Shown here: positions 1-64,000 of the stretch, one piece after another
How positions within the stretch are numbered: the stretch's first letter is position 1
Layout of the letters: each line of letters begins with the position of its first letter
Made by a program: the position numbers and the translations under genes
The notes under the pieces: model-generated
What the model was told of the DNA's origin: nothing
What the model saw: the letters and a program-made list of their open reading frames with translations, nothing else
Database searches by the model: none
Assembly: GCA_963855995.1 (NCBI GenBank)
Contig: OY979717.1
Coordinates: forward strand, 51,963,140 to 52,027,139
Source of the DNA: Muricea muricata
Lineage: Eukaryota > Cnidaria > Anthozoa > Malacalcyonacea > Plexauridae
Direction of reading: 5' to 3'
DNA length: 64,000 nucleotides

Positions 1-307
1 AACAATAATTCTAATCTAGTTGCTTTGTTTTTGGGGAAGAAATACGCCTATTCGAAAGAAATGAAAATTTTAGGAACGAAAGATTTAATTTGACGAATTC
101 ATTCTATGATCTACGCTTTGAATTTCTGTGATGTTGTTCAGTGATGTTATAATCGTCGTCCGTTGAATATGATATTGATATAATAATTTTGAAAGCTTGT
201 TTTCAATTTCCAAACGGTTTTCTAAATTTTGACAATGCTAACAATTCTAAGATTGTACCGAGTTATTAAGAAATACACGCCAGTTAGAAAAAGGCGGTCG
301 TTGAAGT
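1..307 (+). other. Partial unit spacer at window edge
   Basis: This is the right part of the standard Glu(CUC)-to-Gly spacer. It starts inside the spacer and runs through the conserved leader into the first Gly gene. I see no gene in it. Confidence 0.85.
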
Positions 308-378
308 GCGTTGGTGGTTTAGTGGTAGAATTCTCGCCTTCCACGCGGGAGACCGGAGGTCGATTCCCCGCCAACGCA
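308..378 (+). tRNA. tRNA-Gly (UCC), T-arm damaged
   Basis: Anticodon loop reads UCC. G52A and U54G break the T-stem and the invariant T-loop start, so the B box is damaged. C13U as in other UCC copies. The proximal T5 terminator is interrupted (attcttatg). Confidence 0.75.
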
Positions 379-502
379 AGCGTAAACAATTTGGAATATT
401 CTTATGCCCTGAATGGCTTCAAATGTTAGATATTTATGAGAATATTTCAATATCCTTCATAACCACATTCTTTGAAACAATCCGATCGGACTGAACAGCT
501 GA

Positions 503-522
503 AACCTCTTTTTTTAGAGGTT
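503..522 (+). terminator. T-rich hairpin between Gly and Glu(UUC)
   Basis: Perfect 7-bp inverted repeat AACCTCT/AGAGGTT around a T6 loop, about 125 bp after the Gly gene and 60 bp before Glu(UUC). Related forms recur in most units (ending agagg, cgagg or ataaatt). The T run could stop Pol III reading through from Gly genes that lack a proximal T5; that role is inferred. Confidence 0.45.
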
Positions 523-583
523 ATAGAATATCCTCTGATATCTGCTCCAAAAATAAAAGGAAAAAAGAAAACGCCTTAGAGAC

Positions 584-655
584 TCCCATGTGGTCTTGTG
601 GTTAGGATCTGGCGTTTTCACCGCCATGGCCCGGGTTCGATTCCCGGCATGGAAA
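584..655 (+). tRNA. tRNA-Glu (UUC), degenerate
   Basis: A14U removes a conserved tertiary contact and G71A gives a C2-A71 mismatch in the acceptor stem. The anticodon and T arms are intact. Confidence 0.8.
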
Positions 656-839
656 ATTCACGGCTATGTCCATTTTTCTTCATCATAAAGTAACCAAAAA
701 ACCCCTCTTTCAAATGCTATTGTACATCATCATTTTTTACAACATTCGAGTTTAACATTTTGTCCACTCCGCCGATTGCATAACTTCAACAATGATATTA
801 ATCTAGTTCTGTTCGGGACATCAAATGTTCGACTTACTG

Positions 840-911
840 TCCCATGTGGTCTAGCGGTTAGGATCTGGCGCTCTCACCGCCATTGCCCGGGTTCGATTCC
901 CGGCATGGGAA
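840..911 (+). tRNA. tRNA-Glu (CUC)
   Basis: All stems pair as in the consensus; the only change is a G to U in the variable loop. T4 follows directly, then T5 further on. Confidence 0.92.
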
Positions 912-1297
912 ATTTTCCACTATGTTCTGCATTTTTCTTCTTCATTAAACAATAAAAGAAAAACGATTCCCTTAGTTTAAATGTCATCAATATTTGTAAA
1001 ATTTAGGGCTAAGATTTTTTTGTCGTCTAGCGCTGGAAATATTGTAACAATAATTCTAATCTAGTTGCTTTGTTTTTGGGGAAGAAATACGCCTATTCGA
1101 AAGAAATGAAAATTTTAGGAACGAAAGATGTAATTTGACGAAATCATTCTATTACCTACGCTTTGAGTTTCTGTGATGTTGTTCAGTGATGTTATAATCG
1201 TCGTCCGTTGTATATGATATTGATATAATAACTTTGAAAGCTTCACTTCAATTTCTAAACGGATTTCTAAATTTTGACAAAAAGCGGTCGTTGAAGT

Positions 1298-1368
1298 GCG
1301 TTGGTGGTTCAGTGGTAGAATTCTCGCCTGCCACGCGGGTGACCGGTGTTCGATTCCCCGCCAACGCA
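1298..1368 (+). tRNA. tRNA-Gly (GCC), short-leader type
   Basis: G52U gives a U52-C62 mismatch in the T-stem, and the variable loop has A to U. The leader lacks about 54 bp found in other units (gacaaaaagcgg junction), a linked feature of this subfamily. Confidence 0.8.
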
Positions 1369-1576
1369 AGCGTGAAGAATTTGAAATATTTTTATGCCCT
1401 GAATGGCTTCAAGTGTTAGATATTTATGAGAATATTTCAATATATTCTTCATAACCACATTCTTTGAAACAATGAGATCGGACTGAACAGCTGAATTCTA
1501 TTTTTTTGATAAATTCTAAAAAAACCTTTGATATCTGCTCCTAAAATAAAGGGAAAATGGAAAATGCCTGAGAAGC

Positions 1577-1648
1577 TCCCATGTGGTCTAGTGGTTAGGA
1601 TCTGGCGTTTTCACCGCCATGGCCCGGGTTCGATTCCCGGCATGAGAA
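1577..1648 (+). tRNA. tRNA-Glu (UUC)
   Basis: One acceptor mismatch (G70A against C3); all else as consensus. Confidence 0.85.
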
Positions 1649-1831
1649 ATTTACGGCTATGTCCATTTTTCTTCATCATAAAGTAACCAAAAAACCCTTC
1701 TTTCCAATGCTATTGTACATCATCATTTTTTACAACATTAGAATTCAACATTTTGTCTAGTCTGCCGATTGCATAAATTCAACAATGATTGTAATCTAGT
1801 TCATCAACAACATCAACTGTTCCGCTGACTG

Positions 1832-1876
1832 TCCCATGTGGTCTAGTGGTTAGGTTCTGGCGCTCTCACCGCCATG
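1832..1876 (+). pseudogene. 3'-truncated tRNA-Glu (CUC)
   Basis: The first 45 nt (acceptor 5' strand, D arm, anticodon arm with CUC) are present and then the sequence jumps at ccatg to a Gly leader. The T arm, 3' acceptor strand, terminator and about 400 bp of spacer are gone. Without a B box it should not be a Pol III gene. Confidence 0.93.
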
Positions 1877-1922
1877 CATATTAAGAGATACGCGCGAGTT
1901 AATAAAATTCGGTCGTTGAAGT

Positions 1923-1993
1923 GCGTTGGTGGTGTAGTGCTAGAATTCTCGCCTGCCACCCGGGAGACCGGGCTTCGATTCCCCGCCAACGCA
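1923..1993 (+). tRNA. tRNA-Gly (GCC), D-arm variant
   Basis: U12G, C13U and G19C in the D arm, C39 opposite C31 in the anticodon stem, and G53C in the T-stem. Several mismatches make it a likely pseudogene. Confidence 0.7.
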
Positions 1994-2205
1994 AGCGTAA
2001 AGAATTTGGAATATTCTTATGCCCTGAATGACTTCACTTGTTAGATATTTATGAGAATATTTCAATATATCCTTCATAACCACATTCTTTGAAACAATCA
2101 GATCGGATTGAACAGCTGAAACCTTTTTTTTAGAGGTTCTAGAGAATCCTTTAAAATCTGCTCCAAAAATAAAAAAAAATAGAAAACGCCTGAGAGACTC
2201 CCATG

Positions 2206-2216
2206 TGGTCTAGTGG
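2206..2216 (+). promoter_or_regulatory. Pol III A box (Glu UUC)
   Basis: tggtctagtgg inside the D arm fits the A-box consensus; shared by nearly all Glu copies. Confidence 0.85.
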
Positions 2217-2248
2217 TTAGGATCTGGCGTTTTCACCGCCATGGCCCG

Positions 2249-2259
2249 GGTTCGATTCC
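2249..2259 (+). promoter_or_regulatory. Pol III B box (Glu UUC)
   Basis: ggttcgattcc inside the T arm matches the B box exactly. Confidence 0.88.
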
Positions 2260-2287
2260 CGGCATGGGAAATTTCTGGCTATGTCCA

Positions 2288-2292
2288 TTTTT
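2288..2292 (+). terminator. Pol III T5 terminator (Glu UUC)
   Basis: T5 18 nt after the gene, conserved in almost all Glu(UUC) copies (ccatttttc). Confidence 0.8.
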
Positions 2293-2454
2293 CTTCATCA
2301 TAAAGTAACCAAAAAACCCCTCTTTCTAATGCTATTGTACATCATAATTTTTTACAACATTCAAGTTTAACATTTTGTCCACTCCGCCGATTGCATAACT
2401 TCAACAATGATTGTAATCTAGTTCTGTTATGGACATCAAATGTTCGACTAACTG

Positions 2455-2526
2455 TCCCATGTGGTCTAGCGGTTAGGATCTGGCGCTCTCACCGCCATGG
2501 CCCGGATTCGATTCCCGGCATGGGAA
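2455..2526 (+). tRNA. tRNA-Glu (CUC)
   Basis: G53A mispairs with C61 at the top of the T-stem and changes the B box; otherwise consensus. Confidence 0.87.
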
Positions 2527-2967
2527 ATTTTTCACTATGTGCTGCATTTTTCTTCTTCATCAAACAATAAAAGGAAAACGATATCCTTAGTTTATATGTC
2601 GTCAAACTTTGTAAAATTTAGAGCTAAGATTTTTTTGTCGTCTAGCGCTGGAAATATTTTAACAATATTTCTAATCTAGTTGCTTTGTTTTTGGTGAAAA
2701 AATATGCCTATTCGAAAGAAATGAAAATTTTAGGAACGAAAGATGTAATTTGACGACATCATTCTATTACATACGCTTTGAGTTTCTGTGATGTTGTTCA
2801 GTGATGTTATAATCGTCGTCCGTTGTATATGATATTGATATAATAACTTTGAAAGCTTCACTTCAATTTCCAAACGGTTTTCTAAATTTTGACAATGCTA
2901 ACAATTCTAAGATTTTACCGACTTATTAAGAAATACACGCGAGTTAGCAAAAGGCGGTCGTTGAAGT

Positions 2968-3037
2968 GCGTTGGTGGTTCAGTGGTAGAACTCTCGCCTG
3001 CCATCCGGGAGACCGGGTTCGATTCCCCGCCAACGCA
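2968..3037 (+). tRNA. tRNA-Gly (GCC), 1-nt T-stem deletion
   Basis: 70 nt: one G of the 5' T-stem strand is missing. U38 and C39 alter the anticodon arm (C31-C39 mismatch). Proximal T run interrupted (aatcttatg). Confidence 0.75.
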
Positions 3038-3244
3038 AGCCTAAACAATTTGGAATAATCTTATGCCCTGAATGGCTTCAAATGTTAGATATTTATGAGA
3101 ATATTTCAATATATCCTTGATAATTACATTCTTTGAAACAATCAGATGGGACTGAACAGTTGAAACCTCTTTTTTTATAAATTCTAGAGAGCCCTTTGAT
3201 ATCTCCTCCAAAAATAAAAGGAAAATAGAAAATGCCTGAGATGC

Positions 3245-3316
3245 TCCCATGTGGTCTAGTGGTGAGGATCTGGCGTTTTCACCGCCATGGCCCGGGTTCG
3301 ATTCCCGGCATGGGAA
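3245..3316 (+). tRNA. tRNA-Glu (UUC)
   Basis: Consensus apart from one U to G in the D loop; all stems pair. Confidence 0.92.
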
Positions 3317-3498
3317 AGTCACGGCTATGTCCATTTTTCTTCATCATAAAGTAACCAAAAAACCCTTCTTTCTAATGCTATTGTACATGATCATTTTTTA
3401 CAACATTAGAATTCAACATTTTTCCAGTCTGCCGATTGCATAACTTTAACAATGATTGTAATCTAGTTCATCAACAACATCAACTGTTCCGCTGACTG

Positions 3499-3543
3499 TC
3501 CCATGTGGTCTAGTGGTTAGGATCTGGCGCTCTCACCGCCATG
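3499..3543 (+). pseudogene. 3'-truncated tRNA-Glu (CUC)
   Basis: Same 45-nt remnant and same fusion point as at 1832, so the two are copies of one deletion event. Confidence 0.93.
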
Positions 3544-3589
3544 CATATTAAGAAATACACGCGAGTTAGCAAAAGGCGGTCGTTGAAGT

Positions 3590-3660
3590 GCGTTGGTGGT
3601 GTAGTGCTAGAATTCTCGCCTGCCACCCGGGAGACCGGGGTTCGATTCCCCGCCAACGCA
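3590..3660 (+). tRNA. tRNA-Gly (GCC), D-arm variant
   Basis: U12G, C13U, G19C and the C31-C39 mismatch as at 1923, but the T-stem is intact. Confidence 0.78.
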
Positions 3661-3866
3661 ATTGTAAAGAATTTGGAATATTCTTATGCCCTGAATGACT
3701 TCACTTGTTAGATATTTATGAGAATATTTCAATATATCCTTCATAACCACATTTTTTGAAACAATCAGATCGGACTGAACAGCTGAAACCTTTTTTTTAG
3801 AGGTTCTAGAGAATTCTTTAAAATCTGCTCCAAAAATAAAAAAAAAATAGAAAACGCCTGAGAGAC

Positions 3867-3938
3867 TCCCATGTGGTCTAGTGGTTAGGATCTGGCGTTT
3901 TCACCGCCATGGCCCGGGTTCGATTCCCGGCATGGGAA
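3867..3938 (+). tRNA. tRNA-Glu (UUC)
   Basis: Identical to the consensus; T5 follows. Confidence 0.96.
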
Positions 3939-4122
3939 ATTTCTGGCTATGTCCATTTTTCTTCATCATAAAGTAACCAAAAAACCCCTCTTTCCAATGC
4001 TATTCTACATCATAATTTTTTACAACATTCGAGTTTAACATTTTATCCACTCCGCCGATTGCATAACTTCAACAATGATTGTAATCTAGTTCTGTTATGG
4101 ACATCAAATGTTCGACTCACTG

Positions 4123-4194
4123 TCCCATGTGGTCTAGCGGTTAGGATCTGGTGCTCTCACCGCCATGGCCCGGGTTCGATTCCCGGCATGGGAA
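4123..4194 (+). tRNA. tRNA-Glu (CUC)
   Basis: C30U leaves a U30-G40 wobble; otherwise consensus. Confidence 0.94.
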
Positions 4195-4635
4195 ATTTTT
4201 CACTATGTGCTGCATTTTTCTTCTTCATCAAACAATAAAAGGAAAACGATATCCTTAGTTTATATGTCGTCAAACTTTGTAAAATTTAGAGCTAAGATTT
4301 TTTTGTCGTCTAGCGCTGGAAATATTTTAACAATATTTCTAATCTAGTTGCTTTGTTTTTGGTGAAAAAATATGCCTATTCGAAAGAAATGAAAATTTTA
4401 GGAACGAAAGATGTAATTTGACGACATCATTCTATTACATACGCTTTGAGTTTCTGTGATGTTGTTCAGTGATGTTATAATCGTCGTCCGTTGTATATGA
4501 TATTGATATAATAACTTTGAAAGCTTCACTTCAATTTCCAAACGGTTTTCTAAATTTTTACAATGCTAACAATTCTAAGATTTTACCGACTTATTAAGAA
4601 ATACACGCGAGTTAGCAAAAGGCGGTCGTTGAAGT

Positions 4636-4706
4636 GCGTTGGTGGTTCAGTGGTAGAACTCTCGCCTGCCATCCGGGAGACCGGGGTTCGATTCCCCGCC
4701 AACGCA
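4636..4706 (+). tRNA. tRNA-Gly (GCC)
   Basis: U38 and C39 (C31-C39 mismatch) in the anticodon arm; T-stem full length, unlike the sister copy at 2968. C25 restores a Watson-Crick pair with G10. Confidence 0.83.
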
Positions 4707-4913
4707 AGCCTAAACAATTTGGAATAATCTTATGCCCTGAATGGCTTCAAATGTTAGATATTTATGAGAATATTTCAATATATCCTTCATAATTACATTC
4801 TTTGAAACAATCAGATGGGACTGAACAGTTGAAACCTCTTTTTTTATAAATTCTAGAGAGCCCTTTGATATCTGCTCCAAAAATAGAAGGAAAATAGAAA
4901 ATGCCTGAGATGC

Positions 4914-4985
4914 TCCCATGTGGTCTAGTGGTGAGGATCTGGCGTTTTCACCGCCATGGCCCGGGTTCGATTCCCGGCATGGGAA
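4914..4985 (+). tRNA. tRNA-Glu (UUC)
   Basis: One D-loop change as at 3245; stems intact. Confidence 0.92.
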
Positions 4986-5168
4986 AGTCACGGCTATGTC
5001 CATTTTTCTTCATCATAAAGTAACCAAAAAACCCTTCTTTCTAATGCTATTGTACATGATCATTTTTTACAACATTAGAATTCAACATTTTTCCAGTCTG
5101 CCGATTGCATAACTTCAACAATGACTGTAATCTAGTTCTGTTATCGACATCAAAAGTTCGGCTCACTG

Positions 5169-5240
5169 TCCGATGTGGTATAGCGGTTAGGATCTGGCGC
5201 TCTCACCGCCATGGCCCGGGTTCGATTCCCGGCATTGGAA
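5169..5240 (+). tRNA. tRNA-Glu (CUC), C4G with U69
   Basis: Acceptor UCCGAUG pairs with CAUUGGA: C4G is matched by G69U, giving a G4-U69 wobble. It is the only full-length C4G copy with this partial rescue. C12A is a D-stem mismatch. Confidence 0.85.
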
Positions 5241-5663
5241 ATTTTCCACTATGAGCTGCATTTTTCTTCTTCATCAAACAATGAAAGAAAAACGATTCCC
5301 TTAGTTCAAATGTCATCATTATTTCTAAAATTTAGGGCCAAGATTTTTTTGTAGTCTAGCGCTGGAAATATTTTAACAATAATTCTAATCTAGTTGCTTT
5401 GGATTCTAATCTAGAAATGAAAATTTTAGGAACGAAAGATTTAATTTGACGACATCATTCCATTATCTACGCTTTTAATTTCTGTGATGTTGTTCAGTGA
5501 TGTTATAATCGTCGTCCGTTGTATATGATATTGATATAATAATTTTGAAAGCTTCACTTCAATTTCCAAACGGTTTTCTAAATTTTGACAATGCTAACAA
5601 TTCTAAGATTGTACCGAATTATTAAGAAGTACACGGGAGTTAGCAAAACGCGGTCGTTGAAGT

Positions 5664-5734
5664 GCGTTGGTGGTTCTGTGGTAGAATTCTCGCCTTCCAC
5701 GCGGGAGACCGGGGTTCGATTCCCCGCTAACGCA
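5664..5734 (+). tRNA. tRNA-Gly (UCC)
   Basis: Anticodon UCC. A14U, and C67U gives a G6-U67 wobble. The downstream spacer breaks off at 5755, where the next Glu(UUC) gene was deleted. Confidence 0.85.
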
Positions 5735-5838
5735 AGCGTAAAGAATTTGGAATACTTCAATTTCCAGTCTGCCGATTGCATAAATTCAACAATGATTGTA
5801 ATCTAGTTCATCAACAACATCAACTGTTCCGCTGACTG

Positions 5839-5883
5839 TCCCATGTGGTCTAGTGGTTAGGATCTGGCGCTCTCACCGCCATG
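5839..5883 (+). pseudogene. 3'-truncated tRNA-Glu (CUC)
   Basis: 45-nt remnant fused at ccatg to a Gly leader. This unit also lacks Glu(UUC). Confidence 0.93.
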
Positions 5884-5929
5884 CATATTGAGAGATACAC
5901 GCGAGTTAGCAAAAGGCGGTCGTTGAAGT

Positions 5930-6000
5930 GCGTTGGTGGTGTAGTGCTAGAATTCTCGCCTTCCACGCGGGAGACCGGGGTTCGATTCCCCGCCAACGCA
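5930..6000 (+). tRNA. tRNA-Gly (UCC), D-arm variant
   Basis: Carries the D-arm changes of 1923 but a fully paired anticodon stem and anticodon UCC: a mosaic of two Gly subfamilies. Confidence 0.82.
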
Positions 6001-6207
6001 AGCGTAAACAATTTGGAATATTCTTATGCCCTGAATGGCTTCAAATGTTAGATATTTATGAGAATATTTCAATATATCCTTCATAACCACATTCTTTGAA
6101 ACAATCAGATCGGACTGAAAAGCTGAAACCTCTTTTTTTAGAGGTTCTAGAGAATCCTTTAAAATCTGCTCCAAAAATAAAAGGAAAATAGAAAACGCCT
6201 GAGAGAC

Positions 6208-6279
6208 TCCCATGTGGTCTAGTGGTTAGGATCTGGCGTTTTCACCGCCATGGCCCGGGTTCGATTCCCGGCATGGGAA
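6208..6279 (+). tRNA. tRNA-Glu (UUC)
   Basis: Consensus copy, preceded by the agagg form of the T-rich hairpin. Confidence 0.96.
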
Positions 6280-6463
6280 ATTCACGGCTATGTCCATTTT
6301 TCTTCATCATAAAGTAACCAAAAAACCCCTCTTTCGAATGCTATTGTACATCATAATTTTTTACAACATTCGAGTTTAACATTTTGTCCACTCCGCCGAT
6401 TGCATAACTTCAACAATGATTGTAATCTAGTTCTGTTATGGACATCAAATGTTCGACTCACTG

Positions 6464-6534
6464 TCCCATGTGGTCTAGCGGTTAGGATCTGGCGCTCTCA
6501 CCGCCATGGCCGGGTTCGATTCCCGGCATGGGAA
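6464..6534 (+). tRNA. tRNA-Glu (CUC), 1-nt deletion
   Basis: 71 nt: one C lost where the variable loop meets the T-stem. The T-stem can still pair with a shortened variable loop. Confidence 0.82.
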
Positions 6535-6976
6535 ATTTTTCACTATGTGCTGCATTTTTCTTCTTCATCAAAGAATAAAAAAAAAAACGATATCCTTAGT
6601 TTATATGTCGTCAAACTTTGTAAAATTTAGAGCTAAGATTTTTTTGTCGTCTAGCGCAGGAAATATTTTAACAATATTTCTAATCTAGTTGCTTTGTTTT
6701 TGGTGAAAAAATATGCCTATTCGAAAGAAATGAAAATTTTAGGAACGAAAGATGTAATTTGACGACATCATTCTATTACCTACGCTTTGAGTTTCTGTGA
6801 TGTTGTTCAGTGATGTTATAATCGTCGTCCGTTGTATATGATATTGATATAATAACTTTGAAAGCTTCACTTCAATTTCCAAACGGTTTTCTAAATTTTG
6901 ACAATGCTAACAATTCTAAGATTTTACCGACTTATTAAGAAATACACGCGAGTTAGCAAAAGGCGGTCGTTGAAGT

Positions 6977-7047
6977 GCGTTGGTGGTTCAGTGGTAGAAC
7001 TCTCGCCTGCCATCCGGGAGACCGGGGTTCGATTCCCCGCCAACGCA
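6977..7047 (+). tRNA. tRNA-Gly (GCC)
   Basis: Same as 4636: U38, C39 mismatch, intact T arm. Confidence 0.83.
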
Positions 7048-7254
7048 AGCCTAAACAATTTGGAATAATCTTATGCCCTGAATGGCTTCAAATGTTAGAT
7101 ATTTATGAGAATATTTCAATATATCCTTGATAATTACATTCTTTGAAACAATCAGATGGGACTGAACAGTTGAAACCTCTTTTTTTATAAATTCTAGAGA
7201 GCCCTTTGATATCTGCTCCAAAAATAAAAGGAAAATAGAAAATGCCTGAGATGC

Positions 7255-7326
7255 TCCCATGTGGTCTAGTGGTGAGGATCTGGCGTTTTCACCGCCATGG
7301 CCCGGGTTCGATTCCCGGCATGGGAA
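7255..7326 (+). tRNA. tRNA-Glu (UUC)
   Basis: One D-loop change as at 3245; stems intact. Confidence 0.92.
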
Positions 7327-7508
7327 AGTCACGGCTATGTCCATTTTTCTTCATCATAAAGTAACCAAAAAACCCTTCTTTCCAATGCTATTGTACATGA
7401 TCATTTTTTACAACATTAGAATTCAACATTTTTCCAGTCTGCCGATTGCATAACTTCAACAATGATTGTAATCTAGTTCATCAACAACATCAACTGTTCC
7501 GCTGACTG

Positions 7509-7553
7509 TCCCATGTGGTCTAGTGGTTAGGATCTGGCGCTCTCACCGCCATG
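7509..7553 (+). pseudogene. 3'-truncated tRNA-Glu (CUC)
   Basis: Fourth copy of the 45-nt remnant and the same junction. Confidence 0.93.
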
Positions 7554-7599
7554 CATATTAAGAGATACACGCGAGTTAGCAAAAGGCGGTCGTTGAAGT

Positions 7600-7670
7600 G
7601 CGTTGGTGGTGTAGTGCTAGAATTCTCGCCTGCCACCCGGGAGACCGGGGTTCGATTCCCCGCCAACGCA
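7600..7670 (+). tRNA. tRNA-Gly (GCC), D-arm variant
   Basis: As 3590: altered D arm and C31-C39 mismatch, good T arm. Confidence 0.78.
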
Positions 7671-7876
7671 AGCGTAAAGAATTTGGAATATTCTTATGCC
7701 CTGAATGACTTCACTTGTTAGATATTTATGAGAATATTTCAATACATCCTTCATAACCACATTCTTTGAAACAATCAGATCGGACTGAACAGCTGAAACC
7801 TTTTTTTTTAGAGGTTCTAGAGAATCGTTTAAAATCTGCTCCAAAAATAAAAAAAAAAAGAAAACGCCTGAGAGAC

Positions 7877-7948
7877 TCCCATGTGGTCTAGTGGTTAGGA
7901 TCTGGCGTTTTCACCGCCATGGCCCGGGTTCGATTCCCGGCATGGGAA
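7877..7948 (+). tRNA. tRNA-Glu (UUC)
   Basis: Consensus copy with T5 downstream. Confidence 0.96.
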
Positions 7949-8132
7949 ATTTCTGGCTATGTCCATTTTTCTTCATCATAAAGTAACCAAAAAACCCCTC
8001 TTTCCAATGCTATTGTACATCATAATTTTTTACAACATTCGAGTTTATCATTTTATCCACTCCGCCGATTGCATAACTTCAACAATGATTGTAATCTAGT
8101 TCTGTTATGGACATCAAATGTTCGACTCACTG

Positions 8133-8204
8133 TCCCATGTGGTCTAGCGGTTAGGATCTGGCGCTCTCACCGCCATGGCCCGGGTTCGATTCCCGGCATG
8201 GGAA
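8133..8204 (+). tRNA. tRNA-Glu (CUC), reference copy
   Basis: Consensus 72-nt tRNA-Glu that decodes GAG. It differs from the UUC class almost only in the anticodon loop (CUCUCAC in place of UUUUCAC) and in a T/C site of the D loop, so the two classes descend from one gene. Acceptor, D, anticodon and T stems pair fully and the discriminator is A73. A box at 8140-8150, B box at 8183-8193. T5 terminators lie at 8206-8210 and 8225-8229. Third gene of the unit, followed by the long spacer. Confidence 0.97.
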
Positions 8205-8205
8205 A

Positions 8206-8229
8206 TTTTTCACTATGTGCTGCATTTTT
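8206..8229 (+). terminator. Double Pol III terminator (Glu CUC)
   Basis: T5 at 8206-8210, two nt after the gene, and a second T5 at 8225-8229. Some copies have T4 (attttccac) in the first position. Confidence 0.8.
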
Positions 8230-8590
8230 CTTCTTGATCAAAGAATAAAAGAAAAACGATATCCTTAGTTTATATGTCGTTAAACTTTGTAAAATTTAGA
8301 GCTAAGATTTTTTTGTCGTCTACCGCTGGAAGTATTTTAACAATATTTCTAATCTAGTTGCTTTGTTTTTGGGGAAAAAATATGCCTATTCGAAAGAAAT
8401 GAAAATTTTAGGAACGAAAGATGTAATTTGACGACATCATTCTATTACCTACGCTTTGAGTTTCTGTGATGTTGTTCAGTGATGTTATAATCGTCGTCCG
8501 TTGTATATGATATTGATATAATAACTTTGAAAGCTTCACTTCAATTTCCAAACGGATTTCTAAATTTTGACAAAAAGCGGTCGTTGAAGT
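8230..8590 (+). other. Representative long spacer (no gene)
   Basis: AT-rich sequence shared by all units between Glu(CUC) and Gly. It contains gttataatcgtcgtccgttg and gatattgatataataa about 100-150 bp before Gly, outside normal Pol III upstream range. I see no promoter, RNA gene or coding potential here. Confidence 0.7.
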
Positions 8591-8661
8591 GCGTTGGTGG
8601 TTCAGTGGTACAATTCTCGCCTGCCACGCGGGAGACCGGTGTTCGATTCCCCGCCATCGCA
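8591..8661 (+). tRNA. tRNA-Gly (GCC), short-leader type
   Basis: G52U mismatch, G22C in the D-stem and A68U in the acceptor (U5-U68). Leader short by about 54 bp. Confidence 0.75.
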
Positions 8662-8876
8662 AGCGTGAAGAATTTGAAATATTTTTATGCCCTGAATGGC
8701 TTCAAGTGTTAGATATTTATGAGAATATTTCAATATATTCTTCATAACCACATTCTTTGAAACAATGAGATCGGACTGAACACCTGAATTCTATTTTTTT
8801 TAAAAATTCTAGAAAATCCTTTGATATCTGCTCCTAAAATAAAGGGAAAAGGGAAAAGGGAAAATGCCTGAGAAGC

Positions 8877-8948
8877 TCCCATGTGGTCTAGTGGTTAGGA
8901 TCTGGCGTTTTCACCGCCATGGCCCGGGTTCGATTCCCGGCATGGGAA
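8877..8948 (+). tRNA. tRNA-Glu (UUC)
   Basis: Consensus copy. Just upstream is a small duplication of gggaaaa. Confidence 0.95.
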
Positions 8949-9132
8949 ATTTACGGCTATGCCCATTTTTCTTCATAATAAAGTAACCAAAAATCCCTTC
9001 TTTCCAATGCTATTGTTTATCATCATTTTTTACAACATTAGAGTTTAATATTTTGTCCAGTCCGCCGATTGCATAACTTCAACAATGACTGTAATCTAGT
9101 TCTGTTATCGACATCAAATGTTCGGCTCACTG

Positions 9133-9186
9133 TCCGATGTGGTCTAGCGGTTAGGATCTGGCGCTCTCACCGCCATGGCCCGGGAA
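9133..9186 (+). pseudogene. tRNA-Glu (CUC) with 18-nt deletion
   Basis: 54 nt: 18 nt from the T loop to the 3' acceptor are lost between two ggg words, leaving cccgggaa. The T arm, B box and acceptor pairing are destroyed. Also C4G. Confidence 0.93.
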
Positions 9187-9626
9187 ATTTTCCACTATGT
9201 GCTGCATTTTTCTTCTTCATCAAACAATAAAAGAAAAACGATTCCCTTAGTTTAAATGTCATCAATATTTGTAAAATTTAGGGCTAAGATTTTTTTGTCG
9301 TCTCGCGCTGGAAATATTTTAACAATAATTCTAATCTAGTTGCTTTGTTTTTGGGGAAAAAATACGCCTATTCGAAAGAAATGAAAATTTTAGGAACGAA
9401 AGATGTAATTTGACGACATCATTCCATTATCTACGCTTTCAATTTCTGTGATGTTGTTCAGTGATGTTATAATCGTCGTCCGTTGTATATGATATTGATA
9501 TAATAATTTTGAAAGCTTCACTTCAATTTAAAACGGTTTTCTAAATTTTGACAATGCTAACAATTCTAAGATTGTACCGAATTATTAAGAAGTACACGCA
9601 AGTTAGCAAAAGGCGGTCGTTGAAGA

Positions 9627-9697
9627 GCGTTGGTGGTTTAGTGGTAGAATTCTCGTCTTCCACGCGGGAGACCGGGGTTCGATTCCCCGCCAACGCA
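9627..9697 (+). tRNA. tRNA-Gly (UCC)
   Basis: UCC anticodon. C31U pairs as U31-G39 wobble and C13U as wobble; acceptor and T stems are perfect. Confidence 0.9.
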
Positions 9698-9904
9698 AGC
9701 GTAAACAATTATGAATATTCTTATGCCCTGAATGGCTTCAAATGTTAGATATTTATGAGAATATTTCAATTTATCCTTCATAACCACATTCTTTGAAACA
9801 ATCAGATCGGACTGAACAGCTGAAACCTCTTTTTTTAGAGGCTCTAGAGAATCCTTTAAAATCTGCTCCAAAAATAAAAGGAAAATAGAAAACGCCTGAG
9901 AGAC

Positions 9905-9976
9905 TCCCATGTGGTCTAGTGGTTAGGATCTGGCGTTTTCACCGCCATGGCCCGGGTTCGATTCCCGGCATGGGAA
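9905..9976 (+). tRNA. tRNA-Glu (UUC)
   Basis: Consensus copy. Confidence 0.96.
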
Positions 9977-10160
9977 ATTCACGGCTATGTCCATTTTTCT
10001 TCATCATAAAGTAACCAAAAAACCTCTCTTTCCAATGCTATTGTACATCATAATTTTTTACAACATTCGAGTTTAACATTTTGTCCACTCCGCCGATTGC
10101 ATAACTTCAACAATGATTGTAATCTAGTTCTGTTATGGACATCAAATGTTCGACTCACTG

Positions 10161-10232
10161 TCCCATGTGGTCTAGCGGTTAGGATCTGGCGCTCTCACCG
10201 CCATGGCCCGGGTTCGATTCCCGGCATGGGAA
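10161..10232 (+). tRNA. tRNA-Glu (CUC)
   Basis: Identical to the CUC consensus, T5 directly after. Confidence 0.96.
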
Positions 10233-10618
10233 ATTTTTCACTATGTGCTGCATTTTTCTTCTTCATCAAAGAATAAAAGAAAAACGATATCCTTAGTTTA
10301 TATGTCGTCAAACTTTGTAAATTTTAGAGCTAAGATTTTTTTGTCGTCTAGCGCTGGAAATATTTTAACAATATTTCTAATTTAGTTGCTTTGTTTTTGG
10401 GGAAAAAATATGCCTATTCGAAAGAAATGAAAATTTTAGGAACGAAAGATGTAATTTGACGACATCATTCTATTACCTACGCTTTGAGTTTCTGTGATGT
10501 TGTTCAGTGATGTTATAATCGTCGTCCGTTGTATATGATATATATATAATAACTTTGAAAGCTTCACTTCAATTTCCAAACGGATTTCTAAATTTTGACA
10601 AAAAGCGGTCGTTGAAGT

Positions 10619-10689
10619 GCGTTGGTGGTTCAGTGGTAGAATTCTGGCCTGCCACGCGGGAGACCGGTGTTCGATTCCCCGGCAACGCA
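10619..10689 (+). tRNA. tRNA-Gly (GCC), short-leader type
   Basis: G52U, C29G (G29-G41 mismatch) and a C66G change at the acceptor base. Likely inactive. Confidence 0.72.
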
Positions 10690-10898
10690 AGCGTGAAGAA
10701 TTTGAAATATTTTTATGCCCTGAATGGCTTCAAGTGTTAGATATTTATGAGAATATTTCAATATATTCTTCATAACCACATTCTTTGAAACAAAGAGATC
10801 GGACTGAACAGCTGAATTCTATTTTTTTTGATAATTTCTAGAAAATCCTTTGATATCTGCTCCTAAAATAAAGGGAAAATGGAAAATGCCTCAGAAGC

Positions 10899-10970
10899 TC
10901 CCATGTGGTCTAGTGGTTAGGATCTGGCGTTTTCACCGCCATGGCTCGGGTTCGATTCCCGGCATGGGAA
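10899..10970 (+). tRNA. tRNA-Glu (UUC)
   Basis: C49U gives a U49-G65 wobble; otherwise consensus. Confidence 0.93.
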
Positions 10971-11154
10971 ATTTACGGCTATGTCCATTTTTCTTCATCA
11001 TAAAGTAACCGAAAAACCCTTCTTTCCAATGCTATTGTTTATCATCATTTTTTACAACATTAGAGTTTAATATTTTGTCCAGTCCGCCGATTGCATAACT
11101 TCAACAATGACTGTAATCTTGTTCTGTTATCGACATCAAATGTTCGGCTCACTG

Positions 11155-11226
11155 TCCGATGTGGTCTAGCGGTTAGGATCTGGCGCTCTCACCGCCATGG
11201 CCCGGGTTCGATTCCCGGCATGGGAA
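11155..11226 (+). tRNA. tRNA-Glu (CUC), C4G subfamily
   Basis: C4G faces G69: a single acceptor mismatch shared by several copies along the array. Remainder consensus. Confidence 0.86.
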
Positions 11227-11674
11227 ATTTTTCACTATGTGCTGCATTTTTCTTCTTCATCAAACAATAAAAGGAAAACGATATCCTTAGTTTATATGTC
11301 GTCAAACTTTGTAAAATTTAGAGCTAAGATTTTTCTTTCGTCTAGCGCTGGAAATATTTTAACAATATTTCTAATCTAGTTGCTTTGTTTTTGGGGAAAA
11401 AATATGCCTATTCGAAAGAAATGAAAATTTTAGGAACGAAAGATGTAATTTGACGACATCATTCTATTACCTACGCTTTGAGTTTCTGTGATGTGGTTCA
11501 GTGATCTTATAATCGTCGTCCGTTGTATATGATATTGATATAATAACTTTGAAAGCTTCACTTCAATTTCCAAACGGTTTTCTAAATTTTGACAATGCTA
11601 AAAATTCTAAGATTCTACCGAATTATTAAGAAGTACACGCGAGTTACCAAAAGGCAGTCGTTGAAGTGCGTTGG

Positions 11675-11685
11675 TGGTTCAGTGG
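11675..11685 (+). promoter_or_regulatory. Pol III A box (Gly)
   Basis: tggttcagtgg in the D arm; the UCC subfamily has tggtttagtgg. Confidence 0.85.
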
Positions 11686-11716
11686 TAGAATTCTCGCCTG
11701 CCACGCGGGAGACCGG

Positions 11717-11727
11717 GGTTCGATTCC
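11717..11727 (+). promoter_or_regulatory. Pol III B box (Gly)
   Basis: ggttcgattcc in the T arm, exact consensus. Confidence 0.88.
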
Positions 11728-11758
11728 CCGCCAACGCAAGCGTGAAGAATTTGAACTA

Positions 11759-11763
11759 TTTTT
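11759..11763 (+). terminator. Pol III T5 terminator (Gly)
   Basis: T5 21 nt after the gene (tatttttatg). In roughly a third of Gly copies it is broken to tattcttatg or taatcttatg. Confidence 0.8.
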
Positions 11764-11946
11764 ATGCCCTTAATGGCTTCAAGTGTTAGATATTTATGAG
11801 AATATTTCAATATATTCTTCATAACCACATTCTTTGAAACAATGAGATGGGACTGAACAGCTGAATTCTATTTTTTTGATAAATTCTAGAGAATCCTTTG
11901 ATATCTGCTCCTAAAATAAAGGGAAAATGGAAAATGCCTGAGAAGC

Positions 11947-12018
11947 TCCGATGTGGTCTAGTGGTTAGGATCTGGCGTTTTCACCGGCATAGCCCGGGTT
12001 CGATTCCCGGCATAGGAA
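11947..12018 (+). tRNA. tRNA-Glu (UUC), degenerate
   Basis: C4G with G69A (G4-A69 mismatch) and C41G (G29-G41 mismatch). Two broken stems suggest an inactive copy. Confidence 0.77.
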
Positions 12019-12202
12019 ATTCACGGCTATGTCCATTTTTCTTCATCATAAAGTAACCAAAAAACCCTTCTTTCCAATGCTATTGTACATCATCATTTTT
12101 TACAACATTAGAGTTTAATATTTTGTCCAGTCCGCCGATTCCATAACTTCAACAATGATTGTAATCTAGTTCTGTTATCGACAATAAATGTTCGGCTCAC
12201 TG

Positions 12203-12274
12203 TCCCATGTGGTCTAGCGGTTAGGATCTGGCGCTCTTTCCGCCATGGCCCGGGTTCGATTCCAGGCATGGGAA
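12203..12274 (+). tRNA. tRNA-Glu body with CUU (Lys) anticodon
   Basis: Loop reads CUCUUUC, so C36U and A37U turn the anticodon into CUU, a Lys anticodon, with U37. C63A also breaks the T-stem. Probably inactive; if charged it would be a misreading risk. Confidence 0.8.
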
Positions 12275-12715
12275 ATTTTTCACTATGTGCTGCATTTTTC
12301 TTCTTCATCAAACAATAAAAGGAAAACGATATCCTTAGTTTATATGTCGTCAAACTTTGTAAAATTTAGAGCTAAGATTTTTCTTTCGTCTAGCGCTGGA
12401 AATATTTTAACAATATTTCTAATCTAGTTGCTTTGTTTTTGGGGAAAAAATATGCCTATTCGAAAGAAATGAAAATTTTAGGAACGAAAGATGTAATTTG
12501 ACGACATCATTCTATTACCTACGCTTTGAGTTTCTGTGATGTGGTTCAGTGATCTTATAATCGTCGTCCGTTGTATATGATATTGATATAATAACTTTGA
12601 AAGCTTCACTTCAATTTCCAAACGGTTTTCTAAATTTTGACAATGCTAAAAATTCTAAGATTCTACCGAATTATTAAGAAGTACACGCGAGTTACCAAAA
12701 GGCAGTCGTTGAAGT

Positions 12716-12786
12716 GCGTTGGTGGTTCAGTGGTAGAATTCTCGCCTGCCACGCGGGAGACCGGGGTTCGATTCCCCGCCAACGCA
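12716..12786 (+). tRNA. tRNA-Gly (GCC)
   Basis: Consensus copy inside the exact 1,048-bp duplicate. Confidence 0.96.
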
Positions 12787-12994
12787 AGCGTGAAGAATTT
12801 GAACTATTTTTATGCCCTTAATGGCTTCAAGTGTTAGATATTTATGAGAATATTTCAATATATTCTTCATAACCACATTCTTTGAAACAATGAGATGGGA
12901 CTGAACAGCTGAATTCTATTTTTTTGATAAATTCTAGAGAATCCTTTGATATCTGCTCCTAAAATAAAGGGAAAATGGAAAATGCCTGAGAAGC

Positions 12995-13066
12995 TCCGAT
13001 GTGGTCTAGTGGTTAGGATCTGGCGTTTTCACCGGCATAGCCCGGGTTCGATTCCCGGCATAGGAA
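12995..13066 (+). tRNA. tRNA-Glu (UUC), degenerate
   Basis: Duplicate of 11947 with the same G4-A69 and G29-G41 mismatches. Confidence 0.77.
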
Positions 13067-13250
13067 ATTCACGGCTATGTCCATTTTTCTTCATCATAAA
13101 GTAACCAAAAAACCCTTCTTTCCAATGCTATTGTACATCATCATTTTTTACAACATTAGAGTTTAATATTTTGTCCAGTCCGCCGATTCCATAACTTCAA
13201 CAATGATTGTAATCTAGTTCTGTTATCGACAATAAATGTTCGGCTCACTG

Positions 13251-13322
13251 TCCCATGTGGTCTAGCGGTTAGGATCTGGCGCTCTTTCCGCCATGGCCCG
13301 GGTTCGATTCCAGGCATGGGAA
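13251..13322 (+). tRNA. tRNA-Glu body with CUU (Lys) anticodon
   Basis: Duplicate of 12203: anticodon CUU, U37, C63A. Confidence 0.8.
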
Positions 13323-13763
13323 ATTTTTCACTATGTGCTGCATTTTTCTTCTTCATCAAACAATAAAAGGAAAACGATATCCTTAGTTTATATGTCGTCA
13401 AACTTTGTAAAATTTAGAGCTAAGATTTTTCTTTCGTCTAGCGCTGGAAATATTTTAACAATATTTCTAATCTAGTTGCTTTGTTTTTGGGGAAAAAATA
13501 TGCCTATTCGAAAGAAATGAAAATTTTAGGAACGAAAGATGTAATTTGACGACATCATTCTATTACCTACGCTTTGAGTTTCTGTGATGTTGTTCAGTGA
13601 TCTTATAATCGTCGTCCGTTGTATATGATATTGATATAATAACTTTGAAAGCTTCACTTCAATTTCCAAACGGTTTTTTAAATTTTGACAATGCTAACAA
13701 TTATAAGATTCTACCGAATTATTAAGAAGTACACGCGAGTTAGCAAAAGGCAGTCGTTGAAGT

Positions 13764-13834
13764 GCGTTGGTGGTTCAGTGGTAGAACTCTCGCCTGCCAC
13801 GCGGGAGACCGGGGTTCGATTCCCCGCCAACGCA
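13764..13834 (+). tRNA. tRNA-Gly (GCC)
   Basis: All stems pair; U25C improves the G10 pair. The proximal T5 is broken (attcttatg). Confidence 0.94.
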
Positions 13835-14042
13835 AGCGTAAACAATTTGGAATATTCTTATGCCCTGAATGGCTTCACTTGTTAGATATTTATGAGAATA
13901 TTTCAATATATCCTTCATAACCACATTCTTTGAAACAATCAGATCGGACTGAACCGCTGAAACCTCTTTTTTTCGAAGATTCTAGAGAATCCTTTGATAT
14001 CTGCTCCAAAAATAAAAGGAAAATAGAAAATGCCTGAGAGAC

Positions 14043-14114
14043 TCCCATGTGGTCTAGTGGTTAGGGTCTGGCGTTTTCACCGCCATGGCCTGGGTTCGAT
14101 TCCCGGCATGGGAA
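14043..14114 (+). tRNA. tRNA-Glu (UUC)
   Basis: A24G and C50U both leave wobble pairs; likely still folds. Confidence 0.9.
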
Positions 14115-14298
14115 ATTCACGGCTATGTCCATTTTTCTTCATCATAAAGTAACCAAAAAACCCCTCTTTCCAATGCTATTGTACATCATCATTTTTTACA
14201 ACAATCGAGTTTAAAATTTTGTCCAGTCCGCCGATATCATAACTTCAACAATGATTGTAATCTAGTTCGGTTATCGACATCAAATGTTCGGCTGACTG

Positions 14299-14370
14299 TC
14301 CCATGTGGTTTAGTGATTAGCATCTGGCGCTCTCACCGCCATGGCCCGGGTTCGATTCCCGGCATGAGAA
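14299..14370 (+). tRNA. tRNA-Glu (CUC), degenerate
   Basis: C12U, G18A and G23C in the D arm plus G70A against C3. Confidence 0.75.
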
Positions 14371-14812
14371 ATTTTCCACTATGTGCTGCATTTTTCTTCT
14401 TCATCAAAGAATAAAAGAAAAACGATATCCTTAGTTTATATGTCGTCAAACTTTGTAAAATATAGAGCTAAGATTTTTGTGTCGTCTAGCGCTGGAAATA
14501 TTTTAACAATATTTCTAATCTAGTTGCTTAGTGTTTAGGGAAAAAAATATGCCGGTTCGAAAGAAATAAAAATTTAAGGAACGAAAGATTTAATTTGACG
14601 ACATCATTCTATGATCTACGCTTTGAATTTCTGTGATGTTGTTCAGTGATGTTATAATCGTCGTCCGTTGTATATGATATTGATATAATAATTTTGAAAG
14701 GTTCATTTCAATTTCCAAACGGTTTTCTAAATTTTGACAATGCTAACAATTCTAAGATTGTACCGACTTATTAAGAAGTACACACGAAATAGCAAAAAGC
14801 GGTCGTTGAAGT

Positions 14813-14883
14813 GCGTTGGTGGTTCAGTGGTAGAATTCTCGCCTGCCACGCGGGAGACCGGGGTTCGATTCTCCGCCAACGCA
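14813..14883 (+). tRNA. tRNA-Gly (GCC)
   Basis: C62U leaves a G52-U62 wobble; otherwise consensus with T5 terminator. Confidence 0.94.
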
Positions 14884-15090
14884 AGCGTGAAGAATTTGAA
14901 ATATTTTTATGCCCTTAATGGCTTCAAGTGTTAGATATTTATGAGAATATTTCAATATATTCTTCATAACCACATTCTTTGAAACAATCAGATCGGACTG
15001 AACAGCTGAAACCTCTTTTTTTAGAGGTTCTAGAGAATCCTTTAAAATCTGCTCCAAAAATAAAAGGAAAACAGAAAACGCCTGAGAGAC

Positions 15091-15162
15091 TCCCATGTGG
15101 TCTAGTGGTTAGGATCTGGCGTTTTCACCGCCATGGCAAGGGTTCGATTCCCGGCATGGGAA
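15091..15162 (+). tRNA. tRNA-Glu (UUC), T-stem damaged
   Basis: C49A and C50A remove two T-stem pairs. Confidence 0.78.
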
Positions 15163-15711
15163 ATTCACGGCTATGTCCATTTTTCTTCATCATAAAGTAA
15201 CCAAAAAACCCTTCTTTCCAATGCTATTGTACATGATCATTTTTTACAACATTCGAGTTTAACATTTTGTCCACTTCGCCGATTGCATAACTTCAACAAT
15301 GATTGTAATCTAGTTCTGTTATGGGAAATTTTTCACTATGTGCTGCATTTTTCTTCTTCATCAAAGAATAAAAGAAAAACGATATCCTTAGTTTATATGT
15401 CGTAAACTTTGTAAAATTTCGAGCTAAGATTTTTTTGTCGTCTAGCGCTGGAAATATTTTAACAATATTTCTAATCTAGTTGCTTTGTTTTTGGGGAAAA
15501 ATATGCCTATTCGAAAGAAATGAAAATTTTAGGAACGAAAGATGTAATTTCACGACATCATTCTATTACCTACGCTTTGAGTTTCTGTGATGTTGTTCAG
15601 TGATGTTATAATCGTCGTCCGTTGTATATGATATTGATATAATAACTTTGAAAGCTTCACTTCAATTTCCAAACGGATTTCTAAATTTTGACAAAAAGCG
15701 GTCGTTGAAGT
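15163..15711 (+). other. Spacer with deleted Glu(CUC)
   Basis: At about 15321 the CUC leader (ctgttatgg) joins directly to gaaatttttc from the far end of the gene, removing the whole tRNA but keeping its T5. The rest is standard spacer. Confidence 0.88.
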
Positions 15712-15782
15712 GCGTTGGTGGTTCAGTGGTAGAATTCTCGCCTGCCACGCGGGAGACCGGTGTTCGATTCCCCGCCAACGCA
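15712..15782 (+). tRNA. tRNA-Gly (GCC), short-leader type
   Basis: Only G52U differs from consensus. Short leader. Confidence 0.85.
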
Positions 15783-15989
15783 AGCGTGAAGAATTTGAAA
15801 TATTTTTATGCCCTGAATGGCTTCAAGTGTTAGATATTTATGAGAATATTTCAATATATTCTTCATAACCACATTCTTTGAAACAATGAGATCGGACTGA
15901 ACAGCTGAAACCTCTTTTTTTAGAGGTTCTAGAGAATCCTTTAAAATCTGCTCCAAAAATAAAAGGAAAACAGAAAACGCCTGAGAGAC

Positions 15990-16061
15990 TCCCATGTGGT
16001 CTAGTGGTTAGGATCTGGCGTTTTCACCGCCATGGCCCGGGTTCGATTCCCGGCATGGGAA
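15990..16061 (+). tRNA. tRNA-Glu (UUC)
   Basis: Consensus copy. Confidence 0.96.
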
Positions 16062-16612
16062 ATTCACGGCTATGTCCATTTTTCTTCATCATAAAGTAAC
16101 CAAAAAACCCTTCTTTCCAATGCTATTGTACATAATCATTTTTTACAACATTCGAGTTTAACATTTTGTCCACTCCGCCGATTGCATAACTTCAACAATG
16201 ATTTTAATCTAGTTCTGTTATGGGAAATTTTTCACTATGTGCTGCATTTTTCTTCTTCATCAAAGAATAAAAGAAAAACGATATCCTTAGTTTATATGTC
16301 GTCAAACTTTGTAAAATTTCGAGCTAAGATTTTTTTGTCGTCTAGCGCTGGAAATATTTTAACAATATTTCTAATCTAGTTGCTTTGTTTTTGGGGAAAA
16401 AATATGCCTATTCGAAAGAAATGAAAATTTTAGGAACGAAAGATGTAATTTGACGACATCATTCCATTACCTACGCTTTGAGTTTCTGTGATGTTGTTCA
16501 GTGATGTTATAATCGTCGTCCGTTGTATATGATATTGATATAATAACTTTGAAAGCTTCACTTCAATTTCCAAACGGATTTCTAAATTTTGACAAAAAGC
16601 GGCCGTTGAAGT
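16062..16612 (+). other. Spacer with deleted Glu(CUC)
   Basis: Same deletion as at 15321, here at about 16220: ctgttatgg joined to gaaatttttc. The two units are neighbours, so the deletion was duplicated. No gene seen. Confidence 0.88.
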
Positions 16613-16683
16613 GCGTTGGTGGTTCAGTGGTAGAATTCTCGCCTGCCACCCGGGAGACCAGGGTTCGATTCCCCTCCAATGCA
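16613..16683 (+). tRNA. tRNA-Gly (GCC), degenerate
   Basis: Short leader, but with the C39, G50A and G65U changes of the 17661 subfamily, so leader and body come from different lineages. G71 pairs normally; C70U gives a G3-U70 wobble. Confidence 0.78.
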
Positions 16684-16890
16684 AGCGTAAAGAATTTGGA
16701 ATATTTTTATGCCCTGAATGACTTCAAATGTTAGATATTTATGAGAATATTTCAATACATCCTTCATAACCACATTCTTTGAAACAATAAGATCGGACTG
16801 AACAGCTGAAACCTCTTTTTTTATAAATTCTAGAGAATCCTTTGATATCTGCTGCAAAAAGTAAAGGAAAATAGAAAACGCCTGGAAGAC

Positions 16891-16962
16891 TCCCATGTGG
16901 TCTAGTGGTTAGGATCTGGCGTTTTCACCGCCATGGCCCGGGTTCGATTCCCGGCATGGGAA
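16891..16962 (+). tRNA. tRNA-Glu (UUC)
   Basis: Consensus copy with a T6 terminator (gtccttttttc). Confidence 0.96.
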
Positions 16963-17146
16963 ATTCACGGCTATGTCCTTTTTTCTTCATCATAAAGTAA
17001 CCAAAAAAACCCTCTTTCCAACGCTATGGTACTTCATCATTTTTTACAACATTCGAATTTAACATTTTGTCCACTCGGCCGATTGCATAACTTCAACAAT
17101 GATTGTAATCTACTTCTTTTATGGACATCAAATGTTTGGCTCACTG

Positions 17147-17218
17147 TCCCATGTGGTCTAGCGGTTAGGAGCTGGCGCTCTCATCGCCATGGCCCGGGTT
17201 CGATTCCTGGCATGGGAA
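17147..17218 (+). tRNA. tRNA-Glu (CUC)
   Basis: U25G weakens the D-stem, C38U in the anticodon loop, C63U wobble in the T-stem. Confidence 0.85.
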
Positions 17219-17660
17219 TTTTTCCACTATGTGCTGCATTTTTCTTATTCATCAAACAATAAAAGAAAAACGAATCCGTTAGTTTAAATGTCATCAATAT
17301 TTGTAAAATTTAGGGCTAAGATTTTTGTGTCGTATAGCGCTGGAAATATTTTAACAATAATTCTAATCTAGTTTCTTTGTTTTTGGGGAAAAAAATATGC
17401 CTGTTCGAAAGAAATGAAAATTTTAGGAACGAAAGATTTAATTTGACGACATCATTCCAATATCTACGCTTTGAATTTCTGTGATGTTGTTCAGTGATGT
17501 TATAATCGTCGTCGGTTGTATATGATAATGATATAATAATTTTTAAAGCTTCACTTCAATTTCCAAACGGTTTTCTAAATTTTGACAATGCTAACAATTC
17601 TAAGATTGTACCGACTTATTAAGAGATACGCGCGAGTTAGCAAAAGGCGGACGTTGAAGT

Positions 17661-17731
17661 GCGTTGGTGGTTCAGCGGTAGAATTCTCGCCTGCCACCCG
17701 GGAGACCAGGGTTCGATTCCCCTCCAACGCA
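17661..17731 (+). tRNA. tRNA-Gly (GCC), degenerate
   Basis: C31-C39 mismatch, G50A and G65U open the base of the T-stem. Confidence 0.78.
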
Positions 17732-17938
17732 AGCGTAAAGAATTTGGAATATTTTTATGCCCTGAATGACTTCAAATGTTAGATATTTATGAGAATATTT
17801 CAATACATCCTTCATAACCACATTCTTTGAAACAATAAGATCGGACTGAACAGCTGAAACCTCTTTTTTTATAAATTCTAGAGAATCCTTTGATATCTGC
17901 TGCAAAAAGTAAAGGAAAATAGAAAACGCCTGGAAGAC

Positions 17939-18010
17939 TCCCATGTGGTCTAGTGGTTAGGATCTGGCGTTTTCACCGCCATGGCCCGGGTTCGATTCCC
18001 GGCATGGGAA
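17939..18010 (+). tRNA. tRNA-Glu (UUC)
   Basis: Consensus copy, T6 terminator. Confidence 0.96.
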
Positions 18011-18194
18011 ATTCGCGGCTATGTCCTTTTTTCTTCATCATAAAGTAACCAAAAAAACCCTCTTTCCAATGCTATGGTACTTCATCATTTTTTACAACAT
18101 TCGAATTTAACATTTTGTCCACTCCGCCGATTCCATAACTTCAACAATGATTGTAATCTACTTCTTTTATGGACATCAAATGTTTGGCTCACTG

Positions 18195-18266
18195 TCCCAT
18201 GTGGTCTAGCGGTTAGGAGCTGGCGCTCTCACCGCCATGGCCCGGGTTCGATTCCTGGCATGGGAA
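18195..18266 (+). tRNA. tRNA-Glu (CUC)
   Basis: U25G in the D-stem and C63U wobble; otherwise consensus. Confidence 0.88.
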
Positions 18267-18706
18267 TTTTTCCACTATTTCTGCATTTTTCTTATTCATC
18301 AAACAATAAAAGAAAAACGAATCCGTTAGTTTAAATGTCATCAATATTTGTAAAATTTAGGGCTAAGATTTTTGTGTCGTATAGCGCTAAAAATATTTTA
18401 ACAATAATTCTAATCTAGTTGCTTTGTTTTTGGGGAAAAAAATATGCCTGTTCGAAAGAAATGAAAATTTTAGGAACGAATGATTTAATTTGACGACATC
18501 ATTCTATGATCTACGCTTTGAATTTCTGTGATGTTGTTCAGTGATTTTATAATCGTCGTCGGTTGTATATGATATTGATATAATAATTTTGAAAGCTTCA
18601 CTTCAATTTCCAAACGGTTTTCTAAATTTTAACAATGCTAACAATTCTAAGATTGTACCGAATTATTAAGAAGTTTAGGGAGTTAGCAAAAGGCGGTCGT
18701 TGAAGT

Positions 18707-18777
18707 ACGTTGGTGGTTCAGTGGTAGAATTCTTGCCTGCCACTCGGGAGACAGGGGTTCGATTCCCCGCTAACGCA
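18707..18777 (+). tRNA. tRNA-Gly (GCC), G1A
   Basis: First base A mispairs with C72. C29U and U39 weaken the anticodon stem, C67U wobble. Confidence 0.75.
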
Positions 18778-18985
18778 AGCGTAAAGAATTTGGAATATTT
18801 TTATGCCCTGAATGGCTTCAAGTGTTAGATATTTATGAGCATATTTCAATATATTCTTCATAACCACATTCTTTGAAACAATGAAATCGGACTGAACAGC
18901 TGAAATTTCTTTTTCTGATAAATTCTAGAGAATCCTTTGATATCTGCTCCTAAAATAAACGGAAAATAGAAAATGCTTGAGAAGC

Positions 18986-19057
18986 TCCCATGTGGTCTAG
19001 TGGTTAGGATCTGGCGTTTTCACCGCCATGGCCCGGGTTCGATTCCCGGCATGGGAA
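18986..19057 (+). tRNA. tRNA-Glu (UUC)
   Basis: Consensus copy. Confidence 0.95.
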
Positions 19058-19240
19058 AGTCACGGCTGTATCCATTTTTTTTCATCATAAAGTAACCAAA
19101 AAACCCTTCTTTCCAATGCTATTGTACATCATCATTTTTTACAACATTAGAATTCAACATTTTGTCTAGTCTGCCGATTGCATAACTTCAACAATGATTG
19201 TAATCTAGTTCATCAACAACATCAACTGTTGCGCTGACTG

Positions 19241-19312
19241 TCCCATGTGGTCTAGTGGTTAGGTTCTGGCGCTCTCACCGCCATGGCCCGGGTTCGATTC
19301 CCGAAATGGGAA
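19241..19312 (+). tRNA. tRNA-Glu (CUC), degenerate
   Basis: A24U in the D-stem; G65A and C66A (cccgaaatggg) break the T-stem base and acceptor base. Confidence 0.76.
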
Positions 19313-19753
19313 GTTTTTCACTATGTGCTGCATTTTCCTTCTTCATCAAACAATAAAAGGAAAACGATATCCTTAGTTTATCTTACGTCAAACTTTGTAA
19401 AATTTAGAGCTAAGATTTTTTTGTCGTCTAGCGCTGGAAATATTTTAACAATATTTCTAATCTAGTTGCTTTGTTTTTGCGGAAAAAATATGCCTATTCG
19501 AAAGAAATGAAAATTTTAGGAACGAAAGATGTAATTGGACGACATCATTCTATTACCTACGCTTTGAGTTTCTGTGATGTTGTTCAGTGATGTTATAATC
19601 GTCGTCCGTTGTATATGATATTGATATAATAACTTTGAAAGCTTCACTTCAATTTCCAAACGATTTTCTAAATTTTGACAATGCTAACAATTCTAAGATT
19701 GTACCGAATTATTAAGAAGTACACGCGAGTTAGCAAAAAGCGGTCGTTGAAGT

Positions 19754-19824
19754 GCGTTGGTGGTTCAGTGGTAGGATTCTCGCCTGCCACGCGGGAGACC
19801 GGGGTTCGATTCCCCGCCAACGCA
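19754..19824 (+). tRNA. tRNA-Gly (GCC)
   Basis: A23G gives a U12-G23 wobble; otherwise consensus. Confidence 0.93.
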
Positions 19825-20032
19825 ATTGTGAAGAATTTGAAATATTTTTATGCTCTGAATGGCTGCAAGTGTTAGATATTTATGAGAATATTTCAATATA
19901 TTCTTCATAACCACATTCTTTGAAATAATGAGATCGGACTGAACAGCTGAATTCTATTTTTTTGATAAATTCTAAAGAATCCTTTGATATCTGCTCCTAA
20001 AATAAAGGGAAAATGGAAAATGCCTTAGAAGC

Positions 20033-20104
20033 TCCCATGTGGTATAGTGGTTAGGATCTGGCGTTTTCACCGCCATGGCCCTGGTTCGATTCCCGAAATG
20101 GGAA
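20033..20104 (+). tRNA. tRNA-Glu (UUC), degenerate
   Basis: C12A, G51U, G65A and C66A. The same cccgaaatggg change as at 19241 sits here in the UUC gene, suggesting conversion between the two Glu classes. Confidence 0.74.
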
Positions 20105-20288
20105 ATTCACGGCTATGTCCATTTTTCTTCATCATAAAGTAAGCAAAAAACCCTTCTTTCCAATGCCATTGTACATCATCATTTTTTACAACATTAGAGT
20201 TTAATATTTTGTCCAGTCCGCCGATTCCATAACTTCAACAATGATTGTAATCTAGTTCTGTTATCGACAATAAATGTTCGGCTGACTG

Positions 20289-20360
20289 TCCCATGTGGTC
20301 TAGCGGTTAGCATCTGGCGCTCTTTCCGCCATGGCCCGGGTTCGATTCCCGGCATGGGAG
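20289..20360 (+). tRNA. tRNA-Glu body with CUU (Lys) anticodon
   Basis: C36U and A37U as at 12203, G23C in the D-stem, and discriminator G73 instead of A. T arm is intact. Confidence 0.8.
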
Positions 20361-20801
20361 ATTTTTCACTATGTGCTGCATTTTTCTTCTTCATCAAACA
20401 ATAAAAGGAAAACGATATCCTTAGTTTATATGTCGTCAAACTTTGTAAAATTTAGAGCTAAGATTTTTCTTTCGTCTAGCGCTGGAAATATTTTAACAAT
20501 ATTTCTAATCTAGTTGCTTTGTTTTTGGGGAAAAAATATGCCTATTCGAAAGAAATGAAAATTTTAGGAACGAAAGATTTAATTTGACGACATCATTCTA
20601 TTACCTACGCTTTGAGTTTCTGTGATGTTGTTCAGTGATCTTATAATCGTCGTCCGTTGTATATGATATTGATATAATAACTTTGAAAGCTTCATTTCAA
20701 TTTCCAAACGCTTTTCTAAATTTTGACAATGCTAACAATTCTAAGATTGTACCGACTTATTAAGAAGTACACACGAAATAGCAAAAAGCAGTCGTTGAAG
20801 T

Positions 20802-20872
20802 GCGTTGGTGGTTCAGTGGTAGAATACTCGCCTGCCACGCGGGAGACCTGGGTTCGATTCCCCGCCAACGCA
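20802..20872 (+). tRNA. tRNA-Gly (GCC)
   Basis: U26A and G50U (U50-C64 mismatch). Confidence 0.84.
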
Positions 20873-21079
20873 AGCGTGAAGAATTTGGAATATTTTTATG
20901 CCCTTAATGGCTTCAAGTGTTAGATATTTATGAGAATATTTCAATATGTTCTTCATAACCACATTCTTTGAAACAATCAGATCGGACTGAACAGCTGAAA
21001 CCTCTTTTTTTAGAGGTTCTAGAGAATCCTTTAAAATCTGCTCCAAAAATAAAAGGAAAACAGAAAACGCCTGAGAGAC

Positions 21080-21151
21080 TCCCATGTGGTCTAGTGGTTA
21101 GGATCTGGCGTTTTCACCGCCATGGCCCGGGTTCGATTCCCGGCATGGGAA
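21080..21151 (+). tRNA. tRNA-Glu (UUC)
   Basis: Consensus copy. Confidence 0.96.
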
Positions 21152-21335
21152 ATTCACGGCTATGTCCATTTTTCTTCATCATAAAGTAACCAAAAAACCC
21201 TTCTTTCCAATGCTATTGTACATGATCATTTTTTACAACATTCGAGTTTAACATTTTGTCCACTCCGCCGATTGCATAACTTCAACAATGATTGTAATCT
21301 AGTTCTGTTATGGACATCAAATGTTCGACTCACTA

Positions 21336-21407
21336 ACCCATGTGGTCTAGCGGTTAGGATCTGGCGCTCTCACCGCCATGGCCCGGGTTCGATTCCTCGC
21401 ATGGGAA
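21336..21407 (+). tRNA. tRNA-Glu (CUC), degenerate
   Basis: U1A at the first pair; C63U and G64C in the T-stem. Confidence 0.78.
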
Positions 21408-21793
21408 ATTTTTCACTATGTGCTGCATTTTTCTTCTTCATCAAAGAATAAAAGAAAAACGATATCCTTAGTTTATAGGTCGTCAAACTTTGTAAAATTT
21501 AGAGCTAAGATTTTTTTGTCGTCTAGCGCTGGAAATATTTTAACAATATTTCTAATCTAGTTGCTTTGTTTTTGGGGAAAAAATATGCCTATTCGAAAGA
21601 AATGAAAATTTTAGGAACGAAAGATGTAATTTGACGACATCATTCTATTACCTACGCTTTGAGTTTCTGTGATGTTGTTCAGTGATGTTATAATCGTCGT
21701 CCGTTGTATATGATATTGATATAATAACTTTGAAAGCTTCACTTCAATTTCCAAACGGATTTCTAAATTTTGACAAAAAGCGGTCGTTGAAGT

Positions 21794-21864
21794 GCGTTGG
21801 TGGTTCAGTGGTAGAATTCTCGCCTGCCACGCGGGAGACCGGTGTTCGATTCCCCGCCAACGCA
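21794..21864 (+). tRNA. tRNA-Gly (GCC), short-leader type
   Basis: Only G52U differs from consensus; short leader. Confidence 0.85.
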
Positions 21865-22072
21865 AGCGTGAAGAATTTGAAATATTTTTATGCCCTGAAT
21901 GGCTTCAAGTGTTAGATATTTATGAGAATATTTCAATATATTCTTCATAACCACATTCTTTGAAACAATGAGATCGGACTGAACAGCTGAATTCTATTTT
22001 TTTGATAAATTCTAGAAAATCCTTTGATATCTGCTCCTAAAATAAAAGGAAAATGGAAAATGCCTGAGAAGC

Positions 22073-22144
22073 TCCCATGTGGTCTAGTGGTTAGGATCTG
22101 GCGTTTTCACCGCCATGGCCCGGGTTCGATTCCCGGCATAGGAA
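22073..22144 (+). tRNA. tRNA-Glu (UUC)
   Basis: G69A against C4 is the only change (cataggaa). Confidence 0.88.
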
Positions 22145-22328
22145 ATTCACGGCTATGTCCATTTTTCTTCATCATAAAGTAACCAAAAAACCCTTCTTTC
22201 CAATGCTATTGTACATCATCATTTTTTACAACATTAGAGTTTAATATTTTGTCCAGTCCGCCGATTGCATAACTTCAACAATGACTGTAATGTAGTTCTG
22301 TTATCGACATCAAATGTTCGGCTCACTG

Positions 22329-22382
22329 TCCGATGTGGTCTAGCGGTTAGGATCTGGTGCTCTCACCGCCATGGCGCGGGAA
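22329..22382 (+). pseudogene. tRNA-Glu (CUC) with 18-nt deletion
   Basis: Same 18-nt loss as at 9133, plus C4G, C30U and one C to G in the remaining T-stem strand. Confidence 0.92.
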
Positions 22383-22823
22383 ATTTTCCACTATGTGCTG
22401 CATTTTTCTTCTTCATCAAACAATAAAAGAAAAACGATTCCCTTAGTTTAAATGTCATCAATATTTGTAAATTTTAGGGCTAAGATTTTTTTGTCGTCTC
22501 GCGCTGGAAATATTTTAACAATAATTGTAATCTGGTTGCTTTGTTTTTGGGGAAATAATACGCCTATTCGAAAGAAATGAAAATTTTAGGAACGAAAGAT
22601 GTAATTTGACGACATCATTCCATTATCTACGCTTTCAATTTCTGTGATGTTGTTCAGGGATGTTATAATCGTCGTCCGTTGTATATGATATTGATATAAT
22701 AATTTTGAAAGCTTCACTTCAATTTCCAAACGGTTTTCTAAATTTTTACAATGCTAATAATTCTAGGATTGTACCGAATTATTAAGAAGTACACGCGAGT
22801 TAGCAAAAGGCGGTCGTTGAAGT

Positions 22824-22894
22824 GCGTTGGTGGTTTAGTGGCAGAATTCTCGCCTTCCACGCGGGAGACCGGGTTTCGATTCACCGCTAACGCA
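22824..22894 (+). tRNA. tRNA-Gly (UCC), T-arm damaged
   Basis: UCC anticodon; G53U and C62A break the T-stem; C67U wobble. Confidence 0.78.
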
Positions 22895-23102
22895 AGCGTA
22901 AAGAATTTGGAATACTTTTATGCCCTGAATAGCTTCAAGTGTTAGATATTTATGAGCATATTTCAATATATTCTTCATAACCACATTCTTTGAAACATTG
23001 AAATCGGACTGAACAGCTGAATTCTCTTTTTCTGATAAATTCTAGAGAAACCTTTGATATCTGCTCCTAAAATAAAGAGAAAATGGAAAATGCCCGAGAA
23101 GC

Positions 23103-23174
23103 TCCCATGTGGTCTAGTGGTTAGGATCTGGCGTTTTCACCGCCATGGCCAGGGTTCGATTCCCGGCATGGGAA
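23103..23174 (+). tRNA. tRNA-Glu (UUC)
   Basis: C50A mispairs with G64; otherwise consensus. Confidence 0.87.
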
Positions 23175-23357
23175 ATTTACGGCTATGTCCATTTTTCATC
23201 ATCATAAAGTAACCAAAAAACCCTTCTTTCCAATGCTATTGTACTTCATCATTTTTTATAACATTAGAATTCGACATTTTGTCCAGTCTGCCGATTGCAT
23301 AACTTCAACAATGATTGTAATCTAGTTCATCAACAACATAAACTGTTCCGCTGACTG

Positions 23358-23429
23358 TCCCATGTGGTCTAGTGGTTAGGATCTGGCGCTCTCACCGCCA
23401 TGGCCCGGGTTCGATTCCCGGCATGGGAA
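23358..23429 (+). tRNA. tRNA-Glu (CUC)
   Basis: Perfect cloverleaf of the tagtgg D-loop form, preceded by the catcaacaac leader type. Confidence 0.95.
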
Positions 23430-23874
23430 ATTTTTCACTATGTGCTGCATTTTTGTTCTTCGTCAAACAATAAAAGAAAAACGATATCCTTAGTTTATAT
23501 GTCGTCAAATTTTGTAAAATATAGAGTTAAGATTTTTGTGTCGTCTAGCGCTGGAAATATTTTTAACAATATTTCTAATCTAGTTGCTTAGTTTTTGGGG
23601 GGAAAAAATTATGCCTGTTCGAAAGAAATGACAATTTTAAGAACGAAAGATTTAATTTGACGTTATCATTCTATGATCTACGCTTTGAATTTCTGTGATG
23701 TTGTTCAGTGATGTTATAATCGTCGTCCGTTGAATATGATATTGATATAATAATTTTGAAAGCTTGTTTTCAATTTCCAAACGGTTTTCTAAATTTTGAC
23801 AATGCTAACAATTCTAAGATTGTACCGAATTATTAAGAAGTACACACGAGTTAGCAAAAGGCGGTCGTTGAAGT

Positions 23875-23945
23875 GCGTTGGTGTTTCAGTGGTAGAATTC
23901 TCACCTGCCACGCGGGAGACCGGGGTTCGATTCCCCGCCAACGCA
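23875..23945 (+). tRNA. tRNA-Gly (GCC), degenerate
   Basis: G10U damages the A box and D-stem; G30A mispairs with C40. Confidence 0.78.
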
Positions 23946-24153
23946 AGCGTAAAGAATTTGGAATATTCTTATGCCCTGAATGACTTCACATGTTAGATAT
24001 TTATGAGAATATTTCAATATATCCTTCATAACCACATTCTTTGAAACAATGAGATCGGACTGAACCGCTGAAAACTCTTTTTCAGATAAATTCTAGAGAA
24101 TCCTTTGATATCTGCTCCAAAAATAAAGGGAAAATGGAAAACGCCTGAGAAAC

Positions 24154-24225
24154 TCCCATGTGGTCTTGTGGTTAGGATTTAGCGTTTTCACCGCCATGGC
24201 CCGGGTTCGATTCCCGGCATGGGAA
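24154..24225 (+). tRNA. tRNA-Glu (UUC), degenerate
   Basis: A14U, C26U and G28A (A28-C42 mismatch). Confidence 0.8.
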
Positions 24226-24379
24226 ATTCACGGCTACGTCCATTTTTCTTCATCATAAAGTAACCAAAAAACCCCTCATTCCAATGCTATTGTACATCAT
24301 CATTTTTTACAACATCGAGTTTAAAATTTTTTCCAGTCTTCCGATTGCATAACTTCAACAATGATTGTAATCTAGTTCT

Positions 24380-24443
24380 GGTCTAGTGGTTAGGATCTGG
24401 CGCTATCACCGCCATGGCCCGGGTTCGATTCATGGCATAGGAA
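24380..24443 (+). pseudogene. 5'-truncated tRNA-Glu body, anticodon AUC
   Basis: The leader tctagttctg runs straight into the D arm, so the 5' acceptor strand (8 nt) is missing. Anticodon loop CUAUCAC reads AUC (Asp-type). The T-stem and acceptor also carry changes. Confidence 0.88.
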
Positions 24444-24817
24444 ATGTTCCACTATGTGCTGCATTTTTCTTCTTCATCAAACAAGAAAAGAAAAACGATA
24501 TCCTTAGTTTATATGTCGTCAAACTTTGTAAAATATAGAGCTAAGATTTTTGTGTCGTCTAGCGCTAAAAATATTTTAACAATATTTCTAATCCAGTTGC
24601 TTAGTTTTTGGGGAAAAAAATATGCCTGTTCGAAGGAAATGAAAATTTTAGGAACGAAAGATTTAAAGTAACCGAAAAACCCCTCTTTCCAATGCTATTG
24701 TACATCATCATTTTTTACAACATTAGAGTTTAACATTTTGTCCAGTCCGCGAATTGCATAACTTCAACATTGATTGTAGTCTAGTTCTGTTATGGACATC
24801 AAGTGTTCGGCTCACTG
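24444..24817 (+). other. Spacer with deleted Gly and Glu(UUC)
   Basis: At about 24666 the long spacer (gaacgaaagattta) joins aagtaaccgaaaaac from the trailer of a Glu(UUC) gene. A Gly gene, a Glu(UUC) gene and about 600 bp are missing. Confidence 0.88.
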
Positions 24818-24889
24818 TCCAATGCGGTCTAGCGGTTAGGATCTGGCGCTCTCACCGCCATGGCCCGGGTTCGATTCCCAGCATGGGAA
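24818..24889 (+). tRNA. tRNA-Glu (CUC), degenerate
   Basis: C4A, U8C (loss of the invariant U8) and G64A. Confidence 0.78.
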
Positions 24890-25012
24890 ATTTCCCACTA
24901 TGTGCTGCATTTTTCTTCTTCATCAAACAATAAAAGAAAAACGATATCCTTAGTTTATATGTCGTCAAACTTTGTAAGATATAGAGCTAAGATTTTTGTG
25001 TCGTCTAGCGCT

Positions 25013-25052
25013 GGAAATATTTTAACAATATTGGAAATATTTTAACAATATT
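25013..25052 (+). repeat. 20-bp tandem duplication in spacer
   Basis: ggaaatattttaacaatatt occurs twice in a row, a local slippage or end-joining event not seen in other units. Confidence 0.9.
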
Positions 25053-25351
25053 TCTAATCTAGTTGCTTAGTAATTAGGGAAAAAAATATGCCGGTTCGAA
25101 AGAAATGAAAATTTTACGAACGAAAGATTTAATTTGACGACATCATTCTATGATCTACGCTTTGAATTTCTGTGATGTTGTTCAGTGATGTTATAATCGT
25201 CGTCCGTTGACTATGATATTGATATAATAATTTTTAAAGCTTGTTTTCAATTTCCAAACGGTTTTCTAAATTTTGACAATGCTAACAATTCTAAGATTGT
25301 ACCGACTTATTAAGAAATACACGCCTGTTAGAAAAAGGCGGTCGTTGAAGT

Positions 25352-25422
25352 GCGTTGTTGGTTCAGTGGTAGAATTCTCGCCTTCCACCCGGAAGACCGG
25401 GATTCGATTCCCCGCTAACGCC
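25352..25422 (+). tRNA. tRNA-Gly (UCC), degenerate
   Basis: G7U, C39 and G43A in the anticodon stem, and discriminator C73 instead of A. Likely inactive. Confidence 0.75.
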
Positions 25423-25629
25423 AGCGTGAAGAACTTGGAATATTTTTATGCCTTGAATGACTTTAAATGTTAGATATTTATGAGAATATTTCAATATATC
25501 CTTCATAACCACATTCTTTGAAACAATCAGATCGGACTGAACAGCTGAAACCTCTTTTTTTATAAATTCTAGAGAATCCATTTGATATCTGCTCCAAAAT
25601 TAAAAGGAAATTAGAAATGCCTGAGAGAC

Positions 25630-25701
25630 TCCCATGTGGTCTAGTGGTTAGGATCTGGCGTTTTCACTGCCATGGCCCGGGTTCGATTCCCGGCATGGGA
25701 A
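25630..25701 (+). tRNA. tRNA-Glu (UUC)
   Basis: C39U leaves a G31-U39 wobble; otherwise consensus. Confidence 0.93.
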
Positions 25702-25885
25702 ATTCACGGCTATGTCCATTTTTCTTCATCATAAAGTAACCAAAAAACCCTTCTTTCCAATGCTATTGTACATCATCATTTTTTACAACATTAGAGTTTA
25801 ATATTTTGTCCAGTATGCCGATTGCATAACTTCAACAATGATTTTAATGTAGTTCTGTTATCGACATCAAATGGTCCGCTGACTG

Positions 25886-25957
25886 TCCCATGTGGTCTAG
25901 TGGTTAGGATCTGGCGCTATCACCGCCATGGCCCGGGTTCGATTCCCGGCATAGGAA
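25886..25957 (+). tRNA. tRNA-Glu body with AUC (Asp) anticodon
   Basis: C34A makes the anticodon AUC in an otherwise full-length gene with intact D, anticodon and T arms. The single stem fault is C4-A69. Confidence 0.85.
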
Positions 25958-26398
25958 ATGTTCCACTATTTGCTGCATTTTTCTTCTTCATCAAACAATA
26001 AAAGAAAAACGATATCCTTAGTTTATATGTCGTCAAACTTTGTAAAATATAGAGCTAAGATTTTTTGTCGTCTAGCGCTAAAAATATTTTAACAATATTT
26101 CTAATCTAGTTGCTTAGTTTTTGGGGAAAAAAATATGCCTGTTCGAAAGAAATGAAAATTTTAGGAACGAAAGATTTAATTTGACGACATCATTCCAATA
26201 TCTACGCTTTGAATTTCTGTGATGTTGTTCAGTGATCTTATAATCGTCGTCGGTTGTATATGATAATCATATAATAATTTTTAAAGCTTCACTTCAATTT
26301 CCAAACGGTTTTCTAAATTTTGACAATGCTAACAATTCTAAGATTGTACCGACTTATTAAGAGATACGCGCGAGTTAGCAAAAGGCGGACGTTGAAGT

Positions 26399-26469
26399 GC
26401 GTTGGTGGTTCAGTGGTTGAATTCTCGCCTGCCACCCGGGAGACCAGGGTTCGATTCCCCTCCAACGCA
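26399..26469 (+). tRNA. tRNA-Gly (GCC), degenerate
   Basis: A21U plus the C39, G50A, G65U set seen at 17661. Confidence 0.77.
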
Positions 26470-26676
26470 AGCGTAAAGAATTTATAATATTTTTATGCCC
26501 TGAATGACTTCAAATGTTAGATATTTATGAGAATATTTCAATACATCCCTCATAACCACATTCTTTGAAACAATAAGATCGGACTGAACAGCTGAAACCT
26601 CTTTTTTTATAAATTCTAGAGAATCCTTTGATATCTGCTGCAAAAAGTAAAGGAAAATAGAAAACGCCTGGAAGAC

Positions 26677-26748
26677 TCCCATGTGGTCTAGTGGTTAGGA
26701 TCTGGCGTTTTCACCGCCATGGCCCGGGTTCGATTCCCGGCATGGGAA
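26677..26748 (+). tRNA. tRNA-Glu (UUC)
   Basis: Consensus copy, T6 terminator. Confidence 0.96.
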
Positions 26749-26932
26749 ATTCACGGCTATGTCCTTTTTTCTTCATCATAAAGTAACCAAAAAAACCCTC
26801 TTTCCAATGCTATGGTACTTCATCATTTTTTACAACATTCGAATTTAACATTTTGTCCACTCCGCCGATTGCATAACTTCAACAATGATTGTAATCTACT
26901 TCTTTTATGGACATCAAATGTTTGGCTCACTG

Positions 26933-27004
26933 TCCCATGTGGTCTAGCGGTTAGGAGCTGGCGCTCTCACCGCCATGGCCCGGGTTCGATTCCTGGCATG
27001 GGAA
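26933..27004 (+). tRNA. tRNA-Glu (CUC)
   Basis: U25G and C63U as at 18195. Confidence 0.88.
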
Positions 27005-27443
27005 TTTTTCCACTATGTGCTGCATTTTTCTTATTCATCAAACAATAAAAGAAAAACGAATCCGTTAGTTTAAATGTCATCAATATTTGTAAAATTTGGG
27101 CTAAGATTTTGTGTCGTATAGCGCTGGAAATATTTTAACAATAATTCTAATCTAGTTGCTTTGTTTTTGGGGAAAAAATATGCCTGTTCCAAAGAAATGA
27201 AAATTTTAGGAACGAAAGATTTAATTTGACGACATCATTCTATGATCTACGTTTTGAATTTCTGTGATGTTGTTCAGTGATTTTATAATCGTCGTCGGTT
27301 GTATATGATATTGATATAATAATTTTGAAAGCTTCACTTCAATTTCCAAACGGTTTTCTAAATTTTGACCATGCTAACAATTCTAAGATTGTACCGACTT
27401 ATTAAGAGATACGCGCGAGTTAGCAAAAGGCGGTCGTTGAAGT

Positions 27444-27514
27444 GCGTTGGTGGTTCAGTGGTAGAATTCTCGCCTGTCACGCGGGAGACCGGGGTTCGAT
27501 TCCCCGCTAACGCA
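27444..27514 (+). tRNA. tRNA-Gly body with GUC (Asp) anticodon
   Basis: C35U at 27477 turns GCC into GUC. Everything else is sound: all stems pair (C67U wobble only), A box and B box are intact, U33 and A37 are present and T6 follows. Loss of C35 should block glycylation, and A73 is not the usual Asp discriminator, so its charging is unclear. Confidence 0.88.
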
Positions 27515-27722
27515 AGCGTAAAGAATTTGGAATGTTTTTTTGCCCGGAATGGCTTCAAGTGTTAGATATTTATGAGAATATTTCAATATATTCTTCATAA
27601 CCACATTCTTTGAAACAATAAGATCGGACTGAACAGCTGAATTCTCTTTCTCTGATAAATTCTAGAGAATCCTTTGATATCTGCTCTTCAAATAAATCGA
27701 AAATGAAAAACGCCTTAGAAGC

Positions 27723-27794
27723 TCCCATGTGGTCTAGTGGTTAGGATCTGGCGTTTTCACCGCCATGGCCCGGGTTCGATTCCCCGCATGGGAA
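27723..27794 (+). tRNA. tRNA-Glu (UUC)
   Basis: G64C gives a C50-C64 mismatch; otherwise consensus. Confidence 0.86.
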
Positions 27795-27977
27795 ATTCAC
27801 GGCTATGTCCATTTTTCTTCATCATAAAGTAACCAAAAAACCCTTCTTTCCAGTGCTATTGTACATCATCATTTTTTACAACATCGAGTTTAACATTTTG
27901 TCCAGTCCGCCGATTGCATAACTTCAACAATGACTTTAATGTAGTTCTGTTATCGACATCAAATGTTTGGCTCACTG

Positions 27978-28048
27978 TCCCATGTGGTCTAACGGTTAGG
28001 TCTGGCGCTCTCACCGCCATTGTCCGGGTTCGAATCCCGGCATGAGAA
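27978..28048 (+). tRNA. tRNA-Glu (CUC), 1-nt deletion
   Basis: 71 nt: one A lost between the D-stem and anticodon stem (aggtctgg). G15A and G70A; T-loop change ttcgaat. Confidence 0.76.
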
Positions 28049-28490
28049 ATTTTCCACTATGTGCTGCATTTTTCTTCTTCATCAAAGAATAAAAGAAAAA
28101 CGATATCCTTAGTTTATATGTCGTCAAACTTTGTAAAATATAGAGCTAAGATTTTTGTGTCGTCTAGCGCTGGAAATATTTTAACAATATTTCTAATCTA
28201 GTTGCTTAGTGTTTAGGGAAAAAAATATGCCGGTTCGAAAGAAATGAAAATTTTAGGAACGAAAGATTTAATTTGACGAAATCATTCTATGATCTACGCT
28301 TTGAATTTCTGTGATGTTGTTCAGTGATGTTATAATCGTCGTCCGTTGTATATGATATTGATATAATAATTTTGAAAGCTTCATTTCAATTTCCAAACGG
28401 TTTTCTAAATTTTGACAATGCTAACAATTCTAAGATTGTACCGACTTATTAAAAAGTACACACGAAATAGCAAAAAGCGGTCGTTGAAGT

Positions 28491-28561
28491 GCGTTGGTGG
28501 TTCAGTGGTAGAATTCTCGCCTGCCACGCGGGAGACCGGGGTTCGATTCCCCGCCAACGCA
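28491..28561 (+). tRNA. tRNA-Gly (GCC)
   Basis: Consensus copy with T5 terminator. Confidence 0.96.
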
Positions 28562-28768
28562 AGCGTGAAGAATTTGAAATATTTTTATGCCCTTAATGGC
28601 TTCAAGTGTTAGATATTTATGAGAATATTTCAATATATTCTTCATAACCACATTCTTTGAAACAATCAGATCGGACTGAACAGCTGAAACCTCTTTTTTT
28701 AGAGGTTCTAGAGAATCCTTTAAAATCTGCTCCAAAAATAAAAGGAAAACAGAAAACGCCTGAGAGAC

Positions 28769-28840
28769 TCCCATGTGGTCTAGTGGTTAGGATCTGGCGT
28801 TTTCACCGCCATGGCCCGGGTTCGATTCCCGGCATGGGAA
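28769..28840 (+). tRNA. tRNA-Glu (UUC)
   Basis: Consensus copy. Confidence 0.96.
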
Positions 28841-29024
28841 ATTCACGGCTATGTCCATTTTTCTTCATCATAAAGTAACCAAAAAACCCTTCTTTCCAAT
28901 GCTATTGTACATGATCATTTTTTACAACATTTGAGTTTAACATTTTGTCCACTCCGCCGATTGCATAACTTCAACAATGATTGTAATCTAGTTCGGTTAT
29001 CGACATCAAATGTTCGGCTGACTG

Positions 29025-29096
29025 TCCCATGTGGTCTAGTGATTAGCATCTGGCGCTCTCACCGCCATGGCCCGGGTTCGATTCCCGGCATGAGAA
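29025..29096 (+). tRNA. tRNA-Glu (CUC), degenerate
   Basis: G18A and G23C in the D arm; G70A against C3. Confidence 0.8.
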
Positions 29097-29361
29097 ATTT
29101 TCCACTATGTGCTGCATTTTTCTTCTTCACCAAAGAATAAAAGAAAAACGATATCCTTAGTTTATATGTCGTCAAACTTTGTAAAATATAGAGCTCCGAT
29201 TTTTGTGTCGTCTAGCGCTGGAAATATTTTAACAATATTTCTAATCTAGTTGCTTAGTGTTTAGGGAAAAAAATATGCCGGTTCGAAAGAAATGAAATAT
29301 TTAGGAACGAAAGATTTAATTTGACGACATCATTCTATGATCTACGCTTTGAATTTCTGTG

Positions 29362-29412
29362 ATATATGGTATATGATATTGATATGGTATATGGTATATG
29401 ATATTGATATAA
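29362..29412 (+). repeat. Local rearrangement in spacer
   Basis: The standard segment between tctgtgat and gatattgatataataa is replaced by repeated ggtatatgatattgatat words. Unique to this unit, so probably a replication slip with loss of about 40 bp. Confidence 0.8.
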
Positions 29413-29535
29413 TAATTTTGAAACTTCATTTCAATTTCCAAACGGTTTTCTAAATTTGGACAATGCTAACAATTCTAAGATTGTACCGAATTATTAAGAA
29501 GTACACACGAAATAGCAAAAAGCGGTCGTTGAAGT

Positions 29536-29606
29536 GCGTTGGTGGTTCAGTGGTAGAATTCGCGCCTGCCACGCGGGAGACCGGGGTTCGATTCCCCGCC
29601 AACGCA
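29536..29606 (+). tRNA. tRNA-Gly (GCC)
   Basis: U28G faces G42; otherwise consensus. Confidence 0.88.
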
Positions 29607-29813
29607 AGCGTGAAGAATTTGAAATATTTTTATGCCCTTAATGGCTTCAAGTGTTAGATATTTATGAGAATATTTCAATATATTCTTCATAACCAAATTC
29701 TTTGAAACAATCAGATCGGACTGAACAGCTGAAACCTCTTTTTTTAGAGGTTCTAGAGAATCCTTTAAAATCTGCTCCAAAAATAAAAGGAAAACTGAAA
29801 ACGCCTGAGAGAC

Positions 29814-29885
29814 TCCCATGTGGTCTAGTGGTTAGGATCTGGCGTTTTCGCCGCCATGGCCCGGGTTCGATTCCCGGCATTGGAA
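29814..29885 (+). tRNA. tRNA-Glu (UUC)
   Basis: A37G next to the anticodon and G69U (C4-U69 mismatch). Confidence 0.84.
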
Positions 29886-30069
29886 ATTCACGGCTATGTC
29901 CATTTTTCTTCATCATAAAGTAACCAAAAAACCCTTCTTTCCAATGCTATTGTACATGATCATTTTTTACAACATTCGAGTTTAACATTTTGTCCACTCC
30001 GCCGATTGCATAACTTCAACAATGATTGTAATCTAGTTCTGTTATGGACATCAAATGTTCGACTCACTA

Positions 30070-30141
30070 ACCCATGTGCTCTAGCGGTTAGGATCTGGCG
30101 CTCTCACCGCCATGGCCCGGGTTCGATTGCCCGCATGGGAA
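30070..30141 (+). tRNA. tRNA-Glu (CUC), degenerate
   Basis: U1A, G10C, C61G and G64C. Confidence 0.75.
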
Positions 30142-30527
30142 ATTTTTCACTATGTGCTGCATTTTTCTTCTTCATCAAAGAATAAAAGAAAAACGATATC
30201 CTTAGTTTATATGTCGTCAAACTTTGTAAAATTTAGAGCTAAGATTTTTTTGTCGTCTAGCGCTGGAAATATTTTAACAATATTTCTAATCTAGTTGCTT
30301 TGTTTTTGGGGAAAAAATATGCCTATTCGAAAGAAATGAAAATTTTAGGAACGAAAGATGTAATTTGACGACATCATTCTATTAACTACGCTTTGAGTTT
30401 CTGTGATGTTGTTCAGTGATGTTATAATCGTCGTCCGTTGTATATGATATTGATATAATAACTTTGAAAGCTTCACTTCAATTTCCAAACGGATTTCTAA
30501 ATTTTGACAAAAAGCGGTCGTTGAAGT

Positions 30528-30598
30528 GCGTTGGTGGTTCAGTGGTAGAATTCTCGCCTGCCACGCGGGAGACCGGTGTTCGATTCCCCGCCAACGCA
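30528..30598 (+). tRNA. tRNA-Gly (GCC), short-leader type
   Basis: Only G52U; short leader. Confidence 0.85.
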
Positions 30599-30806
30599 AG
30601 CGTGAAGAATTTGAAATATTTTTATGCCCTGAATGGCTTCAAGTGTTAGATATTTATGAGAATATTTCAATATATTCTTCATAACAACATTCTTTGAAAC
30701 AATGAGATCGGACTGAACAGCTGAATTCTATTTTTTTGATAAATTCTAGAAAATCCTTTGATATCTGCTCCTAAAATAAAGGGAAAATGGAAAATGCCTG
30801 AGAAGC

Positions 30807-30878
30807 TCCCATGTGGTCTAGTGGTTAGGATCTGGCGTTTTCACCGCCATGGCCCGGGTTCGATTCCCGGCATAGGAA
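30807..30878 (+). tRNA. tRNA-Glu (UUC)
   Basis: G69A only. Confidence 0.88.
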
Positions 30879-31061
30879 ATTCACGGCTATGTCCATTTTT
30901 CTTCATCATAAAGTAACCAAAAAACCCTTCTTTCCAATGCTATTGTACATCATCATTTTTTACAACATTAGAATTCAACATTTTGTCCAGTCTGCCGATT
31001 GCATAACTTCAACAATGATTGTAATCTAGTTCATCAACAACATCAACTGTTCCGCTGACTG

Positions 31062-31133
31062 TCCCATGTGGTCTAGTGGTTAGGATCTGGCGCTCTCACC
31101 GCCATGGCCCGGGTTCGATTCCCGGCATGGGAA
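31062..31133 (+). tRNA. tRNA-Glu (CUC)
   Basis: Perfect cloverleaf, catcaacaac leader type. Confidence 0.95.
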
Positions 31134-31577
31134 ATTTTCCACTATGTGCTGCATTTTTCTTCTACATCAAACAGTAAAAGAAAAACGATATCCTTAGTTT
31201 ATATGTCGTCAAACTTTGTGAAATATAGAGCTAAGATTTTTGTGTCGTCTCGCGCTGGAAATATCTTAACAATATTTCTAATCTAGTTTCTTAGTTTTTG
31301 GGGAAAAAAAAATATGCCTGTTCGAAGGAAATGAAAATTTTAAGAACGAAAGATTTAATTTGACGACATCATTCTATGATCTACGCTTTGAATTTCTGTG
31401 ATGTTGTTCAGTGATTTTATAATCGTCGTCCGTTGTATATGATATTGATATAATAATTTTGAAAGCTTCACTTAAATTTCCAAACGGTTTTCTAAATTTT
31501 GACAATGCTAACAATTCTAACATTGTACCGACTTATTAAGAAGTACACGCAAGTTTGCAAAAGGCGGTCGTTGAAGT

Positions 31578-31648
31578 GCGTTGGTGGTTCAGTGGTAGAG
31601 TTCTCGCCATCCACGCGGGAGACCGGGGTTCGATTCCCCGCCAACGCA
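31578..31648 (+). tRNA. tRNA-Gly (UCC) with A33
   Basis: Loop reads CAUCCAC: anticodon UCC, but invariant U33 is A, which should prevent a normal U-turn. Stems pair. Confidence 0.84.
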
Positions 31649-31856
31649 AGCGTAAAGAATTTGGAATATTTTTATGCCCTGAATGACTTCAAATGTTAGA
31701 TATTTATGAGAATATTTCAATATATTCTTCAAAACCACGTTCTTTGAAACAATGAGATCGGACTGAACCGCTGAACCCTCTTTTTCTGATAAATTCTAGA
31801 GAATCCTTTGATATCTGCTTCAAAAATAAAGGGAAAATGGAAAACGCCTGAGAAAC

Positions 31857-31928
31857 TCCCATGTGGTCTAGTGGTTAGGATCTGGCGTTTTCACCGCTAT
31901 GGCCCGGGTTCGATTCCCGGCATGGGAA
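31857..31928 (+). tRNA. tRNA-Glu (UUC), weak terminator
   Basis: C42U wobble only, but the usual T5 downstream is broken to atattt (T3), so its transcript may read into the next spacer. Confidence 0.9.
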
Positions 31929-32112
31929 ATTCACGGCTATGTCCATATTTCTTCATCATAAAGTAACCAAAAAAACCCCTCTTTCCAATGCTATTGTACA
32001 TCATCATTTTTTACAACATCGAGTTTAACATTTTGTCCAGTCCGCCGATTGCATAACTTCAACAATGATGTTAATCTAGTTCTGTTATGGACATCAAATG
32101 TTCTGCTAACTG

Positions 32113-32184
32113 TAACATGTGGTCTAGCGGTTAGGATCTGGGGCTCTTACCGCCATGGCCCGGGTTCGAATCACGGCATGGGAA
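32113..32184 (+). tRNA. tRNA-Glu body with CUU (Lys) anticodon, degenerate
   Basis: C36U makes CUU while A37 is kept, a separate origin from 12203. C2A, C3A and C30G break the stems. Confidence 0.72.
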
Positions 32185-32625
32185 ATTTTCCACTATGTGC
32201 TGCTATTTTCTTCTTCATCAAACAATAAAAGAAAAACGATTGCCTTAGTTTAAATGTCATCAATATTTGTAAAAATTAGGGCTAAGATTTTTTTGTCGTC
32301 TAGCGCTGGAAATATTTTAACAATAATTCTAATCTAGTTGCTTTGTTTTTGGGGAAAAAATATGCCTATTCGAAAGAAATGAAAATTTTAAGAACGAAAG
32401 ATGTAATTTGACGACATCATTCTATTACCTACGCTTTGAGTTTCTGTGATGTTGTTCAGTGATGTTATAATCGTCGTCGGTTGTATATGATATTGATATA
32501 ATAACTTTGAAAGCTTCACTTCAATTTCCAAACGGTTTTCTAAATTTTGACAAGGCTAACAATTCTAAGATTGTACCGAATTATTAAGAAGTACACGCGA
32601 GTTAGCAAAAAGCGGTCGTTGAAGT

Positions 32626-32696
32626 GCGTTGGTGGTTCAGTGATAGAATTCTCGCCTGCCACGCGAGAGACTGGGGTTTGATTCCCTGCCAACGCA
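32626..32696 (+). tRNA. tRNA-Gly (GCC), transition-decayed
   Basis: G19A, G42A, C49U, C56U and C64U: all transitions, some at CpG. The B box is damaged. Confidence 0.74.
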
Positions 32697-32904
32697 AGCG
32701 TGAAGAATTTGAATTAGTTTTATGCCCTGAATGGCTTTAAGTGTTAGATATTTATGAGAATATTTCAATATATTCTTCATAACCACATTCTTTGAAACAA
32801 TGAGATCGGACTGAACAGCTGAATTCTCTTTTTTTGATGAATTCTAGAGAATCCTTTGATATCTGCTCCTAAAATAAAGGGAAAATGGAAAATGCCTGAG
32901 AAGC

Positions 32905-32976
32905 TCCCATGTGGTCTAGTGGTTAGGATCTGGCGTTTTCACCGCCATGGCCCGGATTTGATTCCCGGCATGGGAA
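32905..32976 (+). tRNA. tRNA-Glu (UUC), B box damaged
   Basis: G53A and C56U in the T arm; other arms consensus. Confidence 0.82.
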
Positions 32977-33159
32977 ATTCACGGCTATGTCCATTTTTCT
33001 TCATCATAAAGTAACCAAAAAACCCTTCTTTCCAATGCTATTGTACATCATCATTTTTTACAACATTAGAATTCAACATCTTGTCCAGTCTGCCGATTGC
33101 ATAACTTCAACAATGATTGTAATCTAGTTCATCAACAACATCAACTATTCCGCTGACTG

Positions 33160-33231
33160 TCCCATGTGGTCTAGTGGTTAGGATCTGGCGCTCTCACCGC
33201 CATGGCCCGGGTTCGATTCCCGGCATGGGAA
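33160..33231 (+). tRNA. tRNA-Glu (CUC)
   Basis: Perfect cloverleaf. Confidence 0.95.
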
Positions 33232-33674
33232 ATTTTCCACTATGTGCTGCATTTTTCTTCTTCATCAAACAATAAAAGAAAAACGATATCCTTAGTTTAT
33301 ATGTCGTCAAACTTTGTGAAATATAGAGCTAAGATTTTTGTGTCGTCTCGCGCTGGAAATATCTTAACAATATTTCTAATCTAGTTTCTTAGTTTTTGGG
33401 GAAAAAAAATATGCCTGTTCGAAGGAATTGAAAATTTTAAGAACGAAAGATTTAATTTGACGACATCATTCTATGATCTACGCTTTGAATTTCTGTGATG
33501 TTGTTCAGTGATTTTATAATCGTCGTCCGTTGTATATGATATTGATATAATAATTTTAAAAGCTTGTTTTGAATTTCCAAACGGTTTTCTAAATTTTGAC
33601 AATGCTAACAATTCTAAGATTTTAACGACTTATTAAGAAATACACCCGAGTTAGCAAAAGGCGGTCGGTGAAGT

Positions 33675-33745
33675 GCGTTGGTGGTTCTGTGGTAGAGCTC
33701 TCGCCTGCCACCTGGGAGACCGGGGTTCGATTCCCCGCCAACGCA
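33675..33745 (+). tRNA. tRNA-Gly (GCC)
   Basis: A14U; C31-C39 mismatch with a G30-U40 wobble. Confidence 0.8.
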
Positions 33746-33952
33746 AGCGTAAACAATTTGGAATATTCTTATGCCCTGAATGGCTTCAAATGTTAGATAT
33801 TTATGAGAATATTTCATTATATCCTTCATAACACATCCTTTGAAACAATGAGATCGGACTGAACAGCTGAAACCTCTATTTCTGATAAATTCTAGAGAAT
33901 CCTTTGATACCTGCTCGGAAAATAAAGGGAAAATGGAAAATGCCTGAGAAGC

Positions 33953-34024
33953 TCCCATGTGGTCTAGTGGTTAGGATCTTTCGTTTTCACCGCCATGGCC
34001 CGGATTCGATTCCAGGCCTGAGAA
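33953..34024 (+). tRNA. tRNA-Glu (UUC), degenerate
   Basis: G28U and G29U open the anticodon stem; G53A, C63A, A67C and G70A hit the T arm and acceptor. Probable pseudogene. Confidence 0.7.
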
Positions 34025-34208
34025 ATTCACGGCTATGTCTATTTTTCTTCATCATAAAGTGACCAAAAAACCCGTCTTTCCAATGCTATTTTACATCATC
34101 ATTTTTTACAACATTCGAGTTTAACATTTTGGCCAGTCCGCCGATTGCATAACTTCAACAATGATTATAATCTAGTTCTGTTATCGACATCAAATGTTCG
34201 GCTGACTG

Positions 34209-34280
34209 TCCCATGTGGTTTCGTGGTTAGGATCTGACGCTCTCACCGTAATGGCCCGGGTTCGATTCCTGGCATGGGAA
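34209..34280 (+). tRNA. tRNA-Glu (CUC), degenerate
   Basis: Several D-arm changes (gtttcgtgg), G29A, and C41/C42 changes in the anticodon stem. Probable pseudogene. Confidence 0.7.
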
Positions 34281-34722
34281 ATTTTCCACTATGTGCTGCA
34301 TTTTTCTTCTTCATCATACAATAAAAGAAAAACGATATCCTTAGGTTATATGTCGTCAAACTTTGTAAAATTTAGAGCTGAGATTTGTGTGTGGTCTACC
34401 GCAGGAAATATTTTAACAATATTTCAAATCTAGTTTGTTTTTTTTTGGGGAAAAAAATATGCCGGTTCGAAAGAAATGAAAATTTTAGGAACGAAAGACT
34501 TAATTTGACGACATCATTCTATTAACTACGCTTTGAATTTCTGTGATGTTGTTCAGTGATGTTATAATCGTCGTCCGTTGTCTATGATATTGATATAATA
34601 ATTTTGAAAGCTTCACTTCAATTTCCGAACGGTTTTCTAAATTTTGACAATACTAACAATTCTAAGATTGTACCGACTTATTAAGAAGTACACGCGAGTT
34701 AGATAAAGGCGGTCGTTGAGGT

Positions 34723-34800
34723 GCGTTAATACTTCAGTGGTAGAATTGTCGCCTTCGACACGGGAGACCGTGGTTCGATACCCCCCCCCCCCCCAACGCA
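34723..34800 (+). pseudogene. tRNA-Gly pseudogene with C14 tract
   Basis: 78 nt: the 3' T-stem strand is replaced by a run of 14 C. Acceptor GCGUUAA no longer pairs fully and the anticodon loop reads UCG. No B box remains. Confidence 0.92.
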
Positions 34801-35008
34801 AGCGTAAAGAATTTAGAATATTTTTATGCCCTGAATGACTTCAAATGTTAGATATTTATAAGAATATTTCAATATATCCTTCATAACCACATTCTTTGAA
34901 ACAATCAGATCGGACTGAAAAGCTGAAACTTCTTTTTTTGATAAATTTTAGAGAATCCTTTGATATCTGCTGCAAAAATAAAGGGAAAATGGAAAATGCC
35001 TGAGAGAC

Positions 35009-35080
35009 TCCCATGTGGTCTAGTGGTTAGGATCTGGCGTTTTCACCGCCATGGCCCGGGTTCGATTCCCGGCATGGGAA
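35009..35080 (+). tRNA. tRNA-Glu (UUC)
   Basis: Consensus copy, intact between decayed neighbours. Confidence 0.95.
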
Positions 35081-35264
35081 ATTCACGGCTATGTCCATTT
35101 TTCTTCATCATAAAGTAACCAAAAAACCCCTCTTTCCAATGCTATTGTACATCATCATTTTTTATAACATTCGAGTTTAAAATTTCGTCCACTCCGCCGA
35201 TTGCATAACTTCAACAATGATTGTAATCTAGTTCTGTTATCGACATCAAATGTTCGGCTGACTC

Positions 35265-35336
35265 TCACATGTGGTCTAGTGGTTAGGATCTGGCGCTCTC
35301 ACCGCCATGGCCCCGGTTCGATTCCCGGGATGGGAA
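35265..35336 (+). tRNA. tRNA-Glu (CUC), degenerate
   Basis: C3A, G51C and C66G. Confidence 0.77.
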
Positions 35337-35775
35337 ATTTTCCACTATGTGCTGCATTTTTCTTCTGCATCAAACAATAAAAGAAAAACGATATCCTTAG
35401 TTTATATGTCGTCAAACTTTGTAAAATATAGAGCTAAAATTTTTGTGTCGTCTAGCGCTGAAAATATTTTAACAATATTTCTAATCTAGTTGCTTTTTTT
35501 GGGGGAAAAAATATTCCTGTTCGAAAGAAATGAAAATTTTAAAAACGAAAGATTTAATTTGACGACATCATTCTGTGATCTACGCTTTGAATTTCTGTGA
35601 TGTTGTTCAGTGATTTTATAATCGTCGTCCGTTGTATATGATATTGATATAATAACTTTGAAAGCTTCACTTCAATTTCCAAACGGTTTTCTAAATTTTG
35701 ACAATGCTAACAAGTCTAATATTGTACCGACTTATTAAGAAGTACACGCCAGTTAAAAAAGGCTGTCAATGAAGT

Positions 35776-35845
35776 GCGTTGGTGGTTCAGTGGTAGAATT
35801 CTCGCCTGCCACGCTGAGACCGGGCTTCGATTCCCCGCCAACGGA
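35776..35845 (+). pseudogene. tRNA-Gly (GCC), anticodon stem deletion
   Basis: 70 nt: one base lost and one changed after the anticodon loop (acgctgagac) so the 3' stem strand is broken. G53C, and C72G at the end pair. Confidence 0.82.
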
Positions 35846-36060
35846 AGTGTAAAGAATTTGGAATTTTTTTATGCCCAGAATGACTTCAAATGTTAGATAT
35901 TTATGAGAATATATCAATATATCCTTCATAACCACATCCTTTGAAACAATGAGATCGGACTGAACAGCTGAAACCTCTTTTTCTGATAAATTCTAGAGAA
36001 TCCTTTGATACCTGCTTGGAAAATAAAGGGAAAAGGGAAAATGGAAAATGCCGGAGAAGC

Positions 36061-36132
36061 TCCCATGTGGTCTAGTGTTTAGGATCTGGCGTTTTTACTG
36101 CCATGGCCCGGGTTCGATTCCCGGCATGGGAA
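36061..36132 (+). tRNA. tRNA-Glu body with UUU (Lys) anticodon
   Basis: C36U makes the anticodon UUU (36094-36096). Acceptor and T stems are perfect; the D loop has a G to U and C39U is a wobble. A readable Lys-type anticodon on a Glu body. Confidence 0.85.
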
Positions 36133-36316
36133 ATTCACGGCTATGTCCATTTTTCTTCATCATAAAGTGACCAAAAAACCCCTCTTTCCAATGCTATTGT
36201 ACATCATCATTTTTTACAACATTCGAGTTTAACATTTTGTCCAGTCCACCGATTGCATAACTTCAACAATGATTGTAATCTAGTTCTGTTATCGACATCA
36301 AATGTTCGGCTGACTG

Positions 36317-36388
36317 CCCCATATGGTCTGGTGGTTAGAATCTGGCGCTCTCATCGCCATGGCCCGAGCTCGATTCCTGGCATGGGAA
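36317..36388 (+). tRNA. tRNA-Glu (CUC), degenerate
   Basis: U1C, A14G, G22/G23 region and T-arm changes (cccgagctcg). Confidence 0.7.
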
Positions 36389-36830
36389 ATTTTCCACTAT
36401 GTGTCGCATTTTTCTTCTTCATCAATTAATAAAAGAAAAACGATATCCTTAGTTTATATGTCGTCAAACTTTGTAAAATATAGAGCTAAGATTTTTGTAT
36501 CGTCTAGCGCTGGAAATATTTTAACAATATTTCTAATCTAGTTGCTTAGTTTTTGGTGAAAAAAATATGCCTGTTCGAAAGAAATAAAAATTTTAGGAAC
36601 GAAAGATTTAATTTGACGACATCATGCTATGATCTACGCTTTGAATTTCTGTGATGTTGTTCAGTGATGTTATAATCGTCGTCCGTTGTATATGATATTG
36701 ATATAATAATTTTGAAAGCTTCACTTCAATTTCCAAACGGTTTTCTAAATTTTGACAATGCTAACAATTCTAAGATTGTACCGAATTATTAAGAAGTACA
36801 CGCGAGTTAGCAAAAGGCGGTCGTTGAAGT

Positions 36831-36901
36831 GCGTTGGTGGTTTAGTGGCAGAATTATTGCCTTCCACGCGGGAGACCGGGTTTCGATTCCCCGCTAACGC
36901 A
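36831..36901 (+). tRNA. tRNA-Gly (UCC), degenerate
   Basis: C27A and C29U in the anticodon stem, G53U in the T-stem. Confidence 0.76.
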
Positions 36902-37109
36902 AGCGTAAAGAATTTGGAATACTTTTATGCCCTGAATAGCTTCAAGTGTTAGATATTTATGAGCATATTTCAATATATTCTTCATAACCACATTCTTTGA
37001 AGCATTGAAATCGGACTGAACAGCTGAATTCTATTTTTTTGATAAATTCTAGAGAATCCTTTGATATCTGCTCCTAAAATAAAGGGAAAATGGAAAATGC
37101 CCGAGAAGC

Positions 37110-37181
37110 TCCCATGTGGTCTAGTGGTTAGGATCTGGCGTTTTCACCGCCATAGCCCGGTTTCGATTCCCGGCATAGGAA
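37110..37181 (+). tRNA. tRNA-Glu (UUC), degenerate
   Basis: G53U at the T-stem top and G69A in the acceptor. Confidence 0.82.
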
Positions 37182-37365
37182 ATTCACGGCTATGTCCATT
37201 TTTCTTCATCATAAAGTAACCAAAAAACCCTTCTTTCCAATGCTATTGTACATCATCATTTTTTACAACATTCGAGTTTAACATTTTGTCCAGTCCGCCG
37301 ATTCCATAACTTCAACAATGACTGTAATCTAGTTCTGTTATCGACATCAAATGTTCGGCTCACTG

Positions 37366-37437
37366 TCCGATGTGGTCTAGCGGTTAGGATCTGGCGCTCT
37401 CTCCGCCATGGCCCGGGTTCGATTCCCGGCATGGGAA
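37366..37437 (+). tRNA. tRNA-Glu (CUC), A37U
   Basis: Loop CUCUCUC keeps anticodon CUC but has U37. C4G subfamily. Confidence 0.83.
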
Positions 37438-37878
37438 ATTTTTCACTATGTGCTGCATTTTTCTTCTTCATCAAACAATAAAAGAAAAACGATTCCCTTA
37501 GTTTAAATATCATCATTATTTCTAAAATTTAGGGCTAAGATTTTTTTGTCGTCTAGCGCTGGAAATATTTTAACAATAATTCTAATCTAGTTGCTTTGTT
37601 TTTGGGGAAAAAATACGCCTATTCGAAAGAAATGAAAATTTTAGGAACGAAAGATTTAATTTGACGACATCATTCCATTATCTACGCTTTTAATTTCTGT
37701 GATGTTGTTCAGTGATGTTATAATCGTCGTCCGTTGTATATGATATTGATATAATAATTTTGAAAGCTTCACTTCAATTTCCAAACGGTTTTCTAAATTT
37801 TGACAATGCTAACAATTCTAAGATTGTACCGAATTATTAAGAAGTACACGCGAGTTAGCAAAAGGCGGTCGTTGAAGT

Positions 37879-37949
37879 GCGTTTATGGTTCAGTGGTAGA
37901 ACTCTCGCCTGCCACCCGGGAGACCGGGGTTCGACTCCCCGCCAACGCA
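37879..37949 (+). tRNA. tRNA-Gly (GCC), degenerate
   Basis: G6U and G7A break the inner acceptor stem; C31-C39 mismatch. Confidence 0.78.
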
Positions 37950-38156
37950 AGCGTAAACAATTTGGAATAATCTTATGCCCTGAATGGCTTCAAATGTTAG
38001 ATATTTATGAGAATATTTCAATATATCCTTCATAATTACATTCTTTGAAACAATCAGATGGGACTGAACAGTTGAAACCTCTTTTTTTATAAATTCCAGA
38101 GAACCCTTTGATATCTGCTCCAAAAATAAAAGGAAAATAGAAAATGCCTGAGAGAC

Positions 38157-38228
38157 TCCCATGTGGTCTAGTGGTGAGGATCTGGTGTTTTCACCGCCAT
38201 GGCCCGGGTTCGATTCCCGGCATGGGAA
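38157..38228 (+). tRNA. tRNA-Glu (UUC)
   Basis: D-loop U to G and C30U wobble; stems pair. Confidence 0.9.
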
Positions 38229-38412
38229 ATTCACGGCTATGTCCATTTTTCTTCACCATAAAGTAACCAAAAAACCCCTCTTTCCAATGCTATTGTACAT
38301 CATCAATTTTTACAACATTCGAGTTTAAAATTTTGTCCAGTCCGCCGATATCATAACTTCAACAATGATTGTAATCTAGTTCTGTTATCGACATCAAATG
38401 TTCGGCTCACTG

Positions 38413-38484
38413 TCCGATGTGGTCTAGCGGTTAGGATCTGGCGGTCTCACCACCATGGCCCGGGTTGGATTCCCGGCATGGGAA
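38413..38484 (+). tRNA. tRNA-Glu (CUC), degenerate
   Basis: C4G, C32G, G40A and C56G (ggttggatt) damage the acceptor, anticodon arm and B box. Confidence 0.75.
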
Positions 38485-38925
38485 ATTTTCCACTATGTGC
38501 TGCATTTTTCTTCTTCATCAAACAATAAAAGAAAAACGATTCCCTTAGTTTAAATGTCATCAATATTTCTAAAATTTAGGGCTAAGATTTTTTTGTCGTC
38601 TAGCGCTGGAAATATTTTAACAATAATTCTAATCTAGTTGCTTTGTTTTTGGGGAAAAAATACGCCTATTCGAAAGAAATGAAAATTTTAGGAACGAAAG
38701 ATTTAATTTGACGACATCATTCCATTATCTACGCTTTGAGTTTCTGTGATGTTGCTCAGTGATGTTATAATCGTGGTCCGTTGTATATGATATTGATATA
38801 ATAACTTTAAAAGCTTCACTTCAATTTCCAAACGGTTTTCTAAATTTAGACAATGCTAACAATTCTAAGATTGTACCGAATTATTAAGAAGTACACGCGA
38901 GTTAGCAAAAAGCGGTCGTTGAAGT

Positions 38926-38996
38926 GCGTTGGTGGTTCTGTGGTAGAATTCTCGCCTGCAACGCGGGAGACCGGGGTTTGATTCCCCGCCAACGCA
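38926..38996 (+). tRNA. tRNA-Gly body with GCA (Cys) anticodon
   Basis: C36A gives anticodon GCA. A14U and C56U also change core positions, so it is probably inactive. Confidence 0.8.
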
Positions 38997-39204
38997 AGCG
39001 TGAAGAATTTGAAATATTTTTATGCCCTGAATGGCTTCAAGTGTTAGATATTTATGAGAATATTTCAATATATTCTTCATAACCACATTCTTTGAAATAA
39101 TGAGATCGGACTAAACAGCTGAATTCTATTTTTTTGATAAATTCTAAAGAATCCTATGATATCTGCTCCTAAAATAATGGGAAAATGGAAAATGCCTGAG
39201 AAGC

Positions 39205-39276
39205 TCCCATGTGGTCTAGTGGTTAGGATCTGGCGTTTTCACCGCCATGGCCCGGGTTCGATTCCCGAAATGGGAA
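39205..39276 (+). tRNA. tRNA-Glu (UUC)
   Basis: G65A and C66A (cccgaaatggg) as at 20033; remainder consensus. Confidence 0.82.
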
Positions 39277-39461
39277 ATTCACGGCTATTGTCCATTTTTC
39301 TTCATCATAAAGTAACCAAAACACCCTTCTTTCCAATGCTATTGTACATCATCATTTTTTACAACATTAGAGTTTAATATTTTGTCCAGTCCGCCGATTG
39401 CATAAATTCAACAATGACTGTAATCTAGTTCTGTTATCGACAGTAAATGTTCGGCTAATGG

Positions 39462-39533
39462 TCCCATGTGGTCTAGCGGTTAGGATCTGGCGCTCTCACC
39501 GCCATGGCCCGGGTTCGATTCGCGGCATGGGAA
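39462..39533 (+). tRNA. tRNA-Glu (CUC)
   Basis: C62G faces G52; otherwise consensus. Confidence 0.87.
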
Positions 39534-39974
39534 ATTTTTCACTATGTGCTGCATTTTTCTTCTTCATCAAACAATAAAAGGAAAACGATATCCTTAGTTT
39601 GTATTACGTCAAACTTTGTAAAATTTAGAGCTAAGATTTTTTTGTCGTCTAGCGCTGGAAATATTTTAACAATAATTCTAATCTAGTTGCTTTGTTTTTG
39701 GGGAAAAAATATGCCTATTCGAAAGAAATGAAAATTTTAGGAACGAAAGATGTAATTTGACGACATCATTCTTATACCTACGCTTTGAGTTTCTGTGATG
39801 TTGTTCAGTGATGTTATAATCGTGGTCCGTTGTATATGATATTGATATAATAACTTTGAAAGCTTCACTTCATTTTCCAAACGGTTTTCTAAATTTTGAC
39901 AATGCTAACAATTCTAAGATTGTACCGAATTATTAAGAAGTACACGCGAGTTAGCAAAAGGCAGTCGTTGAAGT

Positions 39975-40045
39975 GCGTTGGTGGTTCAGTGGTAGAATTC
40001 TCGCCTGCCACGCGGGAGACCAGGGTTCGATTCCCCGCCAACGCA
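39975..40045 (+). tRNA. tRNA-Gly (GCC)
   Basis: G50A faces C64; otherwise consensus with T5. Confidence 0.9.
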
Positions 40046-40252
40046 AGCGTGAAGAATTTGAAATATTTTTATGCCCTTAATGGCTTCAAGTGTTAGATAT
40101 TTATGAGAATATTTCAATATATTCTTCATAACCACATTCTTTGAAACAATGAGATCGGACTGAACAGCTGAATTCTATTTTTTGATAAATTCTAGAGAAT
40201 CCTTTGATATCTGCTCCTAAAATAAAGGGAAAATGGAAAATGCCTGAGAAGC

Positions 40253-40327
40253 TCCTATGTGGTCTAGTGGTTAGGATCTGGCGTTTTCACCGCCATCGCC
40301 CGGGTCGTTCGATTCCCGGCATGGGAA
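40253..40327 (+). pseudogene. tRNA-Glu (UUC) with T-loop insertion
   Basis: 75 nt: three extra bases (gggtcgttcgatt) enlarge the T loop to 10 nt and change the start of the B box. C4U wobble. First of seven copies of this allele. Confidence 0.85.
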
Positions 40328-40510
40328 AGTCACGGCTATGTCCATTTTTCTTCATCATAAAGTAACCAAAAAACCCTTCTTTCCAATGCTATTGTACATC
40401 ATCATTTTTTACAACATTAAAATTCAACATTTTGTCCAGTCTGCCGATTGCATAACTTCAACAATGATTGTAATCTAGTTCATCAACAAAATCCACTGTT
40501 CCGCTGACTG

Positions 40511-40582
40511 TCCCATGTGGTCTAGTGGTTAGGATCTGGCGCTCTCACCGCCATGGCCCGGGTTCGATTCCCGGCATACGAA
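40511..40582 (+). tRNA. tRNA-Glu (CUC), G69A/G70C
   Basis: Ends catacgaa, giving C4-A69 and C3-C70 mismatches. Always follows a T-loop-insertion Glu gene, so the two damaged alleles travel together. Confidence 0.8.
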
Positions 40583-41024
40583 ATTTTCCACTATGTCCTG
40601 CATTTTTCATCTTCATGAAACAATAAAAGAAAAACGATATCCTTATTTTATATGTCGTCAAACTTTGTAAAATATAGAGCAAAGATTTTTGTGTCGTCTA
40701 GCCCTGGAAATATTTTAACAATATTTCTAATCTAGTTGCTTAGTTTTTTGGGAAAAAAATATGCCTATTCGAAAGAAATGAAAATTTTAAAAACGAAAGA
40801 TTTAATTTGACGACATCATTCTATGATCGACGCTTTGAATTTCTGTGATGTTGTTCAGTGATTTTATAATCGTCGTCCGTTGTATATGATATTGATATAA
40901 TAATTTTAAAAGCTTGTTTTGAATTTCCAAACGGTTTTCTAAATTTTGACAATGCTAACAATTCTAAGATTTTACCGACTTATTAAGAAATACACGCGAG
41001 TTAGCAAAAGGCGGTCGTTGAAGT

Positions 41025-41095
41025 GCGTTGGTGGTTCAGTGGTAGAATTCTCGCCTGCCACGCGGGAGACCGGGGTTCGATTCCCCGCCAACGCA
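41025..41095 (+). tRNA. tRNA-Gly (GCC)
   Basis: Consensus copy. Confidence 0.96.
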
Positions 41096-41302
41096 AGCGT
41101 GAAGAATTTGAATTATTTTTATGCCCTTAATGGCTTCAAGTGTTAGATATTTATGAGAATATTTCAATATATTCTTCATAACCACATTCTTTGAAACAAT
41201 GAGATCGGACTGAACAGCTGAATTCTATTTTTTGATAAATTCTACAGAATCCTTTGATATCTGCTCCTAAAATAAAGGGAAAATGGAAAATGCCTGAGAA
41301 GC

Positions 41303-41377
41303 TCCTATGTGGTCTAGTGGTTAGGATCTGGCGTTTTCACCGCCATCGCCCGGGTCGTTCGATTCCCGGCATGGGAA
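41303..41377 (+). pseudogene. tRNA-Glu (UUC) with T-loop insertion
   Basis: Same 75-nt allele as 40253, with C4U. Confidence 0.85.
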
Positions 41378-41560
41378 AGTCACGGCTATGTCCATTTTTC
41401 TTCATCATAAAGTAACCAAAAAACCCTTCTTTCCAATGCTATTGTACATCATCATTTTTTACAACATTAAAATTCAACATTTTGTCCAGTCTGCCGATTG
41501 CATAACTTCAACAATGATTGTAATCTAGTTCATCAACAAAATCCACTGTTCCGCTGACTG

Positions 41561-41632
41561 TCCCATGTGGTCTAGTGGTTAGGATCTGGCGCTCTCACCG
41601 CCATGGCCCGGGTTCGATTCCCGGCATACGAA
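41561..41632 (+). tRNA. tRNA-Glu (CUC), G69A/G70C
   Basis: catacgaa acceptor allele; other arms intact. Confidence 0.8.
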
Positions 41633-42074
41633 ATTTTCCACTATGTCCTGCATTTTTCATCTTCATGAAACAATAAAAGAAAAACGATATCCTTATTTTA
41701 TATGTCGTCAAACTTTGTAAAATATAGAGCAAAGATTTTTGTGTCGTCTAGCGCTGGAAATATTTTAACAATATTTCTAATCTAGTTGCTTAGTTTTTTG
41801 GGAAAAAAATATGCCTATTCGAAAGAAATGAAAATTTTAAAAACGAAAGATTTAATTTGACGACATCATTCTATGATCGACGCTTTGAATTTCTGTGATG
41901 TTGTTCAGTGATTTTATAATCGTCGTCCGTTGTATATGATATTGATATAATAATTTTAAAAGCTTGTTTTGAATTTCCAAACGGTTTTCTAAATTTTGAC
42001 AATGCTAACAATTCTAAGATTTTACCGACTTATTAAGAAATACACGCGAGTTAGCAAAAGGCGGTCGTTGAAGT

Positions 42075-42145
42075 GCGTTGGTGGTTCAGTGGTAGAATTC
42101 TCGCCTGCCACGCGGGAGACCGGGGTTCGATTCCCCGCCAACGCA
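42075..42145 (+). tRNA. tRNA-Gly (GCC)
   Basis: Consensus copy. Confidence 0.96.
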
Positions 42146-42353
42146 AGCGTGAAGAATTTGAAATATTTTTATGCCCTTAATGGCTTCAAGTGTTAGATAT
42201 TTATGAGAATATTTCAATATATTCTTCATAACCACATTCTTTGAAACAATGAGATCGGACTGAACAGCTGAATTCTATTTTTTTGATAAATTCTAGAGAA
42301 TCCTTTGATATCTGCTCCTAAAATAAAGGGAAAATGGAAAATGCCTGAGAAGC

Positions 42354-42428
42354 TCCCATGTGGTCTAGTGGTTAGGATCTGGCGTTTTCACCGCCATCGC
42401 CCGGGTCGTTCGATTCCCGGCATGGGAA
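42354..42428 (+). pseudogene. tRNA-Glu (UUC) with T-loop insertion
   Basis: 75-nt allele; acceptor otherwise perfect. Confidence 0.85.
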
Positions 42429-42611
42429 AGTCACGGCTATGTCCATTTTTCTTCATCATAAAGTAACCAAAAAACCCTTCTTTCCAATGCTATTGTACAT
42501 CATCATTTTTTACAACATTAGAATTCAACATTTAGTCCAGTCTGCTGATTGCATAACTTCAACAATGATTGTAATCTAGTTCATCAACAACATCAACTGT
42601 TCCGCTGACTG

Positions 42612-42683
42612 TCCCATGTGGTCTAGTGGTTAGGATCTGGCGCTCTCACCGCCATGGCCCGGGTTCGATTCCCGGCATACGAA
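42612..42683 (+). tRNA. tRNA-Glu (CUC), G69A/G70C
   Basis: catacgaa allele. Confidence 0.8.
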
Positions 42684-43125
42684 ATTTTCCACTATGTCCT
42701 GCATTTTTCATCTTCATGAAACAATAAAAGAAAAACGATATCCTTATTTTATATGTCGTCAAACTTTGTAAAATATAGAGCAAAGATTTTTGTGTCGTCT
42801 AGCGCTGGAAATATTTTAACAATATTTCTAATCTAGTTGCTTAGTTTTTGGGGAAAAAAATATGCCTATTCGAAAGAAATGAAAATTTTAAAAACGAAAG
42901 ATTTAATTTGACGACATCATTCTATGATCGACGCTTTGAATTTCTGTGATGTTGTTCAGTGATTTTGTAATCGTCGTCCGTTGTATATAATATTCATATA
43001 ATAATTTTAAAAGCTTGTTTTGAATTTCCAAACGGTTTTCTAAATTTTGACAATGCTAACAATTCTAAGATTTTACCGACTTATTAAGAAATACACGGGA
43101 GTTAGCAAAAGGCGGTCGTTGAAGT

Positions 43126-43196
43126 GCGTTGGTGGTTCAGTGGTAGAACTCTCGCCTGCCACCTGGGAGACCGGGGTTCGATTCCCCGCCAACGAA
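43126..43196 (+). tRNA. tRNA-Gly (GCC)
   Basis: C31-C39 mismatch, G30-U40 wobble, and C72A opposite G1. Confidence 0.78.
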
Positions 43197-43404
43197 AGCG
43201 TAAACAATTTGGAATATTCTTATGCCCTGAATGGCTTCAAATGTTAGATATTTATGAGAATATTTCAATATATCCTTCATAACCACATTCTTTGAAACAA
43301 TCAGATCGGACTGAACAGGTTAAACCTCTTTTTTTCGAGGATTCTAGAGAATCCTTTGATATCTGCTCCAAAAATAAAAGGAAAATAGAAAACGCCTGAG
43401 AGAC

Positions 43405-43476
43405 TCCCATGTAGTCTAGTGGTTAGGATCTGGCGTTTTCACCGCCATGGCCCGGGTTCGATTCCCGGCATGGGAA
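43405..43476 (+). tRNA. tRNA-Glu (UUC)
   Basis: G10A in the A box and D-stem; otherwise consensus. Confidence 0.9.
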
Positions 43477-43893
43477 ATTCTCGGCTATGTCCATTTTTCT
43501 TCATCATAAAGTAACCAAAAAACCCCTCTTTCCAATGCTATTGTACATCATCATCATTTTCTTTCGTCTAGCGCTGGAAATATTTTAACAATATTTCTAA
43601 TCTAGTTGCTTTGTTTTTGGGGAAAAAATATGCCTATTCGAAAGAAATGAAAATTTTAGGAACGAAAGATGTAATTTGACGACATCATTCTATTACCTAC
43701 GCTTTGAGTTTCTGTGATGTTGTTCAGTGATCTTATAATCGTCGTCCGTTGTATATGATATTGATATAATAACTTTGAAAGCTTCACTTCAATTTCCAAA
43801 CGGTTTTCTAAATTATGACAATGCTAACAATTCTAAGATTGTACCGAATTATTAAGAAGTACACGCGAGTTAGCAAAAGGCAGTCGTTGAAGT
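43477..43893 (+). other. Spacer with deleted Glu(CUC)
   Basis: At about 43555 catcatcatcattttc joins tttcgtctagcgctgg. The Glu(CUC) gene and flanks (about 280 bp) are missing. The same junction recurs at 59205, 61024 and 62843. Confidence 0.88.
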
Positions 43894-43964
43894 GCGTTGG
43901 TGGTTCAGTGGTAGAACTCTCGCCTGCCACGCGGGAGACCTGGGTTCGACTCCCCGCCAACGCA
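43894..43964 (+). tRNA. tRNA-Gly (GCC)
   Basis: G50U faces C64; otherwise intact. Confidence 0.86.
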
Positions 43965-44171
43965 AGCGTAAACAATTTGGAATAATCATATGCCCTGAAT
44001 GGCTTCAAGTGTTAGATATTTATGAGAATATTTCAATATATCCTTCATAATTACATTCTTTGAAACAATCAGATGGGACTGAACAGTTGAAACCTCTTTT
44101 TTTATAAATTCTAGAGAACCCTTTGATATCTGCTCCAAAAATAAAAGGAAAATAGAAAATGCCTGAGAGAC

Positions 44172-44243
44172 TCCCATGTGGTCTAGTGGTGAGGATCTGG
44201 TCTTTTCACGGCCATGGCCCGGGTTCGATTCCCGGCATGGGAA
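44172..44243 (+). tRNA. tRNA-Glu (UUC), swapped anticodon-stem pair
   Basis: Stem reads UGGUC/GGCCA: G31C is matched by C39G, so the pair is flipped but kept, plus a C30U wobble. Anticodon UUC unchanged; one D-loop change. Confidence 0.9.
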
Positions 44244-44427
44244 ATTCACGGCTATGTCCATTTTTCTTCACCATAAAGTAACCAAAAAACCCCTCTTTCC
44301 AATGCTATTGTACATCATCATTTTTTACAACATTCGAGTTTAAAATTTTGTCCAGTCCGCCGATATCATAACTTCAACAATGATTGTAATCTAGTTCTGT
44401 TATCGACATCAAATGTTCGGCTCACTG

Positions 44428-44499
44428 TCCGATGTGGTCTAGCATTTAGGATCTGGCGCTCTCACCACCATGGCCCGGGTTGGATTCCCGGCATGGGAA
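44428..44499 (+). tRNA. tRNA-Glu (CUC), degenerate
   Basis: C4G, G18A, G19U, G40A and C56G. Both A and B boxes are affected. Confidence 0.72.
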
Positions 44500-44940
44500 A
44501 TTTTCCACTATGTGCTGCATTTTTCTTCTTCATCAAACAATAAAAGAAAAACGATTCCCTTAGTTTAAATGTCATCAATATTTCTAAAATTTAGGGCTAA
44601 GATTTTTTTGTTGTCTAGCGCTGGAAATATTTTAACAATAATTCTAATCTAGTTGCTTTGTTTTTAGGGAAAAAATACGAATATTCGAAAGAAATGAAAA
44701 TTTTAGGAACGAAAGATGTAATTTGACGACATCATTCCATTATCTACGCTTTCAATTTCTGTGATGTTGTTCAGTGATGTTATAATCGTCGTCCGTTGTA
44801 TATGATATTGATATAATAATTTTGAAAGCTTCACTTCAATTTCCAAACGGTTTTCTAAATTTTGACAATGCTAACAATTCTAAGATTGTACCGAATTATT
44901 AAGAAGTACACGCGAGTTAGCAAAAGGCAGTCGTTGAAGT

Positions 44941-45011
44941 GCGTTGGTGGTTCAGTGGTAGAACTCTCGCCTGCCACGCGGGAGACCGGGGTTCGACTCC
45001 CCGCCAACGCA
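44941..45011 (+). tRNA. tRNA-Gly (GCC)
   Basis: All stems pair (C25, and U60C in the T loop); proximal T5 absent. Confidence 0.94.
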
Positions 45012-45218
45012 AGCGTAAACAATTTGGAATAATCATATGCCCTGAATGGCTTCAAATGTTAGATATTTATGAGAATATTTCAATATATCCTTCATAATTA
45101 CATTCTTTGAAACAATCAGATGGGACTGAACAGTTGAAACCTCTTTTTTTATAAATTCTAGAGAACCCTTTGATATCTGCTCCAAAAATAAAAGGAAAAT
45201 AGAAAATGCCTGAGAGAC

Positions 45219-45290
45219 TCCCATGTGGTCTAGTGGTGAAGATCTGGTGTTTTCACCGCCATGGCCCGGGTTCGATTCCCGGCATGGGAA
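45219..45290 (+). tRNA. tRNA-Glu (UUC)
   Basis: Two D-arm changes (gtgaagatc) and C30U wobble. Confidence 0.86.
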
Positions 45291-45474
45291 ATTCACGGCT
45301 ATGTCCATTTTTCTTCACCATAAAGTAACCAAAAAACCCCTCTTTCCAATGCTATTGTACATCATCATTTTTTACAACATTCGAGTTTAAAATTTTGTCC
45401 AGTCCGCCGATATAATAACTTCAACAATGATTGTAATCTAGTTCTGTTATCGACATCAAATGTTCGGCTCACTG

Positions 45475-45546
45475 TCCGATGTGATCTAGCATTTAGGATC
45501 TGGCGCTCTCACCACCATGGCCCGGGTTGGATTCCCGGCATGGGAA
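45475..45546 (+). tRNA. tRNA-Glu (CUC), degenerate
   Basis: As 44428, plus G10A. Confidence 0.7.
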
Positions 45547-45987
45547 ATTTTCCACTATGTGCTGCATTTTTCTTCTTCATCAAACAATAAAAGAAAAACG
45601 ATTCCCTTAGTTTAAATGTCATCAATATTTCTAAAATTTAGGGCTAAGATTTTTTTGTTGTCTAGCGCTGGAAATATTTTAACAATAATTCTAATCTAGT
45701 TGCTTTGTTTTTGGGGAAAAAATACGAATATTCGAAAGAAATGAAAATTTTAGGAACGAAAGATGTAATTTGACGACATCATTCCATTATCTACGCTTTC
45801 AATTTCTGTGATGTTGTTCAGTGATGTTATAATCGTCGTCCGTTGTATATGATATTGATATAATAATTTTGAAAGCTTCACTTCAATTTCCAAACGGTTT
45901 TCTAAATTTTGACAATGCTAACAATTCTAAGATTGTACCGAATTATTAAAAAGTACACGCGAGTTAGCAAAAGGCGGTCGTTGAAGT

Positions 45988-46058
45988 GCGTTGGTGGTTT
46001 AGTGGTAGAATTCTCGCCTTCCACGCGGGAGACCGGGGTTCGATTCCCCGCCAACGCA
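45988..46058 (+). tRNA. tRNA-Gly (UCC)
   Basis: Perfect stems with the UCC anticodon and the C13U wobble. First T4+ run is the T7 at 46191, 133 nt after the gene. Confidence 0.94.
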
Positions 46059-46266
46059 AGCGTAAACAATTATGAATATTCTTATGCCCTGAATGGCTTC
46101 TAATGTTAGATATTTATGAGAATATTTCAATATGTCCTTCATAACCACATTCTTTGAAACAATCAGATCGGACTGAACAGCTGAAACCTCTTTTTTTCGA
46201 GGATTCTAGAGAATCCTTTGATATCTGCTCCAAAAATAAAAGGAAATCAGAAAACGCCTGAGAGAT

Positions 46267-46338
46267 TCCCATGTGGTCTAGTGGTTAGGATCTGGCGTTT
46301 TCACCGCCATGGCCCGGGTTCGATTCCCGGCATGGGAA
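46267..46338 (+). tRNA. tRNA-Glu (UUC)
   Basis: Consensus copy. Confidence 0.96.
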
Positions 46339-46522
46339 ATTCACGGCTATGTCAATTTTTCTTCATCATAAAGTAACCAAAAAACCCCTCTTTCCAATGC
46401 TATTGTACATCATCATTTTTTACAACATTCGAGTTTAACATTTTGTCCACTCCGCCGATTGCATAACTTCAACAATGATTGTAATCTAGTTCTGTTATGG
46501 ACATCAAATGTTCGACTCACTG

Positions 46523-46576
46523 TCCCATGTGGTCTAGCGGTTAGGATCTGGCGCTCTCACCGCCATGGCCCGGGAA
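46523..46576 (+). pseudogene. tRNA-Glu (CUC) with 18-nt deletion
   Basis: 54-nt deletion allele (cccgggaa) on an otherwise consensus 5' part. Confidence 0.93.
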
Positions 46577-47017
46577 ATTTTCCACTATGTGCTGCATTTT
46601 TCTTCTTCATCAAACAATAAAAGGAAAACGATATCCTTAGTTTGTATTACGTCAAACTTTGTAAAATTTAGAGCTAAGATTTTTTTGTCGTCTAGCGCTG
46701 GAAATATTTTAACAATATTTCTAATCTAGTTGCTTTGTTTTTGGGGAAAAAATATGCCTATTCGAAAGAAATGAAAATTTTAGGAACGAAAGATGTAATT
46801 TGACGACATCATTCTATTACCTACGCTTTGAGTTTCTGTGATGTTGTTCAGTGATGTTATAATCGTGGTCCGTTGTATATGATATTGATATAATAACTTT
46901 GAAAGCTTCACTTCATTTTCCAAACGGTTTTCTAAATTTTGACAATGCTAACAATTCTAAGATTGTACCGAATTATTAAGAAGTACACGCGAGTTAGCAA
47001 AAGGCAGTCGTTGAAGT

Positions 47018-47088
47018 GCGTTGGTGGTTCAGTGGTAGAATTCTCGCCTGCCACGCGGGAGACCGGGGTTCGATTCCCCGCCAACGCA
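47018..47088 (+). tRNA. tRNA-Gly (GCC)
   Basis: Consensus copy with T5. Confidence 0.96.
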
Positions 47089-47296
47089 AGCGTGAAGAAT
47101 TTGAAATATTTTTATGCCCTTAATGGCTTCAAGTGTTAGATATTTATGAGAATATTTCAATATATTCTTCATAACCACATTCTTTGAAACAATGAGATCG
47201 GACTGAACAGCTGAATTCTATTTTTTTGATAAATTCCAGAGAATCCTTTGATATCTGCTCCTAAAATAAAGGGAAAATGGAAAACGCCTGAGAAGC

Positions 47297-47371
47297 TCCC
47301 ATGTGGTCTAGTGGTTAGCATCTGGCGTTTTCACCGCCATCGCCCGGGTCGTTCGATTCCCGGCATGGGAA
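47297..47371 (+). pseudogene. tRNA-Glu (UUC) with T-loop insertion
   Basis: 75-nt allele plus G23C in the D-stem. Confidence 0.85.
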
Positions 47372-47554
47372 AGTCACGGCTATGTCCATTTTTCTTCATC
47401 ATAAAGTAACCAAAAAACCCTTCTTTCCAATGCTATTGTACATCATCATTTTTTACAACATTAGAATTCAACATTTGGTCCAGTCTGCCGATTGCATAAC
47501 TTCAACAATGATTGTAATCTAGTTCATCAACAACATCAACTGTTCCGCTGACTG

Positions 47555-47626
47555 TCCCATGTGGTCTAGTGGTTAGGATCTGGCGCTCTCACCGCCATGG
47601 CCCGGGTTCGATTCCCGGCATACGAA
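47555..47626 (+). tRNA. tRNA-Glu (CUC), G69A/G70C
   Basis: catacgaa allele, again just after a T-loop-insertion gene. Confidence 0.8.
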
Positions 47627-48068
47627 ATTTTCCACTATGTCCTGCATTTTTCATCTTCATGAAACAATAAAAGAAAAACGATATCCTTATTTTATATGTC
47701 GTCAAACTTTGTAAAATATAGAGCAAAGATTTTTGTGTCGTCTAGCGCTGGAAATATTTTAACAATATTTCTAATCTAGTTGCTTAGTTTTTGGGGAAAA
47801 AAATATGCCTATTCGAAAGAAATGAAAATTTTAAAAACGAAAGATTTAATTTGACGACATCATTCTATGATCGACGCTTTGAATTTCTGTGATGTTGTTC
47901 AGTGATTTTATAATCGTCGTCCGTTGTATATGATATTGATATAATAATTTTAAAAGCTTGTTTTGAATTTCCAAACGGTTTTCTAAATTTTGACAATGCT
48001 AACAATTCTAAGATTGTACCGAATTATTAAGAAGTACACGCGAGTTAGGAAAAGGCGGTCGTTGAAGT

Positions 48069-48139
48069 GCGTTGGTGGTTTAGTGGTAGAATTCTCGCCT
48101 TCCACGCGGGAGACCGGGGTTCGATTCCCCGCCAACGCA
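48069..48139 (+). tRNA. tRNA-Gly (UCC), reference copy
   Basis: Decodes GGA and, by wobble, other GGN codons. It is the Gly-GCC gene with G34U (loop CUUCCAC) and C13U; every stem pairs, U33 and A37 are kept, and the A and B boxes are good. Typical animal Gly-UCC genes have a different anticodon stem, so this copy most likely arose inside the array by an anticodon switch. Its trailer lacks the proximal T5 (aatattcttatg). Confidence 0.94.
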
Positions 48140-48347
48140 AGCGTAAACAATTATGAATATTCTTATGCCCTGAATGGCTTCAAATGTTAGATATTTATGA
48201 GAATATTTCAATATATCCTTCATAACCACATTCTTTGAAACAATCAGATCGGACTGAACAGCTGAAACCTCTTTTTTTCGAGGATTCTAGAGAATCCTTT
48301 GATATCTGCTCCAAAAATAAAAGGAAAATAGAAAACGCCTGAGAGAT

Positions 48348-48419
48348 TCCCATGTGGTCTAGTGGTTAGGATCTGGCGTTTTCACCGCCATGGCCCGGGT
48401 TCGATTCCCGGCATGGGAA
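48348..48419 (+). tRNA. tRNA-Glu (UUC)
   Basis: Consensus copy. Confidence 0.96.
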
Positions 48420-48603
48420 ATTCACGGCTATGTCCATTTTTCTTCATCATAAAGTAACCAAAAAACCCCTCTTTCCAATGCTATTGTACATCATCATTTT
48501 TTACAACATTCGAGTTTAACATTTTGTCCACTCCGCCGATTGCATAACTTCAACAATGATTGTAATCTAGTTCTGTTATGGACATCAAATGTTCGACTCA
48601 CTG

Positions 48604-48657
48604 TCCCATGTGGTCTAGCGGTTAGGATCTGGCGCTCTCACCGCCATGGCCCGGGAA
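48604..48657 (+). pseudogene. tRNA-Glu (CUC) with 18-nt deletion
   Basis: Same allele as 46523; the two are separated by one unit, as in an alternating dimer. Confidence 0.93.
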
Positions 48658-49098
48658 ATTTTCCACTATGTGCTGCATTTTTCTTCTTCATCAAACAATA
48701 AAAGGAAAACGATATCCTTAGTTTATATGTCGTCCAACTTTGTAAAATTTAGAGCTAAGATTTTTCTTTCGTCTAGCGCTGGAAATATTTTAACAATATT
48801 TCTAATCTAGTTGCTTAGTTTTTAGGGAAAAAATATGCCTATTAGAAAGAAATGAAAATTTTAGGAACGAAAGATGTAATTTGACGACATCATTCTATTA
48901 CCTACGCTTTGAGTTTCTGTGATGTTGTTCAGTGATCTTATAATCGTCGTCCGTTGTATATGATATTGATATAATAACTTTGAAAGCTTCACTTCAATTT
49001 CCAAACGGTTTTCTAAATTTTGACAATGCTAACAATTCTAAGATTGTACCGAATTATTAAGAAGTACACGCGAGTTACCAAAAAGCGGTCGTTGAAGT

Positions 49099-49169
49099 GC
49101 GTTGGTGGTTCAGTGGTAGAATTCTCGCATGCCACGCGGGAGACCGGGGTTCGATTCCCCGCCAACGCA
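49099..49169 (+). tRNA. tRNA-Gly (GCC)
   Basis: C32A in the anticodon loop; all stems pair. Confidence 0.92.
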
Positions 49170-49377
49170 AGCGTGAAGAATTTGAAATATTTTTATGCCC
49201 TGAATGGCTTCAAGTGTTAGATATTTATGAGAATATTTCAATATATTCTTCATAACCACATTCTTTGAAACAATGAGATGGGACTGAACAGCTGAATTCT
49301 ATTTTTTTGATAAATTCTAGAGAATCCTTTGATATCTGCTCCTAAAATAAAGGGAAAATGGAAAATGCCTGAGAAGC

Positions 49378-49449
49378 TCCCATGTGGTCTAGTGGTTAGG
49401 ATCTGGCGTTTTCACCGCCATAGCCCGAGTTCGATTCCCGGCATAGGAA
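49378..49449 (+). tRNA. tRNA-Glu (UUC), degenerate
   Basis: G52A in the T-stem and G69A in the acceptor. Confidence 0.82.
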
Positions 49450-49633
49450 ATTCACGGTTATGTCCATTTTTCTTCATCATAAAGTAACCAAAAAACCCTT
49501 CTTTCCAATGCTATTGTACATCATCATTTTTTACAACATTAGAGTTTAATATTTTTTCCAGTCCGCCGATTCCATAACTTCAACAATGACTGTAATCTAG
49601 TTCTGTTATCGACATCAAATGTTCGGCTCACTG

Positions 49634-49705
49634 TCCGATGTGGTCTAGCGGTTAGGATCTGGCGCTCTCACCGCCATGGCCCGGGTTCGATTCCCGGCAT
49701 GGGAA
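49634..49705 (+). tRNA. tRNA-Glu (CUC), C4G subfamily
   Basis: Single G4-G69 mismatch. Confidence 0.87.
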
Positions 49706-50145
49706 ATTTTCCACTATGTGCAGCATTTTTCTTCTTCATCAAACAATAAAAGAAAAACGATTCCCTTAGTTTAAATGTCATCAATATTTCTAAAATTTAG
49801 GGCTAAGATTTTTTTGTCGTCTAGCGCTGGAAATATTTTAACAATAATTCTAATCTAGTTGCTTTGTTTTTTGGGAAAAAATACGCCTATTCGAAAGAAA
49901 TGAAAATTTTAGGAACAAAAGATTTAATTTGACGACATCATTCAATTATCTACGCTTTTAATTTCTGTGATGTTGTTCAGTGATGTTATAATCGTCGTCC
50001 GTTGTATAAGATATTGATATAATATTTTTGAAAGCTTCACTTCAATTTCCAAACGGTTTTCTAAATTTTGACAATGCTAACAATTCTAAGATTGTACCGA
50101 ATTATTAAGAAGTTTAGCGAGTTAGCAAAAGGCGGTCGTTGAAGT

Positions 50146-50216
50146 ACGTTGGTGGTGCAGTGGTAGAATTCTCGCCTGCCACTCGGGAGACCGGGGTTCG
50201 ATTCCCCGCTAACGCA
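50146..50216 (+). tRNA. tRNA-Gly (GCC), G1A
   Basis: A1-C72 mismatch, U12G and U39. Sister of 18707. Confidence 0.76.
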
Positions 50217-50424
50217 AGCGTAAAGAATTTGGAATATTTTTATGCCCTGAATGGCTTCAAGTGTTAGATATTTATGAGCATATTTCAATATATTCTTCAT
50301 AACCACATTCTTTGAAACAATGAAATCGGACTGAACAGCTGAAATCTCTTTTTCTGATAAATTCTAGAGAATCCTTTGATATCTGCTCCTAAAATAAAGG
50401 GAAAATGGAAAACGCCTGAGAAGC

Positions 50425-50496
50425 TCCCATGTGGTCTAGTGGTTAGGATCTGGCGTTTTCACCGCCATGGCCCGGGTTCGATTCCTGGCATGGGAA
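50425..50496 (+). tRNA. tRNA-Glu (UUC)
   Basis: C63U wobble only. Confidence 0.93.
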
Positions 50497-50680
50497 AATT
50501 ACGGCTATGTCCATTTTTCTCCATAATAAAGTAACCAAAAAACCCTTCTTTCCAATGCTATTGTTTATCATCATTTTTTACAACATTAGAGTTTAATATT
50601 TTGTCCAGTCCGCCGATTGCATAACTTCAACAATGACTGTAATCTAGTTCTGTTATCGACATCAAATGTTCGGCTCACTG

Positions 50681-50734
50681 TCCGATGTGGTCTAGCGGTT
50701 AGGATCTGGCGCTCTCACCGCCATGGCCCGGGAA
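50681..50734 (+). pseudogene. tRNA-Glu (CUC) with 18-nt deletion
   Basis: 54-nt deletion allele combined with C4G, as at 9133. Confidence 0.93.
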
Positions 50735-51175
50735 ATTTTCCACTATGTGCTGCATTTTTCTTCTTCATCAAACAATAAAAGAAAAACGATTCCCTTAGTT
50801 TAAATGTCATCAATATTTGTAAAATTTAGGGCTAAGATTTTTTTGTCGTCTCGCGCTGGAAATATTTTAACAATAATTGTAATCTAGTTGCTTTGTTTTT
50901 GGGGAAAAAATACGCCTATTCGAAAGAAATGAAAATTTTAGGAACGAAAGATGTAATTTGACGACATCATTCCATTATCTACGCTTTCAATTTCTGTGAT
51001 GTTGTTCAGTGATGTTATAATCGTCGTCCGTTGTATATGATATTGATATAATAATTTTGAAAGCTTCACTTCAATTTCCAAACGGTTTTCTAAACTTTGA
51101 CAATGCTAACAATTCTAAGATTGTACCGAATTATTAAGAAGTACACGCGAGTTAGCAAAAGGCGGTCGTTGAAGT

Positions 51176-51246
51176 GCGTTGGTGGTTTAGTGGTAGAATT
51201 CTCGCCTTCCACGCGGGAGACCGGGGTTCGATTCCCCGCCAACGCA
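51176..51246 (+). tRNA. tRNA-Gly (UCC)
   Basis: Same as the UCC reference; all stems pair. Confidence 0.94.
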
Positions 51247-51453
51247 AGCGTAAACAATTTGGAATATTCTTAAGCCCTGAATTGCTTCAAATGTTAGATA
51301 TTTATGAGAATATTTCAATATATCCTTCATAACCACATTCTTTGAAACAATCAGATCGGACTGAACAGCTGAAACCTCTTTTTTTAGAGGTTCTAGAGAA
51401 TCCTTTAAAATCTGCTCCAAAAATAAAAGGAAAATAGAAAACGCCTGAGAGAC

Positions 51454-51525
51454 TCCCATGTTGTCTAGTGGTTAGGATCTGGCGTTTTCACCGCCATGTC
51501 CCGGGTTCGATTCCCGGCCTGGGAA
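51454..51525 (+). tRNA. tRNA-Glu (UUC)
   Basis: G9U in the core and A67C in the acceptor (U6-C67 mismatch). Confidence 0.83.
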
Positions 51526-51710
51526 ATTCACGGCTATGTCCCTTTTTCTTCATCATAAAGTAACCAAAAAAACCCTTCTTTCCAATGCTATTGTACATCA
51601 TCATTTTTTACAACATTAGAATTCAACATTTTGTCCAGTCTGCCGATTGCATAACTTCAACAATGATATTAATCTAGTTCTGTTATGGACATCAAATGTT
51701 GTGCTAACTG

Positions 51711-51782
51711 TTCCATGTGGTCTAGCGGTTAGGATCTGGGGCTCTCACCGCCATGGCCCGGGTTCGAAACCCGGCATGGGAA
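51711..51782 (+). tRNA. tRNA-Glu (CUC)
   Basis: C2U pairs as wobble with G71; C30G faces G40. Confidence 0.84.
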
Positions 51783-52223
51783 ATTTTCTACTATGTGCTG
51801 CTATTTTCTTCTTCATCAAACAATAAAAGAAAAACGATTGCCTTAGTTTAAATGTCATCAATATTTGTAAAATTTAGGGCTAAGATTTTTTTGTCGTCTA
51901 GCGCTGGAAATATTTTAACAATATTTCTAATCTAGTTGCTTTGTTTTTGAGGAAAAAAACATGCCTAGTCGAAAAAAATGAAAATTTTAGGAACGAAAGA
52001 TTTAATTTGACAACATCATTCTATGATCTACGCTTTGAATTTCTGTGATGTTGTTCAGTGATGTTATAATCGTCGTCCATTGTATATGATATTGATATAA
52101 TAACTTTGAAAGCTTCACTTCAATTTCCAAACGGTTTTCTAAATTTTGACAATGCTAACAATTCTAAGATTGTACCGACTTATTAAGAAGTACACGCCAG
52201 TTAGAAAAGGCAATCGTTGAAGT

Positions 52224-52293
52224 GCGTTGGTGGTTCAGTGGTAGAATTCTCGCCTGCCACGCTGAGACCGGGCTTCGATTCCCCGCCAACGCA
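52224..52293 (+). pseudogene. tRNA-Gly (GCC), anticodon stem deletion
   Basis: 70-nt allele of 35776 (acgctgagac, G53C) with a normal 3' end. Confidence 0.82.
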
Positions 52294-52508
52294 AGTGTAA
52301 AGAATTTGGAATTTTTTTATGCCCTGAATGACTTCAAATGTTAGATATTTATGAGAATATTTCAATATATCCTTCATAACCACATGCTTTGAAACAATGA
52401 GATCGGACTGAACAGCTGAAACCTCTTTTTCTGATAAATTCTAGAGAATCCTTTGATACCTGCTCGGAAAATAAAGGGAAAAGGGAAAATGGAAAATACC
52501 GGAGAAGT

Positions 52509-52580
52509 TCCCATGTGGTCTAGTGGTTTTGATCTGGCGTTTTTACCGCCATGGCCCGGCTTCGATTCCCGGCATGGGAA
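52509..52580 (+). tRNA. tRNA-Glu body with UUU (Lys) anticodon
   Basis: C36U gives UUU. The D arm is altered (ggttttgatc) and G53C breaks the T-stem top. Confidence 0.8.
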
Positions 52581-52764
52581 ATTCACGGCTATGTCCATTT
52601 TTCTTCATCATAAAGTAACCAAAAAACCCCTCTTTCCAATGCTATTGTACATCATCATTTTTTACAACATTCGAGTTTAATATTCTGTCCAGTCCGCCGA
52701 TTGCATAACTTCAACAATGATTGTAATCTAGTTCTGTTATCGACATCAAATGTTCGGCTGACTA

Positions 52765-52836
52765 TCCCTTGTGGTCTAGTGGTTAGGATCTGACGCTCTC
52801 ACCGTCATGGCCCGGGTTCGATTCCTGGCATGGGTA
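52765..52836 (+). tRNA. tRNA-Glu (CUC), degenerate
   Basis: A5U, G29A, C42U, and an altered end (gggtaa). Confidence 0.72.
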
Positions 52837-53278
52837 ATATTCCACTATGTGCTGCATTTTTCTTCTTCATCAAACAATAAAAGAAAAACGATATCCTTAG
52901 TTTATATGTCGTAAAATTTTGTAAAATTTAGAGCTGAGATTTTTGTGTCGTCTAGCGCTGGAAATAATTTAACAATATTTCTAATCTAGTGGCTTTGTTT
53001 TTGGGGAAAAAAATATGCCTGTTCATAAGAAATGAAAATTCTAGGAACGAAAGATTTAATTTCACGACATCATTCTATTAACTACGCTTTGAATTTCTGT
53101 GATGTTGTTCAGTGATTTTATAATCGTCGTCCATTGTATATGATATTGATATAATAATTTCTAAAGCTTCTCTTCAATTTCCAAACGATTTCCTAAAATT
53201 TGACAATGCTAATCATTCTAAGATTGTACCGACTTATTAAGAAGTACACGCCAGTTACCAAATGGCAGTCGTTAAAGT

Positions 53279-53349
53279 GCGTTGGTGGTTTAGTGGTAGA
53301 ATTCTCGCCTGCCACGCGGGAGACCGGGGTTCGATTCCCCGCCAGCACA
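53279..53349 (+). tRNA. tRNA-Gly (GCC), acceptor damaged
   Basis: 3' strand ccagcac gives C2-A71 and U4-G69. D arm C13U; anticodon and T arms intact. Confidence 0.82.
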
Positions 53350-53557
53350 AGCGGGAAAAATTTGAAATATTTTTATGCCCTGAATGGCTTCCAATGTTAG
53401 ATATTTATGAGAATATTTCAATATATTCTTCATAACCACATTCTTTGAAACAATGAGATCGGACTGAACAGCTGAATTCTCTTTTTTTGATGAATTCAAG
53501 AGAATCCTTTGATATCTGCTCCTAAAATAAAGGGAAAATGGAAAATGCCTGAGAGAC

Positions 53558-53629
53558 TCCCATGTGGTCTAGTGGTTAGGATCTGGCGTTTTCACCGCCA
53601 TTGCTCGGGTTCGATTCCCGGCATATGAA
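53558..53629 (+). tRNA. tRNA-Glu (UUC), degenerate
   Basis: G69A and G70U (catatgaa) break two acceptor pairs; C49U wobble. Confidence 0.78.
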
Positions 53630-53812
53630 ATTCACGGCTATGTCCATTTTTCTTCATCATAAAGTAACCAAAAAACCCCTCTTTCCAATGCTATTGTACA
53701 TCATCATTTTTTACAACATTCGAGTTTAAAATTTCGTCCTGTCCGCCGATTGCATAACTTCAACAATGATTGTAATCTGGTTTATCAACAACATCAATTG
53801 TTCCGCTGACTG

Positions 53813-53884
53813 TCCCATGTGGTCTAGTGGTTAGGATCTTTCGTTTTCACCGCCATGGCCCGGATTCGATTCCAGGCCTGAGAA
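53813..53884 (+). tRNA. tRNA-Glu (UUC) at a CUC locus, recombinant
   Basis: The leader upstream is that of Glu(CUC) (catcaacaac, ttccgctgactg), but from the anticodon stem on the sequence is the decayed UUC gene of 33953 and its trailer. The crossover lies in the shared 5' half of the tRNA. Degenerate like 33953. Confidence 0.8.
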
Positions 53885-54068
53885 ATTCACGGCTATGTCT
53901 ATTTTTCTTCATCATAAAGTGACCAAAAAACCCGTCTTTCCAATGCTATTTTACATCATCATTTTTTACAACATTCGAGTTTAACATTTTGTCCAGTCCG
54001 CCGATTGCATAACTTCAACAATGATTATAATCTAGTTCTGTTATCAACATCAAATGTTCGGCTGACTG

Positions 54069-54140
54069 TCCCATGTGGTTTCGTGGTTAGGATCTGACGC
54101 TCTCACCGTAATGGCCCGGGTTCGATTCCTGGCATGGGAA
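54069..54140 (+). tRNA. tRNA-Glu (CUC), degenerate
   Basis: Same changes as 34209. Confidence 0.7.
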
Positions 54141-54568
54141 ATTTTCCACTATGTGCTGCATTTTTCTTCTTCATCATACAATAAAAGAAAAACGATATCC
54201 TTAGGTTATATGTCGTCAATATTTGTAAAATTTAGAGCTGAGATTTGTGTGTCGTCTACCGCAGGAAATATTTTAACAATATTTCAAATCTAGTTTGTTT
54301 TTTTTTGGGGAAAAAAATATGCGGGTTCGAAAGAAATCAAAATTTTAGGAACGAAAGACTTAATTTGACGACATCATTCTATTAACTACGCTTTGAATTT
54401 CTGTGATGTTGTTCAGTGATGTTATAATCGTCGTCCGTTGTCTATGATATTGATATAATAATTTTAAAAGCTTCACTTCAATTTCCCAACAGTTTTCTAA
54501 ATTTTGACAATACTAACAATTCTAAGATTGTACCGACTTATTAAGAAGTACACGCGAGTCGTTGAGGT

Positions 54569-54647
54569 GCGTTAATAGTTCAGTGGTAGAATTGTCGCTT
54601 TCGACACGGGAGACCGTGGTTCGATACCCCCCCCCCCCCCCAACGCA
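54569..54647 (+). pseudogene. tRNA-Gly pseudogene with C15 tract
   Basis: 79 nt: copy of 34723 with 15 rather than 14 C. 14 nt of leader just upstream are missing relative to copy A. Confidence 0.92.
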
Positions 54648-54854
54648 AGCGTAAAGAATTTAGAATATTTTTATGCCCTGAATGACTTCAAATGTTAGAT
54701 ATTTATAAGAATATTTCAATATATCCTTCATAACCACATTCTTTGAAACAATCAGATCGGACTGAAAAGCTGAAACTTTTTTTTTGATAAATTTTAGAGA
54801 ATCCTTTGATATCTGCTGCAAAAATAAAGGGAAAATGGAAAATGCCTGAGAGAC

Positions 54855-54926
54855 TCCCATGTGGTCTAGTGGTTAGGATCTGGCGTTTTCACCGCCATTG
54901 CTCGGGTTCGATTCCCGGCATGGGAA
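54855..54926 (+). tRNA. tRNA-Glu (UUC)
   Basis: C49U wobble and a variable-loop G to U; stems pair. Confidence 0.92.
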
Positions 54927-55110
54927 ATTCATGGCTATGTCCATTTTTCTTCATCATAAAGTAACCAAAAAACCCCTCTTTCCAATGCTATTGTACATCA
55001 TCATTTTTTACAACATTCGAGTTTAAAATTTCGTCCTGTCCGCCGATTGCATAACTTCAACAATGATTGTAATCTAGTTCTGTTATCGACATCAAATGTT
55101 CGGCTGACTC

Positions 55111-55182
55111 TCACATGTGGTCTAGTGGTTAGGATCTGGCGCTCTCACCGCCATGGCCCCGGTTCGATTCCCGGGATGTGAA
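55111..55182 (+). tRNA. tRNA-Glu (CUC), degenerate
   Basis: C3A, G51C, C66G as at 35265, plus G70U. Confidence 0.75.
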
Positions 55183-55621
55183 ATTTTCCACTATGTGCTG
55201 CATTTTTCTTCTGCATCAAACAATAAAAGAAAAACGATATCCTTAGTTTATATGTCGTCAAACTTTGTAAAATATAGAGCTAAAATTTTTGTGTCGTCTA
55301 GCGCTGAAAATATTTTAACAATATTTCTAATCTAGTTGCTTTTTTTGGGGGAAAAAATATTCCTGTTCGAAAGAAATGAAAATTTTAAAAACGAAAGATT
55401 TAATTTGACGACATCATTCTGTGATCTACGCTTTGAATTTCTGTGATGTTGTTCAGTGATTTTATAATCGTCGTCCGTTGTATATGATATTGATATAATA
55501 ACTTTGAAAGCTTCAGTTCAATTTCCAAACGGTTTTCTAAATTTTGACAATGCTAACAAGTCTAATATTGTACCGACTTATTAAGAAGTACACGCCAGTT
55601 AGAAAAGGCTGTCGTTGAAGT

Positions 55622-55691
55622 GCGTTGGTGGTTCAGTGGTAGAATTCTCGCCTGCCACGCTGAGACCGGGCTTCGATTCCCCGCCAACGCA
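55622..55691 (+). pseudogene. tRNA-Gly (GCC), anticodon stem deletion
   Basis: 70-nt allele of 35776 with normal 3' end. Confidence 0.82.
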
Positions 55692-55906
55692 AGTGTAAAG
55701 AATTTGGAATTTTTTTATGCCCTGAATGACTTCAAATGTTAGATATTTATAAGAATATATCAATATATCCTTCATAACCACATCCTTTGAAACAATGAGA
55801 TCGGACTGAACAGCTGAAACCTCTTTTTCTGATAAATTCTAGAGAATCCTTTGATACCTGCTTGGAAAATAAAGGGAAAAGGGAAAATGGAAAATGCCGG
55901 AGAAGC

Positions 55907-55978
55907 TCCCATGTGGTCTAGTGTTTAGGATCTGGCGTTTTTACCGCAATGGCCCGGGTTCGATTCCCGGCATGGGAA
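55907..55978 (+). tRNA. tRNA-Glu body with UUU (Lys) anticodon
   Basis: Partner of 36061: UUU anticodon, perfect acceptor and T stems, but C42A adds a G28-A42 mismatch. Confidence 0.82.
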
Positions 55979-56162
55979 ATTCACGGCTATGTCCATTTTT
56001 CTTCATCATAAAGTGACCAAAAAACCCATCTTTCCAATGCTATTGTACATCATCATTTTTTACAACATTCGAGTTTAACATTTTGTCCAGTCCACCGATT
56101 GCATAACTTCAACAATGATTGTAATCTAGTTCTGTTATCGACATCAAATATTCGGCTGACTG

Positions 56163-56234
56163 CCCCATATGGTCTGGTGGTTAGAATCAGTCGCTCTCAT
56201 CGCCATGGCCCGAGCTCGATTCCCGGCATGGGAA
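56163..56234 (+). tRNA. tRNA-Glu (CUC), degenerate
   Basis: Partner of 36317 with U1C; anticodon stem also altered (cagtcgctc). Confidence 0.68.
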
Positions 56235-56676
56235 ATTTTCCACTATGTGTCGCATTTTTCTTCTTCATCAAACAATAAAAGAAAAACGATATCCTTAGTT
56301 TATATGTCGTCAAACTTTGTAAAATATAGAGCTAAGATTTTTGTATCGTCTAGCGCTGGAAATATTTTAACAATATTTCTAATCTAGTTGCTTAGTTTTT
56401 GGTGAAAAAAATACGCCTGTTCGAAACAAATAAAAATTTTAGGAACGAAAGATTTAATTTGACGACATCATGCTATGATCTACGCTTTGAATTTCTGTGA
56501 TGTTGTTTAGTGATGTTATAATCGTCGTCCGTTGTATATGATATTGATATAATAATTTTGAAAGCTTCACTTCAATTTCCAAACGGTTTTCTAAATTTTG
56601 ACAATGCTAACAATTCTAAGATTGTACCGAATTATTAAGAAGTACACGCGAGTTAGCAAAAGGCGGTCGTTGAAGT

Positions 56677-56747
56677 GCGTTGGTGGTTTAGTGGCAGAAT
56701 TATTGCCTTCCACGCGGGAGACCGGGTTTCGATTCCCCGCTAACGCA
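56677..56747 (+). tRNA. tRNA-Gly (UCC), degenerate
   Basis: Partner of 36831: C27A, C29U, G53U. Confidence 0.76.
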
Positions 56748-56954
56748 AGCGTAAAGAATTTGGAATACTTTTATGCCCTGAATGGCTTCAAATGTTAGAT
56801 ATTTATGAGAATATTTCAATATATCCTTCATAATTACATTCTTTGAAAATTTCAGATGGGACTGAACAGTTGAAACCTCTTTTTTTATAAATTCTAGAGA
56901 ACCCTTTGATATCTGCTCCAAAAATAAAAGGAAAATAGAAAATGCCTGAGAGAC

Positions 56955-57026
56955 TCCCATGTGGTCTAGTGGTGAGGATCTGGTGTTTTCACCGCCATGG
57001 CCCGGGTACGATTCCCGGCATGGGAA
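56955..57026 (+). tRNA. tRNA-Glu (UUC)
   Basis: D-loop change, C30U wobble, and U55A in the T loop, which hits the B box. Confidence 0.85.
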
Positions 57027-57210
57027 ATTCACGGCTATGTCCATTTTTCTTCATCATAAAGTAACCAAAAAACCCTTCTTTCCAATGCTATTGTACATCA
57101 TCATTTTTTACAACATTAGAGTTTAATATTTTGTCCAGTCCGCCGATTGTATAAATTCAACAATGACTGTAATCTAGTTCTGTTATCGACAATAAATGTT
57201 CGGCTCACGG

Positions 57211-57282
57211 TCCCATGTGGTCTAGCGGTTAGGATCTGGCGCTCTCACCGCCATGGCCCGGGTTCGATTGGCGGCATGGGAA
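57211..57282 (+). tRNA. tRNA-Glu (CUC)
   Basis: C61G and C62G break two T-stem pairs. Confidence 0.82.
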
Positions 57283-57723
57283 ATTTTTCACTATGTGCTG
57301 CATTTTTCTTCTTCATCAAACAATAAAAGGAAAACGATATCCTTAGTTTGTATTACGTCAAACTTTGTAAAATTTAGAGCTAAGATTTTTTTGTCGTCTA
57401 GCGCTTGAAATATTTTAACAATATTTCTAATCTAGTTGCTTTGTTTTTGGGGAAAAAATATGCCTATTCGAAAGAAATGAAAATTTTTGGAACGAAAGAT
57501 GTAATTTGACGACATCATTCTATTACCTACGCTTTGAGTTTCTGTGATGTTGTTCAGTGATGTTATAATCGTGGTCCGTTGTATATGATATTGATATAAT
57601 AACTTTGAAAGCTTCACTTCATTTTCCAAACGGTTTTCTAAATTTTGACAATGCTAACAATTCTAAGATTGTACCGAATTATTAAGAAGTACACGCGAGT
57701 TAGCAAAAGGCAGTCGTTGAAGT

Positions 57724-57794
57724 GCGTTGGTGGTTCAGTGGTAGAATTCTCGCCTGCCACGCGGGAGACCGGGGTTCGATTCCCCGCCAACGCA
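57724..57794 (+). tRNA. tRNA-Gly (GCC)
   Basis: Consensus copy, first gene of the superunit. Confidence 0.96.
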
Positions 57795-58002
57795 AGCGTG
57801 AAGAATTTGAAATATTTTTATGCCCTTAATGGCTTCAAGTGTTAGATATTTATGAGAATATTTCAATATATTCTTCATAACCACATTCTTTGAAACAATG
57901 AGATCGGACTGAACAGCTGAATTCTATTTTTTTGATAAATTCTAGAGAATCCTTTGATATCTGCTCCTAAAATAAAGGGAAAATGGAAAATGCCTGAGAA
58001 GC

Positions 58003-58077
58003 TCCCATGTGGTCTAGTGGTTAGGATCTGGCGTTCTCACCGCCATCGCCCGGGTCGTTCGATTCCCGGCATGGGAA
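58003..58077 (+). pseudogene. tRNA-Glu with T-loop insertion, UUC switched to CUC
   Basis: 75-nt allele whose loop reads UUCUCAC: U34C changes UUC to CUC while U32 still marks it as the UUC class. Confidence 0.85.
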
Positions 58078-58260
58078 AGTCACGGTTATGTCCATTTTTC
58101 TTCATCATAAAGTAACCAAAAAACCCTTCTTTCCAATGCTATTGTACATCATCATTTTTTACAACATTAAAATTCAACATTTTGTCCAGTCTGCCGATTG
58201 CATAACTTCAACAATGATTGTAATCTAGTTCATCAACAACATCAACTGTTCCGCTGACTG

Positions 58261-58332
58261 TCCCATGTGGTCTAGTGGTTAGGATCTGGCGCTCTCACCG
58301 CCGTGGCCCGGGTTCGATTCCCGGCATACGAA
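58261..58332 (+). tRNA. tRNA-Glu (CUC), G69A/G70C
   Basis: catacgaa allele with A43G (U27-G43 wobble). Confidence 0.8.
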
Positions 58333-58774
58333 ATTTTCCACTATGTCCTGCATTTTTCATCTTCATGAAACAATAAAAGGAAAACGATATCCTTATTTTA
58401 TATGTCGTCAAACTTTGTAAAATATAGAGCAATGATTTTTGTGTCGTCTAGCGCTGGAAATATTTTAACAATATTTCTAATCTAGTTGCTTAGTTTTTGG
58501 GGAAAAAAATATGCCTATTGGAAAGAAATGAAAATTTTAAAAACGAAAGATTTAATTTGACGACATCATTCTATGATCGACGCTTTGAATTTCTGTGATG
58601 TTGTTCAGTGATTTTATAATCGTCGTCCGTTGTATATGATATTGATATAATAATTTTAAAAGCTTGTTTTGAATTTTCAAACGGTTTTCTAAATTTTGAC
58701 AATGCTAACAATTCTAAGATTTTACCGACTTATTAAGAAATACACGCGAGTTAGCAAAAGGCGGTCGTTGAAGT

Positions 58775-58845
58775 GCGTTGGTGGTTCAGTGGTAGAACTC
58801 TCGCCTGCCACCTGGGAGACCGGGGTTCGATTCCCCGCCAACGCA
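58775..58845 (+). tRNA. tRNA-Gly (GCC)
   Basis: C31-C39 mismatch and G30-U40 wobble; other stems perfect. No proximal T5. Confidence 0.86.
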
Positions 58846-59053
58846 AGCGTAAAAAATTTGGAATATTCTTATGCCCTGAATGGCTTCAAATGTTAGATAT
58901 TTATGAGAATATTTCAATATATCCTTCATAACCACATTCTTTGAAACAATCAGATCGGACTGAACAGGTTAAACCTCTTTTTTTCGAGGATTCTAGAGAA
59001 TCCTTTGATATCTGCTCCAAAAATAAAAGGAAAATAGAAAACGCCTGAGAGAC

Positions 59054-59125
59054 TCCCATGTGGTCTAGTGGTTAGGATCTGGCGTTTTCACCGCCATGGC
59101 CCGGGTTCGATTCCCGGCATGGGAA
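59054..59125 (+). tRNA. tRNA-Glu (UUC)
   Basis: Consensus copy: the only flawless Glu gene of the superunit. Confidence 0.96.
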
Positions 59126-59542
59126 ATTCTCGGCTATGTCCATTTTTCTTCATCATAAAGTAACCAAAAAACCCCTCTTTCCAATGCTATTGTACATCAT
59201 CATCATTTTCTTTCGTCTAGCGCTGGAAATATTTTAACAATATTTCTAATCTAGTTGCTTTGTTTTTGGGGAAAAAATATGCCTATTCGAAAGAAATGAA
59301 AATTTTAGGAACGAAAGATGTAATTTGACGACATCATTCTATTACCTACGCTTTGAGTTTCTGTGATGTTGTTCAGTGATGTTATAATCGTGGTCCGTTG
59401 TATATGATATTGATATAATAACTTTGAAAGCTTCACTTCATTTTCCAAACGGTTTTCTAAATTTTGACAATGCTAACAATTCTAAGATTGTACCGAATTA
59501 TTAAGAAGTACACGCGAGTTAGCAAAAGGCAGTCGTTGAAGT
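59126..59542 (+). other. Spacer with deleted Glu(CUC)
   Basis: Contains the catcatcatcattttc to tttcgtctagcgctgg junction near 59205. No gene. Confidence 0.87.
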
Positions 59543-59613
59543 GCGTTGGTGGTTCAGTGGTAGAATTCTCGCCTGCCACGCGGGAGACCGGGGTTCGATT
59601 CCCCGCCAACGCA
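59543..59613 (+). tRNA. tRNA-Gly (GCC)
   Basis: Consensus copy, second superunit. Confidence 0.96.
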
Positions 59614-59821
59614 AGCGTGAAGAATTTGAAATATTTTTATGCCCTTAATGGCTTCAAGTGTTAGATATTTATGAGAATATTTCAATATATTCTTCATAAC
59701 CACATTCTTTGAAACAATGAGATCGGACTGAACAGCTGAATTCTATTTTTTTGATAAATTCTAGAGAATCCTTTGATATCTGCTCCTAAAATAAAGGGAA
59801 AATGGAAAATGCCTGAGAAGC

Positions 59822-59896
59822 TCCCATGTGGTCTAGTGGTTAGGATCTGGCGTTCTCACCGCCATCGCCCGGGTCGTTCGATTCCCGGCATGGGAA
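59822..59896 (+). pseudogene. tRNA-Glu with T-loop insertion, UUC switched to CUC
   Basis: Second-superunit copy of 58003, same U34C. Confidence 0.85.
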
Positions 59897-60079
59897 AGTC
59901 ACGGTTATGTCCATTTTTCTTCATCATAAAGTAACCAAAAAACCCTTCTTTCCAATGCTATTGTACATCATCATTTTTTACAACATTAAAATTCAACATT
60001 TTGTCCAGTCTGCCGATTGCATAACTTCAACAATGATTGTAATCTAGTTCATCAACAACATCAACTGTTCCGCTGACTG

Positions 60080-60151
60080 TCCCATGTGGTCTAGTGGTTA
60101 GGATCTGGCGCTCTCACCGCCGTGGCCCGGGTTCGATTCCCGGCATACGAA
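60080..60151 (+). tRNA. tRNA-Glu (CUC), G69A/G70C
   Basis: Second-superunit copy of 58261. Confidence 0.8.
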
Positions 60152-60593
60152 ATTTTCCACTATGTCCTGCATTTTTCATCTTCATGAAACAATAAAAGGA
60201 AAACGATATCCTTATTTTATATGTCGTCAAACTTTGTAAAATATAGAGCAATGATTTTTGTGTCGTCTAGCGCTGGAAATATTTTAACAATATTTCTAAT
60301 CTAGTTGCTTAGTTTTTGGGGAAAAAAATATGCCTATTGGAAAGAAATGAAAATTTTAAAAACGAAAGATTTAATTTGACGACATCATTCTATGATCGAC
60401 GCTTTGAATTTCTGTGATGTTGTTCAGTGATTTTATAATCGTCGTCCGTTGTATATGATATTGATATAATAATTTTAAAAGCTTGTTTTGAATTTTCAAA
60501 CGGTTTTCTAAATTTTGACAATGCTAACAATTCTAAGATTTTACCGACTTATTAAGAAATACACGCGAGTTAGCAAAAGGCGGTCGTTGAAGT

Positions 60594-60664
60594 GCGTTGG
60601 TGGTTCAGTGGTAGAACTCTCGCCTGCCACCTGGGAGACCGGGGTTCGATTCCCCGCCAACGCA
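60594..60664 (+). tRNA. tRNA-Gly (GCC)
   Basis: Second-superunit copy of 58775; the trailer has gaaatggtt at 60781 where the others have gaacaggtt. Confidence 0.86.
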
Positions 60665-60872
60665 AGCGTAAAAAATTTGGAATATTCTTATGCCCTGAAT
60701 GGCTTCAAATGTTAGATATTTATGAGAATATTTCAATATATCCTTCATAACCACATTCTTTGAAACAATCAGATCGGACTGAAATGGTTAAACCTCTTTT
60801 TTTCGAGGATTCTAGAGAATCCTTTGATATCTGCTCCAAAAATAAAAGGAAAATAGAAAACGCCTGAGAGAC

Positions 60873-60944
60873 TCCCATGTGGTCTAGTGGTTAGGATCTG
60901 GCGTTTTCACCGCCATGGCCCGGGTTCGATTCCCGGCATGGGAA
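60873..60944 (+). tRNA. tRNA-Glu (UUC)
   Basis: Consensus copy. Confidence 0.96.
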
Positions 60945-61361
60945 ATTCTCGGCTATGTCCATTTTTCTTCATCATAAAGTAACCAAAAAACCCCTCTTTC
61001 CAATGCTATTGTACATCATCATCATTTTCTTTCGTCTAGCGCTGGAAATATTTTAACAATATTTCTAATCTAGTTGCTTTGTTTTTGGGGAAAAAATATG
61101 CCTATTCGAAAGAAATGAAAATTTTAGGAACGAAAGATGTAATTTGACGACATCATTCTATTACCTACGCTTTGAGTTTCTGTGATGTTGTTCAGTGATG
61201 TTATAATCGTGGTCCGTTGTATATGATATTGATATAATAACTTTGAAAGCTTCACTTCATTTTCCAAACGGTTTTCTAAATTTTGACAATGCTAACAATT
61301 CTAAGATTGTACCGAATTATTAAGAAGTACACGCGAGTTAGCAAAAGGCAGTCGTTGAAGT
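60945..61361 (+). other. Spacer with deleted Glu(CUC)
   Basis: Same junction as near 59205, here near 61024. No gene. Confidence 0.87.
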
Positions 61362-61432
61362 GCGTTGGTGGTTCAGTGGTAGAATTCTCGCCTGCCACGC
61401 GGGAGACCGGGGTTCGATTCCCCGCCAACGCA
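61362..61432 (+). tRNA. tRNA-Gly (GCC)
   Basis: Consensus copy, third superunit. Confidence 0.96.
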
Positions 61433-61640
61433 AGCGTGAAGAATTTGAAATATTTTTATGCCCTTAATGGCTTCAAGTGTTAGATATTTATGAGAATATT
61501 TCAATATATTCTTCATAACCACATTCTTTGAAACAATGAGATCGGACTGAACAGCTGAATTCTATTTTTTTGATAAATTCTAGAGAATCCTTTGATATCT
61601 GCTCCTAAAATAAAGGGAAAATGGAAAATGCCTGAGAAGC

Positions 61641-61715
61641 TCCCATGTGGTCTAGTGGTTAGGATCTGGCGTTCTCACCGCCATCGCCCGGGTCGTTCGA
61701 TTCCCGGCATGGGAA
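61641..61715 (+). pseudogene. tRNA-Glu with T-loop insertion, UUC switched to CUC
   Basis: Third-superunit copy of 58003. Confidence 0.85.
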
Positions 61716-61898
61716 AGTCACGGTTATGTCCATTTTTCTTCATCATAAAGTAACCAAAAAACCCTTCTTTCCAATGCTATTGTACATCATCATTTTTTAC
61801 AACATTAAAATTCAACATTTTGTCCAGTCTGCCGATTGCATAACTTCAACAATGATTGTAATCTAGTTCATCAACAACATCAACTGTTCCGCTGACTG

Positions 61899-61970
61899 TC
61901 CCATGTGGTCTAGTGGTTAGGATCTGGCGCTCTCACCGCCGTGGCCCGGGTTCGATTCCCGGCATACGAA
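61899..61970 (+). tRNA. tRNA-Glu (CUC), G69A/G70C
   Basis: Third-superunit copy of 58261. Confidence 0.8.
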
Positions 61971-62412
61971 ATTTTCCACTATGTCCTGCATTTTTCATCT
62001 TCATGAAACAATAAAAGGAAAACGATATCCTTATTTTATATGTCGTCAAACTTTGTAAAATATAGAGCAATGATTTTTGTGTCGTCTAGCGCTGGAAATA
62101 TTTTAACAATATTTCTAATCTAGTTGCTTAGTTTTTGGGGAAAAAAATATGCCTATTGGAAAGAAATGAAAATTTTAAAAACGAAAGATTTAATTTGACG
62201 ACATCATTCTATGATCGACGCTTTGAATTTCTGTGATGTTGTTCAGTGATTTTATAATCGTCGTCCGTTGTATATGATATTGATATAATAATTTTAAAAG
62301 CTTGTTTTGAATTTTCAAACGGTTTTCTAAATTTTGACAATGCTAACAATTCTAAGATTTTACCGACTTATTAAGAAATACACGCGAGTTAGCAAAAGGC
62401 GGTCGTTGAAGT

Positions 62413-62483
62413 GCGTTGGTGGTTCAGTGGTAGAACTCTCGCCTGCCACCTGGGAGACCGGGGTTCGATTCCCCGCCAACGCA
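62413..62483 (+). tRNA. tRNA-Gly (GCC)
   Basis: Third-superunit copy of 58775. Confidence 0.86.
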
Positions 62484-62691
62484 AGCGTAAAAAATTTGGA
62501 ATATTCTTATGCCCTGAATGGCTTCAAATGTTAGATATTTATGAGAATATTTCAATATATCCTTCATAACCACATTCTTTGAAACAATCAGATCGGACTG
62601 AACAGGTTAAACCTCTTTTTTTCGAGGATTCTAGAGAATCCTTTGATATCTGCTCCAAAAATAAAAGGAAAATAGAAAACGCCTGAGAGAC

Positions 62692-62763
62692 TCCCATGTG
62701 GTCTAGTGGTTAGGATCTGGCGTTTTCACCGCCATGGCCCGGGTTCGATTCCCGGCATGGGAA
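62692..62763 (+). tRNA. tRNA-Glu (UUC)
   Basis: Consensus copy. Confidence 0.96.
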
Positions 62764-63180
62764 ATTCTCGGCTATGTCCATTTTTCTTCATCATAAAGTA
62801 ACCAAAAAACCCCTCTTTCCAATGCTATTGTACATCATCATCATTTTCTTTCGTCTAGCGCTGGAAATATTTTAACAATATTTCTAATCTAGTTGCTTTG
62901 TTTTTGGGGAAAAAATATGCCTATTCGAAAGAAATGAAAATTTTAGGAACGAAAGATGTAATTTGACGACATCATTCTATTACCTACGCTTTGAGTTTCT
63001 TTGATGTTGTTCAGTGATCTTATAATCGTCGTCCGTTGTATATGAAATTGATATAATAACTTTGAAAGCTTCACTTCAATTTCCAAACGGTTTTCTGAAT
63101 TTTGACAATGCTAACAATTCTAAGATTGTACCGAATTATTAAGAAGTACACGCGAGTTACCAAAAAGCGGTCGTTGAAGT
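62764..63180 (+). other. Spacer with deleted Glu(CUC)
   Basis: Junction near 62843 as in the previous superunits; beyond it the leader returns to the single-unit type. No gene. Confidence 0.87.
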
Positions 63181-63251
63181 GCGTTGGTGGTTCAGTGGAA
63201 GAATTCTCGCCTGCCACGCGGGAGACCGGGGTTCGATTCCCCGCCAACGCA
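63181..63251 (+). tRNA. tRNA-Gly (GCC)
   Basis: U20A in the D loop; all stems pair. Confidence 0.94.
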
Positions 63252-63459
63252 AGCGTGAAGAATTTGAAATATTTTTATGCCCTGAATGGCTTCAAGTGTT
63301 AGATATTTACGAGAATATTTCAATATATTCTTCATAACCACATTCTTTGAAACAATGAGATGGGACTGAAAAGCTGAATTCTATTTTTTTGATAAATTCT
63401 AGAGAATCCTTTGATATCTGCTCCTAAAATAAAGGGAAAATGGAAAAGGCCTGAGGAAC

Positions 63460-63531
63460 TCCCATGTGGTCTAGTGGTTAGGATCTGGCGTTTTCACCGC
63501 CATAGCCCGGGTTTGATTCCCGGCGTAGGAA
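63460..63531 (+). tRNA. tRNA-Glu (UUC), degenerate
   Basis: C56U in the T loop, A67G wobble and G69A mismatch. Confidence 0.8.
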
Positions 63532-63715
63532 ATTCACGGCTATGTCCATTTTTCTTCATCATAAAGTAACAAAAAAACCCTTCTTTCCAATGCTATTGTA
63601 CATCATCATTTTTTACAACATTAGAGTTTAATATTTTTTCCAGTCCGCCGATTCCATAACTTCAACAATGACTGTAATCTAGTTCTGTTATCGACGTCAA
63701 ATGTTCGGCTCACTG

Positions 63716-63787
63716 TCCGATGTGGTCTAGCGGTTAGGATCTGGCGCTCTCACCGCCATGGCCAGGGTTCGATTCCCGGCATGGGAA
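63716..63787 (+). tRNA. tRNA-Glu (CUC), C4G subfamily
   Basis: G4-G69 mismatch and C50A in the T-stem. Confidence 0.83.
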
Positions 63788-64000
63788 ATTTTTCACTATG
63801 TGCTGCATTTTCCTTCTTCATCAAACAATAAAAGGAAAACGATATCCTTAGTTTATATTACGTCAAACTTTGTAAAATTTAGAGCTAAGATTTTTTTGTC
63901 GTCTAGCGCTGGAAATATTTTAACAATATTTCTAATCTAGTTTCTTTGTTTTTGGGGAAAAAATATGCCTATTCGAAAGAAATGAAAATTTTAGGAACGA
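63788..64000 (+). other. Partial unit spacer at window edge
   Basis: Start of the standard long spacer with the Glu(CUC) T5 and the ttcgaaagaaatgaaaattt block; the array evidently continues past the window. Confidence 0.85.

Follow-up and report, generated by a model that had tools for sequence, protein, structure and literature searches.

The DNA analysed here, a 64,000-nucleotide stretch of the Muricea muricata genome (hereafter the window), is the interior of a head-to-tail array of Gly-Glu-Glu tRNA units that is estimated by extrapolation to extend over about 555 kb with some 1,660 tRNA loci. The array is probably comparable to rDNA and to satellite DNA in its upkeep, being maintained through unequal exchange while selection stays weak, with the intact copies supplying tRNA. 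With three array-typical copies as BLAST queries, 187 non-overlapping tRNA loci are found across the window, all on the + strand (64 Gly, 66 Glu-TTC type and 57 Glu-CTC type). ARAGORN reports 168 genes, again on the + strand throughout, and 164 cmscan matches reach the gathering score; each of the 150 matches listed is RF00005 on the + strand. The term "loci" fits these copies and the term "genes" does not, many of them being decayed. No gene other than tRNA was found in the window by cmscan or in 241 kb of the array by reading frames (longest stop-to-stop frame 124 aa), short exons being still possible, and none of the window's 16-mers has an inverted copy within it. The GC content of the window is 37.5% by base counts. 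An earlier note on this DNA had described about 187 tRNA loci in a tRNA-only, single-strand, head-to-tail Gly-Glu-Glu array with both window ends still inside it; all of this holds, the flanking sequence on either side being array as well.

The 64 Gly starts delimit 63 complete Gly-to-Gly units, mostly of 1,028-1,055 bp, with variant lengths of 266, 622-625, 768, 899-901, 990-992, 1,290 and 1,477 bp. An example of the commonest unit (Table 1) carries, in this order, a Gly, a Glu-TTC type, a Glu-CTC type with the anticodon CTT according to ARAGORN, and a long spacer; the unit that follows it (12716-13763) differs from it by 0.48%. All four 45-nt stubs of the Glu-CTC type sit 46 bases upstream of a Gly; their junctions were read at 1.88 and 3.54 kb and the other two stubs were located by BLAST.

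Table 1. Coordinates of the array interior and of example features (positions of the window)
Feature	Position	Strand	Basis and remarks
Interior of Gly-Glu-Glu tRNA tandem array	1..64000	+	187 loci; C2:51,963,140-52,027,139
Commonest unit, example, 1,048 bp	11668..12715	+	unit table
Intact tRNA-Gly(GCC)	11668..11738	+	66.1 bits RF00005; same sequence as reference copy
Intact tRNA-Glu(TTC)	7877..7948	+	63.0 bits RF00005; same sequence as reference copy
Intact tRNA-Glu(CTC)	8133..8204	+	60.4 bits RF00005; same sequence as reference copy
Glu-CTC type, 45-nt stub fused to Gly-upstream sequence	1832..1876	+	BLAST; junction read
Further 45-nt Glu-CTC type stubs	3499-3543, 5839-5883, 7509-7553	+	BLAST
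Glu-CTC type, 52-nt stub	9133..9184	+	BLAST
Further 52-nt Glu-CTC type stubs	22329-22380, 46523-46574, 48604-48655, 50681-50732	+	BLAST
Higher-order repeat, three 1,819-bp dimers (1,051 + 768 bp)	57724..63180	+	unit table
Two-unit block	34723..36830	+	second copy 54569-56676, 1.2-1.4% divergence

The leftmost tRNA of the array lies at 51,845,650 on the contig C2 (71.7 Mb), an edge that was read base by base, and the right end is bracketed by samples near 52.40 Mb: 17 of 18 samples between 52,087,140 and 52,400,939 fall inside the array, all four from 52,404,140 to 52,419,639 fall outside it, and non-array sequence interrupts it near 52.375 Mb. The extrapolated extent rests on 241 kb read and 314 kb sampled in one assembly, and corresponds to 0.12% of the 453-Mb genome. 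The 241 kb hold 745 tRNA loci, all on the + strand. An exact 38-base spacer word occurs 257 times in the forward and 0 times in the reverse orientation over the whole genome, every one of the 100 places listed lying at 51.79-51.98 Mb of C2. The left flank of the array contains transposon-like sequence. A megablast self-comparison (identity floor 99%) gave at least 15 inverted matches, those listed lying all in this flank. Words taken from the tRNAs and spacers of the window, searched exactly, gave 0 matches in viral and prokaryote collections, as expected, since the sequence is probably animal.

Small RNA genes of other classes are also repeated in tandem in this genome. A second giant array, of tRNA-Lys(TTT) with a 346-bp unit, spans at least 497 kb by samples at 68.3-68.75 Mb of the 124.2-Mb contig C1, near the middle of the contig, and, if extrapolated, would hold about 1,440 tRNA loci; a tRNA search over the whole genome scored 63 out of 55,957 candidates. 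For U5 snRNA, the sequence read comprises two neighbouring partial copies of a repeat of 858 bp and contains one U5 match, so that the classes arrayed are tRNA-Gly/Glu, tRNA-Lys and, from two partial copies, U5. The Gly-Glu-Glu array is best explained as one among several giant small-RNA gene arrays of the genome. As a side observation, COX1 lies on a 19,292-base contig, lacks TGA over the 300 codons that were read and has 7jro as its best PDB match; it may be akin to anthozoan or octocoral COX1.

The units of the array are far from uniform. Their mean divergence is 7.3% among 193 of 250 units, namely those of 980-1,100 bp to which all diversity and distance analyses refer, the other 57 being excluded. 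The distance to the nearest unit is 0.3-0.9% in two blocks, which are freshly homogenised, versus 2-3% in the other bins, one bin with a single unit being set aside. Higher-order repeats of 3,147, 1,819 and 1,614 bp are present; in the dimers of Table 1, the three 1,051-bp halves carry no substitution and the 768-bp halves are 0.3-1.4% apart. Head-to-tail units, higher-order repeats and locally homogenised blocks together make up a satellite-type organisation. Array repeats were measured by exact-match runs in place of megablast, whose self-comparison (identity floor 99%) returned 21 pairs with no full-length array units among them, probably because the match of the whole sequence to itself crowds out the others.

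Decay is widespread among the tRNA copies. When intactness is defined strictly, as no stem mismatch, the expected anticodon and a canonical B box, 53/187 copies pass in the window and 214/745 in the 241 kb (about 29%); the test is somewhat harsh for Gly, as it rejects 12 window copies with TCC, another Gly anticodon. Ten window copies are truncated and 13 have an indel. Among copies whose stems have no more than one mismatch, a run of at least four T within 30 bases downstream is found in 176/177 Glu-TTC, 111/111 Glu-CTC and 101/145 Gly.

Compared with composition-matched spacer, diversity is lower in the bodies of Glu-TTC (0.048 vs 0.091; 0.0004 of resamplings as low) and Glu-CTC (0.064 vs 0.093; 0.026 of resamplings as low), while Gly bodies are not less variable than their spacer controls (0.091 vs 0.093; 0.47 of resamplings as low). 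In the stems, counted without truncated and indel copies, changes on both sides of a pair keep or break pairing, per copy, in 10/1 cases for Gly, 9/1 for Glu-CTC and 6/7 for Glu-TTC, and the mostly pair-keeping changes of Gly and Glu-CTC count in favour of tRNA supply. Selection of stem changes for pairing was also considered and rejected for single-side changes, which show no excess among distinct alleles, each counted once: pairing is kept in 26% vs 24.5% expected for Gly, 22% vs 28% for Glu-TTC and 18% vs 25% for Glu-CTC, the expected rates being taken from the spacer spectrum of the 193 units. Counted per copy, 44% of the Gly single-side changes keep pairing vs 24% expected, an excess that we tentatively ascribe to common inherited variants. 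In each of the three tRNAs, moreover, the stems vary more than the loops, and this, together with the spacer-like variability of Gly and the lack of a single-side pairing excess, counts against tRNA supply.

These opposing results bear on the strongest alternative, according to which the array is satellite DNA that carries tRNA sequences by chance, amplified for selfish or structural reasons and with little or no tRNA output, the supply coming from elsewhere. This is the less probable account, at perhaps one chance among several. It would agree with the spacer-like Gly bodies and with single-side changes that do not preserve pairs, with the failure of most copies in the strict test (134/187 in the window, 531/745 in 241 kb), with the satellite behaviour seen in higher-order repeats and homogenised blocks, and with the transposon-like sequence of the left flank. 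It fits poorly with a Glu-TTC diversity of about half that of spacer, with the T-run kept by nearly all Glu copies with no more than one stem mismatch, with the pairing kept in most double changes of Gly and Glu-CTC, and with the tandem repetition of tRNA-Lys and U5 in the same genome.

Two further explanations are both very improbable. The first places the main role of the array in the chromosome, as a boundary, a replication-pause site or a centromere-like block acting through TFIIIC/Pol III binding and not through tRNA output. Barrier and other functions of tDNA are among those reviewed in PMC4041453, the C1 array is close to the middle of its contig, and diversity is reduced in pooled B boxes (0.052 vs 0.088 in matched spacer; 0.044 of resamplings as low) and in the A box of Glu-TTC (0.022 vs 0.088; 0.008 of resamplings as low). 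However, pooled A boxes vary as spacer does (0.083 vs 0.090) and the tRNA body outside the boxes is reduced too (0.068 vs 0.093), so that the boxes do not stand out, and conservation of the A and B boxes alone, as binding sites, was rejected; the Gly-Glu-Glu array at 52 Mb of C2 is, in addition, placed unlike the one on C1. The second is expansion of a short genuine array by the assembler. Some blocks do recur exactly, the longest in the 241 kb running over 5,256 bp with a shift of 3,147, three 1,051-bp units carry no substitution, and the length depends on one assembly; yet exact repeats of at least 3 kb cover just 3.5% of the 241 kb, the units diverge as described above, the left edge was read and the right edge bracketed, with other sequence at 52.375 Mb, and the different tRNA-Lys array behaves alike. 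The worry about assembly expansion, raised already in the earlier note, is lowered, not removed, by the diversity of the units and the length of the longest exact repeat. A locally clustered tRNA-derived SINE family, to which the very many copies of tRNA-derived sequence, a genome-wide B-box count of 9,672 vs 264 in a reversed control and B-box copies scattered on C1 among the 100 places listed might point, is scarcely credible and for this array already contradicted by head-to-tail units whose three tRNAs keep a fixed order and spacing, by the one-stranded spacer word confined to C2 among the places listed, and by 745/745 loci on one strand with no inverted 16-mer in the window in place of dispersal in both orientations.

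For the preferred explanation, an rDNA-like array with tRNA output from its intact copies, the following course can be proposed. The array would grow and be homogenised by unequal crossing-over and conversion, as in rDNA and satellite DNA. Intact copies may be transcribed by Pol III from the internal A and B boxes and may be a bulk source of tRNA-Glu and tRNA-Gly. As the copies are redundant by the hundreds, each single one would be under weak selection, and decayed copies would ride along because of that weakness. Candidate second roles of the excess copies are a chromatin boundary, replication pausing or a large tRNA dose in some cell type. A broader proposal, which we put forward tentatively and think more doubtful than the preceding one, is that small stable RNA genes of this lineage have moved wholesale into half-megabase, rDNA-like mega-arrays homogenised by exchange, where supply would be set by the number of units kept active, in place of the promoters of single genes, and selection would act on whole arrays, single copies decaying almost freely.

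A long tandem array of several tRNAs is known in a vertebrate, the 3.18-kb tDNA repeat of Xenopus laevis, the unit of which is longer than the Gly-Glu-Glu unit and contains more tRNA species. The earlier note had stated that known arrays differ in gene content or unit. The human 1q23.3 tRNA VNTR is a tandem unit that also contains tRNA-Glu and tRNA-Gly and is described as 7.3 kb long, GC-rich, present in 9-43 units per allele and carrying Leu, Asp and a CTCF site as well (PMC4041453), unlike the unit of about 1.05 kb and the GC content found here. In Entamoeba, tandem units of up to five tRNA genes are described, with homogenisation discussed as concerted evolution, a likeness to the present array (PMC2652664); almost all tRNA genes of E. 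histolytica are in 25 array units, mostly uniform, that make up >10% of the genome, in contrast to the small genome share and divergent units seen here. Complex short tandem repeats of the Entamoeba type were not found in the spacers of the 64-kb window by TRF, which returned four rows (three 41-48 bp long, the fourth reflecting a 255-bp stretch that is repeated locally) and is blind to the array itself because its longest period is 500. The earlier note was right on this absence and mistaken in using it to set the array apart from Entamoeba, as such repeats are reported in E. histolytica and E. dispar and absent in the other Entamoeba species studied (PMC2652664).

The closest precedent, which the earlier note missed, is in cnidarians: RNA tandem arrays are described in Hydractinia, and arrays of 5S, tRNA and U5 in Nematostella (PMC11067881). 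The Hydractinia arrays share with the present ones a roughly even tandem spacing, spacers that are much alike and measure at least several hundred bases, and several RNA classes arrayed per genome; the classes arrayed in that type include tRNAs for all 20 amino acids, rRNA, U1, U2, U6 and U3. They hold tens or hundreds of copies, unlike the extrapolated locus numbers of the two single tRNA arrays given above. In Nematostella vectensis, >17,000 tDNAs are reported, 89% of them clustered, with neighbours that are for the most part heterogeneous and with some clusters exceptionally large, at fifty and more, a likeness to the array studied here; these clusters are defined by spacing of at most 1 kb, and the consulted part of the paper describes no contiguous array this large (PMC2888827). 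The Gly-Glu-Glu array looks like an unusually large example of an RNA-array organisation already reported in some cnidarians, and it extends the Hydractinia and Nematostella pattern to a further genome and a larger scale. The number of tRNA genes is often taken as a measure of tRNA supply, and this one locus would add its full extrapolated complement to such a count, with perhaps three in ten loci strictly intact. With this share of intact copies, and with little sign of constraint on one of the three genes, copy counts alone mislead. Internal variation, a single direction and homogenised blocks make it possible to measure directly how a Pol III gene array turns over, and the sequencing of tRNA would, through variants specific to the array, reveal which units are active.

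In the window (contig C2:51,963,140-52,027,139, in a genome of 453,007,491 bases and 74 contigs), 168 tRNA genes were called by ARAGORN, all on the plus strand, and 164 Rfam matches reached at least the gathering score, the 150 listed among them all belonging to the tRNA family and lying on the plus strand. BLAST searches with three typical copies as queries located 187 loci, also exclusively plus: 64 Gly, 66 of Glu-TTC type and 57 of Glu-CTC type, the types being named by their usual anticodon. In the common unit, Gly is followed by Glu-TTC, Glu-CTC and a spacer measuring about 441 bp; the period is most often 1,047-1,048 bp. From these three counts, together with the order and period of the units, the numbers of the earlier note (about 187 tRNA loci in about 65 units on one strand) prove to be right. 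The short units chiefly lack part or all of Glu-CTC, plus pieces of the spacer. Four 45-nt Glu-CTC stubs each lie 46 bases ahead of a Gly, and the junctions at 1.88 and 3.54 kb of the window, read in the sequence, match this stub pattern.

As the same note had stated, both ends of the window are still inside the array, which runs from a Glu copy at C2:51,845,650, its leftmost tRNA, to about 52.40 Mb. The window and 220 kb adjoining it on C2 were read as continuous sequence, in which the array takes up 241 kb and holds 745 tRNA loci up to 52,087,139, every one of them on the plus strand; tRNA loci were absent from all four 10-kb stretches examined to the left of the first one. To the right of 52,087,139 the array was followed by samples: up to 52,400,939, 17 of 18 fall within it (the exception is at 52,375 kb), and array sequence is absent from the four samples between C2:52,404,140 and 52,419,639 and from those taken from 52,425 kb onward. 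The read left edge and the sampled right edge give a length of about 555 kb, in which about 1,660 tRNA loci would be contained, extrapolating from 745 loci per 241.5 kb at 17/18 occupancy. Furthermore, an exact 38-base word of the spacer occurs 257 times in the whole genome, always forward and never in reverse, with 158 occurrences within the 241 kb read; the 100 places listed of the 257 are all on C2.

Some other features were observed in and around the array. A stray piece of a Gly-Glu-Glu unit lies at 51.794 Mb (C2:51,793,900-51,795,899), about 50 kb left of the first array tRNA, and the Glu copy in its second position carries a D-arm deletion and measures just 65 nt. The left flank (C2:51,803,140 to 51,845,649) holds a transposase-like (TNP-like RNase H) frame, a PIF1-like helicase frame and large inverted repeats. 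Within the array itself, the tRNA series is interrupted for 943 bases from 51,852,913 by sequence unlike the unit (insert near C2:51,853,250-51,853,700), and the non-array sequence at C2:52,375,140-52,375,939, containing frames 120 and 107 aa in length, is perhaps a mobile-element insertion.

Divergence was evaluated on 193 of the 250 complete units read, namely those of 980-1,100 bp, which differ from one another by 7.3% on average. Two blocks, 51.885-51.965 Mb and 52.005-52.065 Mb, have a mean distance to the nearest other unit of 0.3-0.9%; for the remaining bins it is 2-3%, except the last, which holds one unit. Exact repeats in the 241 kb read reach 5,256 bp (shift 3,147); those of at least 1 kb cover 21% of this stretch and those of at least 3 kb 3.5%. 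Three 1,819-bp dimers at 57,724-63,180 of the window are nearly identical. Such block homogenisation and repeats are what unequal exchange and conversion would be expected to produce. An assembler would have difficulty producing this pattern, although the copy number of the exact blocks could be wrong.

Strict intactness, defined on a hand-written cloverleaf as mismatch-free stems, a canonical B box and the anticodon expected for the type, was found in 53 of the 187 window loci (Gly 14/64, Glu-TTC 32/66, Glu-CTC 7/57) and in 214 of the 745 loci of the 241 kb read. In the window, 10 of the 187 loci are truncated and 13 carry an indel. Altered anticodons in the 241 kb read include CTT in 12 copies of Glu-CTC type, and TTT (8 copies) and ATC (6 copies) in the Glu-TTC type; TCC is present in 29 Gly copies and, since it is a Gly anticodon too, the test is strict in failing them. 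Some window copies are assigned to Lys, Asp or Cys by ARAGORN, but as their bodies match Glu or Gly by BLAST, they are better read as decayed or shifted Glu or Gly copies.

When tRNA columns were compared by resampling with composition-matched spacer columns, taken as independent, which flatters the figures, diversity was 0.048 versus 0.091 for Glu-TTC (0.0004 of resamplings as low), 0.064 versus 0.093 for Glu-CTC (0.026) and 0.091 versus 0.093 for Gly (0.47). Pooled B boxes (0.044 of resamplings as low) and tRNA bodies outside the boxes (0.0055) are less variable than spacer, while pooled A boxes are not (0.39). One-sided stem changes showed no excess of pairing over expectation with each distinct allele counted once. 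Two-sided changes kept pairing in 10/11 cases in Gly, 9/10 in Glu-CTC and 6/13 in Glu-TTC, as counts of copies in which inherited changes enter many times. Among copies having no more than a single stem mismatch, downstream T-runs are near universal in Glu and are found in 101 of 145 Gly copies. Taken together, the diversity, stem and T-run results make a moderate case that the Glu genes matter, and the variation gives scant support for the Gly genes. The main rival reading, according to which the array is a satellite carrying tRNAs as passengers, appears rather unlikely.

A genome-wide tRNA search gave 55,957 first-look candidates, 63 of which were scored: 62 lie on the minus strand of contig C1 at 68.26-68.75 Mb and one on C12. 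The C1 locus is a second array, with a 346-bp unit carrying one tRNA-Lys(TTT) each on the minus strand, and 27 Rfam matches across four stretches totalling 9,400 bases. Eight of ten samples fall within it (those at 68,245 and 68,760 kb do not), so that it spans at least 497 kb (samples within C1:68,255,000-68,752,399) and, if unbroken, would by extrapolation hold about 1,440 copies. A 32-base Lys word has 405 exact matches in the genome, always minus, the 100 places listed all being on C1. Moreover, the genome has 9,672 matches to the B-box pattern GGTTCGANTCC, compared with 264 when the pattern is reversed as a control. The Gly-Glu-Glu array contains 518 of them in 241 kb and the Lys array 16 in 9.4 kb, so that by extrapolation roughly 2,000 would belong to the two tRNA arrays; as the total is several times beyond this share, one should expect further arrays, or tRNA-like repeats in dispersed form. 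B boxes also cluster on C1 at 35.02 Mb and on to 35.15 Mb at least; examination of this cluster revealed an 858-bp repeat that holds a U5 snRNA; the two adjoining partial copies read are 96.4% alike across 281 bases.

Features of the 858-bp repeat, as positions within C1:35,142,700-35,143,999
Feature	Positions	Strand	Remarks
U5 snRNA	343-465	minus	88.5 bits
tRNA-like stretch	~133-210	plus	perfect B box; without ARAGORN call

The COX1 gene on contig C74 (19,292 bases) has no TGA in the 300 codons read. Its best PDB match is 7jro, which we take to be a plant chain, the next-ranked chains being presumably mammalian, a ranking that would fit slow evolution of the mitochondrial genome. The protein may be of anthozoan type, perhaps octocoral. 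A second COX1 match on a chromosome contig (C1:38,414,782-38,416,095), with one in-frame TAA, is probably mitochondrial DNA copied into the nucleus.

In a comparison of cnidarian genomes (PMC11067881), an organisation of the same type as the Gly-Glu-Glu array is described in Hydractinia, 5S, tRNA and U5 arrays are noted in Nematostella, and the remaining cnidarian genomes compared there are reported to have yielded no such arrays. Other studies report tRNA genes clustered in groups of fifty or more in Nematostella and in teleosts (PMC2888827), tRNA gene arrays in Entamoeba (PMC2652664), a human tRNA repeat (PMC4041453), a deep-sea anemone with 14,806 tRNA genes (PMC10598428) and tRNA clusters in Drosophila (PMC7919458). 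The array of Muricea muricata seems likely to be a working tRNA supply locus with heavy redundancy, arranged and kept homogeneous in the manner of rDNA. Its tRNAs would be transcribed, processed and charged.
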